64,000 nucleotides of DNA from Bradyrhizobium sp. Ash2021 (GTDB lineage Bacteria; Pseudomonadota; Alphaproteobacteria; Rhizobiales; Xanthobacteraceae), in the NCBI RefSeq assembly GCF_031202265.1, contig NZ_CP100604.1:2958501-3022500 (forward strand), given 5' to 3'. The number at the start of each line of letters is the position of its first letter. Positions within the stretch are counted from its first letter, which is position 1. The notes beneath the pieces are model-generated. The model was not told the origin of the DNA and searched no databases. It saw only the letters and a program-made list of their open reading frames with translations. A program made the position numbers and the translations under genes. Below are positions 1 through 64,000 of the stretch, piece by piece.

Positions 1-264
1 CCCAATCTGGACGTTCTGAACGGAGGGGCGCCAACTCCTGCGGCCAGGTTGTCTCCCGACTGGCCCGCGTTGAAGGGCGCGTGTGCGTCGGCCGGCGGCG
101 GCATCTCTTACTGCGGCGACCGCTACGACTCATATGCTTTTGCGCCCGACGCATTCCCGCGTCATCATGCCCGCCGCCATCACCGGTCGTGACTCGACCG
201 CGCGGTACAGCGCCATGCGCGGCCCCACGGCCGCGTGGCGCGCTATGGCGCAAGGCGGACCTCA
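1..264. other. No gene recognised at the left edge
   Basis: I see no credible gene in this stretch. The short open frames here have no family resemblance and overlap each other in several frames, as expected by chance in GC-rich DNA. Confidence 0.4.
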
Positions 265-640
265 TCAGGAAGCGATGGCAATCTCCCTCTCCGATCCCGA
301 CTGCTCCCTCCAGATGACCAGGACGGCAATGAAGAGAGCCCCGTGACGACAGTGTTCACGGACAGGCCGAGCATGTTGCGTCCGGAGATGAAATCCCCAA
401 CCGCCATTCCTGCGGCGCTGATCAAAACAACCGCCAGCCAATAAAACGGCAGCAAAAGAAGCCGCCCACCGCGCCCTGCCAGCAACAACACCGCCATGAT
501 GGGCGAGAGCAGGATTGACGCTCCGGCGTCGTCGAGGCCCATGTTATGCGAGCAGAAGTCGCCGATCACGGTGCCCAACGTTCCCGAAATGAACATGCAG
601 ACCCAGTAGCCGAGGTCCGCCTGGGGTCAATCGCGTCAGT
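265..640 (-). pseudogene. Remnant of a COG4705-type membrane-anchored protein
   Basis: Read leftward, this encodes two repeat-like membrane units of the pattern YW..(V/F)..GT..GD, such as SGTLGTVIGDF and later YWLAVVLISAAGMAVGDF. These recall the repeated helices of COG4705 membrane-anchored proteins. The frame is damaged. After VVTGL the open frame turns into low-quality arginine- and serine-rich sequence, while the next frame continues as LFIAVLVIWREQSG to a stop near 265, so a small indel is likely. The 5' part is also missing: the first codons look like the middle of a longer protein. The family is inferred from the helix pattern only. Confidence 0.5.
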
Positions 641-782
641 TTGACGGTGCGCCGATCACTTCCGCTCTTCCCCTATGAACAGCCATCGGCAGCATCGGTC
701 GGCATATCTCAGAGGTGCCAGGAACAGACATGACCTCAACCATCGCGTTAACGCCGAGCGCTGACCGCCGCTGCAAAGCGTC

Positions 783-1397
783 CTAATAAACCAGGCCGGT
801 GCCGGGCGGTTTCTCTAGCGCGGCGGCCAACGACCGATACTCCTCGCAGCCCGTCCCGCAAATCGCCGCGATCCGACTCAAATGATATTGCGCTTGATCG
901 CGGTTGCCCTGCTCGATCTGCCACAGACCGTAATATTGCCAGGTCAGCACATGGTTCGGATCTGCTTTCAGGGCGCGCTCGTACCAGACTTGCGAAACCT
1001 TGTAGTCGCCGAGCTTGCGATAGGAGTAGCCGATCAGATTGGCGACACCTGCGTTGTCGTCATGGCCGAGCGCTTTCAGCTGCTCAATCGCGCCAGCATA
1101 ATCGTTGCGGTCATAGATCGTCGCGTGGGCGGCGCGGTACCCATGAGCGAAGGCGGGGTCGTCGAAAAGGGACTGCTTGGCTTTCTTGGCCTTGGGGGCG
1201 TGAGTGGCCTTGGTGCCCGACCGCTTCGGGTATGACGAAGGCGGATAAGCGGAGCGGTGGTCCATCCCGCTATAGTTTGCCTCACCACCACCTAGATCGC
1301 TGCCCCCGGCCGCAACAACCGGAGTGACCGAGAACGCAGCGATCAGCGCAATCGAACACGTTGCCAGCGTCACAATCCTGATGATCAAGTTGGTCAT
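783..1397 (-). CDS. Secreted tetratricopeptide-repeat protein
   Basis: The product is 204 aa. An N-terminal hydrophobic signal peptide ends near VAAGG, so export is likely. A proline- and lysine-rich linker runs to about residue 75. The C-terminal half carries at least two TPR-like units (YAGAIEQLKALGHDD, VSQVWYERALKADPNH), a fold that mediates protein-protein contacts. The start is well supported by an AGGAGG ribosome site five bases upstream of ATG. It has no obvious operon partner and the client is unknown. A single cysteine pair near the C-terminus (CGTGC) could form a disulfide outside the cytoplasm. Confidence 0.75.
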   Translation of the reverse strand: MTNLIIRIVTLATCSIALIAAFSVTPVVAAGGSDLGGGEANYSGMDHRSAYPPSSYPKRSGTKATHAPKAKKAKQSLFDDPAFAHGYRAAHATIYDRNDYAGAIEQLKALGHDDNAGVANLIGYSYRKLGDYKVSQVWYERALKADPNHVLTWQYYGLWQIEQGNRDQAQYHLSRIAAICGTGCEEYRSLAAALEKPPGTGLVY

Positions 1398-1834
1398 AGG
1401 AACCTCCTACATGCTACGCCTTCGAACTCCCAATCCAGCCGAACGTGTTAACTCCGGTTTGCTTCAAACATTCCAGGAAAGGTATTCAGAAAAACGAGAA
1501 TCTGGTGTGACAGCAATGTTGTCTTATGAGCAGGTCAATGTCCGCTGTGGGGTCAAACTTGGAAGTCGGCAGGTCCTTGGCCGAAGTCCGCTTTGCCCGC
1601 GTGTGCGGACATCGTCAGACCCGCCGGTCGGGTCCGAAAGGGGCCATGAACCGACATACGCACCGCAGCAAAACAGCATCTTCATTCGACCGTCTCATCT
1701 GCGCGGCCAAGCTGCACTAGAGATACGATGAGGTCGAGTGCCTTCGCGAGCCCATCTCGATTTCGTGTTGGTAGGACAGCTGGGTCGGTTGGTTGGATTT
1801 CGCCTTGGGGGCGAGATAGACAGTGCGCGCTGGA
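1398..1834. other. Intergenic stretch, no convincing gene
   Basis: About 440 bases between a TPR gene and the 3' end of a MocR-type gene. Short open frames exist but none has a good ribosome site or recognisable content. A stretch around 1560-1650 (GTCCGCTTTGCCCGC-like) resembles intergenic sequence I associate with Bradyrhizobium genomes. That impression was not checked. Confidence 0.35.
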
Positions 1835-3211
1835 CTATACGATCTGAGGAGACGCGACAGACGACTTCACCGCCGCGGCTATAAACTGAAGCGCCGCGGC
1901 GAGTTCGGCGCGATTGCGCGCCGCCCCGAGCGAGACACGAACGGCATGAGAGGACGTATCACCCACCGCAAATGTATCTTCGCCGACCAGAGCCATCCCG
2001 TGGCGGGCAACATGAGACAAAAAGCCGCTGCTGTTCCAGCGCCGGGGTAAGGACAGCCACAGATGATGACTATTTGGCTGCGTCGCGAAAGGCAGCCCTT
2101 TCAAGAATTTCGTGGCCAGCTTCTGCCTGCCTGCGGCTTCGTTGCGTACCGCCTGAATGATTTGGTTTGCAACGCCAGATCGAAGCCAATGCGTGACCAG
2201 CGCCACCATCAGCGGGGCCGGCATCAGCGTCGTGGCTTGAAGGTTGCTCCGCAGCGTCAATTCCGCGGCCGCGTCGGGGACCAGGAGATATGAGACTCTC
2301 AGTGCGGGAGCGATGCACTTCGACAAGCCGACAGCGAGATAAGTACGCTCGGGAATGAGGTTCGCGATTGGCGAGGCCGCCGGCTCCAGCATTCCGTAGG
2401 CGTCATCTTCGATCAGGAACGTGCCGGCCTTGCGAATGATCCCTGCAATAGCCTTTCGGCGTTCGGGGCTCAGCGTCGCCGTCGTCGGATTGTGCAGCGT
2501 GGGAGTTAGATAGACCGCTTTCGGGTTGTGCCGTTCGCATGCACGCCGTAGCGCATCCGGCTGAACCCCATCGGCGTCCATGGGAACACCGATAAGGTGG
2601 ACCCGAAGCTTTTCGGCGGCGGCTTTTATTCCAGGAAAAGTGAGGGCTTCGGTGATCACCACGTCACCGGGCGCCGTGAGTGCCAGCAGCGCATTGAACA
2701 AGATGGCTTGATTCCCGGGATAGATGATCAAGCGGTCGGCGCTCGCGTTTGGCACCCGTGTACGAAGCCATTTGGCGGCCACATCGCGTTCTTCGTTGCT
2801 GCCACCGGGTCTTAAGTAGTTAAGGTAAGCACTGAAACTCGATTGATCCTGGATGGATTTGAGGCCCAGCGCGATGCGCGTGTCGAGATTCGCCTCCATT
2901 GGTTGCGGCGGGACGTTCATCGAGAGATCGACCTTGATCTGAAACGGGATATCCGCCGGCGCCCGCGCCGAAGTTTCCGAGACGAACGTGCCTCGCCCCA
3001 CGCGCGCATCAAGGAGCCCGCGTCGCCGCGCCTCACCATACGCCCGCGTGACCGTTGTGAGATCGAGCTTGAGTGTTGCCGCGAGCGCTCGGTGCGTCGG
3101 CATCTGTTGACCACGGTGGAGACGGCCGCTCGCGATGTCGGTCGCCAGCGCGTCTACAATCCGCAGGTACACCGGCCCTTGCCACTCGGAGATTGTAGGG
3201 ATCCACTCCAT
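1835..3211 (-). CDS. MocR-family transcriptional regulator (GntR winged helix plus aminotransferase fold)
   Basis: The likely product is 458 aa from the ATG at 3211; an in-frame start at 3256 is possible. Residues about 1-80 form a GntR winged helix (YLRIVDALATDIASGRLHRG, then HRALAATLKLDLTTVTRAY). The rest is a fold-type-I aminotransferase-like domain with the PLP site region EDDAYGML and the expected lysine in VGLSKCIAPALRVSYL. Proteins of this family usually sense a PLP-linked metabolite and do not act as enzymes. It is divergent from the DUF983 gene, with only 76 bases between starts, so it may control that gene and itself. The direct repeat GATTGTAGG at 3191 and 3235 is a possible binding site. 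Confidence 0.85.
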   Translation of the reverse strand: MEWIPTISEWQGPVYLRIVDALATDIASGRLHRGQQMPTHRALAATLKLDLTTVTRAYGEARRRGLLDARVGRGTFVSETSARAPADIPFQIKVDLSMNVPPQPMEANLDTRIALGLKSIQDQSSFSAYLNYLRPGGSNEERDVAAKWLRTRVPNASADRLIIYPGNQAILFNALLALTAPGDVVITEALTFPGIKAAAEKLRVHLIGVPMDADGVQPDALRRACERHNPKAVYLTPTLHNPTTATLSPERRKAIAGIIRKAGTFLIEDDAYGMLEPAASPIANLIPERTYLAVGLSKCIAPALRVSYLLVPDAAAELTLRSNLQATTLMPAPLMVALVTHWLRSGVANQIIQAVRNEAAGRQKLATKFLKGLPFATQPNSHHLWLSLPRRWNSSGFLSHVARHGMALVGEDTFAVGDTSSHAVRVSLGAARNRAELAAALQFIAAAVKSSVASPQIV

Positions 3212-3243
3212 ACAAATTACCACCATTGCCCTTTGATTGTAGG
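3191..3243. promoter_or_regulatory. Direct repeat between divergent MocR and DUF983 genes
   Basis: GATTGTAGG occurs at 3191-3199 and again at 3235-3243 in the same orientation, centre spacing 44 bases, flanking the MocR start codon. MocR regulators commonly bind direct repeats near divergent promoters, so this is a candidate operator. The repeat is only nine bases, so chance is not excluded. Confidence 0.3.
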
Positions 3244-3287
3244 TGTCGTTGTGCATATTGCATGGACGCTGTCAAGGAGGGTTGGCA

Positions 3288-3689
3288 ATGAGAGCCTCAC
3301 AAGAGTCAGTTTCACTCGCACGGGCAATGTGGCGCGGCTTCCGGATGCGGTGTCCGCATTGCGGCCAAGGAACCCTGTTTGGGCGCTTCTTGAAGGTCGC
3401 GGACCATTGTCCGAAGTGCGCTGAGGAGTTGTTCCACCACTGCGCCGATGATTTTCCGGCTTACCTGGTCATCGCCGCGGTGGGCCACGTCATCGTTCCC
3501 GCCATTCTCGCCGTTGAGACGGCCTACGCGCCGGCGTTGTGGCTTCAGCTATTGATATGGCTGCCCGTCACTACACTGGCAGCACTCGCACTATTGCAGC
3601 CGACCAAAGGAGCCATCGTCGGCCTGCAATGGCAACTTGGAATGCATGGGTTCGAAACCTCGAAACTCCGGCGCCTGGTCCCAGGCTAA
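3288..3689 (+). CDS. DUF983 zinc-ribbon membrane protein
   Basis: The product is 133 aa. The start at 3288 is preceded by a strong AAGGAGG site at 3274-3280. The N-terminus carries two CxxC pairs (RCPHCGQG and HCPKCAEE), a zinc-ribbon layout, then a DDFPAYLV stretch typical of DUF983. Two hydrophobic helices follow (about residues 50-70 and 75-95). The family is common in alphaproteobacteria, sometimes near cytochrome oxidase genes, but its role is not established. Here it lies between a divergent MocR regulator and hemA. Confidence 0.85.
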   Translation: MRASQESVSLARAMWRGFRMRCPHCGQGTLFGRFLKVADHCPKCAEELFHHCADDFPAYLVIAAVGHVIVPAILAVETAYAPALWLQLLIWLPVTTLAALALLQPTKGAIVGLQWQLGMHGFETSKLRRLVPG

Positions 3690-3843
3690 TCCAGGGTTTC
3701 ATCCGAATATCTCGCCGTGGGTTAACCGGAGGAAGGAAAACTCAGGTGGCCGCAACGGAATGCCGAACCCACGATCGTGATGCTGGCGATCGGCTTCACG
3801 GCCGACTACGGATCGGCTGATGGTTTTCATCAACTTTAGCAAC

Positions 3844-3869
3844 ATAGGATACAACTGACAGGTCTTATC
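3844..3869 (+). promoter_or_regulatory. Weak OxyR-like pattern before hemA
   Basis: ATAG at 3844-3847 is followed by seven bases, CTGA, seven bases and TATC, ending just before the hemA start at 3872. This is a degraded version of the ATAG-N7-CTAT series bound by OxyR. A separate inverted repeat TGATG-N5-CATCA lies at 3818-3832. Both are tentative. Confidence 0.25.
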
Positions 3870-3871
3870 CG

Positions 3872-5107
3872 ATGGACAGTAAAGCGGACTTTCGTGCGAT
3901 ATTTGAGTCACTCATTGCCGACACCAAACTGGACGGCCGATATCGGACGTTCATAGAACTGGAGCGGATCGCGGGCGAGTTCCCGAGCGCCTTTTGGCAC
4001 GGTCCTGACGGCCAGACCCGTCGCGTGACCGTGTGGTGCAGCAACGACTATCTGGGGATGGGCCAACACCCCGATGTGCTGACGGCCATGCACCGGGCAA
4101 TTGATCGCTCCGGTGCGGGCACTGGCGGCACCAGAAACATCTCCGGTACCAATTGGCAGCATGTCCAGCTGGAGACCGAGCTTGCGGACCTGCACAGCAA
4201 AGAAGGCGCGCTGATCTTCACCTCAGGCTGGATTTCGAATCTCGCAGCCCTCGGCACGTTGGGTCGGCTGATGCCGGGTTGCGCGATATTTTCCGACGCG
4301 CTCAACCACAATTCGATGATTGAAGGCATTCGGCGGTCCGGCGCGGAGCGCTTCATCTTCCGCCACAACGACGTTACTCATCTCGATGAACTGATGAATT
4401 CGGTGGCGCCGGAGCGCCCGAAGATTGTGGCGTTCGAAAGCGTCTACAGCATGGACGGCGACATTGCGCCCATTGCGGCGATCTGTGATGTCGCCGAAAA
4501 GCACGGCGCCATCACCTATCTCGACGAGGTCCACGCGGTCGGTCTCTACGGCGCGCGCGGCGGCGGCATCGCGGAGCGCGATGGCGTGTCTCATCGGGTG
4601 ACGCTCATCGAGGCTACGCTCGCCAAGGCCTTCGGGGTGATGGGCGGCTATGTCGCCGGTCCCGCGCTGCTGATCGACGTCATCCGCAGTTTCGCGGACA
4701 GCTTCATCTTCACGACCTCGCTCTGCCCGCATCTTGCCGCGGGTGCGCTCGCGGCTGTGCAGCACGTCAGAGCTCATCCTGAGCAGCGCGCGCGACAGGA
4801 GCGCAATGTCCGGCGGCTGAAGGCCATGCTCCTGGCGGCCGGCATGCCTATCCTCGACACGCCAAGTCATATTCTGCCGCTGATCATCGGTGAGGCACAT
4901 CAATGCCGGCGCACGAGCGAACTGCTGCTTGCAGAGCACCGCATCTATCTCCAGCCGATCAATTACCCGACTGTGGCGCGCGGCCAGGAAAGACTGCGCA
5001 TCACCCCCACGCCCTTTCACACAGATGATGACATGCAGCATCTGGTCGATGCCTTAGCGGCGGTCCGCGCGCAACTGGGCTGGTCACGCGGGGAGGAAGC
5101 GGCTTGA
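3872..5107 (+). CDS. hemA: 5-aminolevulinate synthase
   Basis: The product is 411 aa, the usual length for this enzyme. It condenses glycine with succinyl-CoA to form 5-aminolevulinate, the first step of heme synthesis by the Shemin pathway, in the cytosol. Seen in the sequence: [12 protein letters not shown] near the start, the glycine-rich [24 protein letters not shown] holding the PLP-contacting Asp and His, and the PLP lysine at about Lys252 in [12 protein letters not shown]. The C-terminal block [21 protein letters not shown] is intact. The next gene starts by TTG overlap at the stop codon. With the bd oxidase genes downstream, this copy may supply oxidase heme. A deleted second copy lies at 40330-40640. 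Confidence 0.95.
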
Positions 5108-6777
5108 GACCCGGTGCTTCCCTGGCGGTCCTCCTGACTGCTTCGACTGGTTGTGCGATGACCGTGCTGGATACCAATGTCGTCGCCGTCGTCCTTCCGA
5201 CGATTGCGCGCGATCTGGGTGCTTCCTTTGCCGATGTCGAGTGGGTGGTCAGCACCTATGTTCTCTGCTTCGCCGCACTGCTGCTCCCCGCGGGTTCGAT
5301 CGCCGATCGTTTCGGCCGGCGGAAGGTCTTTCTCGGCGGGATCGGCTTATTTGCGTTCGCTTCACTGCTGTGCGGGCACGCGCCGAGCGCGTCGGCACTT
5401 TATTTGGCTCGCGGCGCCCAGGGAGTAGGGGCCGCGTTTCTACTCGCGCCTGCGCTCGCGATCATTGGCCATGCTTTCCACAACGAGGCCGAGCGCGCAC
5501 GGGCCTGGGCGATCTGGGGCGGAATCATGGGCCTCACAATGGTGCTTGCGCCGATCATCGGTGGCGTCATCGCCTACGGGCTGGGCTGGCGCTGGGCCTT
5601 CTATGTCAACGTGCCGGTTTGCGCGCTTTTGGGCACCGCCGTCCTTCCGCTCATCCAGGAGTCGCGCGACAGCGAGGCGCGCAGCCTGGACCCCGGGGGG
5701 ATTGTCCTCTTCGCGGCTTCCATGTTCGGCCTGACCTGGGGTTTGATCCACGGCCAGGCGCAGGGCTGGCTTTCGACCTCCGCCCTCGCGGGCTTTGCCG
5801 GCGGTTTCGCGGCATTCATCGGGTTTCTGGCGGCTGAGACCAACCAGGCCCGGCCGATGGTCGACCTCGCGCTCTTTCGGGTGCCCCACTTCATCGGCGC
5901 CGTGCTTGCCATGTTCGCCTATGCGGCCTCGGCGCAGGTCATGGCACAGCTTCTGCCACTCTACTTGCAGAACGGTCTCGGGTTGCCGCCGCTTGATGCC
6001 GGCTTGGCCATGTTGCCCTTCGCGATCGCCATGCTGATCCTGCCGCAGATCGGACGATGGCTCGACCGTCATCTCGCAGCCCACCAAATCCTTGCGCTCG
6101 GGCTCAGCGTTGTCTGTCTCGGCAACCTCGTCACAGCCTGGGGCGCGGCGGGCAGCTGGTGGCCGCTCCTCATTCTCGGCATGATTATCCTCGGCAGCGG
6201 TGGAGGCCTGCTGAATGGCGGCACTCAAAAGGCGATCATGGGTGTGGTGCCCCGCGAGCGGGCAGGCATGGCCTCCGGCATCAGCACGACATCGCGATTC
6301 AGCGGCATCCTTTTGGGCTTTGTGGCGCTGAGCACCATCGTGGCGATCGGCGCGCGAGCCGCAGTGACGACAAGTATCTGCTCGTCTATTGCGAGCCGTT
6401 GCGAGGCCGCTGCGGAGTTCGCCAGGCTCGTCGTCGCCGGCGACATGCCGAAGGCGGTCGCGCTGATGTCCCCAGGCTCGCCGACGATCGCCATCGAGAT
6501 TGCTCATCGCGGCTATGCCACGGGCTTCGTGGTCGCGCTGCTTACCGCCGCCGTCGTCGCCGGTCTTTCCGCGGTCGTGGTCGCAATCCAAATGCGGTCG
6601 GCGAGGGGCCGGTCGTCATCGCAGACTGCGTTCGCCGTCGTAGAAGAGGGCCGCTCCGTGAGCAAACCGATCGTCAGCGCGGCCTCCGTTCGAGCAGCGC
6701 CGCTCGTCTTCGACGCAACACGAAACCCAGATGCGGCTTCCGGGGGGCATGAAAGTGAGGAATCATGTTCGGCCTGA
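5104..6777 (+). CDS. MFS exporter, DHA2 (EmrB/QacA-like) family
   Basis: The product is 557 aa with about 14 hydrophobic helices, the DHA2 drug:proton antiporter layout. Motif A appears as [16 protein letters not shown] after helix 2, and motif C-like glycine-rich sequence follows ([23 protein letters not shown]). The TTG start overlaps the hemA stop codon, which suggests coupled translation. The hydrophilic C-terminal tail (about the last 50 residues) is unusual, and 46 codons of it are repeated again at 7238-7372 just before cioA. The substrate cannot be read from the sequence. Confidence 0.85.
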
Positions 6778-6849
6778 CCGCACTCGAACTCGCGCGGATC
6801 CAATTCGGATTCACGATATCAGCACACATCATCTTCCCCGCGACCACCA
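6630..6849 (+). repeat. Upstream copy of a duplicated MFS-end/cioA-start junction
   Basis: About 220 bases that match 7238-7457 at a constant offset of 608 bases, with scattered substitutions. It holds the last ~46 codons of the MFS gene and the first ~28 codons of a cioA gene (ATG at 6765). That cioA copy loses similarity after IIFPA and has no continuation, so it is a fragment only. Confidence 0.85.
6765..6849 (+). pseudogene. 5' fragment of a second cioA gene
   Basis: The fragment begins [17 protein letters not shown], nearly identical to the intact oxidase subunit at 7373, then diverges into unrelated sequence after about 28 codons. It overlaps the MFS stop region in another frame, exactly as the second copy does. 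Confidence 0.8.
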
Positions 6850-7237
6850 ATTTGTTTGCTGGCCAAGCCATTCGCCGCAGCCATCTTGATCAAATGCCTC
6901 GAGGCGGCGCTCGAGGGACATCGCGGCGAAGCAAATACGTGAGATGGCGAGCGTATGGGCAGCATCGCGTATGTCGCCTGTTATGGCTCCTTCGAACGCT
7001 TCCGCGTGTGTCGGGAGCGGGTTGTCCCAAACCAAGGGCTCCCAAACCAAGGTATGTGGCGCCCCAAACCAACAAGACGTTCGGATCAACCCCCGTAGGA
7101 TCGAGCTATTCGCCCTATCTGATTTAGGCTGGCGTTGGTAGCCGGAGCCGTAACGGAGCCGGCGAGTGTGAGCCAAACCAGTCAAAACGCAAAGGTTGGG
7201 ACCCATATTGACGAAGTCATGGTCTTTTTTTTCGAAG
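6850..7237. other. Unassigned insert between the two cioA-start copies
   Basis: About 390 bases with no recognisable gene. A leftward open frame (6829-7206, 125 aa) covers it but has no family resemblance. CCCAAACCAA occurs three times (7026, 7041, 7063) at irregular 15-22 base spacing. The stretch may be what is left between tandem copies after a deletion. Confidence 0.4.
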
Positions 7238-7457
7238 CTTCGTCGTCGATGAAGAGGAGTGCTCTGTGAGCAAACCGATCGTCAGCGCGGCCTCCGTCCG
7301 AGCAGCGCCGCTCGTCTTCGACGCAACACGGACCCCGGATGCAGCTGCCGGGGGTACTGAAAGAGAAGATTCATGTTCGGCCTGACCGCACTGGAACTCG
7401 CGCGGATCCAATTCGCATTCACGATGTCATCCCACATCATCTTCCCGGCGATCACCA
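7238..7457 (+). repeat. Downstream copy of the duplicated MFS-end/cioA-start junction
   Basis: This copy matches 6630-6849. Translated in the MFS frame it gives the same C-terminal tail ([20 protein letters not shown]) to a stop, but no MFS body precedes it. The cioA start in this copy is intact. Confidence 0.85.
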
Positions 7458-8806
7458 TTGGCCTTGCGAGCTATCTCGTGGCATTGGAAGGCCTGTGGTT
7501 GTGGAAGAAGGACACCACCTATCGCGACCTCTATCATTTCTGGTCGCACATCTTCGCCGTCAACTTCGCCATGGGCGTCGTTTCAGGCATCGTCATGGCC
7601 TACCAGTTCGGCACCAACTGGAGCTATTATTCGGCCTTCGCAGGATCGATTACGGGCCCGTTGCTCAGCTACGAGGTGCTGACCGCCTTCTTCCTCGAAG
7701 CCGGATTCCTGGGCGTGATGCTGTTCGGATGGAACAGGGTCGGGCCGGGCCTGCACTTCTTCGCCACTGTTATGGTGGCTATCGGGACGCTTATTTCGGC
7801 AACCTGGATTCTCGCCTCCAATAGCTGGATGCAGACACCGCAAGGCTTCGAGATCGTCAACGGCCGTGTCGTGCCCGTCGATTGGCTGAAGGTGATCTTT
7901 AATCCTTCGTTTCCATACCGCCTCGCGCACATGACGGTAGCGGCCTATCTCTCGGTGGCGCTTTTCGTCGGGGCATCTGGCGCATGGCACCTGCTCAAAC
8001 GGCGCGACACGCCGGCCGTGCGCACGATGTTGTCGATGGCCATGTGGATGATGCTAATCGTCACGCCGATACAGATCGCCATCGGTGACCAACACGGGCT
8101 CAACACTCTTGAGCATCAGCCGGCGAAAATCGCCGCGGTCGAGGGTCACTGGGAGAACCAACCCGGTGAGAGCGTGCCGCTTATCCTCTTCGGCTTGCCC
8201 GATATGAACGCCGAGACGACGCGCTATGCGCTGCAAATTCCTCATTTGGGCAGCTTGGTTCTCACCCATAGCTGGAGCAACCAGATTCGCGGCCTGAAGG
8301 ACTTCGCGCCCCAGGATCGTCCGAACTCCACGATCGTTTTCTGGACCTTCCGGATCATGGTCGGGCTGGGCTTCCTCATGCTGCTGCTTGGCCTTTGGGG
8401 CGCATGGGCACGCTGGCGCCATGAGCTCTACCGGTCGAAGCTTTTTCTGCGCTTCGCGGTGCTGATGGGACCCGCAGGTCTGGTGGCGCTCCTGGCCGGA
8501 TGGTTCACCACGGAGATCGGGCGCCAGCCCTGGGTGGTCTATGGCGTGATGCGGACCAAGGACGCGGTGTCGAACCACTCGGCGCTCGCCCTTTCGATGA
8601 CGCTTATCGTGTTCATCGTCATGTATCTGGCCGTCTTTGGCACAGGCATCAGATACATGGTGATGCTGGTGGCGAAAGGCCCCCAGCCGTATGGCGAGCA
8701 TCCACCCGAGCCGGAAGGACAAAGCGGGCGGCCGGCGCGTCCTTTGTCCGCTGTTCCCGACCCCATCGATCCGGCGATCGATTTGCCGGGCGGCACGAGG
8801 AGATAG
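7373..8806 (+). CDS. cioA: Cyanide-insensitive bd-type quinol oxidase subunit I
   Basis: The product is 477 aa. It is the heme-bearing subunit of a cytochrome bd-type terminal oxidase in the inner membrane, oxidising quinol and reducing O2 to water. Expected landmarks are visible: candidate heme ligands His21 (TMSSHIIFPA) and His186 (YRLAHMTVAAYL), the quinol-site block GDQHGLNTLEHQPAKIAAVEG, and the conserved GRQPWVVYG near the C-terminus. The short Q-loop fits the CIO type, not E. coli CydA. cioB follows three bases after the stop. The hemA/MFS/cio order suggests one respiratory transcription unit. Confidence 0.93.
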   Translation: MFGLTALELARIQFAFTMSSHIIFPAITIGLASYLVALEGLWLWKKDTTYRDLYHFWSHIFAVNFAMGVVSGIVMAYQFGTNWSYYSAFAGSITGPLLSYEVLTAFFLEAGFLGVMLFGWNRVGPGLHFFATVMVAIGTLISATWILASNSWMQTPQGFEIVNGRVVPVDWLKVIFNPSFPYRLAHMTVAAYLSVALFVGASGAWHLLKRRDTPAVRTMLSMAMWMMLIVTPIQIAIGDQHGLNTLEHQPAKIAAVEGHWENQPGESVPLILFGLPDMNAETTRYALQIPHLGSLVLTHSWSNQIRGLKDFAPQDRPNSTIVFWTFRIMVGLGFLMLLLGLWGAWARWRHELYRSKLFLRFAVLMGPAGLVALLAGWFTTEIGRQPWVVYGVMRTKDAVSNHSALALSMTLIVFIVMYLAVFGTGIRYMVMLVAKGPQPYGEHPPEPEGQSGRPARPLSAVPDPIDPAIDLPGGTRR

Positions 8807-8808
8807 CG

Positions 8809-9816
8809 ATGGGCATCGATCTTCCCGTCATCTGGGCCGTGATCATCGGCTTTGGACTGATGATGTATGTGGTGATGGACGGTTTCGATCTCGGAATCGG
8901 CATCCTCTTTCCGTTCATCCGCGACCGCGGCGATCGCGACACCATGGTGAACACGGTCGCGCCGGTCTGGGACGGCAACGAGACCTGGCTGGTTCTGGGA
9001 GGAGCCACGCTGATGGGTGTCTTCCCGCTTGCTTATTCCGTGCTGCTCAGCGCGCTCTACATCCCGATCTTCTTCATGCTGGCAGGACTGATCTGGCGCG
9101 GCGTCGCTTTCGAATTCCGCTTCAAGGCGGACGAGGCGCACAGGCCGTTCTGGGACAAGGCCTTCGCCTGGGGCTCCTACATCGCGACGTTCTCGCAAGG
9201 CGTCGCGCTGGGCGCCTTCATCAACGGCTTCAGGGTGACTGGGGCCTCTTACGACGGCGGCAGTTTTGACTGGCTGAGCCCATTCAGTCTCTTCACAGGC
9301 GTCGGCCTCATCGTGGCCTATGCGCTGCTCGGTTGCACATGGCTCATCATGAAGACCGAAGGCGAACTCCAGCACCGGCTTAAAGCGTTGGCGCCTCGCG
9401 TGACTCTCGCCCTTGTAGCGGCGATCGTCATCGTGAGCGTGTGGACCCCGCTCACGCATCCGAGCATTGCGACACGGTGGTTTTCATTTCCCAACATCAT
9501 CATCTTCTCGCCGGTGCCGGTGCTTGTCGTCGTGACGACTTGGGTCATGATGCGCGTGCTTCGGAACGAAACGCACGCGTCGCCGTTCCTGCTCGCGCTC
9601 CTGCTGCTGTTCCTGGGTTATACTGGTTTGGCGATCAGCCTGTGGCCGAACATCATTCCCCCGGCCATATCGATCAGGGAAGCCGCCGGGCCGCCGGAAA
9701 GCATGGGCTTTACGCTCGTCGGTGCGCTTTTTGTCATCCCCTTCATCCTCGCCTACACCGCAATGTCCTATTACGTATTCCGCGGAAAGGTGAGAGCCGG
9801 CGAGGGATATCACTGA
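8809..9816 (+). CDS. cioB: bd-type quinol oxidase subunit II
   Basis: The product is 335 aa with eight or nine hydrophobic helices. The N-terminal signature VVMDGFDLGIGILFPF and the following WDGNETWLVLGG are hallmarks of CydB/CioB. The start at 8809 sits three bases after the cioA stop behind a GGAGATAG site. The in-frame extension back to 8500 lies inside cioA and is not used. It pairs with CioA in the membrane and is needed for heme assembly. The next small gene overlaps its stop codon. Confidence 0.93.
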   Translation: MGIDLPVIWAVIIGFGLMMYVVMDGFDLGIGILFPFIRDRGDRDTMVNTVAPVWDGNETWLVLGGATLMGVFPLAYSVLLSALYIPIFFMLAGLIWRGVAFEFRFKADEAHRPFWDKAFAWGSYIATFSQGVALGAFINGFRVTGASYDGGSFDWLSPFSLFTGVGLIVAYALLGCTWLIMKTEGELQHRLKALAPRVTLALVAAIVIVSVWTPLTHPSIATRWFSFPNIIIFSPVPVLVVVTTWVMMRVLRNETHASPFLLALLLLFLGYTGLAISLWPNIIPPAISIREAAGPPESMGFTLVGALFVIPFILAYTAMSYYVFRGKVRAGEGYH

Positions 9817-9962
9817 TGACCGCGCACCCATCCGCCGGCGCACAGACATGGCTTCAGAGGGTCGGCTGGCTTGTTCTGATCTGGGCGGCCAGCGTCCTGG
9901 CGCTGGGTGTTGTCGCGGGCCTTTTCAGAGTGGTGATGAATCTCGCCGGGCTGACCGTGTGA
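9816..9962 (+). CDS. DUF2474 small membrane peptide of the bd-type oxidase (CydX-like)
   Basis: The product is 48 aa with a single hydrophobic helix (GWLVLIWAASVLALGVVAG). Its ATG overlaps the cioB TGA stop by one base (TGATG). A short one-helix gene directly after cydB/cioB is the usual place of CydX or DUF2474 subunits, which stabilise the oxidase hemes. I assign it by position and shape. Confidence 0.8.
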   Translation: MTAHPSAGAQTWLQRVGWLVLIWAASVLALGVVAGLFRVVMNLAGLTV

Positions 9963-10066
9963 AGTTCAAAAAAACTCGCGCACATTGCCGTCGTGTCCCG
10001 GCATTGCGTCAGCGTTTAGGGAAGTATGTATGCCGGGAATGCTACCGCACTTGGGACGACGATTGA
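9959..10066 (+). CDS. Possible 35-aa basic peptide overlapping the oxidase operon
   Basis: A GTG at 9959 overlaps the DUF2474 stop (GTGTGA) and opens a 35-aa frame, basic at first and ending RTWDDD. It has cysteines in HC and later CREC, loosely like half a zinc ribbon. Such overlaps often mark real coupled genes, but no homologue is recalled and it could be chance. Confidence 0.3.
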   Translation: MKFKKTRAHCRRVPALRQRLGKYVCRECYRTWDDD

Positions 10067-10095
10067 AATACCGGTGACTGAGGAGTAGATTGTAC

Positions 10096-10170
10096 ATGCA
10101 AGATGATGATCCAAGCCAGGCTGTGGTGGCGGTATCGCCACGGCCTGATGGGGGAGGGCTGCCTTCATGA
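10096..10170 (+). CDS. Possible 24-aa leader peptide before the formate dehydrogenase genes
   Basis: An ATG at 10096 follows a GAGGAG site (10080-10085). The 24-codon frame ends in a TGA that overlaps the ATG of the Tat peptide gene at 10167 (ATGA). The frame includes the perfect hairpin GTGGCG-GTAT-CGCCAC at 10126-10141. It may be a coupled leader or simply part of the untranslated leader. Confidence 0.3.
   Translation: MQDDDPSQAVVAVSPRPDGGGLPS
10126..10141 (+). promoter_or_regulatory. Short hairpin in the fdh leader
   Basis: GTGGCG and CGCCAC form a six-base-pair stem with a GTAT loop, 26 bases before the Tat peptide start. No T-run follows, so it is not a classic terminator. It could affect leader folding or translation. 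Confidence 0.3.
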
Positions 10171-10376
10171 AGGAGCGCCTCAAGACGATTATCCACCGGC
10201 GCGATTTGTTTCGCTTTGCGATTGCCAGTGCTGGAGCAGCGACCGCGAGCACCTTGGTGCTGGAGCCGGCGGCAGCCAAACCTGTCGATCTCAAAGATAA
10301 GCGCAGGGCGCGCTATCAGGCCAACTCCGCCGAGGTTCAGGACTTCTACCGCGTCAATCGCTATCCCGCCCGGTAA
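10167..10376 (+). CDS. Formate dehydrogenase-region Tat-signal peptide
   Basis: The product is 69 aa. The N-terminus has a twin-arginine motif (HRRDLFRFA) followed by a hydrophobic stretch rich in Ala, then a short charged tail ending in YRVNRYPAR. Small Tat-targeted proteins of this kind typically open fdh operons just before the catalytic subunit (the formate_TAT family); their function is not established. It lies 11 bases before fdhA. Confidence 0.8.
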   Translation: MKERLKTIIHRRDLFRFAIASAGAATASTLVLEPAAAKPVDLKDKRRARYQANSAEVQDFYRVNRYPAR

Positions 10377-10387
10377 GGGAGACGTTC

Positions 10388-13342
10388 ATGCTGATCAAAA
10401 GGTCGGAGCGTCATCGAAACCGCGGAAGCCTCGGCGGCGAACCGTTAACTGAATCAAGTGGCGATCTGGATCGACGTGGCTTCCTGAAGCGTTCCGGTCT
10501 CGCTGTCGGGGCGCTGGCGGCGCTGGGCGACCTGCCGCTCGGCGGCATCCGCAAGGCGGAAGCCGGTCCGCCTGCTCCAGCGGGCGCCACGGTTACGACG
10601 CGCAAGAATATCTGCACGCATTGCTCGGTCGGTTGTTCGGTGATTGCAAAAGTCGCGAACGGCGTATGGATCGGGCAGGAGCCTGACTACGACAGTCCGA
10701 TCAATCGTGGATCACATTGCTGCAAGGGCGCTGCGGTTCGCGACGACGTGCTGAGCCAGCGCCGGCTGCGTTATCCCGTGAAGCTTGTGAACGGCAAATG
10801 GGTTCGCCTGTCCTGGGAAAAAGCGATCGATGAGATCGGCGACAAGCTGCTAGAGATTCGCGCTAAGTCGGGACCGGATTCGGTCTATTGGCTTGGCTCG
10901 GCCAAGTTCACCAACGAGGCTGCCTATCTCAACCGAAAGCTCGCGGCGTTCTGGGGGACGAACAACTCGGACCACCAGGCACGCATCTGCCACTCCACGA
11001 CGGTCACCGGCGTCGCCAATACCTGGGGTTATGGCGCGATGACCAACAGTTACAATGATATCCGCAACGCCAAGACCATTTTGATCATGGGCGGCAACCC
11101 TGCGGAAGCGCATCCGGTTTCGCTCCAGCATATCCTCGAGGGGAAAGAGCTGAACCGTGCCAACATGATCGTCATCGATCCGCGCATGACACGGACCGCC
11201 GCGCACGCCACCGAGTACGTTCGCGTCCGTCCCGGCACGCACATCGCGACGATCTATGGCATGCTCTGGCACATTTTTGAGAATGGCTGGGAAGACAAGG
11301 AATTTCTCAGCCAGCGCGTCTACGGCGTGGACGAAATCCGCAAACAAGTTGCCAGGTGGACCCCTGCAGAGGTCGAGCGCGTGACGGGCTTGCCGGAAGC
11401 GCAGGTCAAGCATGTTGCGGAGGTATTCGCGAAGCAGAAGCCGGCGACATTGATCTGGGCAATGGGGCAGACCCAATTCACGACCGGTACGGCGAATGTT
11501 CGCGCGAGCTGCATTCTCTTGCTGGCGACCGGCAATGTCGGGCATGCCGGAGGCGGAGCGAATATTTTCCGCGGCCATACCAATGTGCAGGGCGCCACCG
11601 ATCTCGGCCTCGATGTGACGTCATTGCCGCTCTATTACGGTCTCACCCAGGATGCCTGGCAGCACTGGTGCCGGGTTTGGGAGGTGGACTACGGTTGGAT
11701 GGCGTCACGGTTCGCCAGCAAGACGCTGATGGAAGCGCCGGGTATCCCGAGTACGCGCTGGTTTGACGCGACGCTGTTGCCCAAGGATCAGGTGACGCAG
11801 CCGGACAACGTACAGGCGATGTTCATCATGGGCCATGGCGTCAACACGATCACCCGAATGCCGGAGGCGAAGCGAGGAATCGAAAAGCTTGAATTGCTGG
11901 TTGTGTGCGATCCCTATCCGACGGCGTGGTCGGTGCTCTCGGAACGCAAGAATGGCATCTATCTCTTGCCGGCCTGCACCAGCTTCGAGATGGATGGTTC
12001 GCGGACCGCCTCAAATCGCTCGCTGCAATGGGGCGAGAAGATCGTGGACCCGGTCTTTGAATCGAAGAACGACTACGACACGATGTACATGCTAGCCCGC
12101 AAGTTCGGCTTCGCTGACCGGATGTTCAAGAACATCAAGGTCCAGAACGGGGCAGTATCGGCTGAAGACATTCTTCGCGAGATCAACCGCGGCGGCTGGT
12201 CCACCGGCTATTGCGGCCAATCGCCGGAGCGGCTCAAGGCTCACATGAAGAACCAGGCCAAGTTCGACCTCGTCACCATGCGGGCGCCAAAAGACGACCC
12301 GGAGGTGGGCGGGGATTATTATGGTCTGCCATGGCCGTGCTGGGGCACGCCCGAGTTCAGGCACCCGGGGACGCCGATTCTCTACAACACTAATCTGTCG
12401 ATCAAGGAAGGCGGCGGGACATTCCGCGCGCGATTTGGCGTGGAACGCGTCGTCAAGCGCAAGGTGATGGAGAACGGTCAGGAGATCGAAAGAGAACAAC
12501 ACGATAACCTGCTCGCCGAGGGCTCTTATTCGGTCGGTTCCGAGATCAAGGACGGATATCCGGAATTCACTCTCGCGGTGCTGAAGAAGCTGGGTTGGGA
12601 CAAGGACCTCACGGCGCAGGAAATGGAGATTATCAAGCGTGTCAATTCCGCCAATCCCGATGCGGTATCCTGGTCGCTCGATCTTTCCGGTGGCATTCAG
12701 CGGGTCGCGATCGAGCATGGTTGTTCGCCTTACGGCAATGCCAAGGCGCGCATGATTGCCTGGAATTTGCCTGATCCAATTCCTGTGCACCGCGAGCCGA
12801 TTTACACGCCGCGTCCGGATCTTGTTGCGGACTATCCGACTTTGCCGGACGCCCGGCAGTTCCGCGTCCCCAATATCGGTTTCACGGTACAAAAGGCCGC
12901 GGTCGACCGCGGTATTGCCAAACAATTTCCCTTGATTCTCAGTTCAGGCCGTCTGGTTGAGTTTGAAGGCGGCGGCGAGGAGACGCGTTCGAACAAATGG
13001 CTCGCCGAGTTGAAGCAGGAAATGTTTGTCGAAATCAATCCGGCGGACGCAGGCGCCCGCGGAATCAAGGATGGCGGGTGGGTCTGGGTAACCGGAGCCG
13101 AGAACAGTTCGAAAGCGCGCATGAAGGCGGTCGTGACCGAGAGGGTCGGTAAAGGAGTGACGTGGATGCCCTATCACTTTGCCGGCTGGTTCGAGGGCGC
13201 CGATCTGCGCGCCAAATATCCCGGAGGTGCCGATCCCTTCGTGCTCGGCGAGAGCGTGAACACAATGACGACCTACGGATACGATCCGGCGACCGGCATG
13301 CAGGAGCCGAAGGCGACGCTTTGTCAGATCAGGGCCGCGTAG
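10388..13342 (+). CDS. fdhA: Formate dehydrogenase catalytic subunit, Mo/W-bis-MGD, cysteine type
   Basis: The product is 984 aa. A Tat signal (DRRGFLKRSGLAVGALAALG) indicates folded export to the periplasm. It is followed by the [4Fe-4S] cysteine set (CTHCSVGCSV and GSHCCKG). The metal ligand position that is selenocysteine in E. coli FdnG is cysteine here (about Cys201 in ARICHSTTV, with neighbouring His202), so no Sec machinery is needed. It oxidises formate to CO2 and passes electrons to FdhB. Molybdopterin domains fill the rest, ending in a dinucleotide-binding domain (NTMTTYGYDPATGMQEPK). It is in line with fdhB and the cytochrome b gene. Confidence 0.95.
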   Translation: MLIKRSERHRNRGSLGGEPLTESSGDLDRRGFLKRSGLAVGALAALGDLPLGGIRKAEAGPPAPAGATVTTRKNICTHCSVGCSVIAKVANGVWIGQEPDYDSPINRGSHCCKGAAVRDDVLSQRRLRYPVKLVNGKWVRLSWEKAIDEIGDKLLEIRAKSGPDSVYWLGSAKFTNEAAYLNRKLAAFWGTNNSDHQARICHSTTVTGVANTWGYGAMTNSYNDIRNAKTILIMGGNPAEAHPVSLQHILEGKELNRANMIVIDPRMTRTAAHATEYVRVRPGTHIATIYGMLWHIFENGWEDKEFLSQRVYGVDEIRKQVARWTPAEVERVTGLPEAQVKHVAEVFAKQKPATLIWAMGQTQFTTGTANVRASCILLLATGNVGHAGGGANIFRGHTNVQGATDLGLDVTSLPLYYGLTQDAWQHWCRVWEVDYGWMASRFASKTLMEAPGIPSTRWFDATLLPKDQVTQPDNVQAMFIMGHGVNTITRMPEAKRGIEKLELLVVCDPYPTAWSVLSERKNGIYLLPACTSFEMDGSRTASNRSLQWGEKIVDPVFESKNDYDTMYMLARKFGFADRMFKNIKVQNGAVSAEDILREINRGGWSTGYCGQSPERLKAHMKNQAKFDLVTMRAPKDDPEVGGDYYGLPWPCWGTPEFRHPGTPILYNTNLSIKEGGGTFRARFGVERVVKRKVMENGQEIEREQHDNLLAEGSYSVGSEIKDGYPEFTLAVLKKLGWDKDLTAQEMEIIKRVNSANPDAVSWSLDLSGGIQRVAIEHGCSPYGNAKARMIAWNLPDPIPVHREPIYTPRPDLVADYPTLPDARQFRVPNIGFTVQKAAVDRGIAKQFPLILSSGRLVEFEGGGEETRSNKWLAELKQEMFVEINPADAGARGIKDGGWVWVTGAENSSKARMKAVVTERVGKGVTWMPYHFAGWFEGADLRAKYPGGADPFVLGESVNTMTTYGYDPATGMQEPKATLCQIRAA

Positions 13343-13354
13343 GGGAGCAGAGCC

Positions 13355-13957
13355 ATGGCGCGGATGAAATTCCTTTGCGACGCTGACCGCTGCATCGATT
13401 GCAATGCCTGCGTTACCGCATGCAAGAACGAGAACGAAGTGCCTTGGGGCATCAATCGCCGGCGTGTTGTCACCATCAACGATGGCAAGCCCGGCGAACG
13501 GTCGGTATCGATGGCCTGCATGCACTGCACCGACGCGCCCTGTGCCGCGGTCTGTCCGGTGAGCTGCATCTACCCGACCGACGACGGGATTGTGCTGCAT
13601 TCGAAGGATTTGTGCATCGGCTGCGGCTACTGCTTCTATGCCTGCCCATTCGGCGCGCCGCAGTATCCCAAAGTCGGCAATTTCGGTTCGCGCGGAAAGA
13701 TGGACAAATGCACCTATTGCGCGGGTGGCGGCGGCACGGAAGCGCCTGGTAGTGCCGCTGAGTTCGAAAAATACGGTTCCAATCGCTTCGGCGAAGGTAA
13801 GCTGCCGCTGTGCGCCGAGATGTGTTCCACCAAGTCGCTGCTTGCCGGCGACGGTGACATCATTGCCCAGATCTACAAGGAACGGGTTCTCAAACGTGGT
13901 TACGGCTCCGGCGCCTGGGGCTGGATGACCGCTTATCATGAGGATGTCGAAGTCTGA
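13355..13957 (+). CDS. fdhB: Formate dehydrogenase iron-sulfur subunit
   Basis: The product is 200 aa with four ferredoxin-type cysteine clusters. Clear sets are CIDCNACVTACK, CMHCTDAPCAAVCP, CIGCGYCFYACP and the split CTYC/CAEMC pair. It carries electrons from FdhA to the membrane cytochrome b. It has no signal peptide of its own, so it is presumably exported as a complex with the Tat-bearing FdhA. Unlike E. coli FdnH, no C-terminal membrane anchor helix is seen. The start lies 12 bases after fdhA. Confidence 0.93.
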   Translation: MARMKFLCDADRCIDCNACVTACKNENEVPWGINRRRVVTINDGKPGERSVSMACMHCTDAPCAAVCPVSCIYPTDDGIVLHSKDLCIGCGYCFYACPFGAPQYPKVGNFGSRGKMDKCTYCAGGGGTEAPGSAAEFEKYGSNRFGEGKLPLCAEMCSTKSLLAGDGDIIAQIYKERVLKRGYGSGAWGWMTAYHEDVEV

Positions 13958-14002
13958 CAGGAAATGCGGGGTGAACGAGCCGTCACCCGGAGTAATGTCG
14001 TC

Positions 14003-15001
14003 ATGATTTGCTTCGCACGTACTCGTCTTCCGATCGTCGCCGCGCTGCTGTTTTTGGCAATGGTTGCGGCTCCGGCGTTTGCACAGAAGCTCGGCCCGGA
14101 TGGCGCGCCGAACCCGACGGCAAGCGTCACGGCTCAACGCGACCTGCTGATGCAGGCGCCGCGCATCGAGGGGCGCATTGACATCCCGGACCGAAAGGCC
14201 AGCGTGCTGATCCAGCCGGCGGGACGGACCTGGGACTATTTCCACGAGGTGCTGCTGCACTGGGTCGCTGCGGTTGTGATCCTCGGCACCATCGTTCTGC
14301 TGGGCGCCGCCTATCTCATCATGGGTCGGATCCGGATTTCGGCGGGGCGGTCCGGGCGCACCGTGCTCCGATTTCGGGCCTTTGAGAGATTTTCGCATTG
14401 GCTCACGGCGGTGTCCTTTGTCATCCTTGCCCTCACCGGGCTCAACATAACCTTCGGCAAGATCGTGTTGTTACCCGTGACCGGCCCAGAGGCCTTCTCG
14501 GAGATTTCGCAGATCGCCAAGTATGTCCACAATTTCACCAGCTTCTCGTTTGTGGCCGGCCTCGTCCTTATCATCGCGATCTTTTTCAAGGACAACCTTC
14601 CCAGGAGGGTAGATATCGAATGGCTTAAGCGAGGTGGCGGATTCATCAAGTCGATACACGCGCCCGCCGGACGCTTCAATCTGGGCGAGAAGGCGGTCTA
14701 CTGGCTTTCACTGACCGCAGGCCTGGCAGTCTCGGTTTCCGGCTTTCTGTTGCTGTTTCCGTTTTACGAAACCAACATCGCCGAGATGCAACTTGCGCAG
14801 GTGGTGCACGCCGTCGTCGCCGTGCTGTTCATTGCGTTGATCCTCGCCCACATCTACATCGGTACGCTTGGGATGGAGGGCGCATTCGAAGCGATGGGCA
14901 CGGGCGAAGTGGATGTCAACTGGGCCAAGGAACATCACGACGTCTGGCTGGCCGAACAATTAGAGAGGCGGAATACCAGGCAATCCGCACCGGCGGAATA
15001 G
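14003..15001 (+). CDS. fdhC: Formate dehydrogenase cytochrome b subunit
   Basis: The product is 332 aa from ATG 14003, which has GGAG at proper distance and gives a clean signal peptide (IVAALLFLAMVAAPAFA). An earlier in-frame ATG at 13964 is possible. After a periplasmic segment there are four core helices holding the heme-ligand histidines of the FdnI/FdoI family (FERFSHWLTAVSF, YVHNFTSFSFV, VVHAVVAVLFIALILAHIYIG). It accepts electrons from FdhB and reduces quinone in the inner membrane. Confidence 0.92.
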   Translation: MICFARTRLPIVAALLFLAMVAAPAFAQKLGPDGAPNPTASVTAQRDLLMQAPRIEGRIDIPDRKASVLIQPAGRTWDYFHEVLLHWVAAVVILGTIVLLGAAYLIMGRIRISAGRSGRTVLRFRAFERFSHWLTAVSFVILALTGLNITFGKIVLLPVTGPEAFSEISQIAKYVHNFTSFSFVAGLVLIIAIFFKDNLPRRVDIEWLKRGGGFIKSIHAPAGRFNLGEKAVYWLSLTAGLAVSVSGFLLLFPFYETNIAEMQLAQVVHAVVAVLFIALILAHIYIGTLGMEGAFEAMGTGEVDVNWAKEHHDVWLAEQLERRNTRQSAPAE

Positions 15002-15059
15002 TTCGATCGCACCAATAATTCATCTCTCAGAGTTCAGCGCCGGAAAGGCATCCGGGAAA

Positions 15060-16835
15060 ATGCAAGACTCTCAGCCCACTCTGGGCAACCATGCGGATCC
15101 AGCGATGTCTGCCTTGCAGGCAGCGGCTGCTGTACCGACGCCGGACATGCTTTTCGTGCGCTTCGACAGCTCCGGTATCATCCTCGTGTATGGACGGGAC
15201 GAAACCGCGATCGAGGCCGGAGAATTGCTCAAAGAGCATCTCGACGTTACCGTTCTGATCACGCCGCCTGCCTTGATCGCATGCCCCGGCGGTACTGACT
15301 TTCCCGTTGTGAAAGGAAAGGTCGCGATCGCGAGAGGCCATTTTGGCGCTTTCGATCTGGTCATTGATGATTTCGCGGAGCCTGAGCTGTCGTCGCGCGG
15401 TGCATTGCTGTACGGACCGGCGCGCAACGGCGCGCAATCGCGTTGCGACATCATCCTGGATCTTTCCGGCGGATCGCCGCTATTTTCGGCAGCCGACCTT
15501 CGTGACGGCTATCTGCGCGTCGATCCGAACAACCGGTCTGCCATGCTGGAGGCGGTGCTCAAAGCACGAGATCTCACGGGCACGTTCGAGAAACCTCGGT
15601 ACGTTGCCTTCGATGCATCGCTGTGTGCGCATTCGCGCTCGAATATCGTTGGCTGCAGGCGGTGCCTTGATCTTTGTCCGGCGGGCGCCATCATGCCGGC
15701 GGGCGATCATGTGGCGATCAACCCGCACGTCTGCGCCGGTTGCGGGCAATGCGCGGCAGCTTGCCCGACAGGGGCGGCATCCTACGCAATGCCGCCGCCG
15801 GATGTGCTGCTGCGGAAGCTGCGGGCGATGTTGCTTACCTATCGCAGAGCAGGTGGCACGCATCCGGTGGTTCTGTTCCATGATCAGGCGCACGGGACTC
15901 CCATGCTCGAAGCCCTGGCGCAGTTCGGCGATGGATTGCCGGCGCATGTGTTGCCGTTCTCCGTCAATGAGACCACGCAGATTGGACTGGAGAGCATCGT
16001 GGCGGGCTTTGCATATGGAGCATCTGCCATCCGCTTCCTGCTGCGGGACAGGCCACGTCACGATGTCTCCGGGTTGAGGCAGACGGTCGCACTGGCAGAG
16101 CCGATCCTGCAAGGTCTGGGCTTCACCGGCCCGCGCATTGCAATGCTGGAGACCGACGATCCGGATGTGGTCGGTGTCGCCTTGCGAGAGGTTCCATCGA
16201 TGCCGTCAGCGCCGCGGCCGGCAAGCTTTCAGGCCACGGGGGGCAAGCGCGAAGTATTGCGATTCGCGCTGCGGGAACTCCACCGGGCGGCTTTTGACCC
16301 TGTCGACGTTATCGCGCTGCCAAAGGGCGCGCCGTTCGGCGCGGTGGAAGTCGACGCCGCTGACTGCACGCTTTGCCTGGCCTGCGTGTCGGCGTGCCCG
16401 ACCGGTGCGCTGCGAGACGATCCGGAACGACCGATGTTACGCTTCATCGAAGATGCCTGCGTGCAATGCGGGCTATGCCAGGCGACTTGCCCGGAACAGG
16501 TCATTACTCTGAAGCCCCAAATCGACTTCCGCGCGGCCACGGCTCCCGCCCGTGTGCTGAAGGAGGAGGAGCCGTTCTGCTGTATCCGGTGCAACAAGCC
16601 GTTCGGAGTGAAGAGCACCATCGATCGTGTCGTAGCTAAACTCGAGGGCAGACACTGGATGTATACAGGTTCGTCGCGCCGCGCCGACCTTATCAAGATG
16701 TGCGAGGACTGCCGAGTCGCTGTCGTCTCCGAAGGGCATTTTGATCCTTATGGCGCACCGGATCGCTCGGTCCGTACCACCGACGATTATCTGCGGGAAC
16801 GTGACCGGATCGACAAGCGGGAGCCGCGCACGTGA
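15060..16835 (+). CDS. Cytosolic poly-ferredoxin protein of the fdh accessory operon
   Basis: The product is 591 aa with no signal peptide. The N-terminal ~160 residues have no clear cluster motif. Four [4Fe-4S] ferredoxin motifs follow in two pairs: CRRCLDLCPAGA and CAGCGQCAAACPTGA at about 200-240, then CTLCLACVSACPTGA and CVQCGLCQATCPEQ at about 440-480. More cysteine pairs lie near the C-terminus (CCIRCNKPFG, CEDC). It may deliver electrons or clusters during FdhA maturation or form a second electron outlet; this is inferred from context. The stop overlaps the next gene's GTG start (GTGA). Confidence 0.85.
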   Translation: MQDSQPTLGNHADPAMSALQAAAAVPTPDMLFVRFDSSGIILVYGRDETAIEAGELLKEHLDVTVLITPPALIACPGGTDFPVVKGKVAIARGHFGAFDLVIDDFAEPELSSRGALLYGPARNGAQSRCDIILDLSGGSPLFSAADLRDGYLRVDPNNRSAMLEAVLKARDLTGTFEKPRYVAFDASLCAHSRSNIVGCRRCLDLCPAGAIMPAGDHVAINPHVCAGCGQCAAACPTGAASYAMPPPDVLLRKLRAMLLTYRRAGGTHPVVLFHDQAHGTPMLEALAQFGDGLPAHVLPFSVNETTQIGLESIVAGFAYGASAIRFLLRDRPRHDVSGLRQTVALAEPILQGLGFTGPRIAMLETDDPDVVGVALREVPSMPSAPRPASFQATGGKREVLRFALRELHRAAFDPVDVIALPKGAPFGAVEVDAADCTLCLACVSACPTGALRDDPERPMLRFIEDACVQCGLCQATCPEQVITLKPQIDFRAATAPARVLKEEEPFCCIRCNKPFGVKSTIDRVVAKLEGRHWMYTGSSRRADLIKMCEDCRVAVVSEGHFDPYGAPDRSVRTTDDYLRERDRIDKREPRT

Positions 16836-17368
16836 AACTGCTGCGGACCATTCAACTCGACGCCTCCGACTCGTTTGTCTTCGACCGGGCCGCCGCCCCG
16901 GGCGAATGGGCAGTATCCGGCGCATTCGCCTTCCTCAACCGGGACATTCCGGCGCTGCCGGGCAAAACCCGCGCGGCGTTTCGCGCCGGCTTTTTGGGGC
17001 TGAGCTCACTCGGGCGTTCCACGCTGGTTCAGATCGTCGATGCCACCGAGCAAGACCATGCGGATGTAGTTGATTTGCTTGCCGCGCAACTGGTCGGGGA
17101 ATTTGGTGCACCTGACCTCGTCTCGGCGAGCAACGCTGCCAGGGAGGAGGTCGCATTTGCAGCGTCGCTCTGCGATCATCCTGCCGGCGTCGTTGTCGCG
17201 GTGACACGGAGCGTCGAGGGCGGGTCGATCCGCGAGGTGTTCCGATCATTACGTCCCGCTGCGCAGTCGCCGTCGCGGGCCTTCCATTTCGTGGAGGTGG
17301 TTGGAGGAGAGCAGGATCCGGACGAACATCTCGACCTTGCGACGCTACGGGAAGGAACACGCCCTTGA
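16832..17368 (+). CDS. DUF6505-like protein of the fdh accessory operon
   Basis: The product is 178 aa, soluble, from a GTG that overlaps the ferredoxin stop codon. There are no cofactor motifs. The sequence is mixed alpha/beta, with FDRAAAPGEWAVSGAFAF near the start and an acidic C-terminal region. I recall this position in Bradyrhizobium fdh clusters being filled by a DUF6505 protein; function is unknown. Its stop overlaps the TTG start of the next gene, so translation is coupled. Confidence 0.75.
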   Translation: MKLLRTIQLDASDSFVFDRAAAPGEWAVSGAFAFLNRDIPALPGKTRAAFRAGFLGLSSLGRSTLVQIVDATEQDHADVVDLLAAQLVGEFGAPDLVSASNAAREEVAFAASLCDHPAGVVVAVTRSVEGGSIREVFRSLRPAAQSPSRAFHFVEVVGGEQDPDEHLDLATLREGTRP

Positions 17369-18381
17369 GCGGGAAGCATGATTTCTGGCTAACTTGCGGC
17401 CATCATCTGCTCGATCGCGACGCCGCGGGAAGGCTGATCCTCACGGACGAATTCCTGAAGGTGTATTTGGCTCGCGCCGAACTGGTTCCGCCGCCCGAAG
17501 CCTGTCCGGTCGAACGCCGGCTTCACGATATCTTGCTGAGCAATCCACGGCAGGCGGTAACCTCGTCGCAGATCGCCGCCATCGCAGATCCGGATGCGCG
17601 TGAAAACTGGGAGATGATGATTGCCTGGCGCAATCATCTGGTGAGGTATCGCACCCTAGAATCGGCTTATCTGGAAATCGTGCGACGCAATATCAAACTG
17701 CCACAGGTTTTTGTTGGGCAGTTGATACAGGTCATTCTGCGCAACGCGCTGAATGATTGCACCGATGCGTTTATTCTGCGGGCTGCCGAGATGTTCTTTC
17801 GTCCGCAGAAGCTGACGCTCGAAGGCAACTCGATCATCGCCTGGGATGAGGAGACCGCGGGAAGCGTTTCCGACCGGCGGCACCAGTCGCCCCTGTTTGC
17901 CTTGCTGGGATTACCGGCGGCGATCGAGGCCGACGTGCTCACCGATATCACGGTCGACAGCTACTGGAAGCGCAGCGACCGATTCGACATGGGGCTGGAT
18001 CTGACAGCCGGACAACGTGGATCGGCCGCGCTGGGCCAGGTGATCGCGCGCTGGATATTGCACTTGCTTGCCGTGGACGTCGCGGTCGAACCGCTGACGA
18101 AACTGCGCGACGCACCGCTGTCATGGTATGTCGGGCTGAGTGCCGACGCGACGCGGATCGGCGACGCGATCTGGAATGGAAATGACATGGATAGTGCGCT
18201 GCAGGCGCGGCTCGTCGGCTTGTATCGGTTGAGTTTCCACAATCCGTCAGATGTGATCGAGAAGGTCAGAGGAGAGCCGGTGTATCTGCTGGCGGCCATG
18301 ACGGCCGACGAAGTGCTGTGGTTGAAGCCGCAAAACCTCGTGACTGGCTTGCCGATCCGTTGCGAGGAGGCCGCGAATTGA
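17365..18381 (+). CDS. DUF6352-like protein of the fdh accessory operon
   Basis: The product is 338 aa, soluble, with a TTG start in a TTGA overlap. Opening residues FWLTCGHHLLDRD and a helical, hydrophobic-rich body fit what I recall as DUF6352, found beside formate dehydrogenase genes in Rhizobiales. No catalytic motif is obvious. It is plausibly a maturation or assembly factor, inferred only from operon position. Its stop overlaps the TTG of the DUF3305 gene. Confidence 0.75.
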   Translation: MSGKHDFWLTCGHHLLDRDAAGRLILTDEFLKVYLARAELVPPPEACPVERRLHDILLSNPRQAVTSSQIAAIADPDARENWEMMIAWRNHLVRYRTLESAYLEIVRRNIKLPQVFVGQLIQVILRNALNDCTDAFILRAAEMFFRPQKLTLEGNSIIAWDEETAGSVSDRRHQSPLFALLGLPAAIEADVLTDITVDSYWKRSDRFDMGLDLTAGQRGSAALGQVIARWILHLLAVDVAVEPLTKLRDAPLSWYVGLSADATRIGDAIWNGNDMDSALQARLVGLYRLSFHNPSDVIEKVRGEPVYLLAAMTADEVLWLKPQNLVTGLPIRCEEAAN

Positions 18382-18881
18382 GATCGACCACACTTGTGAG
18401 CATTCCGGTGGGTGTCATCGTCGAACGGCGTCGAGCGAAGAGCGTTTGGGCCGAATTTCTGTGGCGACCCGTTTCGGTGCTTGCCGGGAAACCCTCGGCC
18501 GAACCGTGGACAGTGCTCGATGTGCAGGCGGAAAGCGTGTTGTTTTACGCAGGCGAGGCTGTGATCGAATTGCACCGAACCGAGTCGACCTTTTACCGCG
18601 ACAATCTCGCGTCCGACACACCCAGGCTGTGGGTGGTCTTGAGCCCCACCAGATCGGATCCGCCTCTCGAGCTTCTCGCAGTGACGGCCGATCCAGCGGA
18701 GGGTGAGGGTTTCACGGATACGGGCAGCAACCTCGTAGAGACGGTGCCGATGCCGCGGGACATCCAGGCGATCGTCGGCCAATTCATCGCCACACATCAT
18801 GTTGAGCGGCCCTTCATCAAGCGCCGGCGTGGGCCTGCCGAATTCGGCCGTCAAAAGGACGGGCAAGGGAACGAGACATGA
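18378..18881 (+). CDS. DUF3305 protein of the fdh accessory operon
   Basis: The product is 167 aa from the TTG at 18378 that overlaps the preceding stop. The opening VSIPVGVIVERRRAKSVWAE is characteristic of DUF3305, where a beta-strand is followed by a conserved Glu-Arg-Arg and Trp. The middle has a conserved ELHRTE...Y..NL segment. The family occurs almost only next to formate dehydrogenase genes, usually paired with DUF3306, as here. Its function is unproven. Confidence 0.85.
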   Translation: MRSTTLVSIPVGVIVERRRAKSVWAEFLWRPVSVLAGKPSAEPWTVLDVQAESVLFYAGEAVIELHRTESTFYRDNLASDTPRLWVVLSPTRSDPPLELLAVTADPAEGEGFTDTGSNLVETVPMPRDIQAIVGQFIATHHVERPFIKRRRGPAEFGRQKDGQGNET

Positions 18882-19510
18882 CTGCGTCGGAAAGCTCCCT
18901 CTCACGCTGGTCGCGACTGAAGCGCGAGACCGTTTCCAAAGATCAAGCAGGCGGCGACCAGGACGATACGCGGGCTGATTCGGTCGGGCCGGCGAATGCG
19001 GAGCCCGAGGCCGGATTGGATGAGGGGCTCGTCGATCCGGAAGATCTGCCGCCGATCGACGCCATCACAGTCGATACCGATATTCGTGCATTTCTGAGGA
19101 GCCGGGTGCCGGCCGAATTGTCTCGCGCGGCGTTACGTCGAGCCTGGATGAGTGATCCGGCGATTCGCGACTTCATCGGCATTGCAGAAAATCAATGGGA
19201 CTTCAACGACCCAACCGCTATACCGGGCTTTGGACCGCTGCAAGGAACCGATGACATATCTGCTCTTCTCGGGCAGGCGTTTGGTCAGTTAGCCGACCTG
19301 GCTGGCGCGATTGCCGAATTGCCGATGGCGGTGGAACCGCCGGCGCCAGCGGAAATTGTTCAGGAAATCGGAACGCCCGACCAGACCGATATTCCGGGCG
19401 CACCGAATGGAACCGCTGCCGGGCGCGCGGAGATCGAGCATCCAAGTGCGAAAGAAGAAAGTGGCGCTCCGCCAAAGCGCCGCTCACACGGCGGCGCATT
19501 GCCGCGATAG
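18878..19510 (+). CDS. DUF3306 protein of the fdh accessory operon
   Basis: The product is 210 aa with an ATGA overlap to DUF3305. It begins with a charged SRWSRLKRE segment and a disordered acidic linker. The conserved core reads FLRSRVPAELSRAALRRAWMSDPAIRDFIG, then ENQWDFND and PGFGPL, which match the DUF3306 pattern I know. A variable proline-rich tail follows. It probably works with DUF3305 in formate dehydrogenase assembly, by genetic linkage only. Confidence 0.85.
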   Translation: MTASESSLSRWSRLKRETVSKDQAGGDQDDTRADSVGPANAEPEAGLDEGLVDPEDLPPIDAITVDTDIRAFLRSRVPAELSRAALRRAWMSDPAIRDFIGIAENQWDFNDPTAIPGFGPLQGTDDISALLGQAFGQLADLAGAIAELPMAVEPPAPAEIVQEIGTPDQTDIPGAPNGTAAGRAEIEHPSAKEESGAPPKRRSHGGALPR

Positions 19511-19521
19511 GGAGTTGCAGA

Positions 19522-20166
19522 TTGGCCGCAGTACCGGTCGCAGACCAGGATGGAACGATGGGGGAGCTGGCTACTCGCAGTTCTCACAGGCGGGTAGTTG
19601 ATGAACTGGATCGTGCCCGTGCGCGCGAATACGCACTGCTGGCGACTTTGCTCGCCCGGGGTCCTGATGCCCAGCTGATTGGCCGCCTGGCATCGCTTCA
19701 GGGTGACGCAACTCCGCTCGGCATGGCGCATGCGGCTCTCGCCGACGCTTCGGGCCGATCCAGCGAAGCAAGCGCTGCCCGCGAGTATTTCGACCTGTTC
19801 GTCGGACTGGTCCAAGGTCAACTCGTGCCCTACGCGTCCCAGTATTTGACCGGCTCGTTGTACGGTCGCCCGCTCGTGGAATTGCGCGAGACCTTCCAGC
19901 TTCTCGGTATCGAGCGGGTGAATCGGTCCGAGCCCGAGGATCACATTGCAACTCTTTGTGAGATGATGGCGGGCCTGATCGGCGGCGCAATCACCGGTCC
20001 GGATGGTTGCGATCGCGATTTCTTCGTGAAGCATCTGGCAACATGGGCAAGGCGCTTTTTCATCGATCTGGAGCGTGCGAACCTGGCTTGCTTCTATGCC
20101 CGTGTCGGTTCGCTCGGCCGCACCTTCATGGAGATTGAAACCGAAGCTTATTCATTTCCCGCGTAA
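19522..20166 (+). CDS. TorD-family molybdoenzyme chaperone
   Basis: The product is 214 aa from a TTG at 19522; ATG 19558 is an alternative. It is an all-helical protein with the TorD/DmsD hallmark E..DHI (RVNRSEPEDHIATLCEMM) and a conserved P-Y-S-type segment before it (VPYASQYLTGSLYG). These chaperones bind the Tat signal of a molybdoenzyme and hold it until cofactor insertion. The client is very likely FdhA upstream. It ends the accessory block of overlapping genes. Confidence 0.88.
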   Translation: MAAVPVADQDGTMGELATRSSHRRVVDELDRARAREYALLATLLARGPDAQLIGRLASLQGDATPLGMAHAALADASGRSSEASAAREYFDLFVGLVQGQLVPYASQYLTGSLYGRPLVELRETFQLLGIERVNRSEPEDHIATLCEMMAGLIGGAITGPDGCDRDFFVKHLATWARRFFIDLERANLACFYARVGSLGRTFMEIETEAYSFPA

Positions 20167-20190
20167 TTGCGGGGTAACAGGAGAAATATC

Positions 20191-20316
20191 ATGCGCTCGT
20201 TCATCGCCGCATGCCTTATCGCCGCAGCCATAGCCGCCGGTGCCGCCGCCGCTCTCGATGCTTTTGTGCAACAGTCATCATCAGCTGCTTTCGCGGAGGG
20301 CAGCGTGAGGCTCTAG
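20191..20316 (+). CDS. 41-aa secreted or one-helix peptide after the TorD gene
   Basis: The ATG at 20191 lies 10 bases after a good CAGGAG site and 25 bases after the TorD stop. The peptide starts MRSFIAACLIAAAIAAG, an alanine-rich membrane or signal helix, then a short polar tail (LDAFVQQ). It is too short for most automatic callers. Its position at the end of the fdh accessory operon suggests an fdh-linked role, but that is inference. Confidence 0.6.
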   Translation: MRSFIAACLIAAAIAAGAAAALDAFVQQSSSAAFAEGSVRL

Positions 20317-20423
20317 CGTTGTGCCGACAAAAGGGCCGGCTTCGGTTCGCTGAATCGACAGCGTTCCTTGAACCATATCGGCAGGACCGACGACCCATTC
20401 AGGGGTGGGAACGGAGGCTCGCC

Positions 20424-20648
20424 ATGATGCGCCTGAGAATCCCTGCATTCGCCGCAATAGCATTGGTTGCTGCCATCATGATGATGCGCTGGCCGTCGAT
20501 CTCGATCGAGGTAGCGGCCGGAACCGCGGCCATGCCGTCCTTGCAGGAGCTGCATGCCACGGCCGGGATACCCAACCTCCCGGTTCAGGAGATCGATGAT
20601 CAAGCGCTGGTCTACACTGCTCAGGAAAAGCTAACCAAGCCTCAATGA
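20424..20648 (+). CDS. 74-aa exported protein of unknown role
   Basis: The start at 20424 has a GGAGG site ten bases upstream. The N-terminus is hydrophobic (IPAFAAIALVAAIMMMRW), followed by a short extracytoplasmic part with LQELHATAGIPNLPVQEIDDQALVY. I recall similar short exported proteins in Bradyrhizobium but cannot name a family. It lies between the fdh operon and the integrated element. The longer frame back to 20211 lacks a ribosome site. Confidence 0.5.
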   Translation: MMRLRIPAFAAIALVAAIMMMRWPSISIEVAAGTAAMPSLQELHATAGIPNLPVQEIDDQALVYTAQEKLTKPQ

Positions 20649-20773
20649 TTTCAATGGCCTGACCCAGACTGCAAATTTAGTTCATCCCGCAAGCCCATAT
20701 TCCTCCTCTTCCGCGCCACGGATGTGCAACAGACGTCCGCCAAGATATTGAAATATTTTCTTTGGAAAGGTTT

Positions 20774-20816
20774 CGTAAACCGAAGGCGGCATGTTCGAGT
20801 CATGCCTAGATCGCCA
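20774..20816 (+). other. tRNA 3'-half-like sequence holding the left attachment site
   Basis: Two adjacent stem-loops look like the 3' half of a tRNA: a weak arm with loop TTCGTAA (anticodon CGT position), then GGCATG-TTCGAGT-CATGCC, a perfect T-arm with a canonical seven-base loop, then a seven-base acceptor-like strand, G and CCA. No D-arm or 5' acceptor strand lies upstream, so it is not a complete tRNA gene. Confidence 0.45.
20802..20816 (+). repeat. attL core, 15-bp direct repeat
   Basis: ATGCCTAGATCGCCA here is repeated exactly at 38068-38082 in the same orientation. It sits beside the 3' end of the integrase gene and inside a tRNA-3'-end-like sequence, as expected for a tyrosine-integrase crossover site. 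Confidence 0.75.
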
Positions 20817-20838
20817 CATCTTCAAACTCCCTTTGATA

Positions 20839-21951
20839 TCACTGATGCTTTTCGGCGATTTGGCTCAGTGGGTCGGCCGCTGAGACAATCTTTGTTCCTG
20901 AAATGAGCTTCGCCGCGGCGTTGTCGGCCAGCCTCATCTTGTTGGCTTGCTCACAATAGCGTTGCGCCTCGTCGATGGTTTTCCATCCATGCCACGCCAT
21001 CAATTCATACGGCGTTGCGCCGTGCATCGCCTGCCTGATCGCGCTGGCCTTGCGCAGACCGTGCGCCCTGCCCGGTACGCCAGCCTCGCGGCATTGAGCA
21101 GCGAACCAATTCCCGAACGATGCGGCCGAACCAAACGGCGTGCCGCGCTCGGTTGTCAGCCACACCATGGACGACACCGCGCCGTCGCGCCGATGCAGCG
21201 CCAGCTCGGCGACCAGCTCCGGCAATAGCTGGATCGAGAACGCGGTTCCTGTTTTTTGGCGGGCCATGGTGAGACGGCCGCCCTTGACGCGCTGGTCGCC
21301 CATGCGGACAACATCGCTTCGCGCGTGGCCGGTCATCAGTAGAACCTCAAGCGCCAGCCTCGCCTTGGTGCCGGGCTTGTGCTTGGCGCGGTACTGCTCG
21401 ACCTCATCGTCGGTCCACGCATGGAAGCCCTTTGACTTCGGCCTGTCGGTCAGCGTCACCGACGCGAGCGGATCGGCCGTCATCAGTCCGAGTCCGATGC
21501 AGTACTTGATGAAATGACGCATCGACCTTTTGAAATTGCGCTGCGGGTTCGGCTTGAGCTTGCTCATGATCGCCTGCAGCGCTTGCGCATGCATCATGTG
21601 GGTCCGCTTGTCGCCGTGCTCGGTGCGGATCAGACGCTCTAGGATGGCGCGGCGGTTCTGTTGCGTGGTCTTGCCTAGGCCGTCTTTGAACACGGTGCTG
21701 TCGTAATAGCCGATCAGCGCGGCGTTGACGGTGCCCGCAACAGGCGGCCGATTGACGATTTGCTTCGAGTCGACCGACAGCTTCTCGGTGGCGGCCTCGA
21801 GCGCGGCGTTGAAAGTCGGACTCCATGGCAGGACATCATCCGCAACCTGGATCCTGATCTTGGGTCGACCCGGCAGCCGCAGGTAATAGACCTGCTTTCC
21901 CCAGGGCGTGACATAGGCCTGAACATGCTTGGGAAGCTTCTGTCTGGTCAT
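20839..21951 (-). CDS. Tyrosine-type site-specific integrase
   Basis: The product is about 370 aa starting MTRQKLPKHV, with an ATGA overlap to the upstream gene; a start at 21966 is also open. The C-terminal catalytic domain shows the family residues: Arg in TGHARSDVV, Lys in ARQKTG, HGLRKASA (His and second Arg), His in WHGWKT and the nucleophile Tyr in EAQRYCEQ. The N-terminal part is a SAM-like arm- and core-binding domain. It would integrate and excise the element at the 15-bp core just downstream. It is last in an operon with an RHH gene and two small genes. Confidence 0.92.
   Translation of the reverse strand: MTRQKLPKHVQAYVTPWGKQVYYLRLPGRPKIRIQVADDVLPWSPTFNAALEAATEKLSVDSKQIVNRPPVAGTVNAALIGYYDSTVFKDGLGKTTQQNRRAILERLIRTEHGDKRTHMMHAQALQAIMSKLKPNPQRNFKRSMRHFIKYCIGLGLMTADPLASVTLTDRPKSKGFHAWTDDEVEQYRAKHKPGTKARLALEVLLMTGHARSDVVRMGDQRVKGGRLTMARQKTGTAFSIQLLPELVAELALHRRDGAVSSMVWLTTERGTPFGSAASFGNWFAAQCREAGVPGRAHGLRKASAIRQAMHGATPYELMAWHGWKTIDEAQRYCEQANKMRLADNAAAKLISGTKIVSAADPLSQIAEKHQ
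20877..20889 (+). repeat. Left copy of 13-bp subterminal repeat
   Basis: CCGCTGAGACAAT occurs here, 61 bases inside the left core, and again at 37970-37982, 86 bases inside the right core, in the same orientation. It is a candidate integrase arm site. This copy lies within the integrase 3' coding sequence. Confidence 0.4.
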
Positions 21952-22133
21952 TTGACTGAGTCCCATTCGTTGACGTTCGGATCTTGCGGTGCCGCTGCCG
22001 GCGGATCGAAGTCAAGCAGGATTGACCCGTCCTGGCGCACTTCGGTGCGATGCACCTTCAGGCCGGCCTTCTCTGCGGCCTTCAGCGCCTTGGTGATGTC
22101 GCCCTGCTTGAAGGTGTGCTCGCCGCGGGACAT
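21948..22133 (-). CDS. 61-aa protein in the integrase operon
   Basis: A small basic protein beginning MSRGEHTFKQGDITKALKAA. Its start overlaps the previous stop (TGATG) and its stop overlaps the integrase start (ATGA), so it is translationally coupled. The first residues resemble those of the neighbour at 22133-22558 (MSRAAHTFRRTD), hinting at a shared short motif. A role in integration or excision control is possible from position only. Confidence 0.65.
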   Translation of the reverse strand: MSRGEHTFKQGDITKALKAAEKAGLKVHRTEVRQDGSILLDFDPPAAAPQDPNVNEWDSVK

Positions 22134-22558
22134 CAGGTCGTCTCGACCAACTGCGGCGGGACATCCATCATAGCGTCGAGGCCCAGCCGGCTCTCGTAGT
22201 ATCCGGTCTTTAGGATGGCCTTAGCCAGCTCTCGCTTGTCCTCGAACGCAATCCCGAAATAGGCGTAACTCTCTGCGTCATGCAGCGTGACATCAATGGC
22301 GTGTTCGCCATCTAGTGTCAGCCAGCCGTGCGCAAAGGCAACACCCCCCGAGTAATGAATGCAAAGCCCTTCGACATAGGTTGCGCGTCCATCTATGGCG
22401 AGGCTCTGAGAATTTCGGAAACAATCCTTGCGCCTCATCTGGCGGAAGCCTTTCGGGCGCTTGATGCCGGTGAACAGCTTGCCGTTGGCGCATAGGTGGT
22501 CGAAGGTTGCGCGGTACTTTGAGTCTGTCCGCCTGAAGGTGTGCGCGGCGCGGGACAT
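22133..22558 (-). CDS. 141-aa element protein of unknown function
   Basis: Begins MSRAAHTFRRTDSKYRATFDHL. It is soluble, with no catalytic motif recognised. The middle segment (HYSGGVAFAHGWLTLDG) is aromatic- and glycine-rich. It is tightly packed between the RHH gene and the 61-aa gene, sharing stop/start bases with both. The N-terminal resemblance to the 61-aa neighbour is visible. I do not recognise the family. Confidence 0.65.
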   Translation of the reverse strand: MSRAAHTFRRTDSKYRATFDHLCANGKLFTGIKRPKGFRQMRRKDCFRNSQSLAIDGRATYVEGLCIHYSGGVAFAHGWLTLDGEHAIDVTLHDAESYAYFGIAFEDKRELAKAILKTGYYESRLGLDAMMDVPPQLVETT

Positions 22559-22729
22559 TTAGCCGGCCGCCTTCTTCGGCTCGGAATCCATTCGCTGCCT
22601 GATGCAGCGCAAGATCTCGGAGTTTTGACTGGCCAACGTGCGCGCCGCTTCCTTCTCGATCCAGTCCTTAACGTCCTTTGGCAGGCGAATGAGCACTTGG
22701 ATGGTTTCTTCCTTGTGGACCATCGGCAT
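22559..22729 (-). CDS. Ribbon-helix-helix (Arc-like) regulator, leftward
   Basis: The likely product is 56 aa from ATG 22729; a TTG at 22762 would give 67 aa. The sequence TIQVLIRLPKDVKDWIEKEAAR followed by SQNSEILRCIRQRM is the Arc layout: a DNA-contacting beta strand, then two helices. It heads the integrase operon and is divergent from a second RHH gene, so the 22730-22806 gap is a likely switch between the two. Confidence 0.75.
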   Translation of the reverse strand: MPMVHKEETIQVLIRLPKDVKDWIEKEAARTLASQNSEILRCIRQRMDSEPKKAAG

Positions 22730-22764
22730 CGGCCTATTCCCTAGTCTAGGGTTGCGTATCAAAC

Positions 22765-22787
22765 CTATATGTGCTTCGATATAGCAC
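22765..22787. promoter_or_regulatory. Nested inverted repeats between divergent RHH genes
   Basis: CTATAT (22765-22770) pairs with ATATAG (22779-22784), and GTGCT (22771-22775) pairs with AGCAC (22783-22787). The overlapping palindromes lie between two divergent Arc-like regulator genes, so they are good operator candidates for one or both. Confidence 0.45.
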
Positions 22788-22806
22788 GGAGATATCTGGG
22801 GGTCAA

Positions 22807-23136
22807 ATGGTGAAAAAGACCATCATCAGCAGGAGGACGGACCGCGGGTCAGATCAGTTTCAGCTCCGGCTTCCCAAGGGAATGCGGGAACATCTGGCTG
22901 AAGTAGCGGAGCACCAAGGGCACACGATGAACGCCGTGATCGTCACCGCCCTGGCGATGTATTTCGAGACCGAGAGGCAGTCCGCCGCACTCCGCGCGCA
23001 GATCCAAGCACCCGGTCAAGGGTCAACAGACACCAAGGGTTTCGAGGACCTCGTCGTTCGATTGGACCAGCTCACGGAGCTAATTAGGAAGGCCGACACA
23101 AGCCTCGTTCAGCTTCTCAAGGAGAAAATAAAATGA
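22807..23136 (+). CDS. Ribbon-helix-helix (Arc-like) regulator, rightward
   Basis: The product is 109 aa. SDQFQLRLPKGMREHLAEVAE followed by HTMNAVIVTALAMYFE gives the Arc/MetJ-type strand-helix-helix. A C-terminal extension (VRLDQLTELIRKADTSL) is predicted helical and may oligomerise. It is divergent from a second RHH gene and monocistronic, with a hairpin terminator downstream. It likely controls the integrase operon, its own promoter, or both. Confidence 0.8.
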   Translation: MVKKTIISRRTDRGSDQFQLRLPKGMREHLAEVAEHQGHTMNAVIVTALAMYFETERQSAALRAQIQAPGQGSTDTKGFEDLVVRLDQLTELIRKADTSLVQLLKEKIK

Positions 23137-23195
23137 CGCCCTCCGGGCCTCACCCACGCGCCGCTTGATCTGCATAGCCCAAAAACGAAAGAAAG

Positions 23196-23220
23196 GCCCC
23201 GGCGCCGAAGCGACCGGGGC
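23196..23220. terminator. Hairpin terminator between converging genes
   Basis: GCCCCGG (23196-23202) and CCGGGGC (23214-23220) form a seven-pair stem. Read leftward it is followed by CTTTCTTTCGTTTTT, and rightward by a GATTTTT run ten bases on. It could end transcripts from both sides. Confidence 0.6.
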
Positions 23221-23259
23221 ATGTCGATTTTTGCGACCTGAAAAGAGGGCCGGGTTTTT

Positions 23260-23442
23260 TCACCCTCCGGCGAGCTGATCAGCCTTCGGCAGTTGGTCGA
23301 GAAACTCCATGAACGCCTGCAGGGTCAGGCCGTCCTCGAGAAACACGACATGATCGCCGTTCTCGCGCGGCGCGCGCAGTTTCACCTGCCAGCCGTCCCA
23401 TGACGCATAGAGGCCATCGCCGAGGTAAGTTTCACGGTTCAT
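23260..23442 (-). CDS. 60-aa conserved phage-type protein
   Basis: The product begins MNRETYLGDGLYASWDGWQVKLRAPR and is compact, mixed in charge and soluble. Small proteins with this opening are familiar from Rhizobiales prophages, but I know no function. It overlaps the 3' end of the LexA/S24-like gene by 11 bases, so the two form one leftward unit ending at the 23196-23220 hairpin. Confidence 0.7.
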   Translation of the reverse strand: MNRETYLGDGLYASWDGWQVKLRAPRENGDHVVFLEDGLTLQAFMEFLDQLPKADQLAGG

Positions 23443-23935
23443 TTTTGCCTCCCACCGCTTGGGCGGGCTTATCTTCCGCTTGATAGATCCCGACGACGCG
23501 ACCGATCAGCGCCTCCTGGATCTCATCCGCCATGCGCGGACCATCGGCCATCGATCGGTGCGAAATTTCCGGCATCAGGCTGGGGGTTTGCTCCACGACT
23601 TCGACGTAGGGCTCGAAATTCAGGCATTGGGTCCAGAAGCCAATAAAAGACCTGCCTTCGCAGGTGTGGGACCGAGCGATCACTTGTTGAATATAGCAAA
23701 CTTCCTCAACCTGCCGCGGCCATCTTGCCCGCCGGTGGAATCGCACGAGATAGACCTCGCCGTGCTGAGGCTCGGTGTCGGTTGTATCAACGATGGCGAA
23801 CTCACCGGCGCGAAGATGCGGGGCGCTGTCGTCATCGGTAACCGGACGCAGGATGCAGCCGGCCGGGATGTGATCGAACATCGTCAGTGCTCGCAAAGGC
23901 AGTGGCGTGCTGGGCATATTTTCGGCTTGGGACAT
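23432..23935 (-). CDS. LexA/S24 C-terminal-like protein, possible element repressor or relic
   Basis: The product is 167 aa. The central part AGCILRPVTDDDSAPHLRAGE followed by FAIVDTTDTEPQHGEVYLV resembles the S24/LexA C-terminal domain, including a serine before APHLRAGE, where the family has S-M-x-P-x-L-x-x-G-D. The catalytic lysine is not evident and no N-terminal HTH is seen, so it may lack self-cleavage or DNA binding. It is divergent from an RHH gene with two palindromes between, which fits a lysogeny switch. The assignment is a fold-level guess. Confidence 0.55.
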   Translation of the reverse strand: MSQAENMPSTPLPLRALTMFDHIPAGCILRPVTDDDSAPHLRAGEFAIVDTTDTEPQHGEVYLVRFHRRARWPRQVEEVCYIQQVIARSHTCEGRSFIGFWTQCLNFEPYVEVVEQTPSLMPEISHRSMADGPRMADEIQEALIGRVVGIYQAEDKPAQAVGGKNEP

Positions 23936-24034
23936 TGTTGTTGCCTCCGCTGGCTTTGATGGCGGCTCTATGCCGGCGCCGTAGCCCGGGGCGGTGCTCC
24001 TGGCCTTGGGAAACTTCCCTTTGGGCTTGTTTTT

Positions 24035-24079
24035 GTGCTAACACAACGAAATGGGAAAATCAAGAAGTAGTGTTAACAC
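24035..24079. promoter_or_regulatory. Paired palindromic operators GTG(C/T)TAACAC
   Basis: GTGCTAACAC lies at 24035-24044 and the perfect palindrome GTGTTAACAC at 24070-24079, centres 35 bases apart. They bracket the start codon of the rightward RHH gene (24051) and lie opposite the LexA/S24-like gene. They are strong candidates for autoregulatory binding sites. Confidence 0.55.
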
Positions 24080-24326
24080 ACCACCGCCACGCTGGAAGCG
24101 ATCGGCCGAAAAGGGCACTCTCGTCGGCGTCCGCCTGCAGGCTGATCAGCTGAACGCCGTTGACGCTTGGGCGGCCAAGCAAAAGCCGCCGGTAACCCGC
24201 CCCGAGGCCATACGCGGCATCCTCGAGCTCGGGCTGGCGAGAGAAGTGCCGGATAACGTACGCGATGCCGCCGATCGTGCAGCCGCGCGATCGAAGGCTA
24301 CCCGTCGCCTCGTCGAGAAAAAATGA
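24051..24326 (+). CDS. Ribbon-helix-helix-like DNA-binding protein
   Basis: The product is 91 aa. A basic N-terminus is followed by TLVGVRLQADQLNAVDAWAAK, then RPEAIRGILELGL, the strand-helix-helix pattern of CopG/Arc-type proteins. The C-terminus is a basic helix. Its first codons contain the perfect palindrome GTGTTAACAC, suggesting autorepression. It faces the LexA/S24-like gene across about 115 bases, like a two-regulator immunity switch. Confidence 0.7.
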   Translation: MGKSRSSVNTPPPRWKRSAEKGTLVGVRLQADQLNAVDAWAAKQKPPVTRPEAIRGILELGLAREVPDNVRDAADRAAARSKATRRLVEKK

Positions 24327-24341
24327 GGAGGACCAAACCTC

Positions 24342-24647
24342 ATGCGCGCCTGGATCTCGTTCCGGACCGGCATCCCCGGGGTCCGCGTCGGCGTTGCGCT
24401 TCCCAACCCCGCGGCGCGGATTTATCCCGTGTCGCCGACCGGCTTGAAGGTCTGGCGTATCGGCCAGGCGGTGATGCTTGTCAGTCTTGTGGCATGGCTC
24501 GTCGTCAGTCGGGACCATGAGGGCCGACTAAGCGAAGGATTCTTGGTGGTGATCGGCCTCGTTCTAGCTGTGAGGTACATCTTCAGGCTGGCGGTCGTGG
24601 CCCTGTTCCCGCCCGAGGTCACCGCCCCGCACGCTAACCAAAAATAG
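24342..24647 (+). CDS. 101-aa membrane protein, possible cargo gene
   Basis: The start follows GAGGAGG at a good distance, 15 bases after the RHH gene. Two hydrophobic helices are visible (AVMLVSLVAWLVV and FLVVIGLVLAVRYIF), with basic residues at the ends. I recognise no family. As a small gene beside the regulators and outside the phage-like block, it may be element cargo. Confidence 0.5.
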   Translation: MRAWISFRTGIPGVRVGVALPNPAARIYPVSPTGLKVWRIGQAVMLVSLVAWLVVSRDHEGRLSEGFLVVIGLVLAVRYIFRLAVVALFPPEVTAPHANQK

Positions 24648-24705
24648 TTTCAGGTCTTAAGGCTGTGCGCTTTTTGCGCTGGCGCGCTCGCAAGCGGAGG
24701 AAGAG

Positions 24706-25095
24706 ATGACATCTCAGGTATCAGTGACGCCACGCGTGGGCCATGTCGCATTGGAGATATCGGACGCCAACGGGGCGTCGGCTTCTGCGGAGTTGGATCG
24801 GCATCAAGCGTTCGCGCTGATAGCGTCAATCGCCCAAGCGATAAACGCTCTCCCGATTGATCCAACAATACCGCTTCATTTGCAGCAGGCTGTTTTGAAG
24901 TCAAAGCATCCATCCTTTCAAGTTGGAATTGCGGCTAACGGCGACGTGGTGTTGGCGATAAAGCCTGACCCATTCCCGTCCCTTGAATTTGAGTTTGAGG
25001 CTCAGGGATTAAGTAAGCTAATTGCCTCGACCGCTATCCCGACAACGATCCGGCGTCAGCCTCGGGACGGTCAACACAGCCCGCAAATCAGGTGA
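24706..25095 (+). CDS. 129-aa protein of unknown function, possible cargo gene
   Basis: A GGAGGAAG site precedes the ATG. The soluble product opens with a beta-rich part (SVTPRVGHVALEISDANGASASAELDRHQAF), then a helix and more strands. No motif is recognised. Its codon use is less GC-extreme than its neighbours, which may hint at separate origin. It converges with the tape-measure operon. Confidence 0.55.
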   Translation: MTSQVSVTPRVGHVALEISDANGASASAELDRHQAFALIASIAQAINALPIDPTIPLHLQQAVLKSKHPSFQVGIAANGDVVLAIKPDPFPSLEFEFEAQGLSKLIASTAIPTTIRRQPRDGQHSPQIR

Positions 25096-25228
25096 ACAGT
25101 ATTGTTCACCTGCCGCCCGATCTCAGGGCCGCAGCGAATGTCCCGTCACATCAGAGTGGCAAGGCCAACTGAGACGCGGGCCGCGGCGGCAAAAGCGACT
25201 GTCACTCTCCCTTGGTTACGCCGCCGTC

Positions 25229-25486
25229 TTAGTTCAACACGCACGGCGTTGCGTCGCCCGCGGCTTCAATTGCGCGCTTGACGCGTATAACGGTGTCGAT
25301 GAACGATTCCGCGACCGTCGCGGCCGCATCGGCGCCGAGCTGCTGCAGCCGATCTTCCAACTGCGCCTCGATGGCATACAATTCGAGCATCATCGAATCC
25401 TGAGGCGTGCCGACGAAGCGCTGACCGAGACAACCTGCGGCTGCGACCATTTCCGCAATCCATTCGTCGGTCATCACGTCAGCCAT
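25229..25486 (-). CDS. 85-aa protein after the tape-measure gene
   Basis: A mostly helical, acidic protein (DEWIAEMVAAAGCLGQRF, LYAIEAQLEDRLQQLGADAA). It starts 11 bases after the tape-measure-like stop and is the last leftward gene of the phage-like block. The function is unknown. In siphophages this position holds tail genes, but no tail motif is seen. Confidence 0.6.
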   Translation of the reverse strand: MADVMTDEWIAEMVAAAGCLGQRFVGTPQDSMMLELYAIEAQLEDRLQQLGADAAATVAESFIDTVIRVKRAIEAAGDATPCVLN

Positions 25487-25497
25487 CGTTCAAACCC

Positions 25498-27477
25498 TTA
25501 CTTATCGGGCCAATTATGGTCCCCGCCATAGTGCTGACCCATGCCGTCGGCGGCCGGCGCCTGTAGAGGATGCTCGCTCAGCGACGCCTGTGCCGTGCTG
25601 ATGGCTTCAGCCAGTGGCTTGCCATCCAGATTGATCGTCAGCGCGATCGGCGCCAGCGTCGCCTTCGGCGCGACACTCGTTCCGCCCGCAAAGACACCGC
25701 CAGGGCCTGCGGGCATCCCCCTGATGGCGTCTGCGATCGCGGTGGCGGCCTTCTCTGCAGCGCTGTTGCCGGTGATGACCGCGTGATGATCCATGTTTTT
25801 CAAATACTGTTCAGCGACGCCCAAGGTGCCACCAGCAAGGCCACCGATCGCGGCGCCACCCAAAGTACCGACGCCAGGGATGAATGAACCAGCAAGCGCG
25901 CCGACGAGCGCGCCCTCGCCAGTGCGCGCGCCTACGGTGGCCGTGCTCCGGCTGGGCAGAACAGACCTGATCCCCTCCAAGACACTCTTGAGATCGTGCA
26001 ATCCAACGTTGACAGCCGGCAAAACGGTCTTGCCGAGATCCATCATGGTAATGTTGAATTCCTGCATCGCCGTGCGGGCATTCTGCACGGTGCTGCCTTC
26101 CCTGTAGCTCTCGGTAAAGCCGGCATATCTATTCTTGAAGTCCGGCGATTCCATCATCTCGCGCAGGCTTTGCACTTGCTGGCGTACCGCCGGATCGGCC
26201 AACAGCGCAAAGCCGCCGCCGCCCTGTGCTCCAAATAGTGACCTCTCGATCGCCGCCCGTCGCTCGACCGGGATTTTCGGCGCATTGGTACCGCCGATGT
26301 CGAGCATCTTGAGAAGATCGGGCTTGCCGTCCGTGAACCACGTCGGCTTGCCCTTTTCATCTGACAGCCCGAGTTCCTTCAGCGCGGCCTCATGCTTCCT
26401 ATACATCATCTTGCTCATGAGCGACGTGCCAGGCATCGCCCTGATCGCCATTTCCCTCAACCAGGTGCCCGATTTGGTATTGGTCGCACCGGCGCGGGTC
26501 AGCGCGGTGCCGAGCAGAAGCGTCTGCATAGGGTCGATCTCGAGGCCGCTCTGCAACAGCGGCACCGCATAGCTCGCCGCGCGTTCGATCGAGCCGAGAG
26601 ACGCCGGATTTGCCGTCGACAGGAACGCGAACGCCGGCGCCAGTTTCTTGATCGCTTCCGGCGAATATTGCTTGGTCATGTGCGCAAGCCCGATCAGCGC
26701 GCGCATCGATTCTTCCGGTGTCGAATCCTTCAGCCGTGCTTCGATTGTCGCGGCGCGCAGCATCTCAGGCAAGACGTCGATGCCGCCGCCAGGCGTGCCC
26801 TGGAACATCCTTATTTCCTGCTTGGCCGATTTGGCGATGTCCTTCAGGCCGTAGCCGGACTGCACCATCGAATCCTGCAAGATCTTCCGAAACTTCGCCC
26901 GGTTGACGTCGTTCTGTTCCAGGCCGCTATGGTAGATCAGCTGGAAGACGGCGTCCTCCATCTCCGCGGCTTCGTAGACGCCATAGCCGAGCAGGCCTGC
27001 GCCAGCCATCGCGCCGGTAGCTGCCCCGCCCATGCGCCCGCCGCCCATGCGAATGTGGGTGCCGCCTGGCATGGTGACACCTGGACCGTAGACATGCGCG
27101 CCGCCGCCGAGCCAGCCCGGCCGGTGAGCCCCGCCGCCACCGCCGGCCCTTGGAGGCGGCGCGCCCGCGCGGCCACCAGTGGCCGCCGCAGCTGCCGCTG
27201 GCAATGCCGTGCGCGCCGCGACCCTCGAAGCGTTCCCGATCGCGAGGCGCGCGGCACCGGCATTTTTCGCAACATCACCCCATGCCGTTGCCAGCGCGCC
27301 GGCCTCAGAAATCGCCGCTGTCAGTGCGACCGGCGACTTGCCAAACGCCGCCAACGAAGCGCGCGCCTGATCTAACGCGGTGTTCAACCTGCGAACTTCA
27401 GCGAGGATCTTGCGCAGCGCCGGTGAGGCTTCGTCTATGACGCGAAAAATACTTCCAACTTCATAACTAACGATCAT
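25498..27477 (-). CDS. Phage tail tape-measure-like protein
   Basis: The product is 659 aa. The N-terminus has helical heptads (VIDEASPALRKILAEVRRLN). A Gly/Ala/Pro-rich region at about 100-160 is followed by a TMP-like core with a conserved helical block (YSPEAIKKLAPAFAFLSTA, LLLGTALTRAGATNTKSG, and GSTVQNARTAMQEFNITMMDLG) and a glycine-zipper hydrophobic segment (GALVGALAGSFIPGVGTLGGAAIGGLAGG) typical of tape measures. These proteins set tail length and reach the host membrane. At roughly 1.5 Å per residue it would span about 100 nm. No tube, terminator or baseplate gene accompanies it. Confidence 0.75.
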   Translation of the reverse strand: MIVSYEVGSIFRVIDEASPALRKILAEVRRLNTALDQARASLAAFGKSPVALTAAISEAGALATAWGDVAKNAGAARLAIGNASRVAARTALPAAAAAATGGRAGAPPPRAGGGGGAHRPGWLGGGAHVYGPGVTMPGGTHIRMGGGRMGGAATGAMAGAGLLGYGVYEAAEMEDAVFQLIYHSGLEQNDVNRAKFRKILQDSMVQSGYGLKDIAKSAKQEIRMFQGTPGGGIDVLPEMLRAATIEARLKDSTPEESMRALIGLAHMTKQYSPEAIKKLAPAFAFLSTANPASLGSIERAASYAVPLLQSGLEIDPMQTLLLGTALTRAGATNTKSGTWLREMAIRAMPGTSLMSKMMYRKHEAALKELGLSDEKGKPTWFTDGKPDLLKMLDIGGTNAPKIPVERRAAIERSLFGAQGGGGFALLADPAVRQQVQSLREMMESPDFKNRYAGFTESYREGSTVQNARTAMQEFNITMMDLGKTVLPAVNVGLHDLKSVLEGIRSVLPSRSTATVGARTGEGALVGALAGSFIPGVGTLGGAAIGGLAGGTLGVAEQYLKNMDHHAVITGNSAAEKAATAIADAIRGMPAGPGGVFAGGTSVAPKATLAPIALTINLDGKPLAEAISTAQASLSEHPLQAPAADGMGQHYGGDHNWPDK

Positions 27478-27709
27478 TTAACTTTCCTTTGCAGCATCGC
27501 GGATTCGCGAGAATTCTTGGCACGCACTGGAGGACGTTCCGACCGGCATGTTCGGCGACGATTCCATGCGCATTAAAAACGGATTCGAAGATGCGCTCGA
27601 CGACGGCAGGGTGTTCGGCCAGGGTCTGCGGCATCACCGGGCCCAACGCCGCGGTCAGCTCGTCCACGATTTCTTGAGCAACTTTGCGGTCCCGCGCTCT
27701 TCGGTTCAT
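27467..27709 (-). CDS. 80-aa protein overlapping the tape-measure start
   Basis: The likely start is MNRRARDRKVAQEIVDEL at 27709; an upstream in-frame start at 27757 is possible. It is helical, with three cysteines near the C-terminus. Its stop overlaps the start of the tape-measure-like gene by 11 bases. In many phages a tail-assembly chaperone is found right here, but no frameshift signal or family motif supports that. Confidence 0.55.
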   Translation of the reverse strand: MNRRARDRKVAQEIVDELTAALGPVMPQTLAEHPAVVERIFESVFNAHGIVAEHAGRNVLQCVPRILANPRCCKGKLNDR

Positions 27710-27805
27710 TTGGTGCGCACCCATCAAAAAAGAAATGCCGCCGCAGCGTCCAGTCATGTCGCCAGCGGCGGATCAGCGGACGTTCGAGCGGACGCCGCAG
27801 ATTCC

Positions 27806-28450
27806 TCACGCTGCTTTCTCGGCTTGCTCGGGCGCCAGATTCCAATACCGAGATTCCGACACCGCCAACGGTTCATGCTTCATTTCATCGGTGATCGCGC
27901 CAGGAAAGAGTCGCCAAAAAAACTTCGGCAATGAGGCCCGCACGCGCCTTGCTCCTGTTGCACCGTCGTGATCGTTCATTCCGGCCGAGCTCCGCGGCAA
28001 CGCCTCCATGTTAATAATCTCGCGGCCCAGCCTTTCGTATTCGGCATAGAGGCGGGCGAAATCGGCGGTCACGATGTCAATCTGGGCGGCCACATCGACA
28101 CGCTTTCGCATCAGGCCTTCTGCAGCGAAGCGCGCTAACGCGCGCCGTGCAGATTCGGCGGCCTTCTCTGCGATGGCTAAATTTGCTTCCGCCTCGGGCA
28201 ACGCTATTCGTAAGTCGGAAATGGTTTGCTCGGCGGTGTGCTGTTCGCTTCGCGCGGCTTTGATTGCTTCGATAGCGGCTGGATCGCCAAGAGAAGCTTT
28301 CAGCGCGTGGACCTCGCGTTGTTTTTTTGCTCTCATCAGGGCGAGGCCCGCGACGTTGAGCTGCGTCTCGATTTTGGCAATCGAGTTTTTCCAATCCGCT
28401 GCGATCGCGGCTGCGGTTTCGGCTTGCTGCTCGATCTGTTGTTTTTGCAT
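27806..28450 (-). CDS. Coiled-coil element protein, possible scaffold
   Basis: The product is 214 aa from ATG 28450, with GGAA upstream; the longer frame back to 28648 runs through the previous gene. The first ~150 residues are Ala-, Glu- and Lys-rich heptads (AETAAAIAADWKNSIAKIETQ, LPEAEANLAIAEKAAESAR), a long coiled coil. The C-terminal part is less regular. In the phage-like block between terminase and tape measure, a scaffold role is conceivable, but no capsid gene is present for it. Confidence 0.6.
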   Translation of the reverse strand: MQKQQIEQQAETAAAIAADWKNSIAKIETQLNVAGLALMRAKKQREVHALKASLGDPAAIEAIKAARSEQHTAEQTISDLRIALPEAEANLAIAEKAAESARRALARFAAEGLMRKRVDVAAQIDIVTADFARLYAEYERLGREIINMEALPRSSAGMNDHDGATGARRVRASLPKFFWRLFPGAITDEMKHEPLAVSESRYWNLAPEQAEKAA

Positions 28451-28496
28451 TTTCTGTTCCTTTCTCAATGCGCCATGGCCCCTCGCCGCGGGCCCA

Positions 28497-28859
28497 TTAC
28501 GGAATTGTCGGGAGCGTGTCCCAGATGCCGAGTACCACGCAAAAAAACCGCACGCTTTTGCCGGCTCCGAGCGCGAAGGCCACATTGGCGCCGAGCGTGT
28601 TGACGGCGTCGCCCGCGGGAAAGTTCGCGCCGTCGCCCTTGAAGCCACCTTGAGAGGCCGCGGCCGGAAACACGTTCATGCTATTCGCCGCGGCGTTCTT
28701 GATGGTGTATTCCAGGCCAGGGCCCGCGCCAGGAAGCACCGCGGAATCGCCAGTGGTTGCGACGACGGTGAATCTAGAAAAGGTGCGGCTGATCTGCGTT
28801 GCCAATGTCTGGCCGCCGCCGGCAAACGCGGTCATGTTGTTCTGATACGAGGCGTCCAT
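28497..28859 (-). CDS. 120-aa beta-rich, possibly virion-associated protein
   Basis: The product is rich in small residues and beta strands (RFTVVATTGDSAVLPGAGPG, NSMNVFPAAASQ, DAVNTLGANVAFALGAGKS). Similar sequences occur in phage fibre or decoration proteins I recall from Rhizobiales prophages. No cysteine or catalytic motif stands out. It lies where head genes would be in a complete phage. The assignment to virion structure is tentative. Confidence 0.55.
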   Translation of the reverse strand: MDASYQNNMTAFAGGGQTLATQISRTFSRFTVVATTGDSAVLPGAGPGLEYTIKNAAANSMNVFPAAASQGGFKGDGANFPAGDAVNTLGANVAFALGAGKSVRFFCVVLGIWDTLPTIP

Positions 28860-28913
28860 AGTCGAAATTTCCTTTCCTTTTTTGCTGGCCGCTTCGCAAT
28901 TTTTTGCGCGGCC

Positions 28914-29099
28914 TCAGTCCCTCACTACTTCGACCGGCGCGCCGAGCTTCGTCAGCAGTTCGATTGCGTCGGCGTCGGTGACGGTCGCGCCTTCCGGCCA
29001 TTCGCGCCACAGGTGCACGCCGCGGTCTGGGGCATAGAAGACAAAGCGCTCGAGCAAGCGAATCTGGTAGGCAGGCTTGATCGATTGCGATTCCATCAT
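28914..29099 (-). CDS. 61-aa phage-type protein
   Basis: The start at 29099 overlaps the previous stop (ATGATGG), giving MMESQSIKPAYQIRLLERF; a start at 29117 is also open. The product is small and soluble, ending EVVRD. It is tightly coupled to the gene before it. No function is known. Confidence 0.6.
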   Translation of the reverse strand: MMESQSIKPAYQIRLLERFVFYAPDRGVHLWREWPEGATVTDADAIELLTKLGAPVEVVRD

Positions 29100-29434
29100 C
29101 CGAATCGCCTCTTGCATTCGTCCAAGAATTTTTTGCGCTCGACCGACGACATTTCCTTGGCCGTTTTGCTCAGGTCCAGCGGTTTGAACTTTTCCGATTC
29201 GCGTTTGAGCTCGGCGAGCCTTGCGGCTGCTTCTTCGGGAGTCATGTTGCGCGCATGTTTCGCGAACAGATCCGGCCAGCGCTCTTTGAGCCCGACCATC
29301 AATTGGTCCGCGCCTGTGACTTCGCCGTTTGGTTCCAGCGTCACCTTGCTCATGTCGGCGAGCTTCAGCCCGTCCAAATCGATCATGCCCGCTTTCAGTG
29401 CCGCCGCCTTCAAGGCTTCGTTGTCGTGTTTCAT
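29096..29434 (-). CDS. 112-aa protein next to terminase
   Basis: The start MKHDNEALKAAALKAG at 29434 overlaps the terminase nuclease stop (ATGA). It is a charged helical protein (MTPEEAAARLAELKRESEKF) with a lysine-rich C-terminus. The earlier in-frame start at 29494 lies inside the nuclease gene. Neighbouring overlaps suggest a working operon. It may be a terminase-linked or head accessory protein, not identified. Confidence 0.6.
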   Translation of the reverse strand: MKHDNEALKAAALKAGMIDLDGLKLADMSKVTLEPNGEVTGADQLMVGLKERWPDLFAKHARNMTPEEAAARLAELKRESEKFKPLDLSKTAKEMSSVERKKFLDECKRRFG

Positions 29435-30168
29435 CGCTCTATCCAGTTCATGTAAAAGCTTTCGGTTTTTGTGATGTGCTTGCGGGCGCGCCACACAGCG
29501 ATTGCCAGCGCCAGCACCAAATCATCATGCTTGCCCTCGCGCGCGCTGAACGTCAGGTGGCCGGCTTCCGTGTATTTGACGCGAAAATCCTGCAACTCCC
29601 GCACCAGCTCGGCCGCTTCGGTGAGCTCTTTTTGAATGTGCAATCTGCCTTCGTGCAGCAACGCCTGAAGGGATGACACCAGCGTCATCTTCGGCACCCG
29701 CCAGGTCTTGCCCTCATTCGTCTCGGCATCGCCGCCGGTGATCATCACGCCCGTGAAAGTCAGTCCGGCGGAGGTGAACATGTCGCAAACCGGCTTGCCG
29801 ACGCCGGTCTGATCAAGCGCCAGATCAATTTTGCCGCTCCAGATCGGACGCTCCAGCAGTCGGCCAACATGCGCCACGATCGCGGGATACACGGTGCCGA
29901 GCGGCACGCGCTCGAGATAGCCGCATTGATAGATCGTTGGCTTTTCCTCCTTCCATATCGGTGTCGAACGCTGAACATCATGCGACACCAGAAAGCGAAC
30001 ACGCCGCACCACCGCAATGGCCGTCGGGTCGTGGCTCTGGCCCAAATCGACGCCAATGAAATAGCGCACGTCCTCGCGGCTGACCTCCGCGGCCATCTCG
30101 AAGGTGGGCCGTCTGGCGACGTCAGCCACAGGGCCCCGGATGACGTCAAAGGAAGGGCGAAAAATCAT
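29431..30168 (-). CDS. Terminase large subunit, nuclease part (split gene)
   Basis: The product is 245 aa. It carries the RNase H-like nuclease core: YFIGVDLGQSHDPTAIAVV with the first acidic residues, LALDQTGVG in the middle, and EGKHDDLVLALAIAVW with the last acidic pair. It starts with its own ATG at 30168, within the end of the ATPase frame. Removing one T from the TTTTT run at about 30161 (plus strand AAAAA) would fuse both parts into one ~485-aa terminase, the usual length. It could still be translated separately by coupling. Confidence 0.8.
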   Translation of the reverse strand: MIFRPSFDVIRGPVADVARRPTFEMAAEVSREDVRYFIGVDLGQSHDPTAIAVVRRVRFLVSHDVQRSTPIWKEEKPTIYQCGYLERVPLGTVYPAIVAHVGRLLERPIWSGKIDLALDQTGVGKPVCDMFTSAGLTFTGVMITGGDAETNEGKTWRVPKMTLVSSLQALLHEGRLHIQKELTEAAELVRELQDFRVKYTEAGHLTFSAREGKHDDLVLALAIAVWRARKHITKTESFYMNWIER

Positions 30169-30892
30169 CGCGCAAGGCCTGTTCGATTAGAGCTGTTGAG
30201 AACGCACTGGTGTTCTGGTCGATGAAGGCACACTCGTATTCTTCGGCAAAACGCATCGGCCCAAAAGTCTGCAGTTCTTCGGCGAGGAATTCCTTCGAAA
30301 TGCGGGGACAATCGACGCCCTTGACCGAGAACCGTTCCCAGTCTTCCCCGCGCTCCCACTGTTCGTACAGCCAACCCCTACGTCCCGCGGGCGTCGATAA
30401 CGCAATGAACCGGCCGGAGGTGGTCGCCAACATCGGGCGCACCGCCTGCAACAGTTCGTCCGGAACCCTAGCCGCTTCGTCCATGATAACGAGGCTGGCG
30501 GCGGAGTAGCCCCGCACAGTCTTCTCTGAGCCCGGCAGGCTGATGATGCGGCTGCCGTTGCTCAACTCCATGCGCGTCAAGGATTCCTGTTCCGCGGCAG
30601 GCGCGCCAGTCAGCTGTTGCCAAGCTGTGCGAATTTTCTTGAATAGCTCGGTCGACTGCGGCTGGGATGGGCTGATCACGATGACCATGGCCGGCGCGGC
30701 GTATAGAGCCTCCCACAAAGCCACGATCGCGGTGATGGTCGACTTGCCCCATTGTCTGCAGCACAGCACAAGCGTCTTGCGCGACGTCGTGGTGAGCAGC
30801 TGTGACTGGATTGCGTCCGGCTCGATGCCGCAGTCCCTCGCCAAAGTGCAGGGGTCGAGCGCCCGGGCCAGCTGCCGGTACGGGCTAAGCAT
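30146..30892 (-). CDS. Terminase large subunit, ATPase part (split gene)
   Basis: The product is 248 aa. Walker A appears as CCRQWGKST (about Lys50), and Walker B with catalytic glutamate as LVIMDEAARVP, followed by a C-motif ALSTPAG. This is the DNA-packaging motor. The frame ends early at DDFSPFL, where a complete terminase would run on into the nuclease domain, found in the +1 frame downstream. Its start overlaps the small terminase stop by 8 bases. Confidence 0.85.
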   Translation of the reverse strand: MLSPYRQLARALDPCTLARDCGIEPDAIQSQLLTTTSRKTLVLCCRQWGKSTITAIVALWEALYAAPAMVIVISPSQPQSTELFKKIRTAWQQLTGAPAAEQESLTRMELSNGSRIISLPGSEKTVRGYSAASLVIMDEAARVPDELLQAVRPMLATTSGRFIALSTPAGRRGWLYEQWERGEDWERFSVKGVDCPRISKEFLAEELQTFGPMRFAEEYECAFIDQNTSAFSTALIEQALRDDFSPFL

Positions 30893-31526
30893 GGGCGCCG
30901 CCTAGCGAAGCCGCGCTCGACGCTAGCTGCTGCTCAATCATAGGCGCAGCCATCGGACGCGGTGCGGATCTGGCTTCGAGCTCGGCCAGCCCTTCGAGCA
31001 CGGCCGCCATGGCCGCAGGGTGCCCCGCCAGTCGCTTGATGAGCATCGTCTGCAGGTCCATGAAGACCGGACTGTTGATGAAGTTGACGCTGGTGTTCAC
31101 GTTCATCACGCCGGGGGAGCGCATGATCTCGCCGGTAATCCTACCAATCTCGCGTAAGGTCTCGTTCAACCGGCCGGCCAGCGCGCTGGTGCCGTAGCGA
31201 TCGTTCACGCTCGCAGCCAACTGGAATTGGGTCATCAGGGTGCCACGGACGACGCTGAGATACTGCAACACCGAGAGGCCTTCCGAGGCCGCCTTCTGCG
31301 CCAGTTCCGCGATCGGGACATCGGCCAGGTATTGTGCCCGGAGGTCTTCCGGGACATGCCGCGCCATGTGCCGCCATAACGCGTCCCTGCCGATCGCGTA
31401 TTTCGCGGCAATCGAGTCGAGCGAGGCGCCGGCTATGCGCGTCGCCTCGATGCGAGCGCGATCCGGATGCCTGCAAACGGTGCAAGCAGGGCCTTTCTTG
31501 GATTTAAGTCTGGATCTGGCGGTCAC
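30885..31526 (-). CDS. Terminase small subunit-like protein
   Basis: The product is 213 aa. The N-terminus has a CxxC-HPDR segment (CTVCRHPDRARIE) and a helix-turn-helix (ASLDSIAAKYAIGRDALWRHM), a common form of phage packaging-site recognition protein. The remainder is helical. It sits directly upstream of the large terminase and overlaps it. Two copies of a GTGGCCGTCGAGACC repeat lie just upstream of its start. Confidence 0.75.
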   Translation of the reverse strand: MTARSRLKSKKGPACTVCRHPDRARIEATRIAGASLDSIAAKYAIGRDALWRHMARHVPEDLRAQYLADVPIAELAQKAASEGLSVLQYLSVVRGTLMTQFQLAASVNDRYGTSALAGRLNETLREIGRITGEIMRSPGVMNVNTSVNFINSPVFMDLQTMLIKRLAGHPAAMAAVLEGLAELEARSAPRPMAAPMIEQQLASSAASLGGAHA

Positions 31527-31567
31527 GGTCTCGGGCTCCGATCGGCTTAAATGCCGTCACGATGCAC

Positions 31568-31628
31568 CCGGTGGCCGTCGAGACCCCTTCGGAGTGGTAA
31601 TGGAACGCTTTGGTGGCCGTCGAGACCC
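31568..31628. repeat. Two copies of a GGTGGCCGTCGAGACCCC repeat
   Basis: GGTGGCCGTCGAGACCCC occurs at 31570 and again at 31612, just upstream of the leftward small terminase gene. A related copy, CCCGGTGGCCATCGAGACC, lies at 37884-37902 just upstream of the leftward replication operon. The 31570 and 37885 copies also share a following GAGTGGTAA. It may be a shared regulatory element or a dispersed element repeat. Confidence 0.5.
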
Positions 31629-31866
31629 CGTCAAAGCGCCTGATCCGCGCTGCCAATGACGGCGCAGCGGAAAGCAGATTGACCCAAATATACTACGGAA
31701 AAGTTGTCGCGCAAGCCGCCTCGTCGAGGTAGCGCTCTGCCAGAGCTTTTAAACCAGGCTGCATCAATATCCGTTGTCATACGACGGGAGCGCGGCGTTG
31801 AGGTCAAAACCGGCGCCAACCAAAGCGATCTGTCTCTGAAGAACCCGCAAAAGGTTGGAGCAGCAA

Positions 31867-31966
31867 GGGGCTATAAATTGTATAGCCCCCTCCGGCCGGC
31901 GCGAATATTGCCCTGATGGACGCCGGGGCGGGGGCGATCCGCTTCAGCCTATAGCCGAGGGCTATA
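31867..31966. repeat. Two TATAGCC palindromes, possible recombination or operator sites
   Basis: Site 1 is GGGGCTATA-AATTG-TATAGCCCC (31867-31889), a perfect nine-pair inverted repeat. Site 2 is TATAGCC-GAG-GGCTATA (31950-31966). They share the same half-site and are about 80 bases apart, about 430 bases past the 3' end of a serine recombinase gene. They could be its cross-over and accessory sites or a repressor operator pair. Confidence 0.5.
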
Positions 31967-32350
31967 CCCTCGCCGTCTATGTGGCCACGATCATCGCGGA
32001 TGCGCCGACGGCGCCGGACGCCGCACGCTTTCAACGCGCATCGCGTCGCTCGACCTGGCATCGTGAACGTCGGCAAGGGTGTTGCCAATCGTCGACCAGG
32101 CCGCGGCATCGCCCCGAGCATTGCGCGCCAGCGACGCCGGCATGCCGAGCGACGATCGCGCGCCGATGCACGCGCGCCTTAAGGCGCAGCGCCGCTGGTT
32201 GAGTTAATTTCGAGCGGGGCGCGGTGATAGCGGAGACGAGGCAAAATCAATCAGCGAGGCTTGCAGGGCGCGGCAAATCGATCGACAGAATGTCTGTACG
32301 AATGCGCGACGCGGAAAGCCGTCGCGGTGCCGCTGATCGAGCAAATGAAA

Positions 32351-32374
32351 AGCCCCGCAACGAAGCGCGGGGCT
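32351..32374 (-). terminator. Rho-independent terminator after the serine recombinase
   Basis: Read leftward, AGCCCCGC pairs with GCGGGGCT around an eight-base loop, and the stem is followed by TTTTCATTT. It lies about 25 bases after the recombinase stop codon. Confidence 0.75.
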
Positions 32375-32396
32375 CAACCTCGATTTGGTTATCTGG

Positions 32397-33020
32397 TCAC
32401 GCGGCTTGCTTGGCGCGCTTCGCGATCTTGCTGATGGTGGCGCGGCTGCAGCCGGTCGCGGCCTGTATGCTGCTCCAGCTCTGGCCAGCGGCGATCATGC
32501 TGGCGATACCGGCATTGCGCTCGGTATCCTCGGGGCGGCCTTTGTAGAGGCCTTCGGCCTTCGCCTTCGCCTGACCTTGCGCCTGCCGGCGGCGCCGGTC
32601 GTCGTAATCCTTGCGAGCGACCGCGGCCAGCATGTCGAGCAGCATGCCGTTGATCGCCTCGAACATCCGCACCGTGAATTCATCGGCGGCACTCGTCGCC
32701 ATCAGCCAGCTGGTCGGCAGATCGAGCGCGACAACGCGAAGTCGCTTGGCAGCCAGATCGGCCTTAAGCGCTTCCCAATCGGAAGCGGTGAGGCGGGACA
32801 AGCGATCGACCTGCTCGACAAGCACGATGTCGCCGTAGCATGCATCGGCGAGCAGGCGGAACAGCTCCGGCCGCGCCAGCTTGGCGCCGCTTTCGTTCTC
32901 GACATACCAGGCGACGATCGTGAGCCCGCGCTCGGCCGCGAATGCCTGCACCTGGTCGCGGGCCCGGCTAGCGTCCTGTTCGTCGGTGGAGGCTCTGAGG
33001 TAAGCGCGAACGTAGCACAT
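32397..33020 (-). CDS. Serine recombinase (resolvase/invertase family)
   Basis: The product is 207 aa from ATG 33020; the extension to 33068 is less likely. Catalytic serine is about Ser11 in RAYLRASTDEQDASRARDQ. The dimer region shows VEQVDRLSRLTASDWEAL and the family arginines. A C-terminal helix-turn-helix (SWSSIQAATGCSRATISKIAKR) binds the site. The length fits a small resolvase. It may resolve multimers of a replicated element or invert a segment. A terminator follows. Confidence 0.9.
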   Translation of the reverse strand: MCYVRAYLRASTDEQDASRARDQVQAFAAERGLTIVAWYVENESGAKLARPELFRLLADACYGDIVLVEQVDRLSRLTASDWEALKADLAAKRLRVVALDLPTSWLMATSAADEFTVRMFEAINGMLLDMLAAVARKDYDDRRRRQAQGQAKAKAEGLYKGRPEDTERNAGIASMIAAGQSWSSIQAATGCSRATISKIAKRAKQAA

Positions 33021-33332
33021 CCGGAATTCCTCGGTTTGATTAGGATGGTTCACATCATAACAGTTCATTTTGAATTGTCAAACGCCATTATTTGAACCAT
33101 AAAAAGGCTGGTTCGCTGGAAGCATACCCTAATTGGACCGGGTGAGATCGAGGGGAACGCGACGCGCGACTTGCCGTTGTTATGTGGCGCGGGTGAAGTC
33201 CCTGGCCTGGGCATCGCTGGCGCGGCCCCGCCGCCCACGACACGACAAGCGGCGGGGACGACTTTAAGGCCTCAGCGTAGGGTCTCCCCCGGAAGCGCTG
33301 GGGTCGCTTTTTTTTGCGGCGAGTTGGAAGGC
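33021..33332 (+). ncRNA. Candidate structured transcript ending in a terminator
   Basis: Rightward of the divergent recombinase start there is no gene, but strong structure: CCCCGCCGC (33226-33234) pairs with GCGGCGGGG (33249-33257). At 33291-33315, GAAGCG/CGCTT-type pairing is followed by eight T residues, a good rightward terminator. A short RNA or leader transcript is plausible. Promoter and expression are not shown. Confidence 0.35.
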
Positions 33333-33437
33333 ATGCCGAAAAAAATTCGCGGCCGTGGATGCGTGCCACCTATGCGTATGAAGCCAAAGCCGCACGGGGA
33401 TATTGAAGGTTGGGAAGAAGAAGACGGCGAAATCTAA
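33333..33437 (+). CDS. Possible 34-aa peptide
   Basis: ATG 33333 follows GGAAGG, and the peptide MPKKIRGRGCVPPMRMKPKP has a basic head and an acidic tail (EEEDGEI). It starts just after the T-run of the putative terminator. The ribosome site is decent, but there is no known family. Confidence 0.3.
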   Translation: MPKKIRGRGCVPPMRMKPKPHGDIEGWEEEDGEI

Positions 33438-33760
33438 GCCGACATCCAAGAGCCGCCGCGCGGGCCGCGCGGCAAAGGTCGATTGAGGCCCGAGGAAAAG
33501 CCGCAGTTTTTGCAAACGCGATCTTTCACGTTTTTATCGTAAAGCATGATTTGCGGTGGGAATGTGCAGTCGTGCAGCTCATATCCCCAGCCCTTAGCTA
33601 GAGCGACATCCGCCGCTTGCAGGGCGCGCTCGGCGGCTTCGATCTTGGCTTCTATTTCCGCACCCCCTCGCGGCAAAAGGGGATAGAGAGCCTTTAGTAA
33701 AACGAGCGCTTCGGAGCCTGCTTTGATATATTCGGACCAGTGAAAATCAGCATCAGTCAT
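33434..33760 (-). CDS. 108-aa element protein with C-terminal cysteine pair
   Basis: The likely start is MTDADFHWSEYIKAGSEAL at 33760. The first half is helical (EIEAKIEAAERALQAADVALAKG). The second half has HDC...CKNCG, a possible zinc knuckle, then a Pro/Gly/Arg-rich tail. I recognise similar small proteins in Rhizobiales prophages without a function. It is leftward, in the early part of the element. Confidence 0.6.
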   Translation of the reverse strand: MTDADFHWSEYIKAGSEALVLLKALYPLLPRGGAEIEAKIEAAERALQAADVALAKGWGYELHDCTFPPQIMLYDKNVKDRVCKNCGFSSGLNRPLPRGPRGGSWMSA

Positions 33761-33909
33761 GGCAATACCCCCCGCCGTCGAGCTGCCGCGCCAAGCATTG
33801 GCTACGGTCAGCTTTGCTGAAAGTCTAGCACGCGAATACGTTAGACAGGGAGGGGATGCGGGTGCCTTGTTCGCTGCTTTCGCGGGATGCCTCACGCACC
33901 GGGCGCTGA

Positions 33910-34119
33910 CTAATGCGCGAAGTATCGGTAGATCACGATCAGCGTCGCCGCGCCGATCACAAACCAGGATATCTCTGCTACCGTCGGGATCGAGTTGACG
34001 CGCTCGCGCAGGCGAGCGACCTCCTCCAAAATCCGGTCAATGCGTTCATCGTTCTGCTCCATCCGCGCATCGGAACACGACGCCGGCCGGCGGTAAAGCC
34101 CCAGCCAAGGCTTATCCAT
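33910..34119 (-). CDS. Small coiled-coil, one-helix membrane protein (XhlA-like)
   Basis: The product is about 69 aa from MDKPWLGLY; a shorter start at MEQNDERIDRI (34062) is possible. A heptad segment ([19 protein letters not shown]) is followed by a C-terminal membrane helix (ISWFVIGAATLIVIYRYF). This arrangement is typical of the hemolysin XhlA group found near phage holins. A lysis-accessory role is possible, but no endolysin is seen in the element. Confidence 0.55.
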   Translation of the reverse strand: MDKPWLGLYRRPASCSDARMEQNDERIDRILEEVARLRERVNSIPTVAEISWFVIGAATLIVIYRYFAH

Positions 34120-34446
34120 CTCTTGTCTCATTTCCCGCCAACATGGCGGTGTTTGAGGTAGCGGCACATGGTCCGGTGCAAGCGCGGCTGCTCGCCGGTG
34201 CTGCGGGCCGCTTCCGTGACAGCACCATCTCAGAACGGCTCATGATCGAACTCGGCCGGCCAATCGTCCGTGAGAGGCGGTATGCGGCGCGCTTGTGGCG
34301 CGCTTCCTCGGCGAGATCGATCTCGATCCGGGCATCGTCGGCGATCAGGTGCGCCGGCCACAATGGCCGCTGACCCAGCGTCGCGTAAAAGAAAGCGGCG
34401 GTCACGTAGCAAGCTGGTTGGGGTCGCGGGGGCGTTTGGGGGTCAT
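34120..34446 (-). pseudogene. Disrupted small element gene
   Basis: An ATG at 34446 overlaps the previous stop (ATGA) and reads MTPKRPRDPNQLAT before a stop at 34402. This opening matches small Rhizobiales proteins I recall as longer, so the gene looks truncated. A different frame (34112-34459) stays open across the stretch but resembles nothing known. Confidence 0.3.
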
Positions 34447-34628
34447 TTGTGCTCCGCACGCGCTGCTTTGATCGCTTCCCGCAATTGGGTGTTTAGAGCC
34501 GGCCCCTGAATCTGAGTAGTGGCGTATCCGTCGCGTCTTAGCATATCCAGAATCTGGGCTACATTGGCAGCCCGTCCCGATTTAGCCAGTTCGAACGCGC
34601 GCTCTATAGGTGATTTTTTCTGATCCAT
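34443..34628 (-). CDS. 61-aa conserved small protein
   Basis: The start MDQKKSPIERAFELAKSG at 34628 lies after a GGATGG stretch; the longer frame to 34676 lacks a better start. The C-terminal half (QILDMLRRDGYATTQIQGPALNTQLREAIKAA) looks like a small helix-turn-helix-type domain. Many Rhizobiales genomes carry close relatives, often on mobile elements. The role is unknown. Confidence 0.65.
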   Translation of the reverse strand: MDQKKSPIERAFELAKSGRAANVAQILDMLRRDGYATTQIQGPALNTQLREAIKAARAEHK

Positions 34629-34877
34629 CCCTACCAAGCATAGAGCAAAGTTTAACCGCGCGCGAGGCTGCCACAATCAAATTGACCCACTACCGGCGCT
34701 CGGCACCGGCTGGTATTTGATTTCCCCTAAAATCCCTTTGCTGAGCCAAAGCGGCTTGGCGAGGGACGGTGTTGAGGCACCGGGTGCGAGGGGAAGAGGG
34801 AGCGCGGGAGCGTAGGAGCCCCAGGCGACGGGAGCGGTAGCGCGGAGGGGCGGAGAAACATCCGCCTCCCCGTAGGG

Positions 34878-35095
34878 GATTGTTTCCATTGTTCGAGGGG
34901 TTGTTTCCACGTTGTTTCCAATTGTTCGAGCCTTGTTTATCAATGGTTTCCGGCATTTCGGTTTTCATTGTTTCCGCGTCGTTTTTTTGCTGTTTGGAAA
35001 CAATGGTTTTCCCGGGTTTTTTGGGGTCTCGAACAATGAAACCCCTGTTTCGAACAAGCGGTTTTATTGGACTTCTTGCATTTAACGCGCGCGTT
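34878..35095. repeat. Iteron-like AT-rich region, candidate replication origin
   Basis: An AT-richer stretch with repeated ATTGTTTCC and ATTGTTCGAG units. TTGTTTCCATTGTTCGAG lies at 34880-34897, TTGTTTCCAATTGTTCGAG at 34912-34930, with extra TTGTTTCC copies at 34901 and 34969. Inverted copies are GGAAACAAT (34996) and CTCGAACAATGAAAC (35028). A 12-base palindrome AACGCGCGCGTT lies at 35084-35095. It is downstream of helicase and SSB genes, as expected for an element origin. Confidence 0.5.
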
Positions 35096-35116
35096 TTACG
35101 GGGTCCGTTTTGAGGT

Positions 35117-35467
35117 TTAGGAGGGTTCCCGAGCCATCCCGATACCGTCAGCGGACGGCTTGCCTTCCCATTCACCGCACCAATCATCGAGCGACGTTTC
35201 GGGCCATTCGTTACTGCGCCATCCCATTGCGGCGCCTTCGAACGCTTCCTCTTCACGGTGGAACAGGTCGAGGTCTTCGATGTCGATCTTGGCAATCTTG
35301 TATACCGCCTGCGTGAGCAGACTGAGGAGCGGCATAGCAACTTCTGTCGTGGTCGAGGAGAAGGGTACGGGTGCCCGCCTACGGCACTCGCCGTGCTCGC
35401 GTTCAATGGAGCTGCCTTCGTGCTGCCGCCAAAATCGACATGTTGGGCAGGTTCGTTCCGCGTTCAT
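35117..35467 (-). CDS. 116-aa protein with N-terminal zinc-binding cysteines
   Basis: Begins MNAERTCPTCRFWRQ, with a later CRRR, a short zinc-finger-like cysteine set. The rest is acidic (DIEDLDLFHREEEAFEG) and ends ADGIGMAREPS. It starts 24 bases downstream of the helicase stop, so it is probably in the replication operon. Similar short Cys-rich proteins are common in alphaproteobacterial prophages. Function unknown. Confidence 0.6.
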   Translation of the reverse strand: MNAERTCPTCRFWRQHEGSSIEREHGECRRRAPVPFSSTTTEVAMPLLSLLTQAVYKIAKIDIEDLDLFHREEEAFEGAAMGWRSNEWPETSLDDWCGEWEGKPSADGIGMAREPS

Positions 35468-35491
35468 TTCTGGTTCTCCTCTTTTGTTTGG

Positions 35492-36847
35492 TTAGAGCGG
35501 CCACTGCAAATCCCCCTCGCAGGCGATGCGGTTTGCGGCGACGAGTTCGCGCCGGAACCTGTTGAAAATCGTGATGGCGCTTTTCCCGTTTCTCTTGACG
35601 TCGACCAGGCCGCGGGCATTGCACTCGCTCATCCACTGGTCGCGGTGAGCGGTGCGGCGGCTTCCCATCATCACGACTTCATCGCCTGCCAGGACGTTGA
35701 TGAGTGCATCGAGCGCCTTCTGGGTCTGCGGAGACACCTTGCCGGGCAGGCGCGCATTGGTGATCTCGTGTGTCCAGCGGTCATCGACGAGGGTGATCTT
35801 GACCTCCTGGAAATCGAACCGCGTTGCCGGCGTGCGCTCCCGAGCTTTCTTGAACGACATGGAAAACGACACGTCGGTCTCGTCGCGTCTCACCGCATCG
35901 CAGTGAATGACGGTGTCCATTTGCCATTCCCGGGTTTTGTCGCCGTAGGAACGGGTTTCATCATGGCCTGTATGGTGTATCCAGATTTGCCCGATTGCGC
36001 GCTTTGTCAGTGATAGAGCCCACGGGATCGTCTGTTGCCATGGTTCCGGATCTTTCATGTCGCCGACGGTGAGGCACATAATGTTGTCGGCGATGACGAG
36101 ATCGATCCCGCCCAGCTTTTTGATCAAGGCATTCATCCACTCCTGGCCTTCGATCGTATTCAGCGGCTTGAACCCCTTGATATCCTCGTGACTGAGCGCA
36201 AAGAACGTTTTCGGGCTCGCGCCGACGCGCCGTTCCTCGTCGAGTACGCGCTCCCTGAGCAGACGGCGCGACATTTCACCGTCGATGTAGAGCACCCGGG
36301 CGGTGCGGCGCGCCTGCCAGTGCAGGAAGTCCTGGCCGGCGGCGATGCGCATTCCCAAAGCCAAGCCGAAATTGGTTTTTCCCAATCCGGTCGCAGCCGT
36401 CAGCAGGCAACGGGTCGTGGTTGTCAGCCAATTGCCCATGATGAAATCAGGGGGCGGCAGATCGCGCTCGCGCCACTCGTCCAATGTGAGCGGCGGCAAC
36501 GAAGTGATTTCGATCTGCGGCGGCGCGTGATCCGGATCGGCATCAGCATTTTCCGGGATCTCGGCCCACGGTGGCGGCTCGTGCCCGTTCGTCGCGCGCG
36601 CGTCGTCGACCCGTGTGACCGCGCTTTCGATCTGGTACTTGATGACCTCTTCCGCGCCGCTGCCGGGCTCGCCTGCCAAGTCGTGCGCCGTCGCTATATC
36701 CCAAAGCTCTTGCTTCACCATCTCGCGGCTGAAGCCGGGGACCGTGCCGCCGATCATGCTGACGCGGTCGACGAACAGGCTCATCTTGGCGCCGGCCGGC
36801 GCGAGCGAAAGATCCTTGCTAATGAGGGCGAGCTTATCCATCGTCAC
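35492..36847 (-). CDS. RepA-like hexameric helicase / AAA ATPase of the element
   Basis: The product is 451 aa. Walker A is AATGLGKTNF at about 152-160. Walker B is LVIADN in a RecA-like core, preceded by RVLYIDGEMS. The layout resembles RSF1010 RepA and phage replicative helicases that load single-stranded DNA. The C-terminal ~110 residues (QTQKALDALINVL to the end) look like a winged-helix DNA-binding extension. Upstream are an 82-aa protein and SSB, forming a replication module. The start overlaps the 82-aa gene by 14 bases. Confidence 0.8.
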   Translation of the reverse strand: MTMDKLALISKDLSLAPAGAKMSLFVDRVSMIGGTVPGFSREMVKQELWDIATAHDLAGEPGSGAEEVIKYQIESAVTRVDDARATNGHEPPPWAEIPENADADPDHAPPQIEITSLPPLTLDEWRERDLPPPDFIMGNWLTTTTRCLLTAATGLGKTNFGLALGMRIAAGQDFLHWQARRTARVLYIDGEMSRRLLRERVLDEERRVGASPKTFFALSHEDIKGFKPLNTIEGQEWMNALIKKLGGIDLVIADNIMCLTVGDMKDPEPWQQTIPWALSLTKRAIGQIWIHHTGHDETRSYGDKTREWQMDTVIHCDAVRRDETDVSFSMSFKKARERTPATRFDFQEVKITLVDDRWTHEITNARLPGKVSPQTQKALDALINVLAGDEVVMMGSRRTAHRDQWMSECNARGLVDVKRNGKSAITIFNRFRRELVAANRIACEGDLQWPL

Positions 36848-37082
36848 TCAGCCTCCACCGTGCGAAAGCTTCGGCGAGGATCCATTGAATTCGGTCCTGA
36901 CCGAATTTTGCGACAAGGCCTTGCGCGACCGCGGCTGCCTGCAACGTGTCGACCGAGTCCTGCAAACTGTGAAGGCCATGCGAAACGAGGTGCGCGCGCG
37001 CCTCGCAGCGCGCCAGGAAAACGTCGATCGGCGCCGGCTTCGGGCTTTGATGATGATCGATCCGGAGGGCTGCGCTGATCAT
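36834..37082 (-). CDS. 82-aa protein in the replication module
   Basis: Starts MISAALRIDHHQSPKPAPID at 37082, overlapping the SSB stop (ATGA), and ends inside the helicase start. It is helical and soluble. A helicase-loading or priming partner would fit the position, but no motif shows this. Confidence 0.6.
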   Translation of the reverse strand: MISAALRIDHHQSPKPAPIDVFLARCEARAHLVSHGLHSLQDSVDTLQAAAVAQGLVAKFGQDRIQWILAEAFARWRLSDDG

Positions 37083-37519
37083 AGGGCGGCCTCGAACGGA
37101 ACGTCGTCATTGAAAAACGCTGGCCCTCCTGCTGCGGTCTCTGGCGTCGCGTCGGGCAAGATCGATCGCTTCGCGATCTCATCGCCGGCTTTGCTGCCGG
37201 CTGGCGGTGCCTTCGGCTTTCGCTCCTTTGGCGGAGCGCGCAGCGCAAGCACATGGTCGACGAAGACCGTGCGCGAAATTTTGCCGTTGTAGATCTCCAA
37301 CTTGACGCTGCCTTGTGCGCTGAGCTTGTCGCCCTCGCCGAGACGCATCAGCTCGGCCTGCGCAGTGTCGCCGAACACCAGGAGGTTCCAGAAATCGGCC
37401 GCGTTGTTGTCTGCCGATGCTGTCCGGATTGATGCGGTGGCGTAGGTCTTGCCGGTCTTCGAAGTTTTCAGCTCGGGATTCTTGAAGAGGGCGCCGGAAA
37501 TGAGGATGTGAACGCTCAT
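37079..37519 (-). CDS. ssb: Single-stranded DNA-binding protein
   Basis: The product is 146 aa. An OB-fold is indicated by VHILISGALFKNPELKTSKTGKTYATASIRT, then DFWNLLVFGDTAQAEL and GDKLSAQGSVKLEIYNG. The C-terminus has the acidic tip NDDVPFEAAL, close to the D-D-x-P-F tail that recruits replication partners. It is shorter than the host SSB, as usual for mobile elements. It lies first but one in the leftward replication operon. Confidence 0.85.
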   Translation of the reverse strand: MSVHILISGALFKNPELKTSKTGKTYATASIRTASADNNAADFWNLLVFGDTAQAELMRLGEGDKLSAQGSVKLEIYNGKISRTVFVDHVLALRAPPKERKPKAPPAGSKAGDEIAKRSILPDATPETAAGGPAFFNDDVPFEAAL

Positions 37520-37854
37520 GCCGTCCCCCCTGTCGCGAAGCGCAGCCGTCGGCGCGCGCGCCGTTTAGGCGCCCCCGCGGCGTCGCGATCGATCAAGATT
37601 TGAACGTAGGCGGCGCGGCCAGGCGCGAGCACACAGACCGGATATTCGTTTGGGAATGGCAGCCTGGTGCGAATGTGGACGTCGGGGCGTTTGGCGAAAA
37701 AAGCGTAATCCGACTCGCCGGCGGTATCGGCCAGCAAAGGCGCTTGCGGTTTCGCGGTATCGGGGATATTTGTCTGATCTAGGCTGCCAGGCCGGTTATC
37801 AGACTTCTTCAGAGGCCCGTCCCCGATGACGGGCCTCGCCGTTTTGAACGTCAT
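37516..37854 (-). CDS. 112-aa first gene of the replication operon
   Basis: The likely start is MTFKTARPVIGDG at 37854; 37863 is also open. It is soluble, with PFPNEYPVCVLAPGRAAYVQ in the middle and an arginine-rich tail. Its stop overlaps the SSB start (ATGA). Codons about 6-14 contain a perfect ten-pair inverted repeat (37812-37837) that could fold in the mRNA. Function unknown. Confidence 0.6.
   Translation of the reverse strand: MTFKTARPVIGDGPLKKSDNRPGSLDQTNIPDTAKPQAPLLADTAGESDYAFFAKRPDVHIRTRLPFPNEYPVCVLAPGRAAYVQILIDRDAAGAPKRRARRRLRFATGGTA
37812..37837. promoter_or_regulatory. Ten-base-pair hairpin in the start of the replication operon
   Basis: GAGGCCCGTC (37812-37821) and GACGGGCCTC (37828-37837) form a perfect ten-pair stem with a six-base loop, inside codons 6-14 of the first gene. 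It could slow early translation or bind a regulator. No T-run follows leftward. Confidence 0.35.
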
Positions 37855-37883
37855 GTTGCGCAACCTGCTTAGAGGAAGCGCCC

Positions 37884-37982
37884 GGTGGCCATCGAGACCT
37901 CGTCAGGCTGTGAGTGGTAAGAGAAGGGCTGTGGTCGAAGGTGGAATTACCCCGCTGTCCTGGTGGCGGCCCGCTGAGACAA
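37884..37982. repeat. Right-end repeats: GTGGCC(A)TCGAGACC copy and subterminal CCGCTGAGACAAT
   Basis: CCCGGTGGCCATCGAGACC at 37884-37902 is related to the repeats at 31570 and 31612. CCGCTGAGACAAT at 37970-37982 equals the copy at 20877-20889 near the left end. The second pair looks like integrase arm sites, the first like an element-specific regulatory repeat. Confidence 0.45.
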
Positions 37983-38067
37983 TGCCGGGAAAAGCCGTTT
38001 CGCCCCAATACGTGCCTTTAGCGCGGTGAGACAGCCCAAGTGGTTGATTTAGGCCGTCATGCTCGTT

Positions 38068-38082
38068 ATGCCTAGATCGCCA
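38068..38082 (+). repeat. attR core, 15-bp direct repeat
   Basis: ATGCCTAGATCGCCA repeats the left core exactly. It lies 11 bases from the oxyR stop codon, so the element sits immediately behind oxyR. Upstream sequence (GTCATGCTCGTT) keeps partial similarity to the left T-arm. Confidence 0.75.
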
Positions 38083-38093
38083 GTTTAAATAGC

Positions 38094-39038
38094 CTATAGA
38101 GCTTTTTTGGAACGATCCGAGCCTGTCAGTGAGGCGCTGTCGCAATGCTCGATGCCAGGATGACGAAAATTCTGAAGATGGGCGGCGAGATTGGCGAAAT
38201 CATCGGCGCGCGGGTCGCTGCGGCGCCAGACCAGTTCAATCGTCCGCGAGTAACCGGCCAGCGGCAAAGGCACATATTCGATGCCGTTGATTTCGGTGAC
38301 CGCCAGTGCTGGCATCAAGGTGCATCCTTCGCCCGCTGCGACCATGTATTTCAGGGTCTCAAGACTGGTCGCGTGGCGGTTTGAGGCATCGATCTCGGAG
38401 CATGCCTCGATCGCCTGCTCGCGGAGGCAATGGCCATCTTCAAGCAACAGGCGCTCGTTGGCCTCCAGGCCCACCCATCCCATGCCGCGCGCTGACGTGG
38501 CCGAATGGCCGCGTGGACACGCCATTACGAAGGGTTCCCGGAACAGAGGGGCTTCACTCAACCCCGGTTCGATGACGGGAGCCGACATGATGACGGCATC
38601 GAGATCACCGCGGATCAGCGCCGCAATTAAATCGTCGGTTCTGCCTTCGCCGAGGACGAGGGAGAGAGCGGGATAGCGCGCGCGCAGATCGTGGAGGACG
38701 TGGGGGAAATAATAGGGTCCGAGTGTCGCTATCGCGGACAGCCGGAGCGTGCCACCGAAGGGTTCGCCGGAGCGGCTGGCGAGGTCGAGGAGGCCACGGG
38801 TCTCAAGCAATATCTTGCGCATTTGATCGACGAGTTGCTGACCTTCCGCGGTCACGATCAAACGCCTGGTCGTACGCTCGAAAATGACCGTCTTGAGTCG
38901 GGCTTCGAGCTTGCTCACTTGCACGGAGAGGGAGGGTTGGGCGACGTGACACCGCTCGGCCGCCTTGACGAAGCTGCCAAGCTCCGCAACGGCGACGGCG
39001 TATTCAAGATCGCGAAGAGATAGGCCCGAGACATTCAT
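38094..39038 (-). CDS. oxyR: Hydrogen peroxide-sensing LysR-type regulator
   Basis: The product is 314 aa. An N-terminal winged HTH (FVKAAERCHVAQPSLSVQVSKLE) is followed by a LysR effector domain. The redox cysteines are present: Cys204 in DGHCLREQ and Cys213 in EAC, with the same 9-residue spacing as E. coli Cys199/Cys208. Oxidation would form the disulfide that activates catalase and related genes. An ATAG-N7-CTAT site lies just upstream of its own start, and another before katA. It is downstream of hemH and katA on the same strand. Confidence 0.93.
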   Translation of the reverse strand: MNVSGLSLRDLEYAVAVAELGSFVKAAERCHVAQPSLSVQVSKLEARLKTVIFERTTRRLIVTAEGQQLVDQMRKILLETRGLLDLASRSGEPFGGTLRLSAIATLGPYYFPHVLHDLRARYPALSLVLGEGRTDDLIAALIRGDLDAVIMSAPVIEPGLSEAPLFREPFVMACPRGHSATSARGMGWVGLEANERLLLEDGHCLREQAIEACSEIDASNRHATSLETLKYMVAAGEGCTLMPALAVTEINGIEYVPLPLAGYSRTIELVWRRSDPRADDFANLAAHLQNFRHPGIEHCDSASLTGSDRSKKAL

Positions 39039-39048
39039 ACGCGAGGAT

Positions 39049-39063
39049 ATAGGAGATGACTAT
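39049..39063. promoter_or_regulatory. OxyR-type site upstream of oxyR
   Basis: ATAG (39049-39052), seven bases, CTAT (39060-39063): a perfect OxyR half-operator 11 bases upstream of the oxyR start. The next expected unit is degenerate (CAAC). It suggests autoregulation. Confidence 0.5.
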
Positions 39064-39131
39064 CAATAATCAACGAAGGTTGTGACAATCCTATTTGTAA
39101 AGATGTCGCCGGCGGGGGGCCTTCCGCCACG

Positions 39132-40214
39132 CTAGATCCATCCCTGCAATTCGCGGCGGACGATGGTCTCGATCAAGCGCATCCCGCCGTCACTGGCGTT
39201 GAGGCATTGAATCCGGACAAATTCCTCGCCGCCGCCCTCAAAGAAATACCCGGCGTTCTCCTCGCCGATCTCCTCGATCGTTTCCAGGCAGTCCGCCGAG
39301 AACCCCGGGGTCAGGACAGCGATGCGCTTCACGCCGCTGGCCGCAAGCGCCTTCACTGTTTCATCGGTGTAGGGCTTAAGCCATTCGGCCGATCCAAAGC
39401 GCGACTGGAACGTGACGATGAACTTGTCCATGGGCAGTCTCAAGCGCAAGCGGATCAGTTCCCCGGTCCTCTGGCAGTGCTCGTAATAGGGATCGCCCTT
39501 GGCCAGCGTCTCGGCCGGCATGCCGTGGAACGAGGCGACGACCACCTCCGGCTCGAAACTCAGACCATCCCGCCTATCCGTGATCGAGCGCGATATCTCC
39601 TCGATGTAGGAGGTGTCGTCGTAATAGGGAGCGGCCACACGAAGGACGGGTTGCCGCCGCATCTTAGCCAGCGCCTCGAACACCTTGTCACAGGCCGTTG
39701 CGCTCGTGGCCGCGGAATACTGCGGATAGAGCGGCAGCAGCAGGAGCCGGTCGCATCCCTGATCTGCCAATCGGTCGATAGCCGATTTGAGCGATGGATT
39801 TCCATATCGCACGCCCCAGTCGACGACGACGTCAACCGAGTTTGGACCCAGCAGGCCGGCGTCGATCGCGGCCTGCAGTTTCTCGGCCTGCGCGCGCGTG
39901 ATCGTCTTCAGCGGGCTCTCGTTCAATTCGCGATTCCAGATCGTCTTATAGTCTTTCCCCTTCGTGGCTGGGCGAGACGTGAGGATCAACCCGTTGAGAA
40001 TGAAAAACCAGATCAGACGCGGTGCTTCGATGACCCTTCGATCCGAAAGAAACTCCGAAAGATAGCGTCGCATCGACCAGTAATCGGTTGCGTCGGGCGT
40101 ACCGAGGTTGCTCAGCAAAATGCCGATTTTGCGGGGGGTGATGAAGTTGGCTTTCGGAGGCTGCGAAAACGCCTCCTTTGTCAGGCTTGCAAGGTTCGCG
40201 CGGTAGAAGGTCAT
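39132..40214 (-). CDS. hemH: Ferrochelatase
   Basis: The product is 360 aa from ATG 40214, which has a CGAGG site six bases upstream; a longer in-frame start lies at 40301. It inserts Fe2+ into protoporphyrin IX, the last heme step. Hallmarks are [10 protein letters not shown] near the start, [34 protein letters not shown] with the catalytic His, and [16 protein letters not shown]. The C-terminal block [18 protein letters not shown] is also typical. It lies between katA, a hemA relic and oxyR, so heme supply is linked to catalase. Confidence 0.93.
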
Positions 40215-40329
40215 GTGTGCCTCGAAGTAATCGCCATGATTGGGCACCGAGCGAGATTGGCCTGCCGTTGCGGGGAGGGCCGACGCTTCAGCCGTCGGCA
40301 CCTATCGTTTCCGCCCGTTCGTGACGGCG

Positions 40330-40640
40330 CTCGTGCATCGCCGAGTGCCAGGCCGAGTTCCTGCCATACCGCCATCATGGCCTGTGCGAGTTCCGCGATC
40401 AGGCGGGCCCCGTGGAATGGGCCCGGTGTGATGCGCAGCCGCTCGGTGCCGCGCGGCACGGTCGGATAATTGATTGGCTGGATGTAGATCCCATGCCGTT
40501 CCAGCAGCAGGTCACTGCCCGCTTGCAGAGATCGGGATCGCCGACCATCACCGGCGTTCGAGATCGGCGAAGACGCGGTAACGGCGCTCGTCCTTGAGCG
40601 CGGCGAGCGTCGCTTCAAAATGAGCGACATAGTCGACCAT
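40330..40640 (-). pseudogene. Internally deleted hemA (5-aminolevulinate synthase)
   Basis: From ATG 40640 the reading [20 protein letters not shown] then YRVFADLER is a normal ALAS N-terminus. After about 29 codons it jumps to [13 protein letters not shown], near the C-terminal third, then, after a further single-base loss, [21 protein letters not shown]. The middle ~300 codons with the active site are missing, so it is non-functional. The intact gene lies at 3872. It once probably formed a katA-hemA-hemH-oxyR unit. Confidence 0.85.
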
Positions 40641-40771
40641 GGTCAGTTCGTCCTTCGGCGCTTTTCGCTGGATGACCTGTCCGCGCTGAGAGGGGTCAGC
40701 GCGGACAGGGTGCCAAGGGCAGACGGCATTGGGGGCGTTGCCGATCTACCCGAGGGTTGAGGCATCAGATG

Positions 40772-42250
40772 CTATTCGGCTGCCTCGGTCACAGGGTTGG
40801 GTACGATCCTCGATCGAGCGAACTTGGCGATCGCGTCGGCCACGCCCTTGCCGTAGGCCGGATCGGCCTGCGTGCAGTTGGCGATGTGGCGCTCGACGAC
40901 GGGCTGAGAAGCGCCATTGATCGCGCGCGCGGTGTTGTCGAACAGCACCTGCCGCTGGGCGGGCGACATCATGCGGAAGAGGTTGCCCGGCTGCGAGAAG
41001 TAGTCGGTATCCTCCCGGTGGTTCCAGCGCGCTACCGCGCCTTCGGTCTTCAACGGCGGCTCCGAGAAATCGGGTTGCGCCTGGAGCGCACCGCGGCTGT
41101 TCGGCTCATAATGGGTGCCGCGGCCACCATTGCCATCGACGCGCATCGCGCCGTCGCGATGGTAGCTATGGACCGGGCATTTCGGGGCGTTTACCGGAAT
41201 CTGCGAGTGATTGACGCCGAGCCGGTAGCGCTGGGTGTCTCCGTAGGAGAACAGGCGGCCTTGGAGCATCTTGTCCGGAGAGAAGCTGATGCCAGGGACG
41301 ATGTTTGTCGGGGCGAACGCGGCCTGTTCGACATCCTGGAAGAAGTTTTCCGGGTTGCGATTGAGTTCCATGACCCCGACTTCGATCAACGGATGGTCCT
41401 TTTTCGGCCAGACCTTGGTCAGATCGAACGGATTGATCGGATAGTTGTCGGCTTCCTCCTCCGTCATGATCTGCACATAGAGCGTCCACCGTGGGAAATC
41501 GCCGCCTTCGATGGCCTCGAAGAGATCGCGCATGTGACTCTCGCGATCGCCGCCGATCGCCGCGACCGCTTCGGCATCCGTCATGTTCTGGATGCCCTGC
41601 TGCGTGCGGAAGTGGAACTTTACCCAGAAGCGCTCATTCTGAGCGTTGAAGAAGCTGTAGGTATGGCTGCCGAAGCCGTGCATATGGCGCCAGGTCCTCG
41701 GGATGCCCCGCTCGCTCATCACGATCGTGATCTGATGCAGCGCTTCCGGCAGCAGCGTCCAGAAATCCCAGTTGTTGTCGGCGCTGCGCATTCCGGTGCG
41801 CGGATCGCGCTTAATGGCATGGTTCAGATCGGGGAACTTCAGCGGGTCTTTGATGAAGAAGACCGGCGTGTTGTTCCCGACGAGATCCCAGTTGCCTTCG
41901 TCGGTGTAGAATTTCAGGGCGAAGCCCCGAATGTCACGTTCGGCATCGGCCGCGCCGCGCTCGCCGGCGACGCTCGAGAAGCGAGCGAACATCTGGGTCT
42001 GCTTGCCGACCTCGGCGAAGATCTTGGCCTTGGTGTAGCGGGTGATGTCGTGTGTCACCGTGAAGGTGCCGAAGGCGCCGGCGCCCTTCGCGTGCATGCG
42101 CCGCTCGGGAATCACTTCGCGGTCGAAGTGGGCGAGCTTCTCCAGGAACCACACATCCTGCAGTAGCGCGGGTCCGCGCGGGCCGGCGGTCATAATGTTG
42201 TTGTCGTCAACGACAGGGGCGCCGAATGCGGTCGTCAGTTTATTACTCAT
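40772..42250 (-). CDS. katA: Monofunctional heme catalase
   Basis: The product is 492 aa, small-subunit clade size. The distal pocket is intact: His53 in [12 protein letters not shown] and Asn126 in VGNNTPVFF. The proximal heme-ligand Tyr is in [14 protein letters not shown]. It converts hydrogen peroxide to water and oxygen in the cytosol. An AAGGAGG site precedes the start. An OxyR-type ATAG-N7-CTAT lies about 113 bases upstream. It heads the leftward catalase-heme-oxyR block. Confidence 0.95.
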
Positions 42251-42560
42251 TGTCTGGCCTCCTTTGATGGTCCTGGGCTGGCGCCATCGAGGTTCGGTGG
42301 TGCCGAATCCGAAGATAGGAGGCGATGATTATTAGAGGAAATATATACTTCCGCAGACTCTTATAGGCCTTTCCTATGAGTGTGCGCGTTCGCTTACGAA
42401 AGCGCACAGATAAGCCGTCGTATTCCAGGCGTTGCCTGAACACGCCGCATGAGGCAGGTCACGCCGGAATTGTCGCGCCGGGGCACTCCGTCTTAAAGCG
42501 GTCGGGCTACGGTGCTATGTTCTGCACGTGCCGCTTAGCGCTGGCTTGCAGGGTTCCAAA
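42251..42560. other. Intergenic region between katA and the di-heme peroxidase
   Basis: Divergent promoter region of about 310 bases. It contains the OxyR-type site at 42363-42377 and an AT-rich stretch around 42328-42350 that could hold a katA promoter. No gene is seen. Confidence 0.5.
42363..42377. promoter_or_regulatory. OxyR-type site upstream of katA
   Basis: ATAG (42363-42366), GCCTTTC, CTAT (42374-42377) matches the OxyR half-operator exactly, 113 bases upstream of the katA start and 184 upstream of the peroxidase start. It could serve either gene. Confidence 0.55.
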
Positions 42561-44039
42561 GTGAAGACACGGCGCACGCTCTTTTCGATCGCAGCTGCGA
42601 TCTTCGTTGCCACGCTGGGCGCCGATGCGCCAAACGCGCAGGAGGCCAACGCGAAGCTCTCTCCTCAGGCGCTCCAGGAAATTGCGCAGGTCGAGGTCGA
42701 GATTGACCGCATCGAAGCGCAGACAATCGAGCGCCTTGCTGCGCCGCCGGACAATCAGATCCAGCAAATCGAATTGCTTGGCAAGGTGATGCTGTACGAC
42801 AAGAATTTGTCGGTATACCGCAACGAGGCATGCGCGTTCTGCCATATGCCCGAGACCGGCTTTACCGGTCCGGTATCGGAGCTGAACCGCTCCACCGGCG
42901 CCTATCCCGGCTCAGTGCGCACGCGATTTTCCGATCGCAAGCCGCAGTCGCACGCCTACGCGCCGCTGTCGCCGGTGTTGCACTACAATCCCGGGCAGGG
43001 TGACCTCGTCGGCGGCAATTTCTGGGACATGCGCGCGACCGGACGCCGGCTGGGCAACCCGGCCGCCGAGCAGGCGCAAGGCCCGCCGACCAATCCGGTG
43101 GAAATGGGCCTGCCCGATATCGCCTGCGCGGTCTATCGCGCCTCGCAGCGGCCTTATCGCGTCCTGTTCGAGAGCGTGTGGGGGCCGCAGAGCTTTGCGA
43201 TCGCATGGCCGGGCGACGTGGCGGAGGTCTGCGATCGGCCCGGGCCAGCGACCGCCGGCGATCCGTTGCCTATTCATCTGAGCCGGATCGATCGCGGCCG
43301 GGCCGGCACCACCTTCGACCAGATGGCGCAATCCATCGCTGGCTATGAGGCGTCAGCCGAGGTGACGTCGTTCACCTCAAAGTTCGACGCGGTACGCGCG
43401 CAAAAGACGCCGTTCACGCCGCAGGAGCAGCAGGGATACGACCTGTTCCGCGGTAAGGCACGATGCAACGAGTGTCACCGTGACGGCGGACCCGGCGAAG
43501 ACCCGTTGTTCACCGACTTCACCGCCAGCAATATCGGCACGCCGGCCAACCCGAGGCTTCCTTACTATGAGGAAAACCGGCCTGACGCATTGGGCTATGC
43601 CGCAAATCCGAATGGATCTTCATTCGTCGATGGCGGCGTCGGCACCTTTCTCAAGCAAGGGCATCTGCTGAGCCAGCCCTCTGCGGTGGATCAGCGATGG
43701 CTGAAACTCGCGCCCGACAACCAGGCGCGAATGCAAGTGCCGACACTGCGCAATGTCGACAAGCGGCCGTCTCCAGCATTCGTGAAGGCTTACGGGCATA
43801 ATGGATACTTTACCAGCCTGAAAGAGATCGTGCATTTCTACAACACGCGTGACGTTCTGCCCCGATGCAAGCCTGGCGACGCCGGTGAGGGCACGACATG
43901 CTGGCCTGCGCCAGAATCGACCGACAACATGAACACGAGCAAAGTCGGGAATCTAGGCCTGTCTGACACAGAAGAGGACGCGCTCGTCGCCTTCATGCAG
44001 ACGCTGACGGACGGCTTTATGCCTCTCGATCGGCAGTAG
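42561..44039 (+). CDS. Di-heme cytochrome c peroxidase-type protein
   Basis: The product is 492 aa from GTG 42561; an in-frame start at 42528 is possible. A signal peptide (LFSIAAAIFVATLGADA) targets the periplasm. Two heme c sites are visible: CAFCH (about 91-95) and CNECH (about 302-306). This is the CcpA/MauG layout, reducing peroxide with electrons from cytochrome c or modifying a partner protein. The length exceeds classical CcpA (~330 aa), closer to the MauG-like long group. It is divergent from katA, fitting a peroxide defence role. Confidence 0.88.
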   Translation: MKTRRTLFSIAAAIFVATLGADAPNAQEANAKLSPQALQEIAQVEVEIDRIEAQTIERLAAPPDNQIQQIELLGKVMLYDKNLSVYRNEACAFCHMPETGFTGPVSELNRSTGAYPGSVRTRFSDRKPQSHAYAPLSPVLHYNPGQGDLVGGNFWDMRATGRRLGNPAAEQAQGPPTNPVEMGLPDIACAVYRASQRPYRVLFESVWGPQSFAIAWPGDVAEVCDRPGPATAGDPLPIHLSRIDRGRAGTTFDQMAQSIAGYEASAEVTSFTSKFDAVRAQKTPFTPQEQQGYDLFRGKARCNECHRDGGPGEDPLFTDFTASNIGTPANPRLPYYEENRPDALGYAANPNGSSFVDGGVGTFLKQGHLLSQPSAVDQRWLKLAPDNQARMQVPTLRNVDKRPSPAFVKAYGHNGYFTSLKEIVHFYNTRDVLPRCKPGDAGEGTTCWPAPESTDNMNTSKVGNLGLSDTEEDALVAFMQTLTDGFMPLDRQ

Positions 44040-45141
44040 GTGATGAAGCTTGAAAAAAATGCTCTGAAAGTAGAACCGATAGAATTTCCTAAGTCCACGC
44101 ACACATCACGCTGACGGTGATTTAGCGCACGACTTTGAACAGATCTGGCGATGACTCCAGAGTAGAAATCGCCTTGGTCTCGACGGCGTAATCCAAGACG
44201 AAAAAAAACCGCAGCAACGAGTCCGACCTTGGCGTGCGTGCCGCAAACCTTCTTGCGAACAGCAAAGCTTCTCCTGCTTCCGGAGTGGACGACTTTTGCA
44301 AGACGGTGCACAACGCTCTTCGTCATCGCGCGATACTCTGTATATCGGCCGGGCCGCGGCAACCGTGCGTTTGTGGGCCGCTGACGCGACCCTTGCCGCA
44401 GCCACCAAAGAAAACGCTTGCGGATAGGTTGGGCCAAGTGATGGTCGGCGGTGGCGGATCATTGGCCCTCACTGCGCTCGGGAAGGCCGGCTTGGTCTGA
44501 AAGGACCCGATGGCTTGGTAACTTGACCAAGTGGTTGTCGATGCTCGCCTATGGTTGGCGGAGGGCGCGCGACGCAGAAACAGGTGCCGCGACATTTTAG
44601 TTCTGCACGCATCGTTCAAGACGCAACGCTAAGCGTGGGCGCAACGAAAACGACTAAATTGGGTTTTAGGGAGTTCAATCGAATTGACGGTCGCCGCGTA
44701 GGTGACCTGGCAATTCGTCAATGGCTGAGCCCCGCTAACTCTGGACGATCGCCTGGATCAAAGTCGGATCTCGGAGAAACGACCGGTTATGGCGGCCCGC
44801 CGCGCAAAGCGGCCGTTCGCCCAAACGCCGACGTCGGCTCGGTCGCGCCGGACCTATGAAGGGGATTTGAGCGGGCACGCTGAAGGGACGCGAATGGGTT
44901 TCCCGGCGACGCGAACAGAGAACAAAATGAACGGCCACGGCAAACCTACCCCACGGTGCCACGTTTCAGCTCACCCTGCCGGTGAACGCAGACACGTGGG
45001 GTTGCGCCCGTAATCCGTCCGGAGAACAGGCGCCCGGCCGTGAAGTCAGCTCTGGGTCTAACGGCACATTTGAGGAAGGTCCGGTTTTGGCTGCCGGACA
45101 TTCCCGCCCCCCGGTTCACTTCGAGCGGCGTATGCCGCAAT
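44040..45141. other. Gene-poor, apparently decayed stretch
   Basis: About 1.1 kb with no intact gene. Open frames on both strands are patchy and unlike known proteins. The only recognisable piece is a histidine kinase C-terminal tail near 44885-45010. The stretch looks like eroded DNA between the peroxidase and sulfite oxidase-like genes. Confidence 0.5.
44880..45010 (+). pseudogene. C-terminal scrap of a sensor histidine kinase
   Basis: One frame reads PHGATFQLTLPVNADTWG, the typical end of a HATPase domain (G-A-x-F-x-F-x-L-P). Upstream pieces in a shifted frame suggest the preceding G-R-x-W-V element. No open frame links them, so this is a relic. Confidence 0.4.
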
Positions 45142-46245
45142 TCAAACCGCAGCCACAAAGACCTCGATTGGCAGCGGGTGATCGATCACATAGCTGCCGA
45201 AATTTGGATTGTGAGCGTCTGGCTGGCCACGTTGGTCTGCTCCCACCGCACGCGCCAACAGCGTATAACCGCCGGGTTGTGCCGGCGTGATCCAATCGTA
45301 TTTCCAGCGGCGCCATGCGTGGCGGTTGATCGGGTCGACGAAATCGCCCTGAACCCACGATGCGCCGCCGTCGAGGCTGATCCAGATCTCGGCAACATCG
45401 GTGTCCCCCGCCCATGCGGCGCCGAAAATAGTGTAGGAGCGATTGGGTTCGAGCGTCTCGTACACGCGTGGACGTGCGATCTGCGACTTCAGTTTCATTT
45501 CGGCGAGCGGCCGGCGCACAGGTGTCCCCTCGGAATCATCCCAATAGCCGTAGTCCGACGTCTGCCAGTAGCCCTGGAAAGGCTGTGTGGTCGCAACAAT
45601 GTCGGTCAGCCACTTGACCGACGCCATGCCGTAATGCCCCGGCACGATGGCGCGGAGTGGATAGCCGTGATCGGGCGTCAGGTCCTGCCCGTTCATCTGG
45701 TAGGCGATCAACACATCGGACTCCATCGCCTTCGTCCTCGGGATACTGCGGGCATAGGAGATCGGACCCGGGGGCTTGGGCTCTTCCTTCGGCACGCCGC
45801 GATCGGCGCCTTCGAGCACCAGTTCGCAAACCTCGTCCGCGAGTCCGGCCCGCTCCAACAGTATGGAGAGGGGAACACCCGTCCATTCGGCATTGCCGAC
45901 CGCGCCGAGTTGCCATTGTGCGCCGGGCACCGGCGGCACCATGAACACGCGGCTGTTGCCGGCGCATTCCAATGTGGCGACGCAGGTCCGTGAAGGCATG
46001 GCGCGGATATCGGCGTAGCTCAGGCTTAGTTCGTTTCGCACGGCGCCGCTTATCGATAGCCGATAGGCGAGCGGATCCAGCTCCGGCGTGGGGAAATGAC
46101 TGCGAATGTAGAACAGCTCGGACGGCGTGATGAAGTCGCCGAGCTGATCGAATGGCATTTCCAGATTATTCGGGCCTTTTTGCCGGATGATCAGTCCAAC
46201 GGGGCGCGTCGCCGTGCCGGACCAGTTGTCGGTTTTCATATCCAT
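45142..46245 (-). CDS. Sulfite oxidase-family molybdenum enzyme (cytosolic form)
   Basis: The product is 367 aa. The Mo ligand cysteine lies in TLECAGNSR, with the molybdopterin-binding loops (GADRGVPKEEPK, HGYPLRAIVPGHYGMASVKWL) and a C-terminal Mo-co oxidoreductase dimerisation domain (GAAWAGDTDVAEIWISLDGG). It likely oxidises sulfite or a related S- or N-oxide. No signal peptide is visible, unlike SorA/SorT, so the electron partner is unclear. An AGGAGA site lies eight bases before the ATG. DUF202 precedes it in the same direction. Confidence 0.85.
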   Translation of the reverse strand: MDMKTDNWSGTATRPVGLIIRQKGPNNLEMPFDQLGDFITPSELFYIRSHFPTPELDPLAYRLSISGAVRNELSLSYADIRAMPSRTCVATLECAGNSRVFMVPPVPGAQWQLGAVGNAEWTGVPLSILLERAGLADEVCELVLEGADRGVPKEEPKPPGPISYARSIPRTKAMESDVLIAYQMNGQDLTPDHGYPLRAIVPGHYGMASVKWLTDIVATTQPFQGYWQTSDYGYWDDSEGTPVRRPLAEMKLKSQIARPRVYETLEPNRSYTIFGAAWAGDTDVAEIWISLDGGASWVQGDFVDPINRHAWRRWKYDWITPAQPGGYTLLARAVGADQRGQPDAHNPNFGSYVIDHPLPIEVFVAAV

Positions 46246-46294
46246 CGCAGAGTTCTCCTGTCGGGTTTCGAAATTGAATCGCGCGGCAAGAATG

Positions 46295-46678
46295 TCAAAT
46301 CCGCGCGAGATTGATGCAGAAAATCAGCACGGCGATTGCGAGCGCCGCCGAAAGTAGCAACTCCGCACGGGACTGCGGGATCTGGATAACCTCATCGCGA
46401 TCGATCGCGCGCCGCGTGCGTACAAAGGCGAAGCTGCTTCGTGCGATGATGGCGATTCCGATCGTAACCATTGCCAGTCCGGCATAGCGGGTCGCGACCG
46501 CGACGAACGCGCCGGCGTCGTCCGGAGCAAGACGGGGTATGCTTCCGCCACCGACCGCATCGACAAAGACGTTCAGCTTGATGAGAAAAAATCCAAATGC
46601 CGCTACGGCGAGGCCGGTGCGTATCCACGCAAGAAAGGTTCGCTCGTTCGCCGCGTGGTTTGTGTAGTTAGCGATCAT
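46295..46678 (-). CDS. DUF202 (YidH-like) membrane protein
   Basis: The likely start is MIANYTNHAANERTFLAWIRT at 46678, giving 127 aa. ANERTFLAWIRTGLAVAAFGF is the DUF202 signature. Three hydrophobic helices are visible. The function of the family is unknown. It is 49 bases upstream of the sulfite oxidase-like gene on the same strand. Confidence 0.85.
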   Translation of the reverse strand: MIANYTNHAANERTFLAWIRTGLAVAAFGFFLIKLNVFVDAVGGGSIPRLAPDDAGAFVAVATRYAGLAMVTIGIAIIARSSFAFVRTRRAIDRDEVIQIPQSRAELLLSAALAIAVLIFCINLARI

Positions 46679-46783
46679 TGAATCTCTCTTCGTGCAACGA
46701 ACATGAAGCTCCGCGCCGACCAAATCGTGACGACTCTTCGCACATCAATTCGCGAGCGGCGCGGGTCTCCCGATCCCCATCGA

Positions 46784-47038
46784 TTAGTGAATGCGCTTAC
46801 CGGCGGCGCGATAGCTCGCATACGCATTGGAGCTGTAGGCAGGGTTCATGACGCAATAGCCCAGGCCGCCGGACGCGGTGGCGCGGCATTGTTCAAGGTT
46901 CACGTAATCGCACTGGACTGCATCGGTAGAGCCGCCGGCGAGGCAGACTGGATATGTCTGAGCAGCTGCTTGCGTTGGCCCGCCAAGAATGTACGCCGAG
47001 GTAAGAAGGGGTGCCAGGATCATAAGAGATCGTCGCAT
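46784..47038 (-). CDS. DUF3551 secreted cysteine-containing protein
   Basis: The product is 84 aa with a signal peptide ending at AAAQT, then YPVCLAGG, CDYVNLEQCRATASGG and GYCVMNP: the four-cysteine pattern of DUF3551, a family very abundant in Bradyrhizobium. It is exported and probably disulfide-bonded. No function is established. It is a useful taxonomic hint. Confidence 0.88.
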   Translation of the reverse strand: MRRSLMILAPLLTSAYILGGPTQAAAQTYPVCLAGGSTDAVQCDYVNLEQCRATASGGLGYCVMNPAYSSNAYASYRAAGKRIH

Positions 47039-47461
47039 TTCGTCTCTCCATTCGTCTGTTGTTGAGCGTTGGTGATGTTGGTCAACGTAGGCGTGCCCGT
47101 TTCAGCAATCCAATTCATTGTTTTCATCTTTCCAATCGATGCGATCGATAGATGAGACCGCCGGAGACTAGCTGTGCCGGGTTGTTCGGAGCACGACGCG
47201 GCGCGGTAATCTTCAGGGCGCTCGAGCTTGCACGGCATTGCCGATCGTGTCGGGAAGACCGGATGCGATCATGAGACAGCGCATGCAGTATCCCGTTTCG
47301 CTTCGAAACTTGATGAGTTGACCAGACACTGTTGACCATGGCGTCGCGGGATCGGCGCATAAACCTGCGCCATCGCCTTTTCCACCACGCGAGCCAAGCC
47401 TTGATCAAGATATGAAAACGATTGGTTTTACCGTTATTATCTGTTAGATTGATCGATAGAG
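47039..47461. other. Intergenic region without a clear gene
   Basis: About 420 bases. A leftward frame (47124-47408) opens MIKAWLAWWKRRWRRFMRRS, strongly basic and probably spurious. The last 60 bases before 47462 are AT-rich (TTTTACCGTTATTATCTG) and may hold the promoter of the YeiH-like gene. Confidence 0.4.
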
Positions 47462-48082
47462 ATGACCGATATCGAGTTGGAAGGCCGATGGAGCCAACTC
47501 ATGACGTTTATCTCAAGCAACAAACTTGCCGAATCGCTGAACGACGGTGCCGACGCCCGCCTTCCTTCCGCCGTCCAACGAGGGCCCGGCCGGAGCACCC
47601 CCGAAATTCTGCCGGGCCTGTTCCCGAATTGGGTTATCGCGGGAGCGGCGCTCGCTATCAGACAACTGCCGGGCATGGCGACCTTCAGTCCCGTGATCCT
47701 GTCCATGATGGTTGGAATTGCGTTCTACAACATCGCCGGGACGGTGGCCTGGGCGAAACAGGGCGTGACATTGCGTCTCCGCTGGCTGCTTCGTATTGCC
47801 ACCAATACCGTTACCGATGCCCTTGATGAAGAGGCTGCCTGCGCAATCGCGTGTGTAACCGTCTTCGGATCGGTCGTGATGTTCGCCGATCCGATCGCTG
47901 CCGATGCCAAGGCATGGATTGTCGCCGCGGCGACATTTCTCTCGATTGCATTGGCCGCGATAGGCCTGGAGACTGACATCGGCAGGCTGACGGCGAAAGG
48001 CTTTCGGCCTGCCTTGCCCGGTGCACTCGCCTTCCTGTTCATCGCGGGCTTCGGCCTCACGCTGATCGAATTGATGGAGTAA
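47462..48082 (+). CDS. Internally shortened YeiH-family (UPF0324) membrane protein
   Basis: The product is 206 aa, about 60% of a normal YeiH (~340 aa). The N-terminal part (PGLFPNWVIAGAALAIRQLPG, then SPVILSMMVGIAFYNI) joins directly at LLRIATNTVTD to a part that normally follows a GASA motif, losing about 60 residues. A second gap occurs between VVMFADPI and AWIVAAATFLSIALAAIGLETDIG. Both joins keep the frame. Loss of several helices makes transport unlikely. The LysR partner lies 6 bases downstream. Confidence 0.75.
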   Translation: MTDIELEGRWSQLMTFISSNKLAESLNDGADARLPSAVQRGPGRSTPEILPGLFPNWVIAGAALAIRQLPGMATFSPVILSMMVGIAFYNIAGTVAWAKQGVTLRLRWLLRIATNTVTDALDEEAACAIACVTVFGSVVMFADPIAADAKAWIVAAATFLSIALAAIGLETDIGRLTAKGFRPALPGALAFLFIAGFGLTLIELME

Positions 48083-48088
48083 CGCGCT

Positions 48089-48967
48089 ATGACTCTGGAG
48101 CAGCTTCGCATCTTCATCGCGGTGGCCGAAAAGCAGCATGTTACGCAGGCCGCGCGCCAATTGAATTTGACGCAATCAGCAACGAGCGCCGCGATCGCGG
48201 CGCTGGAGACGCGTTACGCAATCAAGCTGTTTGACCGCGTCGGCCGCGGCATCGTACTGACCCAGACGGGCCGCGATTTCCTCAATGAGGCACGCGCGGT
48301 TGTGGCTCGCGCCAAGGCCGCGGCACAGGTCTTAAATGATTTGGCTGGCCTCAAGCGTGGCTCGTTGAACGTGGCAGCCAGCCAGACTGTCGCAAATTAT
48401 TGGCTGCCGCCACGCATCGAGGCGTTTCGCAAGGCCCATCCAGGAATCGATCTGCACGTCACGATCGCAAACACCGAGCAAGTCGCCCAAGCTGTCCATC
48501 GAGGAGATGCAGACCTCGGTTTCGTCGAGGGTGAGGTTGACGATCCCTCGCTGGCCATCCGGAAAATAGAAGGCGATTCGTTGGCCGTAGTGGTCGGAGC
48601 GAGCCATCCGTGGATCGGCAAGGCGCGCATCACGCCAAAACTTCTAACCGAGACATGCTGGATTCTGCGAGAACCGGGCTCCGGCACCCGCTCCATGTTC
48701 GAGGCTGCGCTCAAGAAGCTCGGCATGAAGCTATCGGACCTTGATCTCCGGCTTGAGCTGCCATCGAACGAAGCCGTACGCGTTGCCGTGGAATCCGGGG
48801 ATTGCGCCACGGCGATTTCGGATCTGGTTATAGCGTCGTCACTGGCTGCAGGAACGCTTCATCGAGTAAAGATCGATTTGCCGAAGCGCTCGTTCTTCGT
48901 CTTGCGGCACAGGGAGCGATATGCGAGCCAGGCGGAAAAAGCCTTGTTTGCCTCGTTCCGGATGTAA
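48089..48967 (+). CDS. LysR-family regulator, YeiE-like
   Basis: The product is 292 aa. HTH in HVTQAARQLNLTQSATSAAIAALE, then a LysR sensor domain with WILREPGSGTRSMFE, characteristic of CysB/CbbR/YeiE regulators. It follows the YeiH-like gene by 6 bases, the usual yeiH-yeiE neighbourhood. The effector cannot be read from sequence. It appears intact although its target gene is shortened. Confidence 0.85.
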   Translation: MTLEQLRIFIAVAEKQHVTQAARQLNLTQSATSAAIAALETRYAIKLFDRVGRGIVLTQTGRDFLNEARAVVARAKAAAQVLNDLAGLKRGSLNVAASQTVANYWLPPRIEAFRKAHPGIDLHVTIANTEQVAQAVHRGDADLGFVEGEVDDPSLAIRKIEGDSLAVVVGASHPWIGKARITPKLLTETCWILREPGSGTRSMFEAALKKLGMKLSDLDLRLELPSNEAVRVAVESGDCATAISDLVIASSLAAGTLHRVKIDLPKRSFFVLRHRERYASQAEKALFASFRM

Positions 48968-49072
48968 ATGAAAATCAATTTCTGCTACTCATTATACCTC
49001 TATAATGCCACTACTTTACCAGAATGACTTGTGCGCGGACAGTCTCAACTACGTAAACTTGGAGACTACCTC

Positions 49073-49222
49073 ATGCGTGTCTTTGTTACCGGTGCCACCG
49101 GATTTGTCGGCTCCGCCGTTGTCCAAAGAAACTGATCGCGGCGGGGCATGCGCTTCTGGGTTGGAAGCCAAAACAGTCGGGGCTTATCTCCGATATCGAC
49201 CAGCCGAGCTATTTCGAAGCCT
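49073..49222 (+). pseudogene. 5' fragment of an NAD-dependent epimerase/dehydratase gene
   Basis: The reading MRVFVTGATGFVGSAVVQ is a Rossmann fold start with GxxGxxG. It stops at codon 21; the normal continuation (LIAAGHALLGW) appears in another frame after AAAGAAACTG, so extra bases broke it. Similarity fades within 100 bases. Confidence 0.8.
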
Positions 49223-49290
49223 AGCCTACGTTGCTTTCGAAAGGCGGCCGCCAAGCCCGAACGCGGCGCAAAGCGGCCGGTGCGGGCGTG

Positions 49291-49772
49291 CTACGAGATC
49301 GCAATGATCTCAAGCTCCTGACCGGATGTACCGACGACATCCCCAACAGCTTTGCCGATCAGAAGCCTTGCCACTGGGATACGAAGGAAATCGAACCGGC
49401 CTTAGGGTCCGCTTCGTCCTCTCCCACGATATGATATTTCTGCACGCGCCCATCGTCGCGCCTGAAGGTCACGGTGCTCCCAAAGGCGACAGTGTCAGTC
49501 GACGTTGGATTGGTGACGACCTGAGCCGTCCGAACTCTCGCCGCAAAGTAGCGCGCATCACGCAAAGGGGTTGCTGCTTGCCGCCGTCGTTCATTGACGT
49601 CTTCGATCTTCCGCGCGGTCTCGTATGCCTCGCGAGCCTGGTGGAGCTGAAATTCCAGAGCCCTCAATCCGGCTTCCGTAACAAGGTTCGGATGAGGTGA
49701 AACCGGGCGGTCGGGAAGCAAAGTCTCCGACGCAGTTTCGGCACTGTCTTCCTTGGTGAAAGCAACGCTCAA
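49291..49772 (-). pseudogene. Frameshifted GreA/GreB-family gene
   Basis: From TTG 49772 the product reads MSVAFTKEDSAETASETLLP, then a GreA-type coiled coil (LEFQLHQAREAYETARKI), then the FKBP-like part (DTVAFGSTVTFRR, YHIVGEDEADPKAGSISFVS). The frame then ends QWQGF, while the normal end (PVARLLIGKAVGDVVGTSGQ) continues in another frame to a stop at 49291. One missing base explains this. The truncated product might still bind RNA polymerase, but it lacks its end. Confidence 0.75.
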
Positions 49773-50017
49773 GCTCAGAACTCCTTTTACGCGAGATATG
49801 CAAAAAGCGGTTCGGCGACAAGAGCGCCGACTCGTCAAAGGAACTCTAGCGCAACGCTCAGCGATTTTTGCGAATCATATACCGCGGACCGAGACGGGCG
49901 CCGTTATCAAGTTGCCTCGTTTGTGTATCACTCGACGGAAGCGCTATGGCAGTCCTCTGCTGCAGACAGCCGCGGCTTGATGCGTGGTATTTTCTGAGTG
50001 CGTGCTCGACCGTCGCA

Positions 50018-51535
50018 TCATAGAGCCGAACTGCAGCCTTGCTCCGCCGGCAGTTCCTCGGCATTGGGGTCGCCCGGTGCCGTCGCCCAGGCCAGTTCGA
50101 CGAGCGTCACGATCCGCCGACCGGCACCGTCAAGCTGGCAAACGATGAGGCCCTGCTCCTCGATGTAGGTCAGCAGACGCCGTGCACGGCGCAACGAATG
50201 TGAGCCATAGGCGCGGGCAATCGCTGCGTCGCCCGGGCAGGGCCAACCTTCCTTCGCGGCGCGGGCGATCATCATGAAGACGCCCTGCATATCCTCCGGC
50301 AGAAGTGAGGCGCGGACCGAGACATCCTGCCACCCGTCATCCTCTGCCATATCGGAGCCGAGCCCGGCGCGGGCGTGCGTCAGCATGCGACGGAAATCAC
50401 CCAGGTCCGGCACGGCCGAACCGAGGCCCTCTATTCGGCAGCGGACCACGAACTCCTGATAGAGGAGGCCGATGGCACGGAATCCCGCGTCGGGTTCCGC
50501 CATGACGGCGCCCAGAATACGGTCCACTCGCTGACGCCGCTCCGCCAGTTCCTCAGCGCTGAGTGGCTGCTCCACCGCTTCGGGACGGATCTCCAGCGCC
50601 GCGGTTTTCGCCGCCATGAGCTGGCCGAGGAGATCTGGCGACGACCGGCGCGGGGGCCGATTATTCTCGGGCGGCGGCGCTGCCAGGATGATGGCGCGTG
50701 CGTCCAGTGTCGCTTCCGGCAGAGGCATCAGGCGCGGGGTCGCGTTGCGCGGCGTGGTATCCGTTGGACCAATGCGCAGCCCCAGCGGACGGCGGGAGAG
50801 GGCCGGTCCGAGCGCCATGAATTGCCCGCGCTCCAGATCCCGGAAGGCCTCCGCCTGTCGCCGCTCCATGCCCAGAAGGTCGGCGGCGCGCGCCATGTCG
50901 ATATCCAGAAAGGTTCGGCCCATAAGGAAATTGGACGCCTCGGCCGCGACGTTCTTGGCGAGCTTCGCCAGTCGCTGGGTGGCGATGACTCCCGCAAGCC
51001 CGCGTTTACGGCCACGGCACATCAGGTTCGTCATGGCGCCGAGCGAGAGCTTGCGCGCCTCGTCCGAAACCTCACCGGCGACTGCCGGCGCGAAGAGCTG
51101 TGCCTCATCCACCACCACCAGCATCGGGTACCAGTGGTCGCGGGCGGCCTCGAAAAGCCCGCCGAGGAAGGCGGCAGCGCGCCGCATCTGGTTCTCGGCG
51201 TCGAGCCCCTCGAGATTGAGCACCGTGGAGACGCGATGGATGCGCGCTCGCTCGCCGGCGACCTGCAGGCCCCGCTCGGTATGGTCCTCGGCATCGATCA
51301 GGAGGTGGCCGAAACGGTCGGTAAGCGCCACGAAGTCGCCTTCGGGATCGATGATGGTCTGCTGCACCCAGGGGGCGCTCTGTTCCAGCAGCCGGCGCAG
51401 CAGATGGGATTTGCCGGAGCCCGAATTGCCCTGCACCAGCAGGCGGGTCGCCAGCAGTTCCTCAAGGTCCAAAGTCGCCGGGGCGCCTGCCGTCGTGTGT
51501 CCCATCTCGATCGCAACGGTCATGTCTCGACTCAA
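50018..51535 (-). CDS. HerA-type ATP-binding protein
   Basis: The product is 505 aa. Walker A GNSGSGKSHLL (Lys42) follows a short N-terminal barrel-like part. Walker B is MLVVVDEAQLFAPA, and a HerA-type RGRKRGLAGVIATQR arginine region follows. The C-terminal 200 residues are helical and unlike translocases of known function. HerA proteins pump or unwind DNA, often with NurA or defence nucleases. None is adjacent here, so the partner is unknown. Confidence 0.8.
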   Translation of the reverse strand: MSRDMTVAIEMGHTTAGAPATLDLEELLATRLLVQGNSGSGKSHLLRRLLEQSAPWVQQTIIDPEGDFVALTDRFGHLLIDAEDHTERGLQVAGERARIHRVSTVLNLEGLDAENQMRRAAAFLGGLFEAARDHWYPMLVVVDEAQLFAPAVAGEVSDEARKLSLGAMTNLMCRGRKRGLAGVIATQRLAKLAKNVAAEASNFLMGRTFLDIDMARAADLLGMERRQAEAFRDLERGQFMALGPALSRRPLGLRIGPTDTTPRNATPRLMPLPEATLDARAIILAAPPPENNRPPRRSSPDLLGQLMAAKTAALEIRPEAVEQPLSAEELAERRQRVDRILGAVMAEPDAGFRAIGLLYQEFVVRCRIEGLGSAVPDLGDFRRMLTHARAGLGSDMAEDDGWQDVSVRASLLPEDMQGVFMMIARAAKEGWPCPGDAAIARAYGSHSLRRARRLLTYIEEQGLIVCQLDGAGRRIVTLVELAWATAPGDPNAEELPAEQGCSSAL

Positions 51536-51969
51536 AGTCTCCCTGCGGAGGCGGGCTTAACAACCTGATCGCAGCCCGTCGAGCACCTATGGCCGACCAC
51601 TCCGTGTTCTCCACGGCTGCTCGAACGCCATCAGCCCGGATGAATGCCGACCTCCGCACACTTCGCGCACCGGAGGCGGCTGCCGAGGTTGTGGACGAAG
51701 GTTGTCGGCGATGCGTGAGCGCGGCCAGATCGACATCGTTCGGTCTGCGACCTGTGTCGACACGGACGACAAGCGCATGGCAATTCGTCGAACGGCCGAT
51801 ATTGCCGCGAAAGCGGTCGTTGGCACAATGGTTTATGGAATGCTCTCTTCTGAAGGATTAGCTGACAGTATATCCCCGATACGCCAAAAATGCCGCGTCT
51901 TGATTCACAGCGGACCGTCGGGTCCGGCCAAGGCGACGGCACCCTTGCCTAAGTAGGCTGACTTGCTAG

Positions 51970-52320
51970 CTACGGAGGCGACGCCCGCGGGGGAGCGTCG
52001 ATCTGCACGGTAGCCGTCATGCCGGCCACGAGGCGGATGCCATCCGCTACCTGATCGATGTGAATGCGTACCGGCACGCGCTGCGCAAGCCGGACCCAGG
52101 TGAAGATCGGATTTACCGACGCGAGCCCCGCCTGGTCCGGCTGCGCGTTCGGGATGTTGATGCCACGAGCGACGCCGCCGACATGGCCACGAACGAGCTG
52201 GCTGTAGCCCATCAGCTTGACGGTTGCCGGGTCGCCCTCGTGGATCCTGCCGAGACTGGTCTCCTCGAAGTAGCCATCGACCCAGAAGGAGTCGGTCTAC
52301 GTGACATTCCAGAAGTTGCG
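51970..52320 (-). pseudogene. C-terminal fragment of an HlyD/AaeA-type efflux membrane-fusion protein
   Basis: Leftward it reads VDGYFEETSLGRIHEGDPAT, then YSQLVRGHVGGVARGI, NPIFTWVRLAQRVPVRIHID and GMTATVQID, the C-terminal end of an AaeA-like periplasmic adaptor. A stop interrupts upstream (NFWNVT stop TDSF) and no N-terminus or partner pump is present. It is a relic. Confidence 0.7.
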
Positions 52321-52535
52321 CGAGCGCGTGAAGGAGCGATTCGGCGGGTCGGTCAAGCAGTTTCCTTCGGATGGCCCTGAGCCGTCCGGTACGAAGCGGC
52401 TTTGAAACCACCGACTTGAAGACCTCCAGGGCGCATGTCGACTCTTTGCAGTAACGCACCTCGGCATGACTTCGTCGACGTCTTATCGGAATGACGCAGC
52501 GAACCAGGGTCGGGTAAGGTCTGGTTGTCGAGTTA

Positions 52536-52695
52536 ATTCCCTGCTTTTGGTTTTGAATTCCCTGTTCTTCAAATATTTTCCCTGTTAATTTGAGTAGGGA
52601 ATGGCGAGACAAGTGGCTGCAGCGCTGCGGTTTCTTGCCATGAAATCGGGCCAGGGAGCCTCAAAAGTGTAAAATTCCCTGTTAGCAGGGAATTT
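52536..52695. repeat. TTCCCTG repeat cluster with a perfect hairpin
   Basis: ATTCCCTG occurs at 52536, 52557 and 52675 and TTCCCTG at 52578, with inverted AGGGAAT at 52596 and 52688. The last pair forms AAATTCCCTG-TTAG-CAGGGAATTT (52672-52695), ten perfect pairs. The stretch is AT-rich against its surroundings. The pattern resembles dispersed palindromic units I recall from Bradyrhizobium. Confidence 0.55.
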
Positions 52696-52928
52696 GCGTG
52701 GAGACGGGTGCGATCAGCACTGTGTCGCCAGCCATGCGTTCAAGAAATGAAATCGGCCGCTTCTTCAATCGCTGCGATTCATTCCGACCGCGATCGGCGA
52801 AATTCTTCTGCCGACGACGTCATCGAGCAGGTGAAAATCCGAGGCTTCGTACCCACTCTCTCCGAGACACGAAATGGATCAGACAGGCGCAGAGGCGTAA
52901 GCTTGGCGCATCCGGGCAGGGTCCAGAC

Positions 52929-53459
52929 ATGAACGCAAACCTGGAAGAACGCGATGTGGGTGGCTACTCGGTCGCCTACCGGCGCGACGACACCAACTTT
53001 CCCGTCTATGTCACGGCCGCGCTGGCCGCGGTGTTCGTCACGGCCGCCTGGATCACCGGCGAAGCCTATTGGCTGGCATTCGCCTTGGCGGCCGCCGGCT
53101 TCACCTACTACAACATGCCCTTGCTGGAGACCGGGCGGCCCACCATCGGCGCCAATCAGTATGGCATCTTTATCCAGGCCTTCGGACTGATCCGGTGGCG
53201 CGCGATCGAATATATCGGTCTGGCGGAGATCGCCGAGCGCGCGATGACCGTTCACGAGCTGCAGATCGTGCTCAACGCGCCGCTCGGCAGCGCGCTCGTG
53301 GCCGACTGGCGCAAGCAGCCGAACTATCGCCGGCTGATGCGCCTGCCGTGGCGCATGGACCACAACGGCGTGGTGCGGGTCAACGTGGAACCGTTCGACC
53401 AGCCGGCCGATGAGATCCACCGCACATTCCTCAGGATGTTGCGCTATTACCGGAGCTAG
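52929..53459 (+). CDS. 176-aa membrane protein of unknown function
   Basis: ATG 52929 opens a product with two adjacent hydrophobic helices at about 25-65 (FPVYVTAALAAVFVTAAWI and AYWLAFALAAAGFTYYNMP) and a soluble C-terminal domain with IRWRAIEYIGLAEI, which resembles a bacterial PH-like domain. It ends near IHRTFLRMLRYYRS. No family is named with confidence. It appears monocistronic. Confidence 0.65.
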   Translation: MNANLEERDVGGYSVAYRRDDTNFPVYVTAALAAVFVTAAWITGEAYWLAFALAAAGFTYYNMPLLETGRPTIGANQYGIFIQAFGLIRWRAIEYIGLAEIAERAMTVHELQIVLNAPLGSALVADWRKQPNYRRLMRLPWRMDHNGVVRVNVEPFDQPADEIHRTFLRMLRYYRS

Positions 53460-53580
53460 CGCATGGACCCCAACGCCACCGCCGCCTCCAACACGCGCGC
53501 AACCGGGACATCCCGGCAAACAACGACCCCTCGGGTATCCGGGGCTCCGGCTCGATCCGCTCCGTCACGTCTTGCTTCGT

Positions 53581-53709
53581 TCAGCCGCCGAACGCCTCAT
53601 CGCGGAAATGCGCGTCCGAGATCTGTGCATCCGGATGGTGCGTGATGGTCATGAACCAAACGAGGCTGAAGAACAGCGACCATGCTGTGTCCCAATAGAC
53701 CCAGTTCAT
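53581..53709 (-). CDS. 42-aa one-helix membrane peptide downstream of amtB
   Basis: ATG 53709 has a GAGGAG site six bases upstream. The peptide MNWVYWDTAWSLFFSLVWFM then has a short polar tail (TITHHPDAQISDAHF). One membrane helix rich in Trp and Phe is evident. It lies about 170 bases behind amtB on the same strand. Its size and ribosome site suggest a real, usually unannotated gene. Function unknown. Confidence 0.5.
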   Translation of the reverse strand: MNWVYWDTAWSLFFSLVWFMTITHHPDAQISDAHFRDEAFGG

Positions 53710-53882
53710 GTGGCTCCTCGCTTGCGCTCAGGCACCGGTCCGGCCTGTCCTTGGCCTTAGTGCCTGTGTTGCTTCCACCCTGTTCCGGGCAGCTTGTTCG
53801 CGGCGAGCGCTGGATCATGACCCGATCGAATCTGATCGGATCATGCTCCAACGCCCGGCGACGCTGCTTTGACGTCAATTGC

Positions 53883-55274
53883 TTATTGTACGACTTCTCC
53901 ATGCAGCGCGAGGTCGAGGCCCTCGCGTTCGATATCCTCCGTCACGCGCAGCCCGACGAACATCTTGACCACGAACAGGATGATCAGGCTGACCACGGCA
54001 TCATAGACGAATACGGTGGCGACGCCGATGCACTGGTTGAAGAACTGAGCAACGTTCCCCTCCAGCACGCCCGCCGTTCCGCCATATTGCTCGACCGCGA
54101 ACACCCCGGTCAGCAGCGCGCCGACGATGCCGCCAACCGCATGCACGCCGAAGCAATCCAGCGCATCGTCATAGCTGAACAAGCGCTTGAGCCCGGTGCA
54201 TCCCCAGTAGCAGACAGCGCCCGCGGCCACGCCGATGGCAAAGGCGCCGACGGGGCCGACGAAGCCGGAAGCCGGCGTAATGGCGACGAGGCCCGCGACC
54301 GCACCGGAGCAGATGCCGACGACGGTCGGCTTGCCCTTCAGCGCCCATTCCACCAGCATCCAGGTGAACCCGGCGACAGCGGTGGCAATCTGGGTCACCA
54401 GCATGGCCATGCCGGCCTGCATGCCTGCGCTCACGGCGGAGCCCGCGTTGAAGCCGAACCAGCCAACCCACAGCAGCGAGGCGCCGATGAAGGTGAGCAC
54501 CATGTTGTGCGCCGGTCCGGTCTCCTTGCGCTTGCCGAGCATGATGGCGCACATCAGTCCGGCGACGCCGGCGTTGATGTGCACGACCGTGCCGCCCGCG
54601 AAATCGAGTACCTTCACCAACGCGGCATCGTTGCCGGAGGAGAAGATCCCGTCAGGTCCCCAGACCCAGTGCGCGATCGGCGCATAGACGAAAATCGCCC
54701 ACAGCCCGATGAACCAGAGCATGGCCGAGAATTTCATGCGCTCGGCGAACGCGCCGGCAATCAGCGCCGGCGTAATGATGGCGAACGTCATCTGGAAGCA
54801 GATGTAGACGCTTTCCGGGATGGTCGCGGCGAGGGGATTGGGATTGCCGATACCTCCCTTGCCGATGTCGCTCAGGATGTCCTTGAGGAACATGCGATCC
54901 AGGCCGCCGATAAAGGGCGTGCCGGCGCGAAACGCCATGCTGTAGGTGACGAGCGCGAAAAGGATCGTGACGAGGCAGGTGACGGCGAAACTGGTCATCA
55001 CGGTGTCGCCGACGTTCTTCTTGCGCACCATGCCGCCATAGAACAGACCAAGGCCCGGGATCGTCATCATCAGGACGAGTGCGACGGAAGCGAGCATCCA
55101 TGCGGTGTCGCCGGAATTGGGAGTGCACTTCTCGAGAATCTTGCCCCCGCAGGCTGGCGGGCCCGCGTCTTCCGCGAATGCGATGTCACTCAGCAGAAAG
55201 CAGAGCAGCGCAGTCCCCAAGAGAGCAGCCACCAAAGGTACAAGTCTTTGCCGCGCGTATTTCCAGGATTCCAT
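53883..55274 (-). CDS. amtB: Ammonium transporter
   Basis: The product is 463 aa from ATG 55274, with GAGGAG eight bases upstream; a GTG at 55283 also lies in frame. A signal-like first helix is followed by eleven helices. The twin-His pore histidines are in APIAHWVWG and FGVHAVGG, and the signature GGTVVHINAGVAGL is intact. It moves ammonium across the inner membrane. A glnK gene, normally just upstream, is not in the neighbouring 670 bases. Confidence 0.95.
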   Translation of the reverse strand: MESWKYARQRLVPLVAALLGTALLCFLLSDIAFAEDAGPPACGGKILEKCTPNSGDTAWMLASVALVLMMTIPGLGLFYGGMVRKKNVGDTVMTSFAVTCLVTILFALVTYSMAFRAGTPFIGGLDRMFLKDILSDIGKGGIGNPNPLAATIPESVYICFQMTFAIITPALIAGAFAERMKFSAMLWFIGLWAIFVYAPIAHWVWGPDGIFSSGNDAALVKVLDFAGGTVVHINAGVAGLMCAIMLGKRKETGPAHNMVLTFIGASLLWVGWFGFNAGSAVSAGMQAGMAMLVTQIATAVAGFTWMLVEWALKGKPTVVGICSGAVAGLVAITPASGFVGPVGAFAIGVAAGAVCYWGCTGLKRLFSYDDALDCFGVHAVGGIVGALLTGVFAVEQYGGTAGVLEGNVAQFFNQCIGVATVFVYDAVVSLIILFVVKMFVGLRVTEDIEREGLDLALHGEVVQ

Positions 55275-55283
55275 TGTCTCCAC

Positions 55284-55954
55284 TCCTCGTCACAAGAGAT
55301 GTCGGTTAAGATTTATCCAGCCTTCCCCCAGTCTCTCCATATTTGCGAACGCGAACGGCACGCTCGATCGGGCGAGGCAAGGATCCTGTCCTCGCCCGCC
55401 TGTTCCCTTCTCGCTGTAGTCCGAATGGCCGTCGTGATCGCGCCGCTCCGCTGCCCGGGGGCGAGATGATGGGCACAAAGCCAACGCTATGCTCGGCGCC
55501 GGGGTAACCGCGCCGGCGTCAAACGACGGGAGATTGGTAGCGAATGGCCCCATGGCTTACCGGCCTTTCCCCGCTGCTTAGCCAGGGTCGGACAATGCCG
55601 TTGACGTTCCCGCATCCAATTTTTAACCTTTTCAATCAAGATTCATGCCATCGGTATTGTTTGCACAACCTATTGAATTATCAGCGATTCCAGTTCGCAC
55701 GACCGGAACAAGTTCGGTCCTTTGCCGATTCTTGTGGCAGACTTGCCTATGAAAACAGCAGTGCTGGGCCCTTGAGCAGTCGCACTTTCGTGGAACTCGC
55801 ACGCTGGGCAATCTCCGCATAATCACGTACGACAAAACACGTTGTGAGACGTCCGGCTTTCCCATCCGCGTGTTGGCTTGCAAGCCGGTCTGCGTGACGA
55901 GCTGTTTGCGCAACGGCATTGCTTCGTTTTATCCCTTTCGGGTTTGGAGCGCCC
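55284..55954. other. Long intergenic region upstream of amtB and the tail sheath gene
   Basis: About 670 bases, divergent. No gene is recognised; a 92-aa frame at 55544-55822 has no ribosome site or family. The middle (55610-55680) is AT-rich and may carry promoters for the sheath gene. Confidence 0.5.
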
Positions 55955-57475
55955 ATGCCGATCCCGGTTAAATCTCCCGGCGTCTCCGTCCAGGAGATCC
56001 CCAGCGGCAACGTCACCATTACCGGTGTCGAAACCTCGATCACAGCCTTTGTCGGTCGCACGATGATGGGGCCGCTTGCGCCGATGCACTGCTTCAGCGC
56101 AGCGGATTTCGAGCGTTCCTTTGGCGGACGGACCGCTGGTTATCCGCTGGGTGACGCCGTCTGGGATTTCTTTGGCAACGGCGGCAGCCATGCGATCATC
56201 GTGCGCGTGTTCAAGGCGCCGGCCGGAGCGGGGGATGGGCTGGCGCGCGCCGACGGCGGCGAATTGACGCTGGTGGCGGCCGCGCCTGGCGCCTGGCCCA
56301 ATGGCCATCTGTTGATGTCGATCGACGCCACGCTTGGCTCTGTCGATTTGTTCAATCTGACGCTGACATACAAGGCGCCCGACGGCAGCGAGACCGTCGA
56401 ACGCTTTCAAGACGTCTCGATCAAGGGCAACGCCGGGCCGCACAGGCTGGACCGGGTGCTGGAGACACAGTCACAGCTCGCCCGCGTGCCGGGCGATCCG
56501 CTGCCGGTGGCCACGCCGACCGCCGCAACCCATGTAGCGTTTGCCGGCGGCGCCGACAGCGCCGATCTCACTGCCGCGGACCTCGCCGGCAATCCGGAAC
56601 TGCGCACCGGCATCTACGCGCTCGACAATGTCGATCTGTTCAACCTCATGTGCATCCCGCCGGATCCGGCGGAAGCCGACTACGGCGATCTCGAGACGCT
56701 GTATCAAGCCGCGGCGCTGTATTGCCTGAAGCGCCGCGCGATGCTGATCCTCGACCCACCGAAGGCATGGAGCGACCACGCCCGCAAGGGCAGGCTCGAC
56801 CAGATCCAGCCGAGCGATCTTGGAATCGGCGGACCGGAACTGGAGGCGCGCAATTGCGCCGTCTACTTCCCGCGGATCAGGAAAGCGGATCCCAGGACCG
56901 GCCAGATCGAAACCTTCCCGCCCTGCGGCGCGATCGCCGGCATCTTCGCGGCGACCGACAATTTGCGCGGGGTGTGGAAGGCGCCGGCCGGCATCACGGC
57001 CGGCATCGGCGGCATCAATGGGCTCGAGTTCAGCCTCAACGATGACCAGAACGGGCAGCTCAATCCCCTGGGCATCAACTGTCTGCGCAATTTTCCGGTC
57101 GTGGGTCCGGTGGTGTGGGGCGCGCGCACGCTGCGCGGCGCGGACCTGCTGTCGGACGATTACAAATACGTTCCAGTGCGGCGGCTCGCGCTCTACATCG
57201 AGGAGAGCCTTGTTCGCGGCACCAAATTCGCCGCGTTCGAGCCTAACGATGAGGCTCTCTGGTCGAAACTGCGAGAGGCCATCGGGGCGTTCATGACCGG
57301 TCTTTTCCTGCAAGGCGCGTTCCACGATCGCTTTGTGAAATGCGACGGGGAGACCACCACGCAAGACGACATCGATCGCGGCATCGTCAACGTCATCGTC
57401 GCCTTCGCCCCGGTGAAGCCGGCCGAATTCATCGTGCTGCAGATTCAGCTGCAAGCCGGCCAGACTGCGCCGTAG
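55955..57475 (+). CDS. Contractile tail sheath protein (orphan)
   Basis: The product is 506 aa from ATG 55955 (MPIPVKSPGVSVQEIPSGN). Family hallmarks are the N-terminal PGVSVQEI, VGRTMMGPL, and DAVWDFFGNGGSHAIIVRV. The middle domain has LFNLMCIPPDP and YCLKRRAMLILD. The C-terminal domain has the conserved GINCLRNFP, WGARTL, and RRLALYIEESL. It is a complete sheath, closest in style to extracellular contractile injection system or R-type particles. No tube, baseplate or spike gene is in the window. A methyltransferase gene follows after 17 bases. Confidence 0.85.
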   Translation: MPIPVKSPGVSVQEIPSGNVTITGVETSITAFVGRTMMGPLAPMHCFSAADFERSFGGRTAGYPLGDAVWDFFGNGGSHAIIVRVFKAPAGAGDGLARADGGELTLVAAAPGAWPNGHLLMSIDATLGSVDLFNLTLTYKAPDGSETVERFQDVSIKGNAGPHRLDRVLETQSQLARVPGDPLPVATPTAATHVAFAGGADSADLTAADLAGNPELRTGIYALDNVDLFNLMCIPPDPAEADYGDLETLYQAAALYCLKRRAMLILDPPKAWSDHARKGRLDQIQPSDLGIGGPELEARNCAVYFPRIRKADPRTGQIETFPPCGAIAGIFAATDNLRGVWKAPAGITAGIGGINGLEFSLNDDQNGQLNPLGINCLRNFPVVGPVVWGARTLRGADLLSDDYKYVPVRRLALYIEESLVRGTKFAAFEPNDEALWSKLREAIGAFMTGLFLQGAFHDRFVKCDGETTTQDDIDRGIVNVIVAFAPVKPAEFIVLQIQLQAGQTAP

Positions 57476-57492
57476 GGAGTTGCCCGGCCACC

Positions 57493-58707
57493 ATGACATC
57501 TGAGGGGATCATTTTGCGCGACGCTAAACAGGGTGCGGCTCCTGACGTTGAGACATTTCTGGCGCGTTCCGTGCGAGGCCTCGAATGGCTGGCGGCGGCT
57601 GAGATCGAGACGGATTTGGGCGGCGAGATCGTCGAAGTCGGGCATCGGGAAATCGTTTTCAGGGCACCCCGCGATTCGAAAATATCGCAGCTCGGCAGCA
57701 TCGACGATCTGTTCTTCGTCTGCGGGGAGATCGACGCAATCGACCGCACACGCGCGAGTCTGTCGAGATTGGCGGAGGGGGTACGAAAGCTTCCGCTCGC
57801 GCGCTTCCTGGCGAAGGTCGAGAAATTTCGCCCCGTTCGGCGATCATCGGGCTTTGAAGTTGTCGGCAGCTTTCTCGGGCGCCGGAACTACAATCGCAAG
57901 GAGATTGAAACATCGGCGGGAGAAGCGATCGCCGGGATCGTGAGCCTGCCGTTCTTCGATCACGATTTGATTGATCCGGGCGCCGTCGATGTCAGCTTTC
58001 GAATTCACATCCGGGATACCCAGGCCATCGTCGGGCTGCGCGTCACCTCTCGCTCGCTGCATCGTCGGGATTACCGGACAGCTTCGATCCCGGGTGCGCT
58101 GCATCCGCCGGTGGCGTTTGCGATGGCGATGCTGGGCGGCGCTCAGCCGGGCCATCTCATCACCGATCCATGTTGCGGGACCGGAACGTTGCTAATTGAG
58201 GCCAAGCGTCTGATACCGGATACCATGGCAATCGGTTCCGACTTCAGCGAGGTCTCGCTGCAGGCCGCGCGCAACAACGGGATCAACGCCGGTTGCGCGT
58301 TGTGGCTCGCCAGAGCCGACCTCGGCCGATTGCCGTATCGTGACGGCTCAGCGGACTGTGTGCTGGCGAATTTGCCCTGGGGGCAGGCGGTGCAGCCGGA
58401 AGGAATTGTCCGGAACGATATTGGGTTGGCGATCTCCGAGATACTCCGCGTCCTTGCGCGCGACGGCAACGCCGTTCTGCTGATGCCGCCTGCTGATGAC
58501 ATGCTGGATAAGAGGTGCCGGACCCTGTGGCCTATTCCAATAAGGGTGGCCGGGCGCTGGACCACGATTTACGTCGTGGCCGGCAACAAATACGCGAACA
58601 GGCGTCCGGCCTGTCTCGAAACGCGTTACGGGCCCTCGCTGCAGCGGATGTGGGACAGGTTTGGCGATATCGCCGTTGTCGGAGCACCCGCTGACGGGGC
58701 GGCGTAG
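57493..58707 (+). CDS. THUMP-domain RNA methyltransferase
   Basis: The product is 404 aa from ATG 57493. The N-terminal ~170 residues form a THUMP-like RNA-binding domain (LEWLAAAEIETDLGGEIVEVG). The C-terminal part is a SAM methyltransferase with motif I DPCCGTGTLLIEA, an SDFSEVSLQAARNN acidic loop and catalytic NLPWG in place of N-P-P-Y. The RlmL/Trm14 type methylates guanine N2 in rRNA or tRNA. The start is 17 bases after the sheath stop, so the two may be one transcript, which is unexpected. Confidence 0.85.
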   Translation: MTSEGIILRDAKQGAAPDVETFLARSVRGLEWLAAAEIETDLGGEIVEVGHREIVFRAPRDSKISQLGSIDDLFFVCGEIDAIDRTRASLSRLAEGVRKLPLARFLAKVEKFRPVRRSSGFEVVGSFLGRRNYNRKEIETSAGEAIAGIVSLPFFDHDLIDPGAVDVSFRIHIRDTQAIVGLRVTSRSLHRRDYRTASIPGALHPPVAFAMAMLGGAQPGHLITDPCCGTGTLLIEAKRLIPDTMAIGSDFSEVSLQAARNNGINAGCALWLARADLGRLPYRDGSADCVLANLPWGQAVQPEGIVRNDIGLAISEILRVLARDGNAVLLMPPADDMLDKRCRTLWPIPIRVAGRWTTIYVVAGNKYANRRPACLETRYGPSLQRMWDRFGDIAVVGAPADGAA

Positions 58708-58725
58708 CCTGGGCCCTGTTCGCTC

Positions 58726-58923
58726 TCACTTCGCCACTTCGCTCCATTCCGGACAGGTGCGCTGCTCGATCGGAATCAGCCACGCCCTGTAGTTGGTCTG
58801 GTCGATCACCTCGGCGGGCAGGATGATCTTCTCCGGCACGGGTTCCTGCCTGAGGCGCATGTCGCGCGTCACAAGCATCAGGTTCAGGAACAGATCTATC
58901 ATGTCCTTGAAGGCGAGGGCCTG
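58726..58923 (-). pseudogene. C-terminal fragment of an ABC sugar-binding protein
   Basis: Leftward it reads LAFKDMIDLFLNLMLVTRD, EPVPEKIILPAEVIDQTNYR and EQRTCPEWSEVAK, the end of a periplasmic sugar-binding protein of the ribose type. The upstream residues (MFDAGRQEDEVVPAHD) are the antisense of a cupin fragment, so the true 5' part is lost at about 58923. Confidence 0.65.
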
Positions 58924-59076
58924 ATGGAAATCGCCGGAAAGAATCATGTCGTGCGCAGGCACGACTTCATCTTCCTGCCGCCCGGCGTCGAACACGCCAT
59001 CTCCAATTCGGGTCTGGCTGATCTGGTGTTTCTGGTGATCACCTCGCCGGTGACGGATGACGAGAAGCCGATCTAG
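58924..59076 (+). pseudogene. C-terminal fragment of a cupin-domain protein
   Basis: The frame MEIAGKNHVVRRHDFIFLPPG then VEHAISNSG and LVFLVITSPVTDDEKPI is the second cupin motif and final strand of a small cupin. The first motif is missing. It abuts the ABC-binding-protein fragment, which points to a deletion junction at about 58923. Confidence 0.65.
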
Positions 59077-59115
59077 TTGATGCGAGCTGCGCAGGAGGTC
59101 ATTCCCGGGCGAAGC

Positions 59116-59514
59116 TCATTCAATCTTGGCACGATCGAACAGTTCCTGCGTCGTCGTTCCGTTGGCATGGTTGTCGATGATGCGAAGCTGGGTGCCGGCG
59201 CCGACAACTTCAAAGAAGATCTTGTCGTCCTTGGCCTTGTCGCGCCAACGTCCGGGCTCGTTCGCCCATACGACGCGATTGCCCTCCAGCCGGCATCGAT
59301 AGGCCCAGACGAAATTGTCGATCGGGCGCGCATAGGTCAGCATCACGACGCCGTCAGGGGCGGTTCTCGTTTGCATGAGTTTTGGATCGCGGTCCGTGAT
59401 CGCTGCCATCGCCGTTCGGCAAATGGCTGGAGGGTCGAATGACGATTCGGCGGATGCGGGCGACGCAACCGCAAGCAACATGGTCACCGCAAGTAAGTCG
59501 GGGAGGGAAGGCAT
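59116..59514 (-). CDS. Secreted 132-aa protein of unknown function
   Basis: A signal peptide (LLAVTMLLAVASPASAES) is followed by a soluble domain with ICRTAMAAITDRDPKLM, YRCRLEGNRVVWANEPGRW and EVVGAGTQLRIIDNHANG. Two cysteines could pair. Many Bradyrhizobium genomes seem to carry similar periplasmic proteins, but I know no function. It appears monocistronic. Confidence 0.7.
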   Translation of the reverse strand: MPSLPDLLAVTMLLAVASPASAESSFDPPAICRTAMAAITDRDPKLMQTRTAPDGVVMLTYARPIDNFVWAYRCRLEGNRVVWANEPGRWRDKAKDDKIFFEVVGAGTQLRIIDNHANGTTTQELFDRAKIE

Positions 59515-59833
59515 CTCGAATCCTCGTCTCCGGAGGTATGCCCGTTTAGCTTGATCCGGAGATTGCGGCTACCATTCGATGCAAGTTCAACCAAGGCTAG
59601 GCACATTATCCGCCGAAACTCCCCGGCTTTTGATTTGGATCAAGCGAAAACCGTGGAGCAAACGCATTTTTGCCCTGAGCAAGGGCGGCGTCCGGCGACC
59701 AATTCGCCAACGACATGCGGCCCTTGACCCCCGGCCAATTCACCGCGAACATTTGCCAGCGCGACGGTGGCTGCCTGAAATCTCGCCAAGCTCTCCTCGC
59801 GCGGCCGAACGGCTGAATCACGAGGAGACCGCG
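59515..59833. other. Intergenic stretch before the PaiB-like gene
   Basis: About 320 bases. The PaiB-like frame is open upstream here but without similarity. No gene, repeat or clear hairpin was found. Confidence 0.4.
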
Positions 59834-60469
59834 GTGCACATCCTTCGTCCAATGTTTGCCTGGGATCGCGACGGTGCGCTGGATTTTGCTGCGGCCCGCG
59901 GATTTGGCGCTGTCATCGCGAGCGCAGACACCGGTCCGATCAGTTCGCACGTGCCCTTCAGCATCCACCGGACATCCGATTCAGTGGCCGTACAATTCCA
60001 TTTGGCCGCGCGGAACAAACTGGCCGAGCTTGCGGATGGCCGGAATCCGTTCCTGCTGATCGTATGGGGCCCGGACGCCTATGTTTCAAACGACTGGTAC
60101 GCGACGCCGGATCACGTCTCGACCTGGCTCTATGAGGCGGTGCATCTTTCCGGTCCGGTACGGCGGCTTCCGACCGAAGGCAACCGCGGTCACGGCGACG
60201 TCCTGCTTTCGACATTCGAGGAACGGTTGATGCCGAAGCAACCGTGGTCGCTGTCGACCATGGAGGAAAACAAGCGCGAGACCATGCTGCAGTCGATCGT
60301 CGTGCTCGAGATGGACGTGAAGCGGGTGGAGGGACAGCGGAAACTGAACCAGCACAAATCCGATGAGGATTATGCTTCGATCACCCGGCATCTAGCGAAC
60401 TCCGACGATGCCGATGCCCGCGAGATCGCCGGCAAATTGAAGTCGCTTCGCCCGCATCTTGAATATTGA
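59834..60469 (+). CDS. FMN-binding PaiB-family protein
   Basis: The product is 211 aa from GTG 59834, although the frame is open upstream. MHILRPMFAWDRDGALDFAAARGFG, then HVPFSIH and YATPDHVSTWLYEAVHLSG fit the PaiB family: split-barrel FMN-binding proteins first described as transcription factors in Bacillus. EENKRETMLQSIVVLEMDVKRVEGQRKLNQHKS closes the domain, with the conserved E-x-K-x-S-Q/H-N. Actual DNA binding or flavin chemistry is unproven. Confidence 0.85.
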   Translation: MHILRPMFAWDRDGALDFAAARGFGAVIASADTGPISSHVPFSIHRTSDSVAVQFHLAARNKLAELADGRNPFLLIVWGPDAYVSNDWYATPDHVSTWLYEAVHLSGPVRRLPTEGNRGHGDVLLSTFEERLMPKQPWSLSTMEENKRETMLQSIVVLEMDVKRVEGQRKLNQHKSDEDYASITRHLANSDDADAREIAGKLKSLRPHLEY

Positions 60470-60482
60470 GTTAACGGCTCCT

Positions 60483-61238
60483 CTAGATGCGCGGCCGCAG
60501 CGATCTCTGCATGTCCATCGTGTAGGTGTAGCGGCCTTCCGGATGGGTCGTGACCGTCACCTCGAACAGTTCTTCACGCTGGCCGTAATAGCGGCGCACC
60601 ATGGTGAGCGCCGGCGATCCCGGCTTTACCCCGAGGGGCTTTGCGAGTTTTGCCGGCATCCCCCGCGCAAATACCTCGAGCTGCGCATATTCGATGGTCT
60701 CGCCATACATCTTCGCGATCTGCTCATGCACGGGCGTCCGGCCGTGATCGCGCCGGTCGACGACGCCGGCAAATTTCCGCAACACATAGATCTCGGTCCA
60801 GCCGAGCGGCGCGGTAAACGCGTCGGCGCGACGGACGGCTTCAATCAGGAACCAGTGCTTGCCTGGCTCGCATTTCAAAAGTGCGGCGAGCTTGCGGTCG
60901 GCCGTAATCTCGCCGCTGCGAACGACCTGGCGATAGGTTTCGTTGGAATATCGCAGCCATTCCGTCAGCGATTTGACGCTGTGGGTGAACAGAACCGGCG
61001 GCTCGGCCGCGATCACGACGGAGCCGAGTCCGGCGCGGCGAACGATCAGGCCTTGCTCGGTGATGATGCGTAGCGCCTCGCGCACGGTCTGGCGGCTTGC
61101 CGCATAGCGCGCCATCAACTCGGTCTCGGTCGGCAACAGATCTCCGACCGGATAGGCGCCGAGCCGGATCGCTTTCTGCAATTCGGCGGCGATGTCGCGA
61201 TAGCGCGACGTCTTGGGTGTTTCCTGTTTAGGCGGCAT
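60483..61238 (-). CDS. GntR-family regulator, HutC-type
   Basis: The product is 251 aa. An N-terminal winged HTH (RYRDIAAELQKAIRLGAYPVG, LMARYAASRQTVREALRIITEQGLI) is followed by a UTRA ligand domain (VFARGMPAKLAKPLGVKPGSPAL and RYYGQREELFEVTVTTHPEGRY). It overlaps the oxidoreductase gene upstream by 11 bases, so it ends the leftward operon and probably controls it in response to its substrate. Confidence 0.85.
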   Translation of the reverse strand: MPPKQETPKTSRYRDIAAELQKAIRLGAYPVGDLLPTETELMARYAASRQTVREALRIITEQGLIVRRAGLGSVVIAAEPPVLFTHSVKSLTEWLRYSNETYRQVVRSGEITADRKLAALLKCEPGKHWFLIEAVRRADAFTAPLGWTEIYVLRKFAGVVDRRDHGRTPVHEQIAKMYGETIEYAQLEVFARGMPAKLAKPLGVKPGSPALTMVRRYYGQREELFEVTVTTHPEGRYTYTMDMQRSLRPRI

Positions 61239-62202
61239 CGCACTGAACCGGGCTTTGGAATTTCATCGACGCGAGCGCGGCTTCGAATGCCGACAGCGTC
61301 GCCAGCACCTCGGCTTCCGAGACAGGATACGGCCGCCTGCCTTCGATCGCGTCGACGAATGCATCGAGTTCGGCGCGCAGAACGTCGGTCGCCGGGTAGC
61401 TTTCCTGCCGGGGCTTGCTGCCGGAATTGCGCCCGATCAGCGTGGTCTCATCCAGCACCTCGGCAGAGCCGTTTGTTCCGAACACATGAACCCGCCAATA
61501 GAACGGCGTGGCCCGGATGGTCGAGAGCGTGCCGGTGACGCCGCTGACGAAATCCATCATCAGAACGGCCGTATCCAGCGGCGGCGGACCTCGTTCCCGC
61601 GAATTGAGCTGGGCATTGATGCGACGTACTGGACCCAGCAGGCTGACGAAGGCGTCCAGCACATGCAGCCCGGCGCCGGTCAGGCCGCCGCCGGGCGACT
61701 CCTCTTCGGATAATCGCCAGCCCGCCGTGATGCTTTGCGAGTTCTCGTTGCTGTTGTGGCCCTCGATATGAAGAATCCTGCCCAGCTCGCCGCTCGCCAC
61801 CATGTCGCGCAGCGTGCGCATCGACGGCCAGAAACGCCGGTTGTGTCCGACGGCGAGCGTCACTCCCGCCTCGCGGCAGGCGCCGAACATGCGTGCCGCG
61901 TCAGCGCGGTGCAGCGCCAGCGGCTTCTCGCAAAACACCTGCTTGCGTGCCGCGGCGCAGGCGATCACCTGCGCCGGATGCAGCGAGTGCGGCGTCGCCA
62001 ATAGAACAGCGTCGATGGCGGGATCCGCGAGGACGGCGTTCAGATCGTCGGTGAGCGCCAGATCGTGTTCGCTGCAAAAGCTCCGTGCCGCCGCCATGTC
62101 GGGCTCGACGCCGCGGACGATTTTCAGGCGCTCGTGGCCGCGCGATGCCTCGACGAGATTGCGGCCCCAGCGGCCGAGGCCGACGATTGCGCCGTGGATC
62201 AT
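61228..62202 (-). CDS. Gfo/Idh/MocA-family oxidoreductase
   Basis: The product is 324 aa. Rossmann motif GLGRWGRNLVEA at the N-terminus, then EKPLALH (catalytic lysine of the EKP motif) and a C-terminal GFO domain (GGGLTGAGLHVLDAFVSLLG). It likely oxidises a sugar, inositol or carboxylic acid derivative with NAD(P). Its start overlaps the HIBADH-like stop (ATGA). The substrate is unknown. Confidence 0.88.
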   Translation of the reverse strand: MIHGAIVGLGRWGRNLVEASRGHERLKIVRGVEPDMAAARSFCSEHDLALTDDLNAVLADPAIDAVLLATPHSLHPAQVIACAAARKQVFCEKPLALHRADAARMFGACREAGVTLAVGHNRRFWPSMRTLRDMVASGELGRILHIEGHNSNENSQSITAGWRLSEEESPGGGLTGAGLHVLDAFVSLLGPVRRINAQLNSRERGPPPLDTAVLMMDFVSGVTGTLSTIRATPFYWRVHVFGTNGSAEVLDETTLIGRNSGSKPRQESYPATDVLRAELDAFVDAIEGRRPYPVSEAEVLATLSAFEAALASMKFQSPVQCDAA

Positions 62203-63092
62203 CGGGAATCCTCTGTTGAATCCGGCCGTTGCCGGATCGCCTCGATAATCGCCGCGCTGTCGCTGTCCGGCCCCGCGATCGCAATTGCGGTGCGCAGCAA
62301 ATCAGCCTGCGCCTCGGTAACAGGCAGTCGAAGACCTTGTCGCGCGGCTTCTGCCAGGATGAGTTCGGCATCCTTGAGGGTTTGCGCGAGGCGCGATTGC
62401 GGCCGAAAATCCCGGTTCAACATTTTTTCGCCCTTGGTATCCATCACGCGGGAGTAGGCGGCGGATTGGCGCGCCGTCGCCAGGAAGGTCTGTCCATCGA
62501 GCCCCATACGCTCTGCCAGAACAATTCCTTCGGCCAGCGTCGCGCGGTTATTCTGCAGGATCAGGTTGATCGCGAGCTTGGCGCGGCTGGCGTCGCCCAC
62601 TTTTCCGATCCGCGTACGTTGCGGACAGAGAATGTCCAGGAGTCCGTCAACGGCGTCGATGGCGGCGGCGTCCCCGGCGACCAGCACGGTCGCGGTGCCG
62701 TCCCTGACCTCGGCGCTGGTGCCCGAAATCGGCGCTTCGACAAAGGCAATGCCGGCACTCGCCGCGCGCTTCGCAAGGCGGATGATCTCGTCCGGTGCGC
62801 AGGTCGTCGTGCAGATGATCGCCGGACGGGCAGGGCTGCTTTCGAGATCGGCGAACGCCGCTTCGGCCTCCGCACCACTGTAGACGGCGATGACGATTGC
62901 GCGGCAATGGTCGGCGAGTTCGCGCGCGGAAGCGGCGGCCGTTCCCCGATTTTCCCTAGGTTTCGCGCATCTGCCGGGATCGATGTCGAAGCCGATCACG
63001 GGAATGTCCGCGCCGACCAGGCGCTCGGAAAAGGCGGTCCCGATCAGACCAAGTCCGAGGATTCCGACCGGCGCGTCAGCTTGCATGGGCAA
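62199..63092 (-). CDS. 3-hydroxyisobutyrate dehydrogenase-like oxidoreductase
   Basis: The product is 297 aa. N-terminal nucleotide site GILGLGLIGTAFSERL, GFDIDPGRCAK, then the substrate motif EAPISGTSAEVRDGTATVLVAG and the catalytic lysine region ASRAKLAINLILQNN. The family includes 2-hydroxy-3-oxopropionate reductase. It probably works on a carboxylate taken up by the TctC-type system, by operon context. Confidence 0.88.
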   Translation of the reverse strand: MPMQADAPVGILGLGLIGTAFSERLVGADIPVIGFDIDPGRCAKPRENRGTAAASARELADHCRAIVIAVYSGAEAEAAFADLESSPARPAIICTTTCAPDEIIRLAKRAASAGIAFVEAPISGTSAEVRDGTATVLVAGDAAAIDAVDGLLDILCPQRTRIGKVGDASRAKLAINLILQNNRATLAEGIVLAERMGLDGQTFLATARQSAAYSRVMDTKGEKMLNRDFRPQSRLAQTLKDAELILAEAARQGLRLPVTEAQADLLRTAIAIAGPDSDSAAIIEAIRQRPDSTEDSR

Positions 63093-63118
63093 CGTGCCTC
63101 TTCCGTCCGTTCAGCACG

Positions 63119-64000
63119 CTATTTCGCCTCGATGCCGGCGGCCTTGGCTTCCGCCGTCCATCGCGTGATCTCGCTGCGGATAAAGCTGCCGAATTCGGCC
63201 GGAGGCATCGTGGAAACAACCATGCCGAGGTTGGCAAGCTTTTCGCGGACCGCCGGCGTCGACAGGATTTTTTCGCTTTCGGTGTAGAGCCTCTTGATGA
63301 TCGGCTCGGGCGTATTGGCGGGCGCCAGCAGGCCGTACCAGATCGTGGCCTCGAAGCCCGGCATGGCCTCGGCGAGCGCGGGCAGGCCCGGTGTCAATTC
63401 ATTTCGCTTCGGCGATGTCACGCCGATGCCGCGCAGCGTGCCGCCCTGCATTTGCGGGATAGCCACCGAAAAATCCGCAAAGGCGAGATCGATCACGCCG
63501 GCGATCACGTCGGTCACCGCCAGCGGCACGCCGCGATAGGATGCCGAGATGATTGACATGCCGCCCCGGCTTTGCAATTGCGCGTTCGATATCTGCGAGG
63601 CACCGGAGCCGTAGCCGGCGGTCATGTTTTGATGGGTTTTCGCATATTCCATGAATTGCGAAAGATCCTTGGCCGGAAAGTCGGGCTTGACCAGCAGCAC
63701 CATCGCGGTGGTTACGGTCCGCAGTATCGGCGCAAAATCCTTGGCGGGATCGTAGGGAAGGTTTTTGAGCATTGAGACATTGCTGGCCTGGGTCGTATTG
63801 GTTCCCATCAGCAGCGTGTAACCATCCGGCACACTGCGCGCGACCTCCTGGGCGCCGATGCTGCCGAGCGCGCCGCTGCGGTTCTCGATCACGACGGTCT
63901 GCCCCAATGCGTCCTGCAGGTGCTGTCCGAGCATCCGTGCGACCTGGTCGGGGCCGGCGCCGGCGGGAAACGGCACGATGATCTTGATCTGCCGGGTCGG
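63119..64000 (-). CDS. Bug/TctC-type tripartite tricarboxylate-binding protein (5' end outside the window)
   Basis: The frame continues to the right edge, so the signal peptide is missing. Visible are IKIIVPFPAGAGPDQVARML, VIENRSGALGSIGAQEVARS, TNTTQASNVSMLKNLPYDP, and GYGSGASQISNA: the Bug family solute-binding pattern, large in Bradyrhizobium and Bordetella. It binds a carboxylate in the periplasm for TctAB-type uptake. It is first in the visible leftward operon. Confidence 0.9.
   Translation of the reverse strand, partial: PTRQIKIIVPFPAGAGPDQVARMLGQHLQDALGQTVVIENRSGALGSIGAQEVARSVPDGYTLLMGTNTTQASNVSMLKNLPYDPAKDFAPILRTVTTAMVLLVKPDFPAKDLSQFMEYAKTHQNMTAGYGSGASQISNAQLQSRGGMSIISASYRGVPLAVTDVIAGVIDLAFADFSVAIPQMQGGTLRGIGVTSPKRNELTPGLPALAEAMPGFEATIWYGLLAPANTPEPIIKRLYTESEKILSTPAVREKLANLGMVVSTMPPAEFGSFIRSEITRWTAEAKAAGIEAK

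Follow-up and report, generated by a model that had tools for sequence, protein, structure and literature searches.

A ~17-kb element at 20799-38082 of the 64,000-nt stretch of Bradyrhizobium sp. Ash2021 DNA that we analysed (the window) is probably an integrative phage satellite which, judging from its genes, packages itself through its own terminase into the heads of a helper phage and supplies its own tape measure protein (TMP). Repeats of 18 bp at 20799-20816 and 38065-38082 bound the element and agree at 17 of 18 positions, and the exact 15-bp ends given in the preliminary description lie within them as 15 consecutive identical bases. The att 16-mer, with up to two mismatches, occurs three times in the window against 0.04 copies expected, and none of 100 shuffles reached three; the third copy, a weaker one at 38399-38416, lies inside a LysR gene. 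The left end, attL (20769..20816, plus strand), consists of 48 nt resembling the 3′ half of a tRNA-Arg(CCT), is 88% identical to the intact tRNA-Arg(CCT) gene near G000:C1:9058800 and ends with a copy of the core repeat, and attR (38065..38082, plus strand) is the 18-bp repeat. The window contains no complete tRNA, and an Rfam search of 18000-41000 gave no match. To the right of the element, the sequence continues unbroken in G025 from 38103 onward; to the left, similarity to G031 stops at 20692. A search of 98 genomes gave no joined empty site, which counts against the satellite reading. The combination of integrase, att ends and small size is that of phage satellites in the broad sense.

The integration, regulation and replication genes listed earlier were recovered by PHROG or Pfam profiles, one of the regulators weakly. 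A tyrosine integrase (20839..21966, predicted start 21951, minus strand) matched phrog_1 (E 6e-20) and is 45% identical to the integrase of G168. The adjoining 61-aa gene (21948..22133, minus strand), 44% identical to the gene at the same place in G168, matched no PHROG and is suggested by its position as a candidate excisionase. Two divergent Arc-like regulators follow, at 22559..22762 (minus strand; PF03869, E 4e-4; 60% in G204) and 22771..23136 (plus strand; PF03869, E 1.8e-9), and an S24/LexA-like repressor at 23432..23935 (minus strand) gave the weak match (PF00717, E 0.004, under the Pfam cut-off). Further along the minus strand lie a serine recombinase/resolvase (32397..33068; PF00239, E 9.4e-22), an AAA_25 helicase-like protein (35492..36847; PF13481, E 5.1e-17) and SSB (37079..37519; PF00436, E 1.1e-7).

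The preliminary description had also named a small and a large terminase. The large terminase (TerL) is present but consists of two ORFs, and the putative small one (TerS; 30885..31526, minus strand) is named by its position and conservation (57% in G180, 37% in G081), with no profile match in PHROGs or Pfam. The ATPase half of TerL (TerLN; 30146..30892, minus strand) matched phrog_7579 (E 2.6e-57) and Terminase_6N; the nuclease half (TerLC; 29431..30168, minus strand) matched phrog_27743 (E 5.5e-44) and, just under the Pfam cut-off, Terminase_6C (E 5.4e-4). Active-site-type residues are kept in every aligned row, 10 rows for TerLN and 11 for TerLC, the window included. One scan yielded 80 retained genome loci, 72 of them with the split, which was also seen at 61 of 80 IMG/VR loci; the relative frames of the halves differ between members. 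The differing frames and the 72 split loci rule out a sequencing frameshift as the origin of the split and do not support a programmed frameshift either. Adjacent separate TerLN and TerLC genes also occur in four tailed phages of IMG/VR (L121, L139, L144 and L161), but in those phages the next genes encode a portal or head-tail adaptor and a major capsid protein.

Profile searches with PHROGs, Pfam or PADLOC matched no portal, protease or capsid in 22 of the 30 listed element ORFs, and the remaining eight, outside the scan, encode proteins of 60-153 aa, below the size of a portal or an HK97-type capsid. The lack of these three genes noted earlier was thus confirmed, and the ‘hypothetical’ genes, among which portal or capsid homologues might have been sought, yielded none recognisable by profile. 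Nor was a hidden capsid found in the relatives among 25 of 37 matched families listed, the other 12 being single matches. The element accordingly has no complete virion gene set of its own, as in satellites broadly defined.

From TerS through an 85-aa gene beyond TMP, neighbours overlap or stand at most 54 bp apart, in agreement with the tight packing of small genes described between terminase and tape measure. All of these genes lie on the minus strand. The product of 29096..29494 (likely start 29434, 112 aa) resembles only the core of phage scaffold proteins (PF06810, E 1.4e-7, a little under the Pfam cut-off) and is 46% identical to its G204 counterpart. A 67-aa gene (28914..29117; 46% in G204, 58% in L041) is followed by a 120-aa protein (28497..28859; 72% in G204, 43% in L231; dN/dS 0.35), and a phage-like contig, G268, has a domain related to the latter in a gene two genes after its putative capsid gene. 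Next comes a coiled-coil protein (27806..28450) of 214 aa, or 280 aa with an upstream start, with identities of 66% in G204, 42% in L041 and 28% in L133; the IMG/VR scan returned no relatives of it. The small gene at 27467..27757 (85-96 aa), without a relative among the proteins compared, occupies the place of the TAC-like and neck genes of G204, and the 85-aa gene (25229..25486; 55% in G204) is 34% identical to a neighbour of TMP in G168.

The tape-measure-like gene (25498..27477, minus strand) was weak in profiles but proved a clear tape measure by homology, encoding a full-length TMP of 659 aa. Its product is 58-59% identical over the full length to those of phages L201-L207 and 61% identical to the TMP of the full prophage G140 (pairwise alignment; E 1e-224). 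It is homologous to TMPs of phages in whose tail modules a sheath gene lies. The TMP, scaffold-like and 120-aa proteins had no match in an annotated phage collection, and satellite TMPs were not resolved as a group in a TMP tree. TMP is accessory, since none was recognised in G001, G188, G155 or L041; this and the tree count against the satellite reading. Three other bounded relatives have C-terminal pieces of TMP, which counts in its favour. Such a piece alone could not set tail length, and its occurrence by itself fits a satellite whose TMP is a weapon, a competitor or dominant-negative protein that spoils helper tails in defence and is no part of a satellite virion. Defences borne by satellites do target tail assembly, as described for Tai (PMC11364771) and Rta (PMC12987554). 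We nevertheless consider the weapon reading rather unlikely: the window TMP is full length, its residues ~199-330 are 77-95% identical to phage TMPs, and TAC-like, neck or hub partners, though absent in the window, accompany TMP in G204, G081 and L133, whereas a simple poison would need none.

The preliminary description had regarded the layout as evolved and compact rather than as random loss, and had looked to a syntenic capsid-less family of 15-20 kb with att ends. This expectation is supported: eight of the 12 Bradyrhizobium relatives tried, of 9.9-18.4 kb, are bounded by exact repeats of 22-52 bp, one of which overlaps an intact tRNA in all eight, and the gene order is kept in G204, although no att repeat was found there. 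The late genes of G204 run as in the window (TerS, TerLN, TerLC, scaffold-like, 67-aa, 120-aa, coiled-coil, TMP, 85-aa), and between its TerS and integrase the only ORFs above 250 aa are TerLN, TMP and the integrase itself, and no ORF is of a size to encode a capsid or portal. In G180 the layout is similar but the TerL is of a different kind, sharing 53% identity with the G140 one; the layout therefore outlives replacement of the motor.

A decaying prophage, with portal, capsid, tube and lysis genes gone and the remainder a relict, is improbable. Decay does occur, as a TerLC fragment of a second element at G000:C1:7.62 Mb indicates, and among dN/dS values, several of which have dS near or beyond saturation, the signal is less clear for the scaffold-like core (0.64), TerS (0.32-0.48), the 67-aa gene (0.27-0.43) and the 85-aa gene (0.35-0.77), which by this measure are without strong constraint. 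Against this, the frames of the named late genes are intact, the TerL halves (0.14-0.32), the coiled-coil protein (0.17-0.22) and TMP (0.22-0.29, four pairs) have low dN/dS, and the headless order persists in G204 and, similarly, in G180, which upholds the evolved layout. Neither decayed genes nor a full-phage order minus deletions, the marks of a defective prophage, were seen, and no full phage with the gene order of the element was found. G140 is a full prophage by profile, with TerL, portal, scaffold, capsid, sheath and neck, and in the 60 kb around it only TMP matched among the 30 listed element ORFs; the element is therefore not a simple deletion derivative of that phage, the kind of origin that the preliminary description had set as a test. 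On synteny and dN/dS a deletion derivative was likewise rejected, the IMG/VR phages being covered over up to 22 kb around TMP.

No resident helper was found in the genome of the strain itself: PF05065, which covers one capsid family, had no match there, and the TMP search returned the copy of the element only. This counts against the satellite reading and is in line with a terminase that does not serve packaging, or an element that spreads solely through its integrase, conjugation or incidental transduction, as is the presence of relatives of the resolvase and helicase elsewhere in the genome. We regard such an element as very improbable, given that TerS, ATPase and nuclease are retained together with a tail gene, and that two IMG/VR contigs with a two-gene TerL (17.7 and 12.5 kb) look circular and complete because they have direct terminal repeats. 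That the element is a complete small phage with unrecognisable portal and capsid genes is hardly credible despite several late genes of 67-214 aa lacking assignment, since the same profile search recovers portals and capsids in full split-TerL phages and in G140, and the structure predicted for the largest unassigned protein, the coiled-coil one, is a long hairpin of helices (mean pLDDT 76.7; no match at E <=0.001 among 548 PDB and 834 viral matches), which speaks against a capsid fold.

In the model of excision, packaging and helper that we infer, infection by a helper would lead the satellite to excise and replicate; TerS and the two-part TerL would dock on the helper portal and fill helper heads with satellite DNA, with the scaffold-core-like and coiled-coil proteins, more speculatively, adjusting head assembly. 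The TMP of the element would combine with helper tube, sheath and baseplate into the tail of the satellite, where it would serve the satellite as a DNA-ejection plug of its own or allow tail formation while the helper TMP is blocked, as has been reported for PLE satellites. No tail shortening is expected, because TMP lengths match the helper type (621-659 aa in elements, 630-673 aa in phages). A phage of the G140 type is a candidate helper. Comparison of the G140 morphogenesis region with seven elements matched six of its 39 proteins, namely TMP, TAC-like, neck, hub, one tail-region protein and, once, TerL; the G140 capsid protein was found in one of 265 Bradyrhizobium genomes, G140 itself, which counts against the satellite reading.

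The element shares with P4 and with SaPIs or PICIs that have TerS its small size, an integrase, its own replication genes and possible head-assembly modifiers. P4 and SaPIs are not known to have a TMP. AlpA, Psu/Delta/Sid and the alpha primase, in part described in PMC4936722, mark P4-like satellites, and none was seen in the 22 of 30 element ORFs scanned. In SaPI-type PICIs, TerS redirects the TerL of the helper and a further gene redirects its capsid; the element has a putative TerS but also a TerL, and its scaffold-core-like gene is only a candidate for capsid redirection. SaPIs, PICIs and P4 package by the large terminase of the helper, as described in PMC10690885, whereas the element has its own in two genes.

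The element is best read as neither a cf-PICI nor an established PLE. Like cf-PICIs and MulchRoom/MiniFlayer it has its own TerL and a TerS named by position and conservation, and like cf-PICIs and MulchRoom an integrase, but those satellites encode capsid and portal according to PMC10690885, and no portal, protease or major capsid of its own was recognised in the element. Putative tmp genes are present in some cf-PICIs (PMC12987554, legend to Extended Data Fig. 10). PLEs (Vibrio cholerae PLE11/ICP1), in which PMC12987554 (2026) places the first sighting of chimeric satellite tails, are reported to build chimeric, contractile tails with TMP, TAC and hub of their own, and tmp deletion cost 96-99.9% of transduction. 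The window likewise encodes TMP, with TAC-like proteins only in G204, G081 and L133 and a hub only in L133, and the overlap of TMP and TAC-like, neck and hub proteins with G140 is close to the chimeric-tail gene set described there. However, chimeric tails of PLEs are experimentally demonstrated in that paper, while the element is known here from its genes and compared with PLEs by description; for the PLE TMP the paper gives 20% identity to that of the helper, against 58-61% between the element and candidate helper phages; and the main text of PMC12987554 mentions no terminase in PLEs, whereas the element has its own TerL. Pseudomonas AH14b resembles the element in size (16.8 kb), in one helper-like tail assembly gene and in an 18-bp att of a relative, and its DNA was found in particles made by the helper AH14a, but the tail gene is TAPI there and TMP here (PMC4936722). 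AH14b matched neither TerLN nor TerLC and is no overlooked split-TerL satellite.

If the satellite reading is true, an apparently separate soil-bacterial family with its own two-gene terminase and a TMP close to that of known phages would make takeover of tape-measure modules a general satellite strategy. With ATPase and nuclease encoded apart, the terminase provides a naturally bipartite packaging motor, and a motor obliged to work on the portal of another virus raises the question of how specific terminase-portal docking is. More tentatively, capsid-less satellites with a two-gene TerL may be a large class, so far unrecognised, of Bacteria and Archaea, with a full motor and interchangeable tape-measure modules. 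Two genomes would then contribute the head, the motor and the tail ejection plug of a single particle, and TMP, or its C-terminal part alone, would be selected for a change of entry or for evasion of defences aimed at tails. The bounded relatives at tRNA sites give a pattern by which further islands of this kind can be sought; some have defence genes, and in three of the six relatives tested (four of nine proteins) genes of defence type come after TerL.

Comparison with related genomes and viral contigs suggests that the element (window 20799-38082) belongs to a genuine, conserved family of satellite-like elements, whose terminase is encoded by two genes, whose tape measure (TMP) is of the helper type and in which no capsid was recognised. 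Its 18-bp ends differ at a single position and share an unbroken run of 15 identical bases, and no capsid was recognised in it, bearing out the exact 15-bp ends and the missing capsid of the preliminary description. The att 16-mer, with two mismatches at most, occurs three times in the window against 0.04 expected. The left end is the 48-nt 3' half of a tRNA-Arg(CCT)-like gene, 88% identical to an intact gene elsewhere in this 9.70-Mb, two-contig genome, of which the window takes up G000:C1:2958501-3022500. On the right the related genome G025 follows the window without a break from 38103 onward, similarity to G031 stops at 20692 on the left, and these flank boundaries are consistent by position with the att repeat; no joined empty site was found among the 98 relatives searched. 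Within a LysR gene, at 38399-38416, the att core recurs imperfectly (78%) for a third time. The genes read integrase, 61-aa gene, regulators, 85-aa gene, TMP, small genes, scaffold-core-like gene, TerLC and TerLN (nuclease and ATPase halves of the large terminase TerL), TerS (putative small terminase), resolvase, helicase and SSB, the last two being the only clear replication genes. Nucleotide relatives of the resolvase region (32413-33257; 76%) and the helicase region (35501-36425; 66%) lie at 5.19 and 4.93 Mb of the same genome, perhaps in other islands.

Loss of genes from a lone copy could also leave an element without head genes, a reading rejected on the synteny of G204, the bounded relatives and dN/dS. 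The related genome G204 keeps TerS (62% identity across residues 80-212, N-terminus unmatched), TerLN (43%), TerLC (39%), the scaffold-core-like gene (45%), 67-aa gene (46%), 120-aa gene (72%), a coiled coil (66%), TAC-like and neck genes, TMP (39%), 85-aa gene (55%), Arc (60%) and integrase (30%) in the window order, and its only ORFs above 250 aa from TerS to the integrase are TerLN, TMP and the integrase. Exact direct repeats of 22-52 bp bounded 8 of the 12 relatives tried, at sizes of 9.9-18.4 kb, and each of the eight has an intact tRNA gene for Ser, Gln, Pro or Arg that overlaps one of its repeats; none were found for G204, G168, G056 and G012. dN/dS, for which several dS values are close to or beyond saturation, was 0.17 and 0.32 for TerLN, 0.14 and 0.25 for TerLC and 0.22 and 0.17 for the coiled coil (genome locus L041 and G204, respectively), 0.22-0.29 for TMP across four pairs, and 0.35 for both the 120-aa gene and the integrase; it was less clear for TerS (0.32-0.48), the scaffold-like gene (0.64), the 67-aa gene (0.27-0.43) and the 85-aa gene (0.35-0.77). 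Genes in relatives were called with a simple script rather than with published gene-finding software. L041, which lies elsewhere on a contig as long as that of G204, carries TerLN (83%), TerLC (75%), the 67-aa and coiled-coil genes and, on the opposite strand, a type I restriction system, with no TMP match. G180 has an integrase, helicase, TerS (57%), one-piece TerL, small genes and TMP (62%), with a 201-aa protein in the coiled coil's position, and G168 has an integrase (45%), 61-aa gene and TMP (65%) close to a contig end. The proposed search of other Bradyrhizobium genomes for this gene order with att ends recovered the order in G204 and repeat-bounded ends in eight other relatives, and both support the satellite-like reading first put forward.

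TerLN (30146-30892) matched phrog_7579 (E 2.6e-57) and Terminase_6N (E 4.6e-9), and TerLC (29431-30168) matched phrog_27743 (E 5.5e-44) and, slightly below the Pfam cut-off, Terminase_6C (E 5.4e-4). Alignments kept R46-Q47, G49-K50 and D138-E139 of TerLN in 10 of 10 rows, and D119 and H214-D215 of TerLC in 11 of 11 with D41 nearly invariant; we take these to be Walker-type and RNase-H motifs, respectively. Among annotated phages, Thermus phage Riverbug and Meiothermus MMP17 are nearest by TerLN; each has a single TerL of ~415 aa followed by portal and head genes. TerLC matched in 12 of 195 genomes of the genus, this one counted. Scanning one genome from each of 84,980 species of Bacteria and Archaea turned up 128 relatives, and scanning IMG/VR turned up 82; 80 were retained from each set. 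Of the 80 genome loci, 72 encode the halves in separate ORFs, 5 have no TerLN nearby, 2 have the halves fused and 1 lacks TerLC; the corresponding counts for the 80 IMG/VR loci are 61, 12, 6 and 1. Their relative reading frame varies between members, which rules out a single frameshift as the origin of the split. Hosts of the genome loci include Alpha- and Gammaproteobacteria, Acidobacteria, Chloroflexi and methanogens, among others. Seven methanogen contigs (L085, L089, L092, L095, L097, L105 and L107) place a two-gene TerL in archaeal genomes, several with a 677-923 aa ORF directly upstream, and are possibly archaeal satellites of the same kind. A fragment of a second element at G000:C1:7619968-7620165 of the element's own genome, 90% identical to the TerLC C-terminus across 63 residues, is a remnant of an older copy.

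Full split-TerL phages exist and serve as a positive control for head-gene detection: in IMG/VR contigs L121, L139, L144 and L161, TerLC is followed by a portal or head-tail adaptor and a major capsid protein. Among 60 of the 176 listed IMG/VR proteins after TerLC, 21 matched the portal family phrog_64 alone (from the 25 commonest of 130 families). For 122 of the 136 listed proteins from the 64 genome loci whose downstream sequence reaches 3 kb or more, the 25 commonest of 180 families included one portal family of three members, another of a single member, and several two-member families for head morphogenesis. Because IMG/VR favours full phages by design, this contrast measures detection power, not rate. 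When 79 loci were compared directly with the IMG/VR downstream proteins, clear relatives of head genes emerged in two, L073 and L119, while L090 and L120 gave weak matches to proteins without an assignment; in the remainder neither profiles nor direct comparison recognised a head gene, a search that would miss distant genes and those on early-ending contigs. L123 (by profile) and L073 (by similarity) are split-TerL elements in which a portal-family protein and one for head morphogenesis come directly after TerLC, and L123 has a tape measure as well; they stand midway between the full phages and the capsid-less type. IMG/VR contigs L125 (17.7 kb) and L129 (12.5 kb), with a two-gene TerL, have direct terminal repeats of 87 and 127 bp and are therefore probably circular and complete; reading their gene content, we recognised no head gene.

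The window TMP gave a weak profile match and none among annotated phages. Its IMG/VR relatives are L201-L207 (full length, 58-59%) and L208 (partial, 65%), on contigs up to 67 kb; gene order was read in L201, L205 and L207, where tube and baseplate names come from reading, not profiles. In the genus, TMP matched in 5 of 265 genomes, this one counted. Another of the five, G140, carries by profile a full prophage of the candidate helper type, with TerL, portal, scaffold, major head protein, sheath (E 2.7e-7), neck and tail proteins; among the 265 genomes its capsid protein matched in G140 alone. The window and G140 TMPs are 61% identical pairwise (54% by tblastn, residues 1-646), and identity of the window TMP to phage TMPs is 77-95% at residues ~199-330 but 29-37% over the C-terminal fifth. 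Since lengths are alike in elements (621-659 aa) and phages (630-673 aa), tail length should not change. Proteins of 295-378 aa are encoded in three more bounded elements, G134, G005 and G106, and stand-alone C-terminal TMP-like genes lie in three bounded satellites at L017 6075-6968, L020 9517-10401 and L030 5075-6208. The G134 protein matches phrog_24 at positions 819-1034 of 1151, the C-terminal part of tape measures. Among the 25 commonest of 37 matched families, this match is common to three proteins from the bounded elements, of which the second and third are presumed to be the 79% and 74% relatives of the G134 protein, and a tail fibre family is matched by two.

When 39 proteins of the G140 morphogenesis region were compared with seven elements (window, G204, G180, G168, G081, L041 and L133; E <=1e-3), six matched: TMP (window, G204, G180 and G168), TAC-like (G204, L133 and G081), neck (G204 and L133), a hub-like tail protein (L133), a 300-aa transglycosylase-like protein encoded between tube and TAC (G081), and TerL (G180, 53% identity). 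The portal, scaffold, capsid, sheath and remaining proteins had no match at this threshold. 'TAC-like' is our name for phrog_20383, a family without assigned function, and 'hub' for the phrog_52 tail protein. According to excerpts of PMC12987554, PLE satellites encode TMP, TAC and sometimes hub and form chimeric tails with helper proteins, tmp deletion lowers transduction by 96-99.9%, and putative tmp genes occur in unrelated satellites too (cf-PICIs in a figure). The element and its kin carry a PLE-similar tail set that comes from a different phage lineage, and of this set the window has only the TMP. PMC4936722 describes AH14b, a 16.8-kb satellite that is packaged into the heads of its helper and carries one helper-like tail gene. 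Checks on G140 profiles, tRNA and ORF sizes and coiled-coil structure prediction agree with and support the satellite reading.

No resident helper was found in the element's own genome by TMP search or by search for one capsid family, PF05065; elements that lack a resident helper are already known, as an excerpt of PMC11389934 indicates. A solitary contractile-tail sheath-like gene at 55955-57475 (PF04984, E 8.0e-9) is the only PF04984 match in the genome, with no further tail genes seen beside it in the gene list. A head-assembly role for the scaffold-core-like gene would be the weakest step of the proposed mechanism, because its protein keeps only the core of split-TerL phage scaffolds, without the coiled-coil start or proline-rich end, and has no clear similarity to the G140 scaffold. 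Absent from every other element among the compared loci, a C-terminal motif of the scaffold-like protein, [DE]M[ST]xxER..[FW]L..(H/C).R(R/K)FG, is common to window 29096-29494, the locus L224 (15562-15978) and L041 (10678-10929), and is possibly a docking motif.
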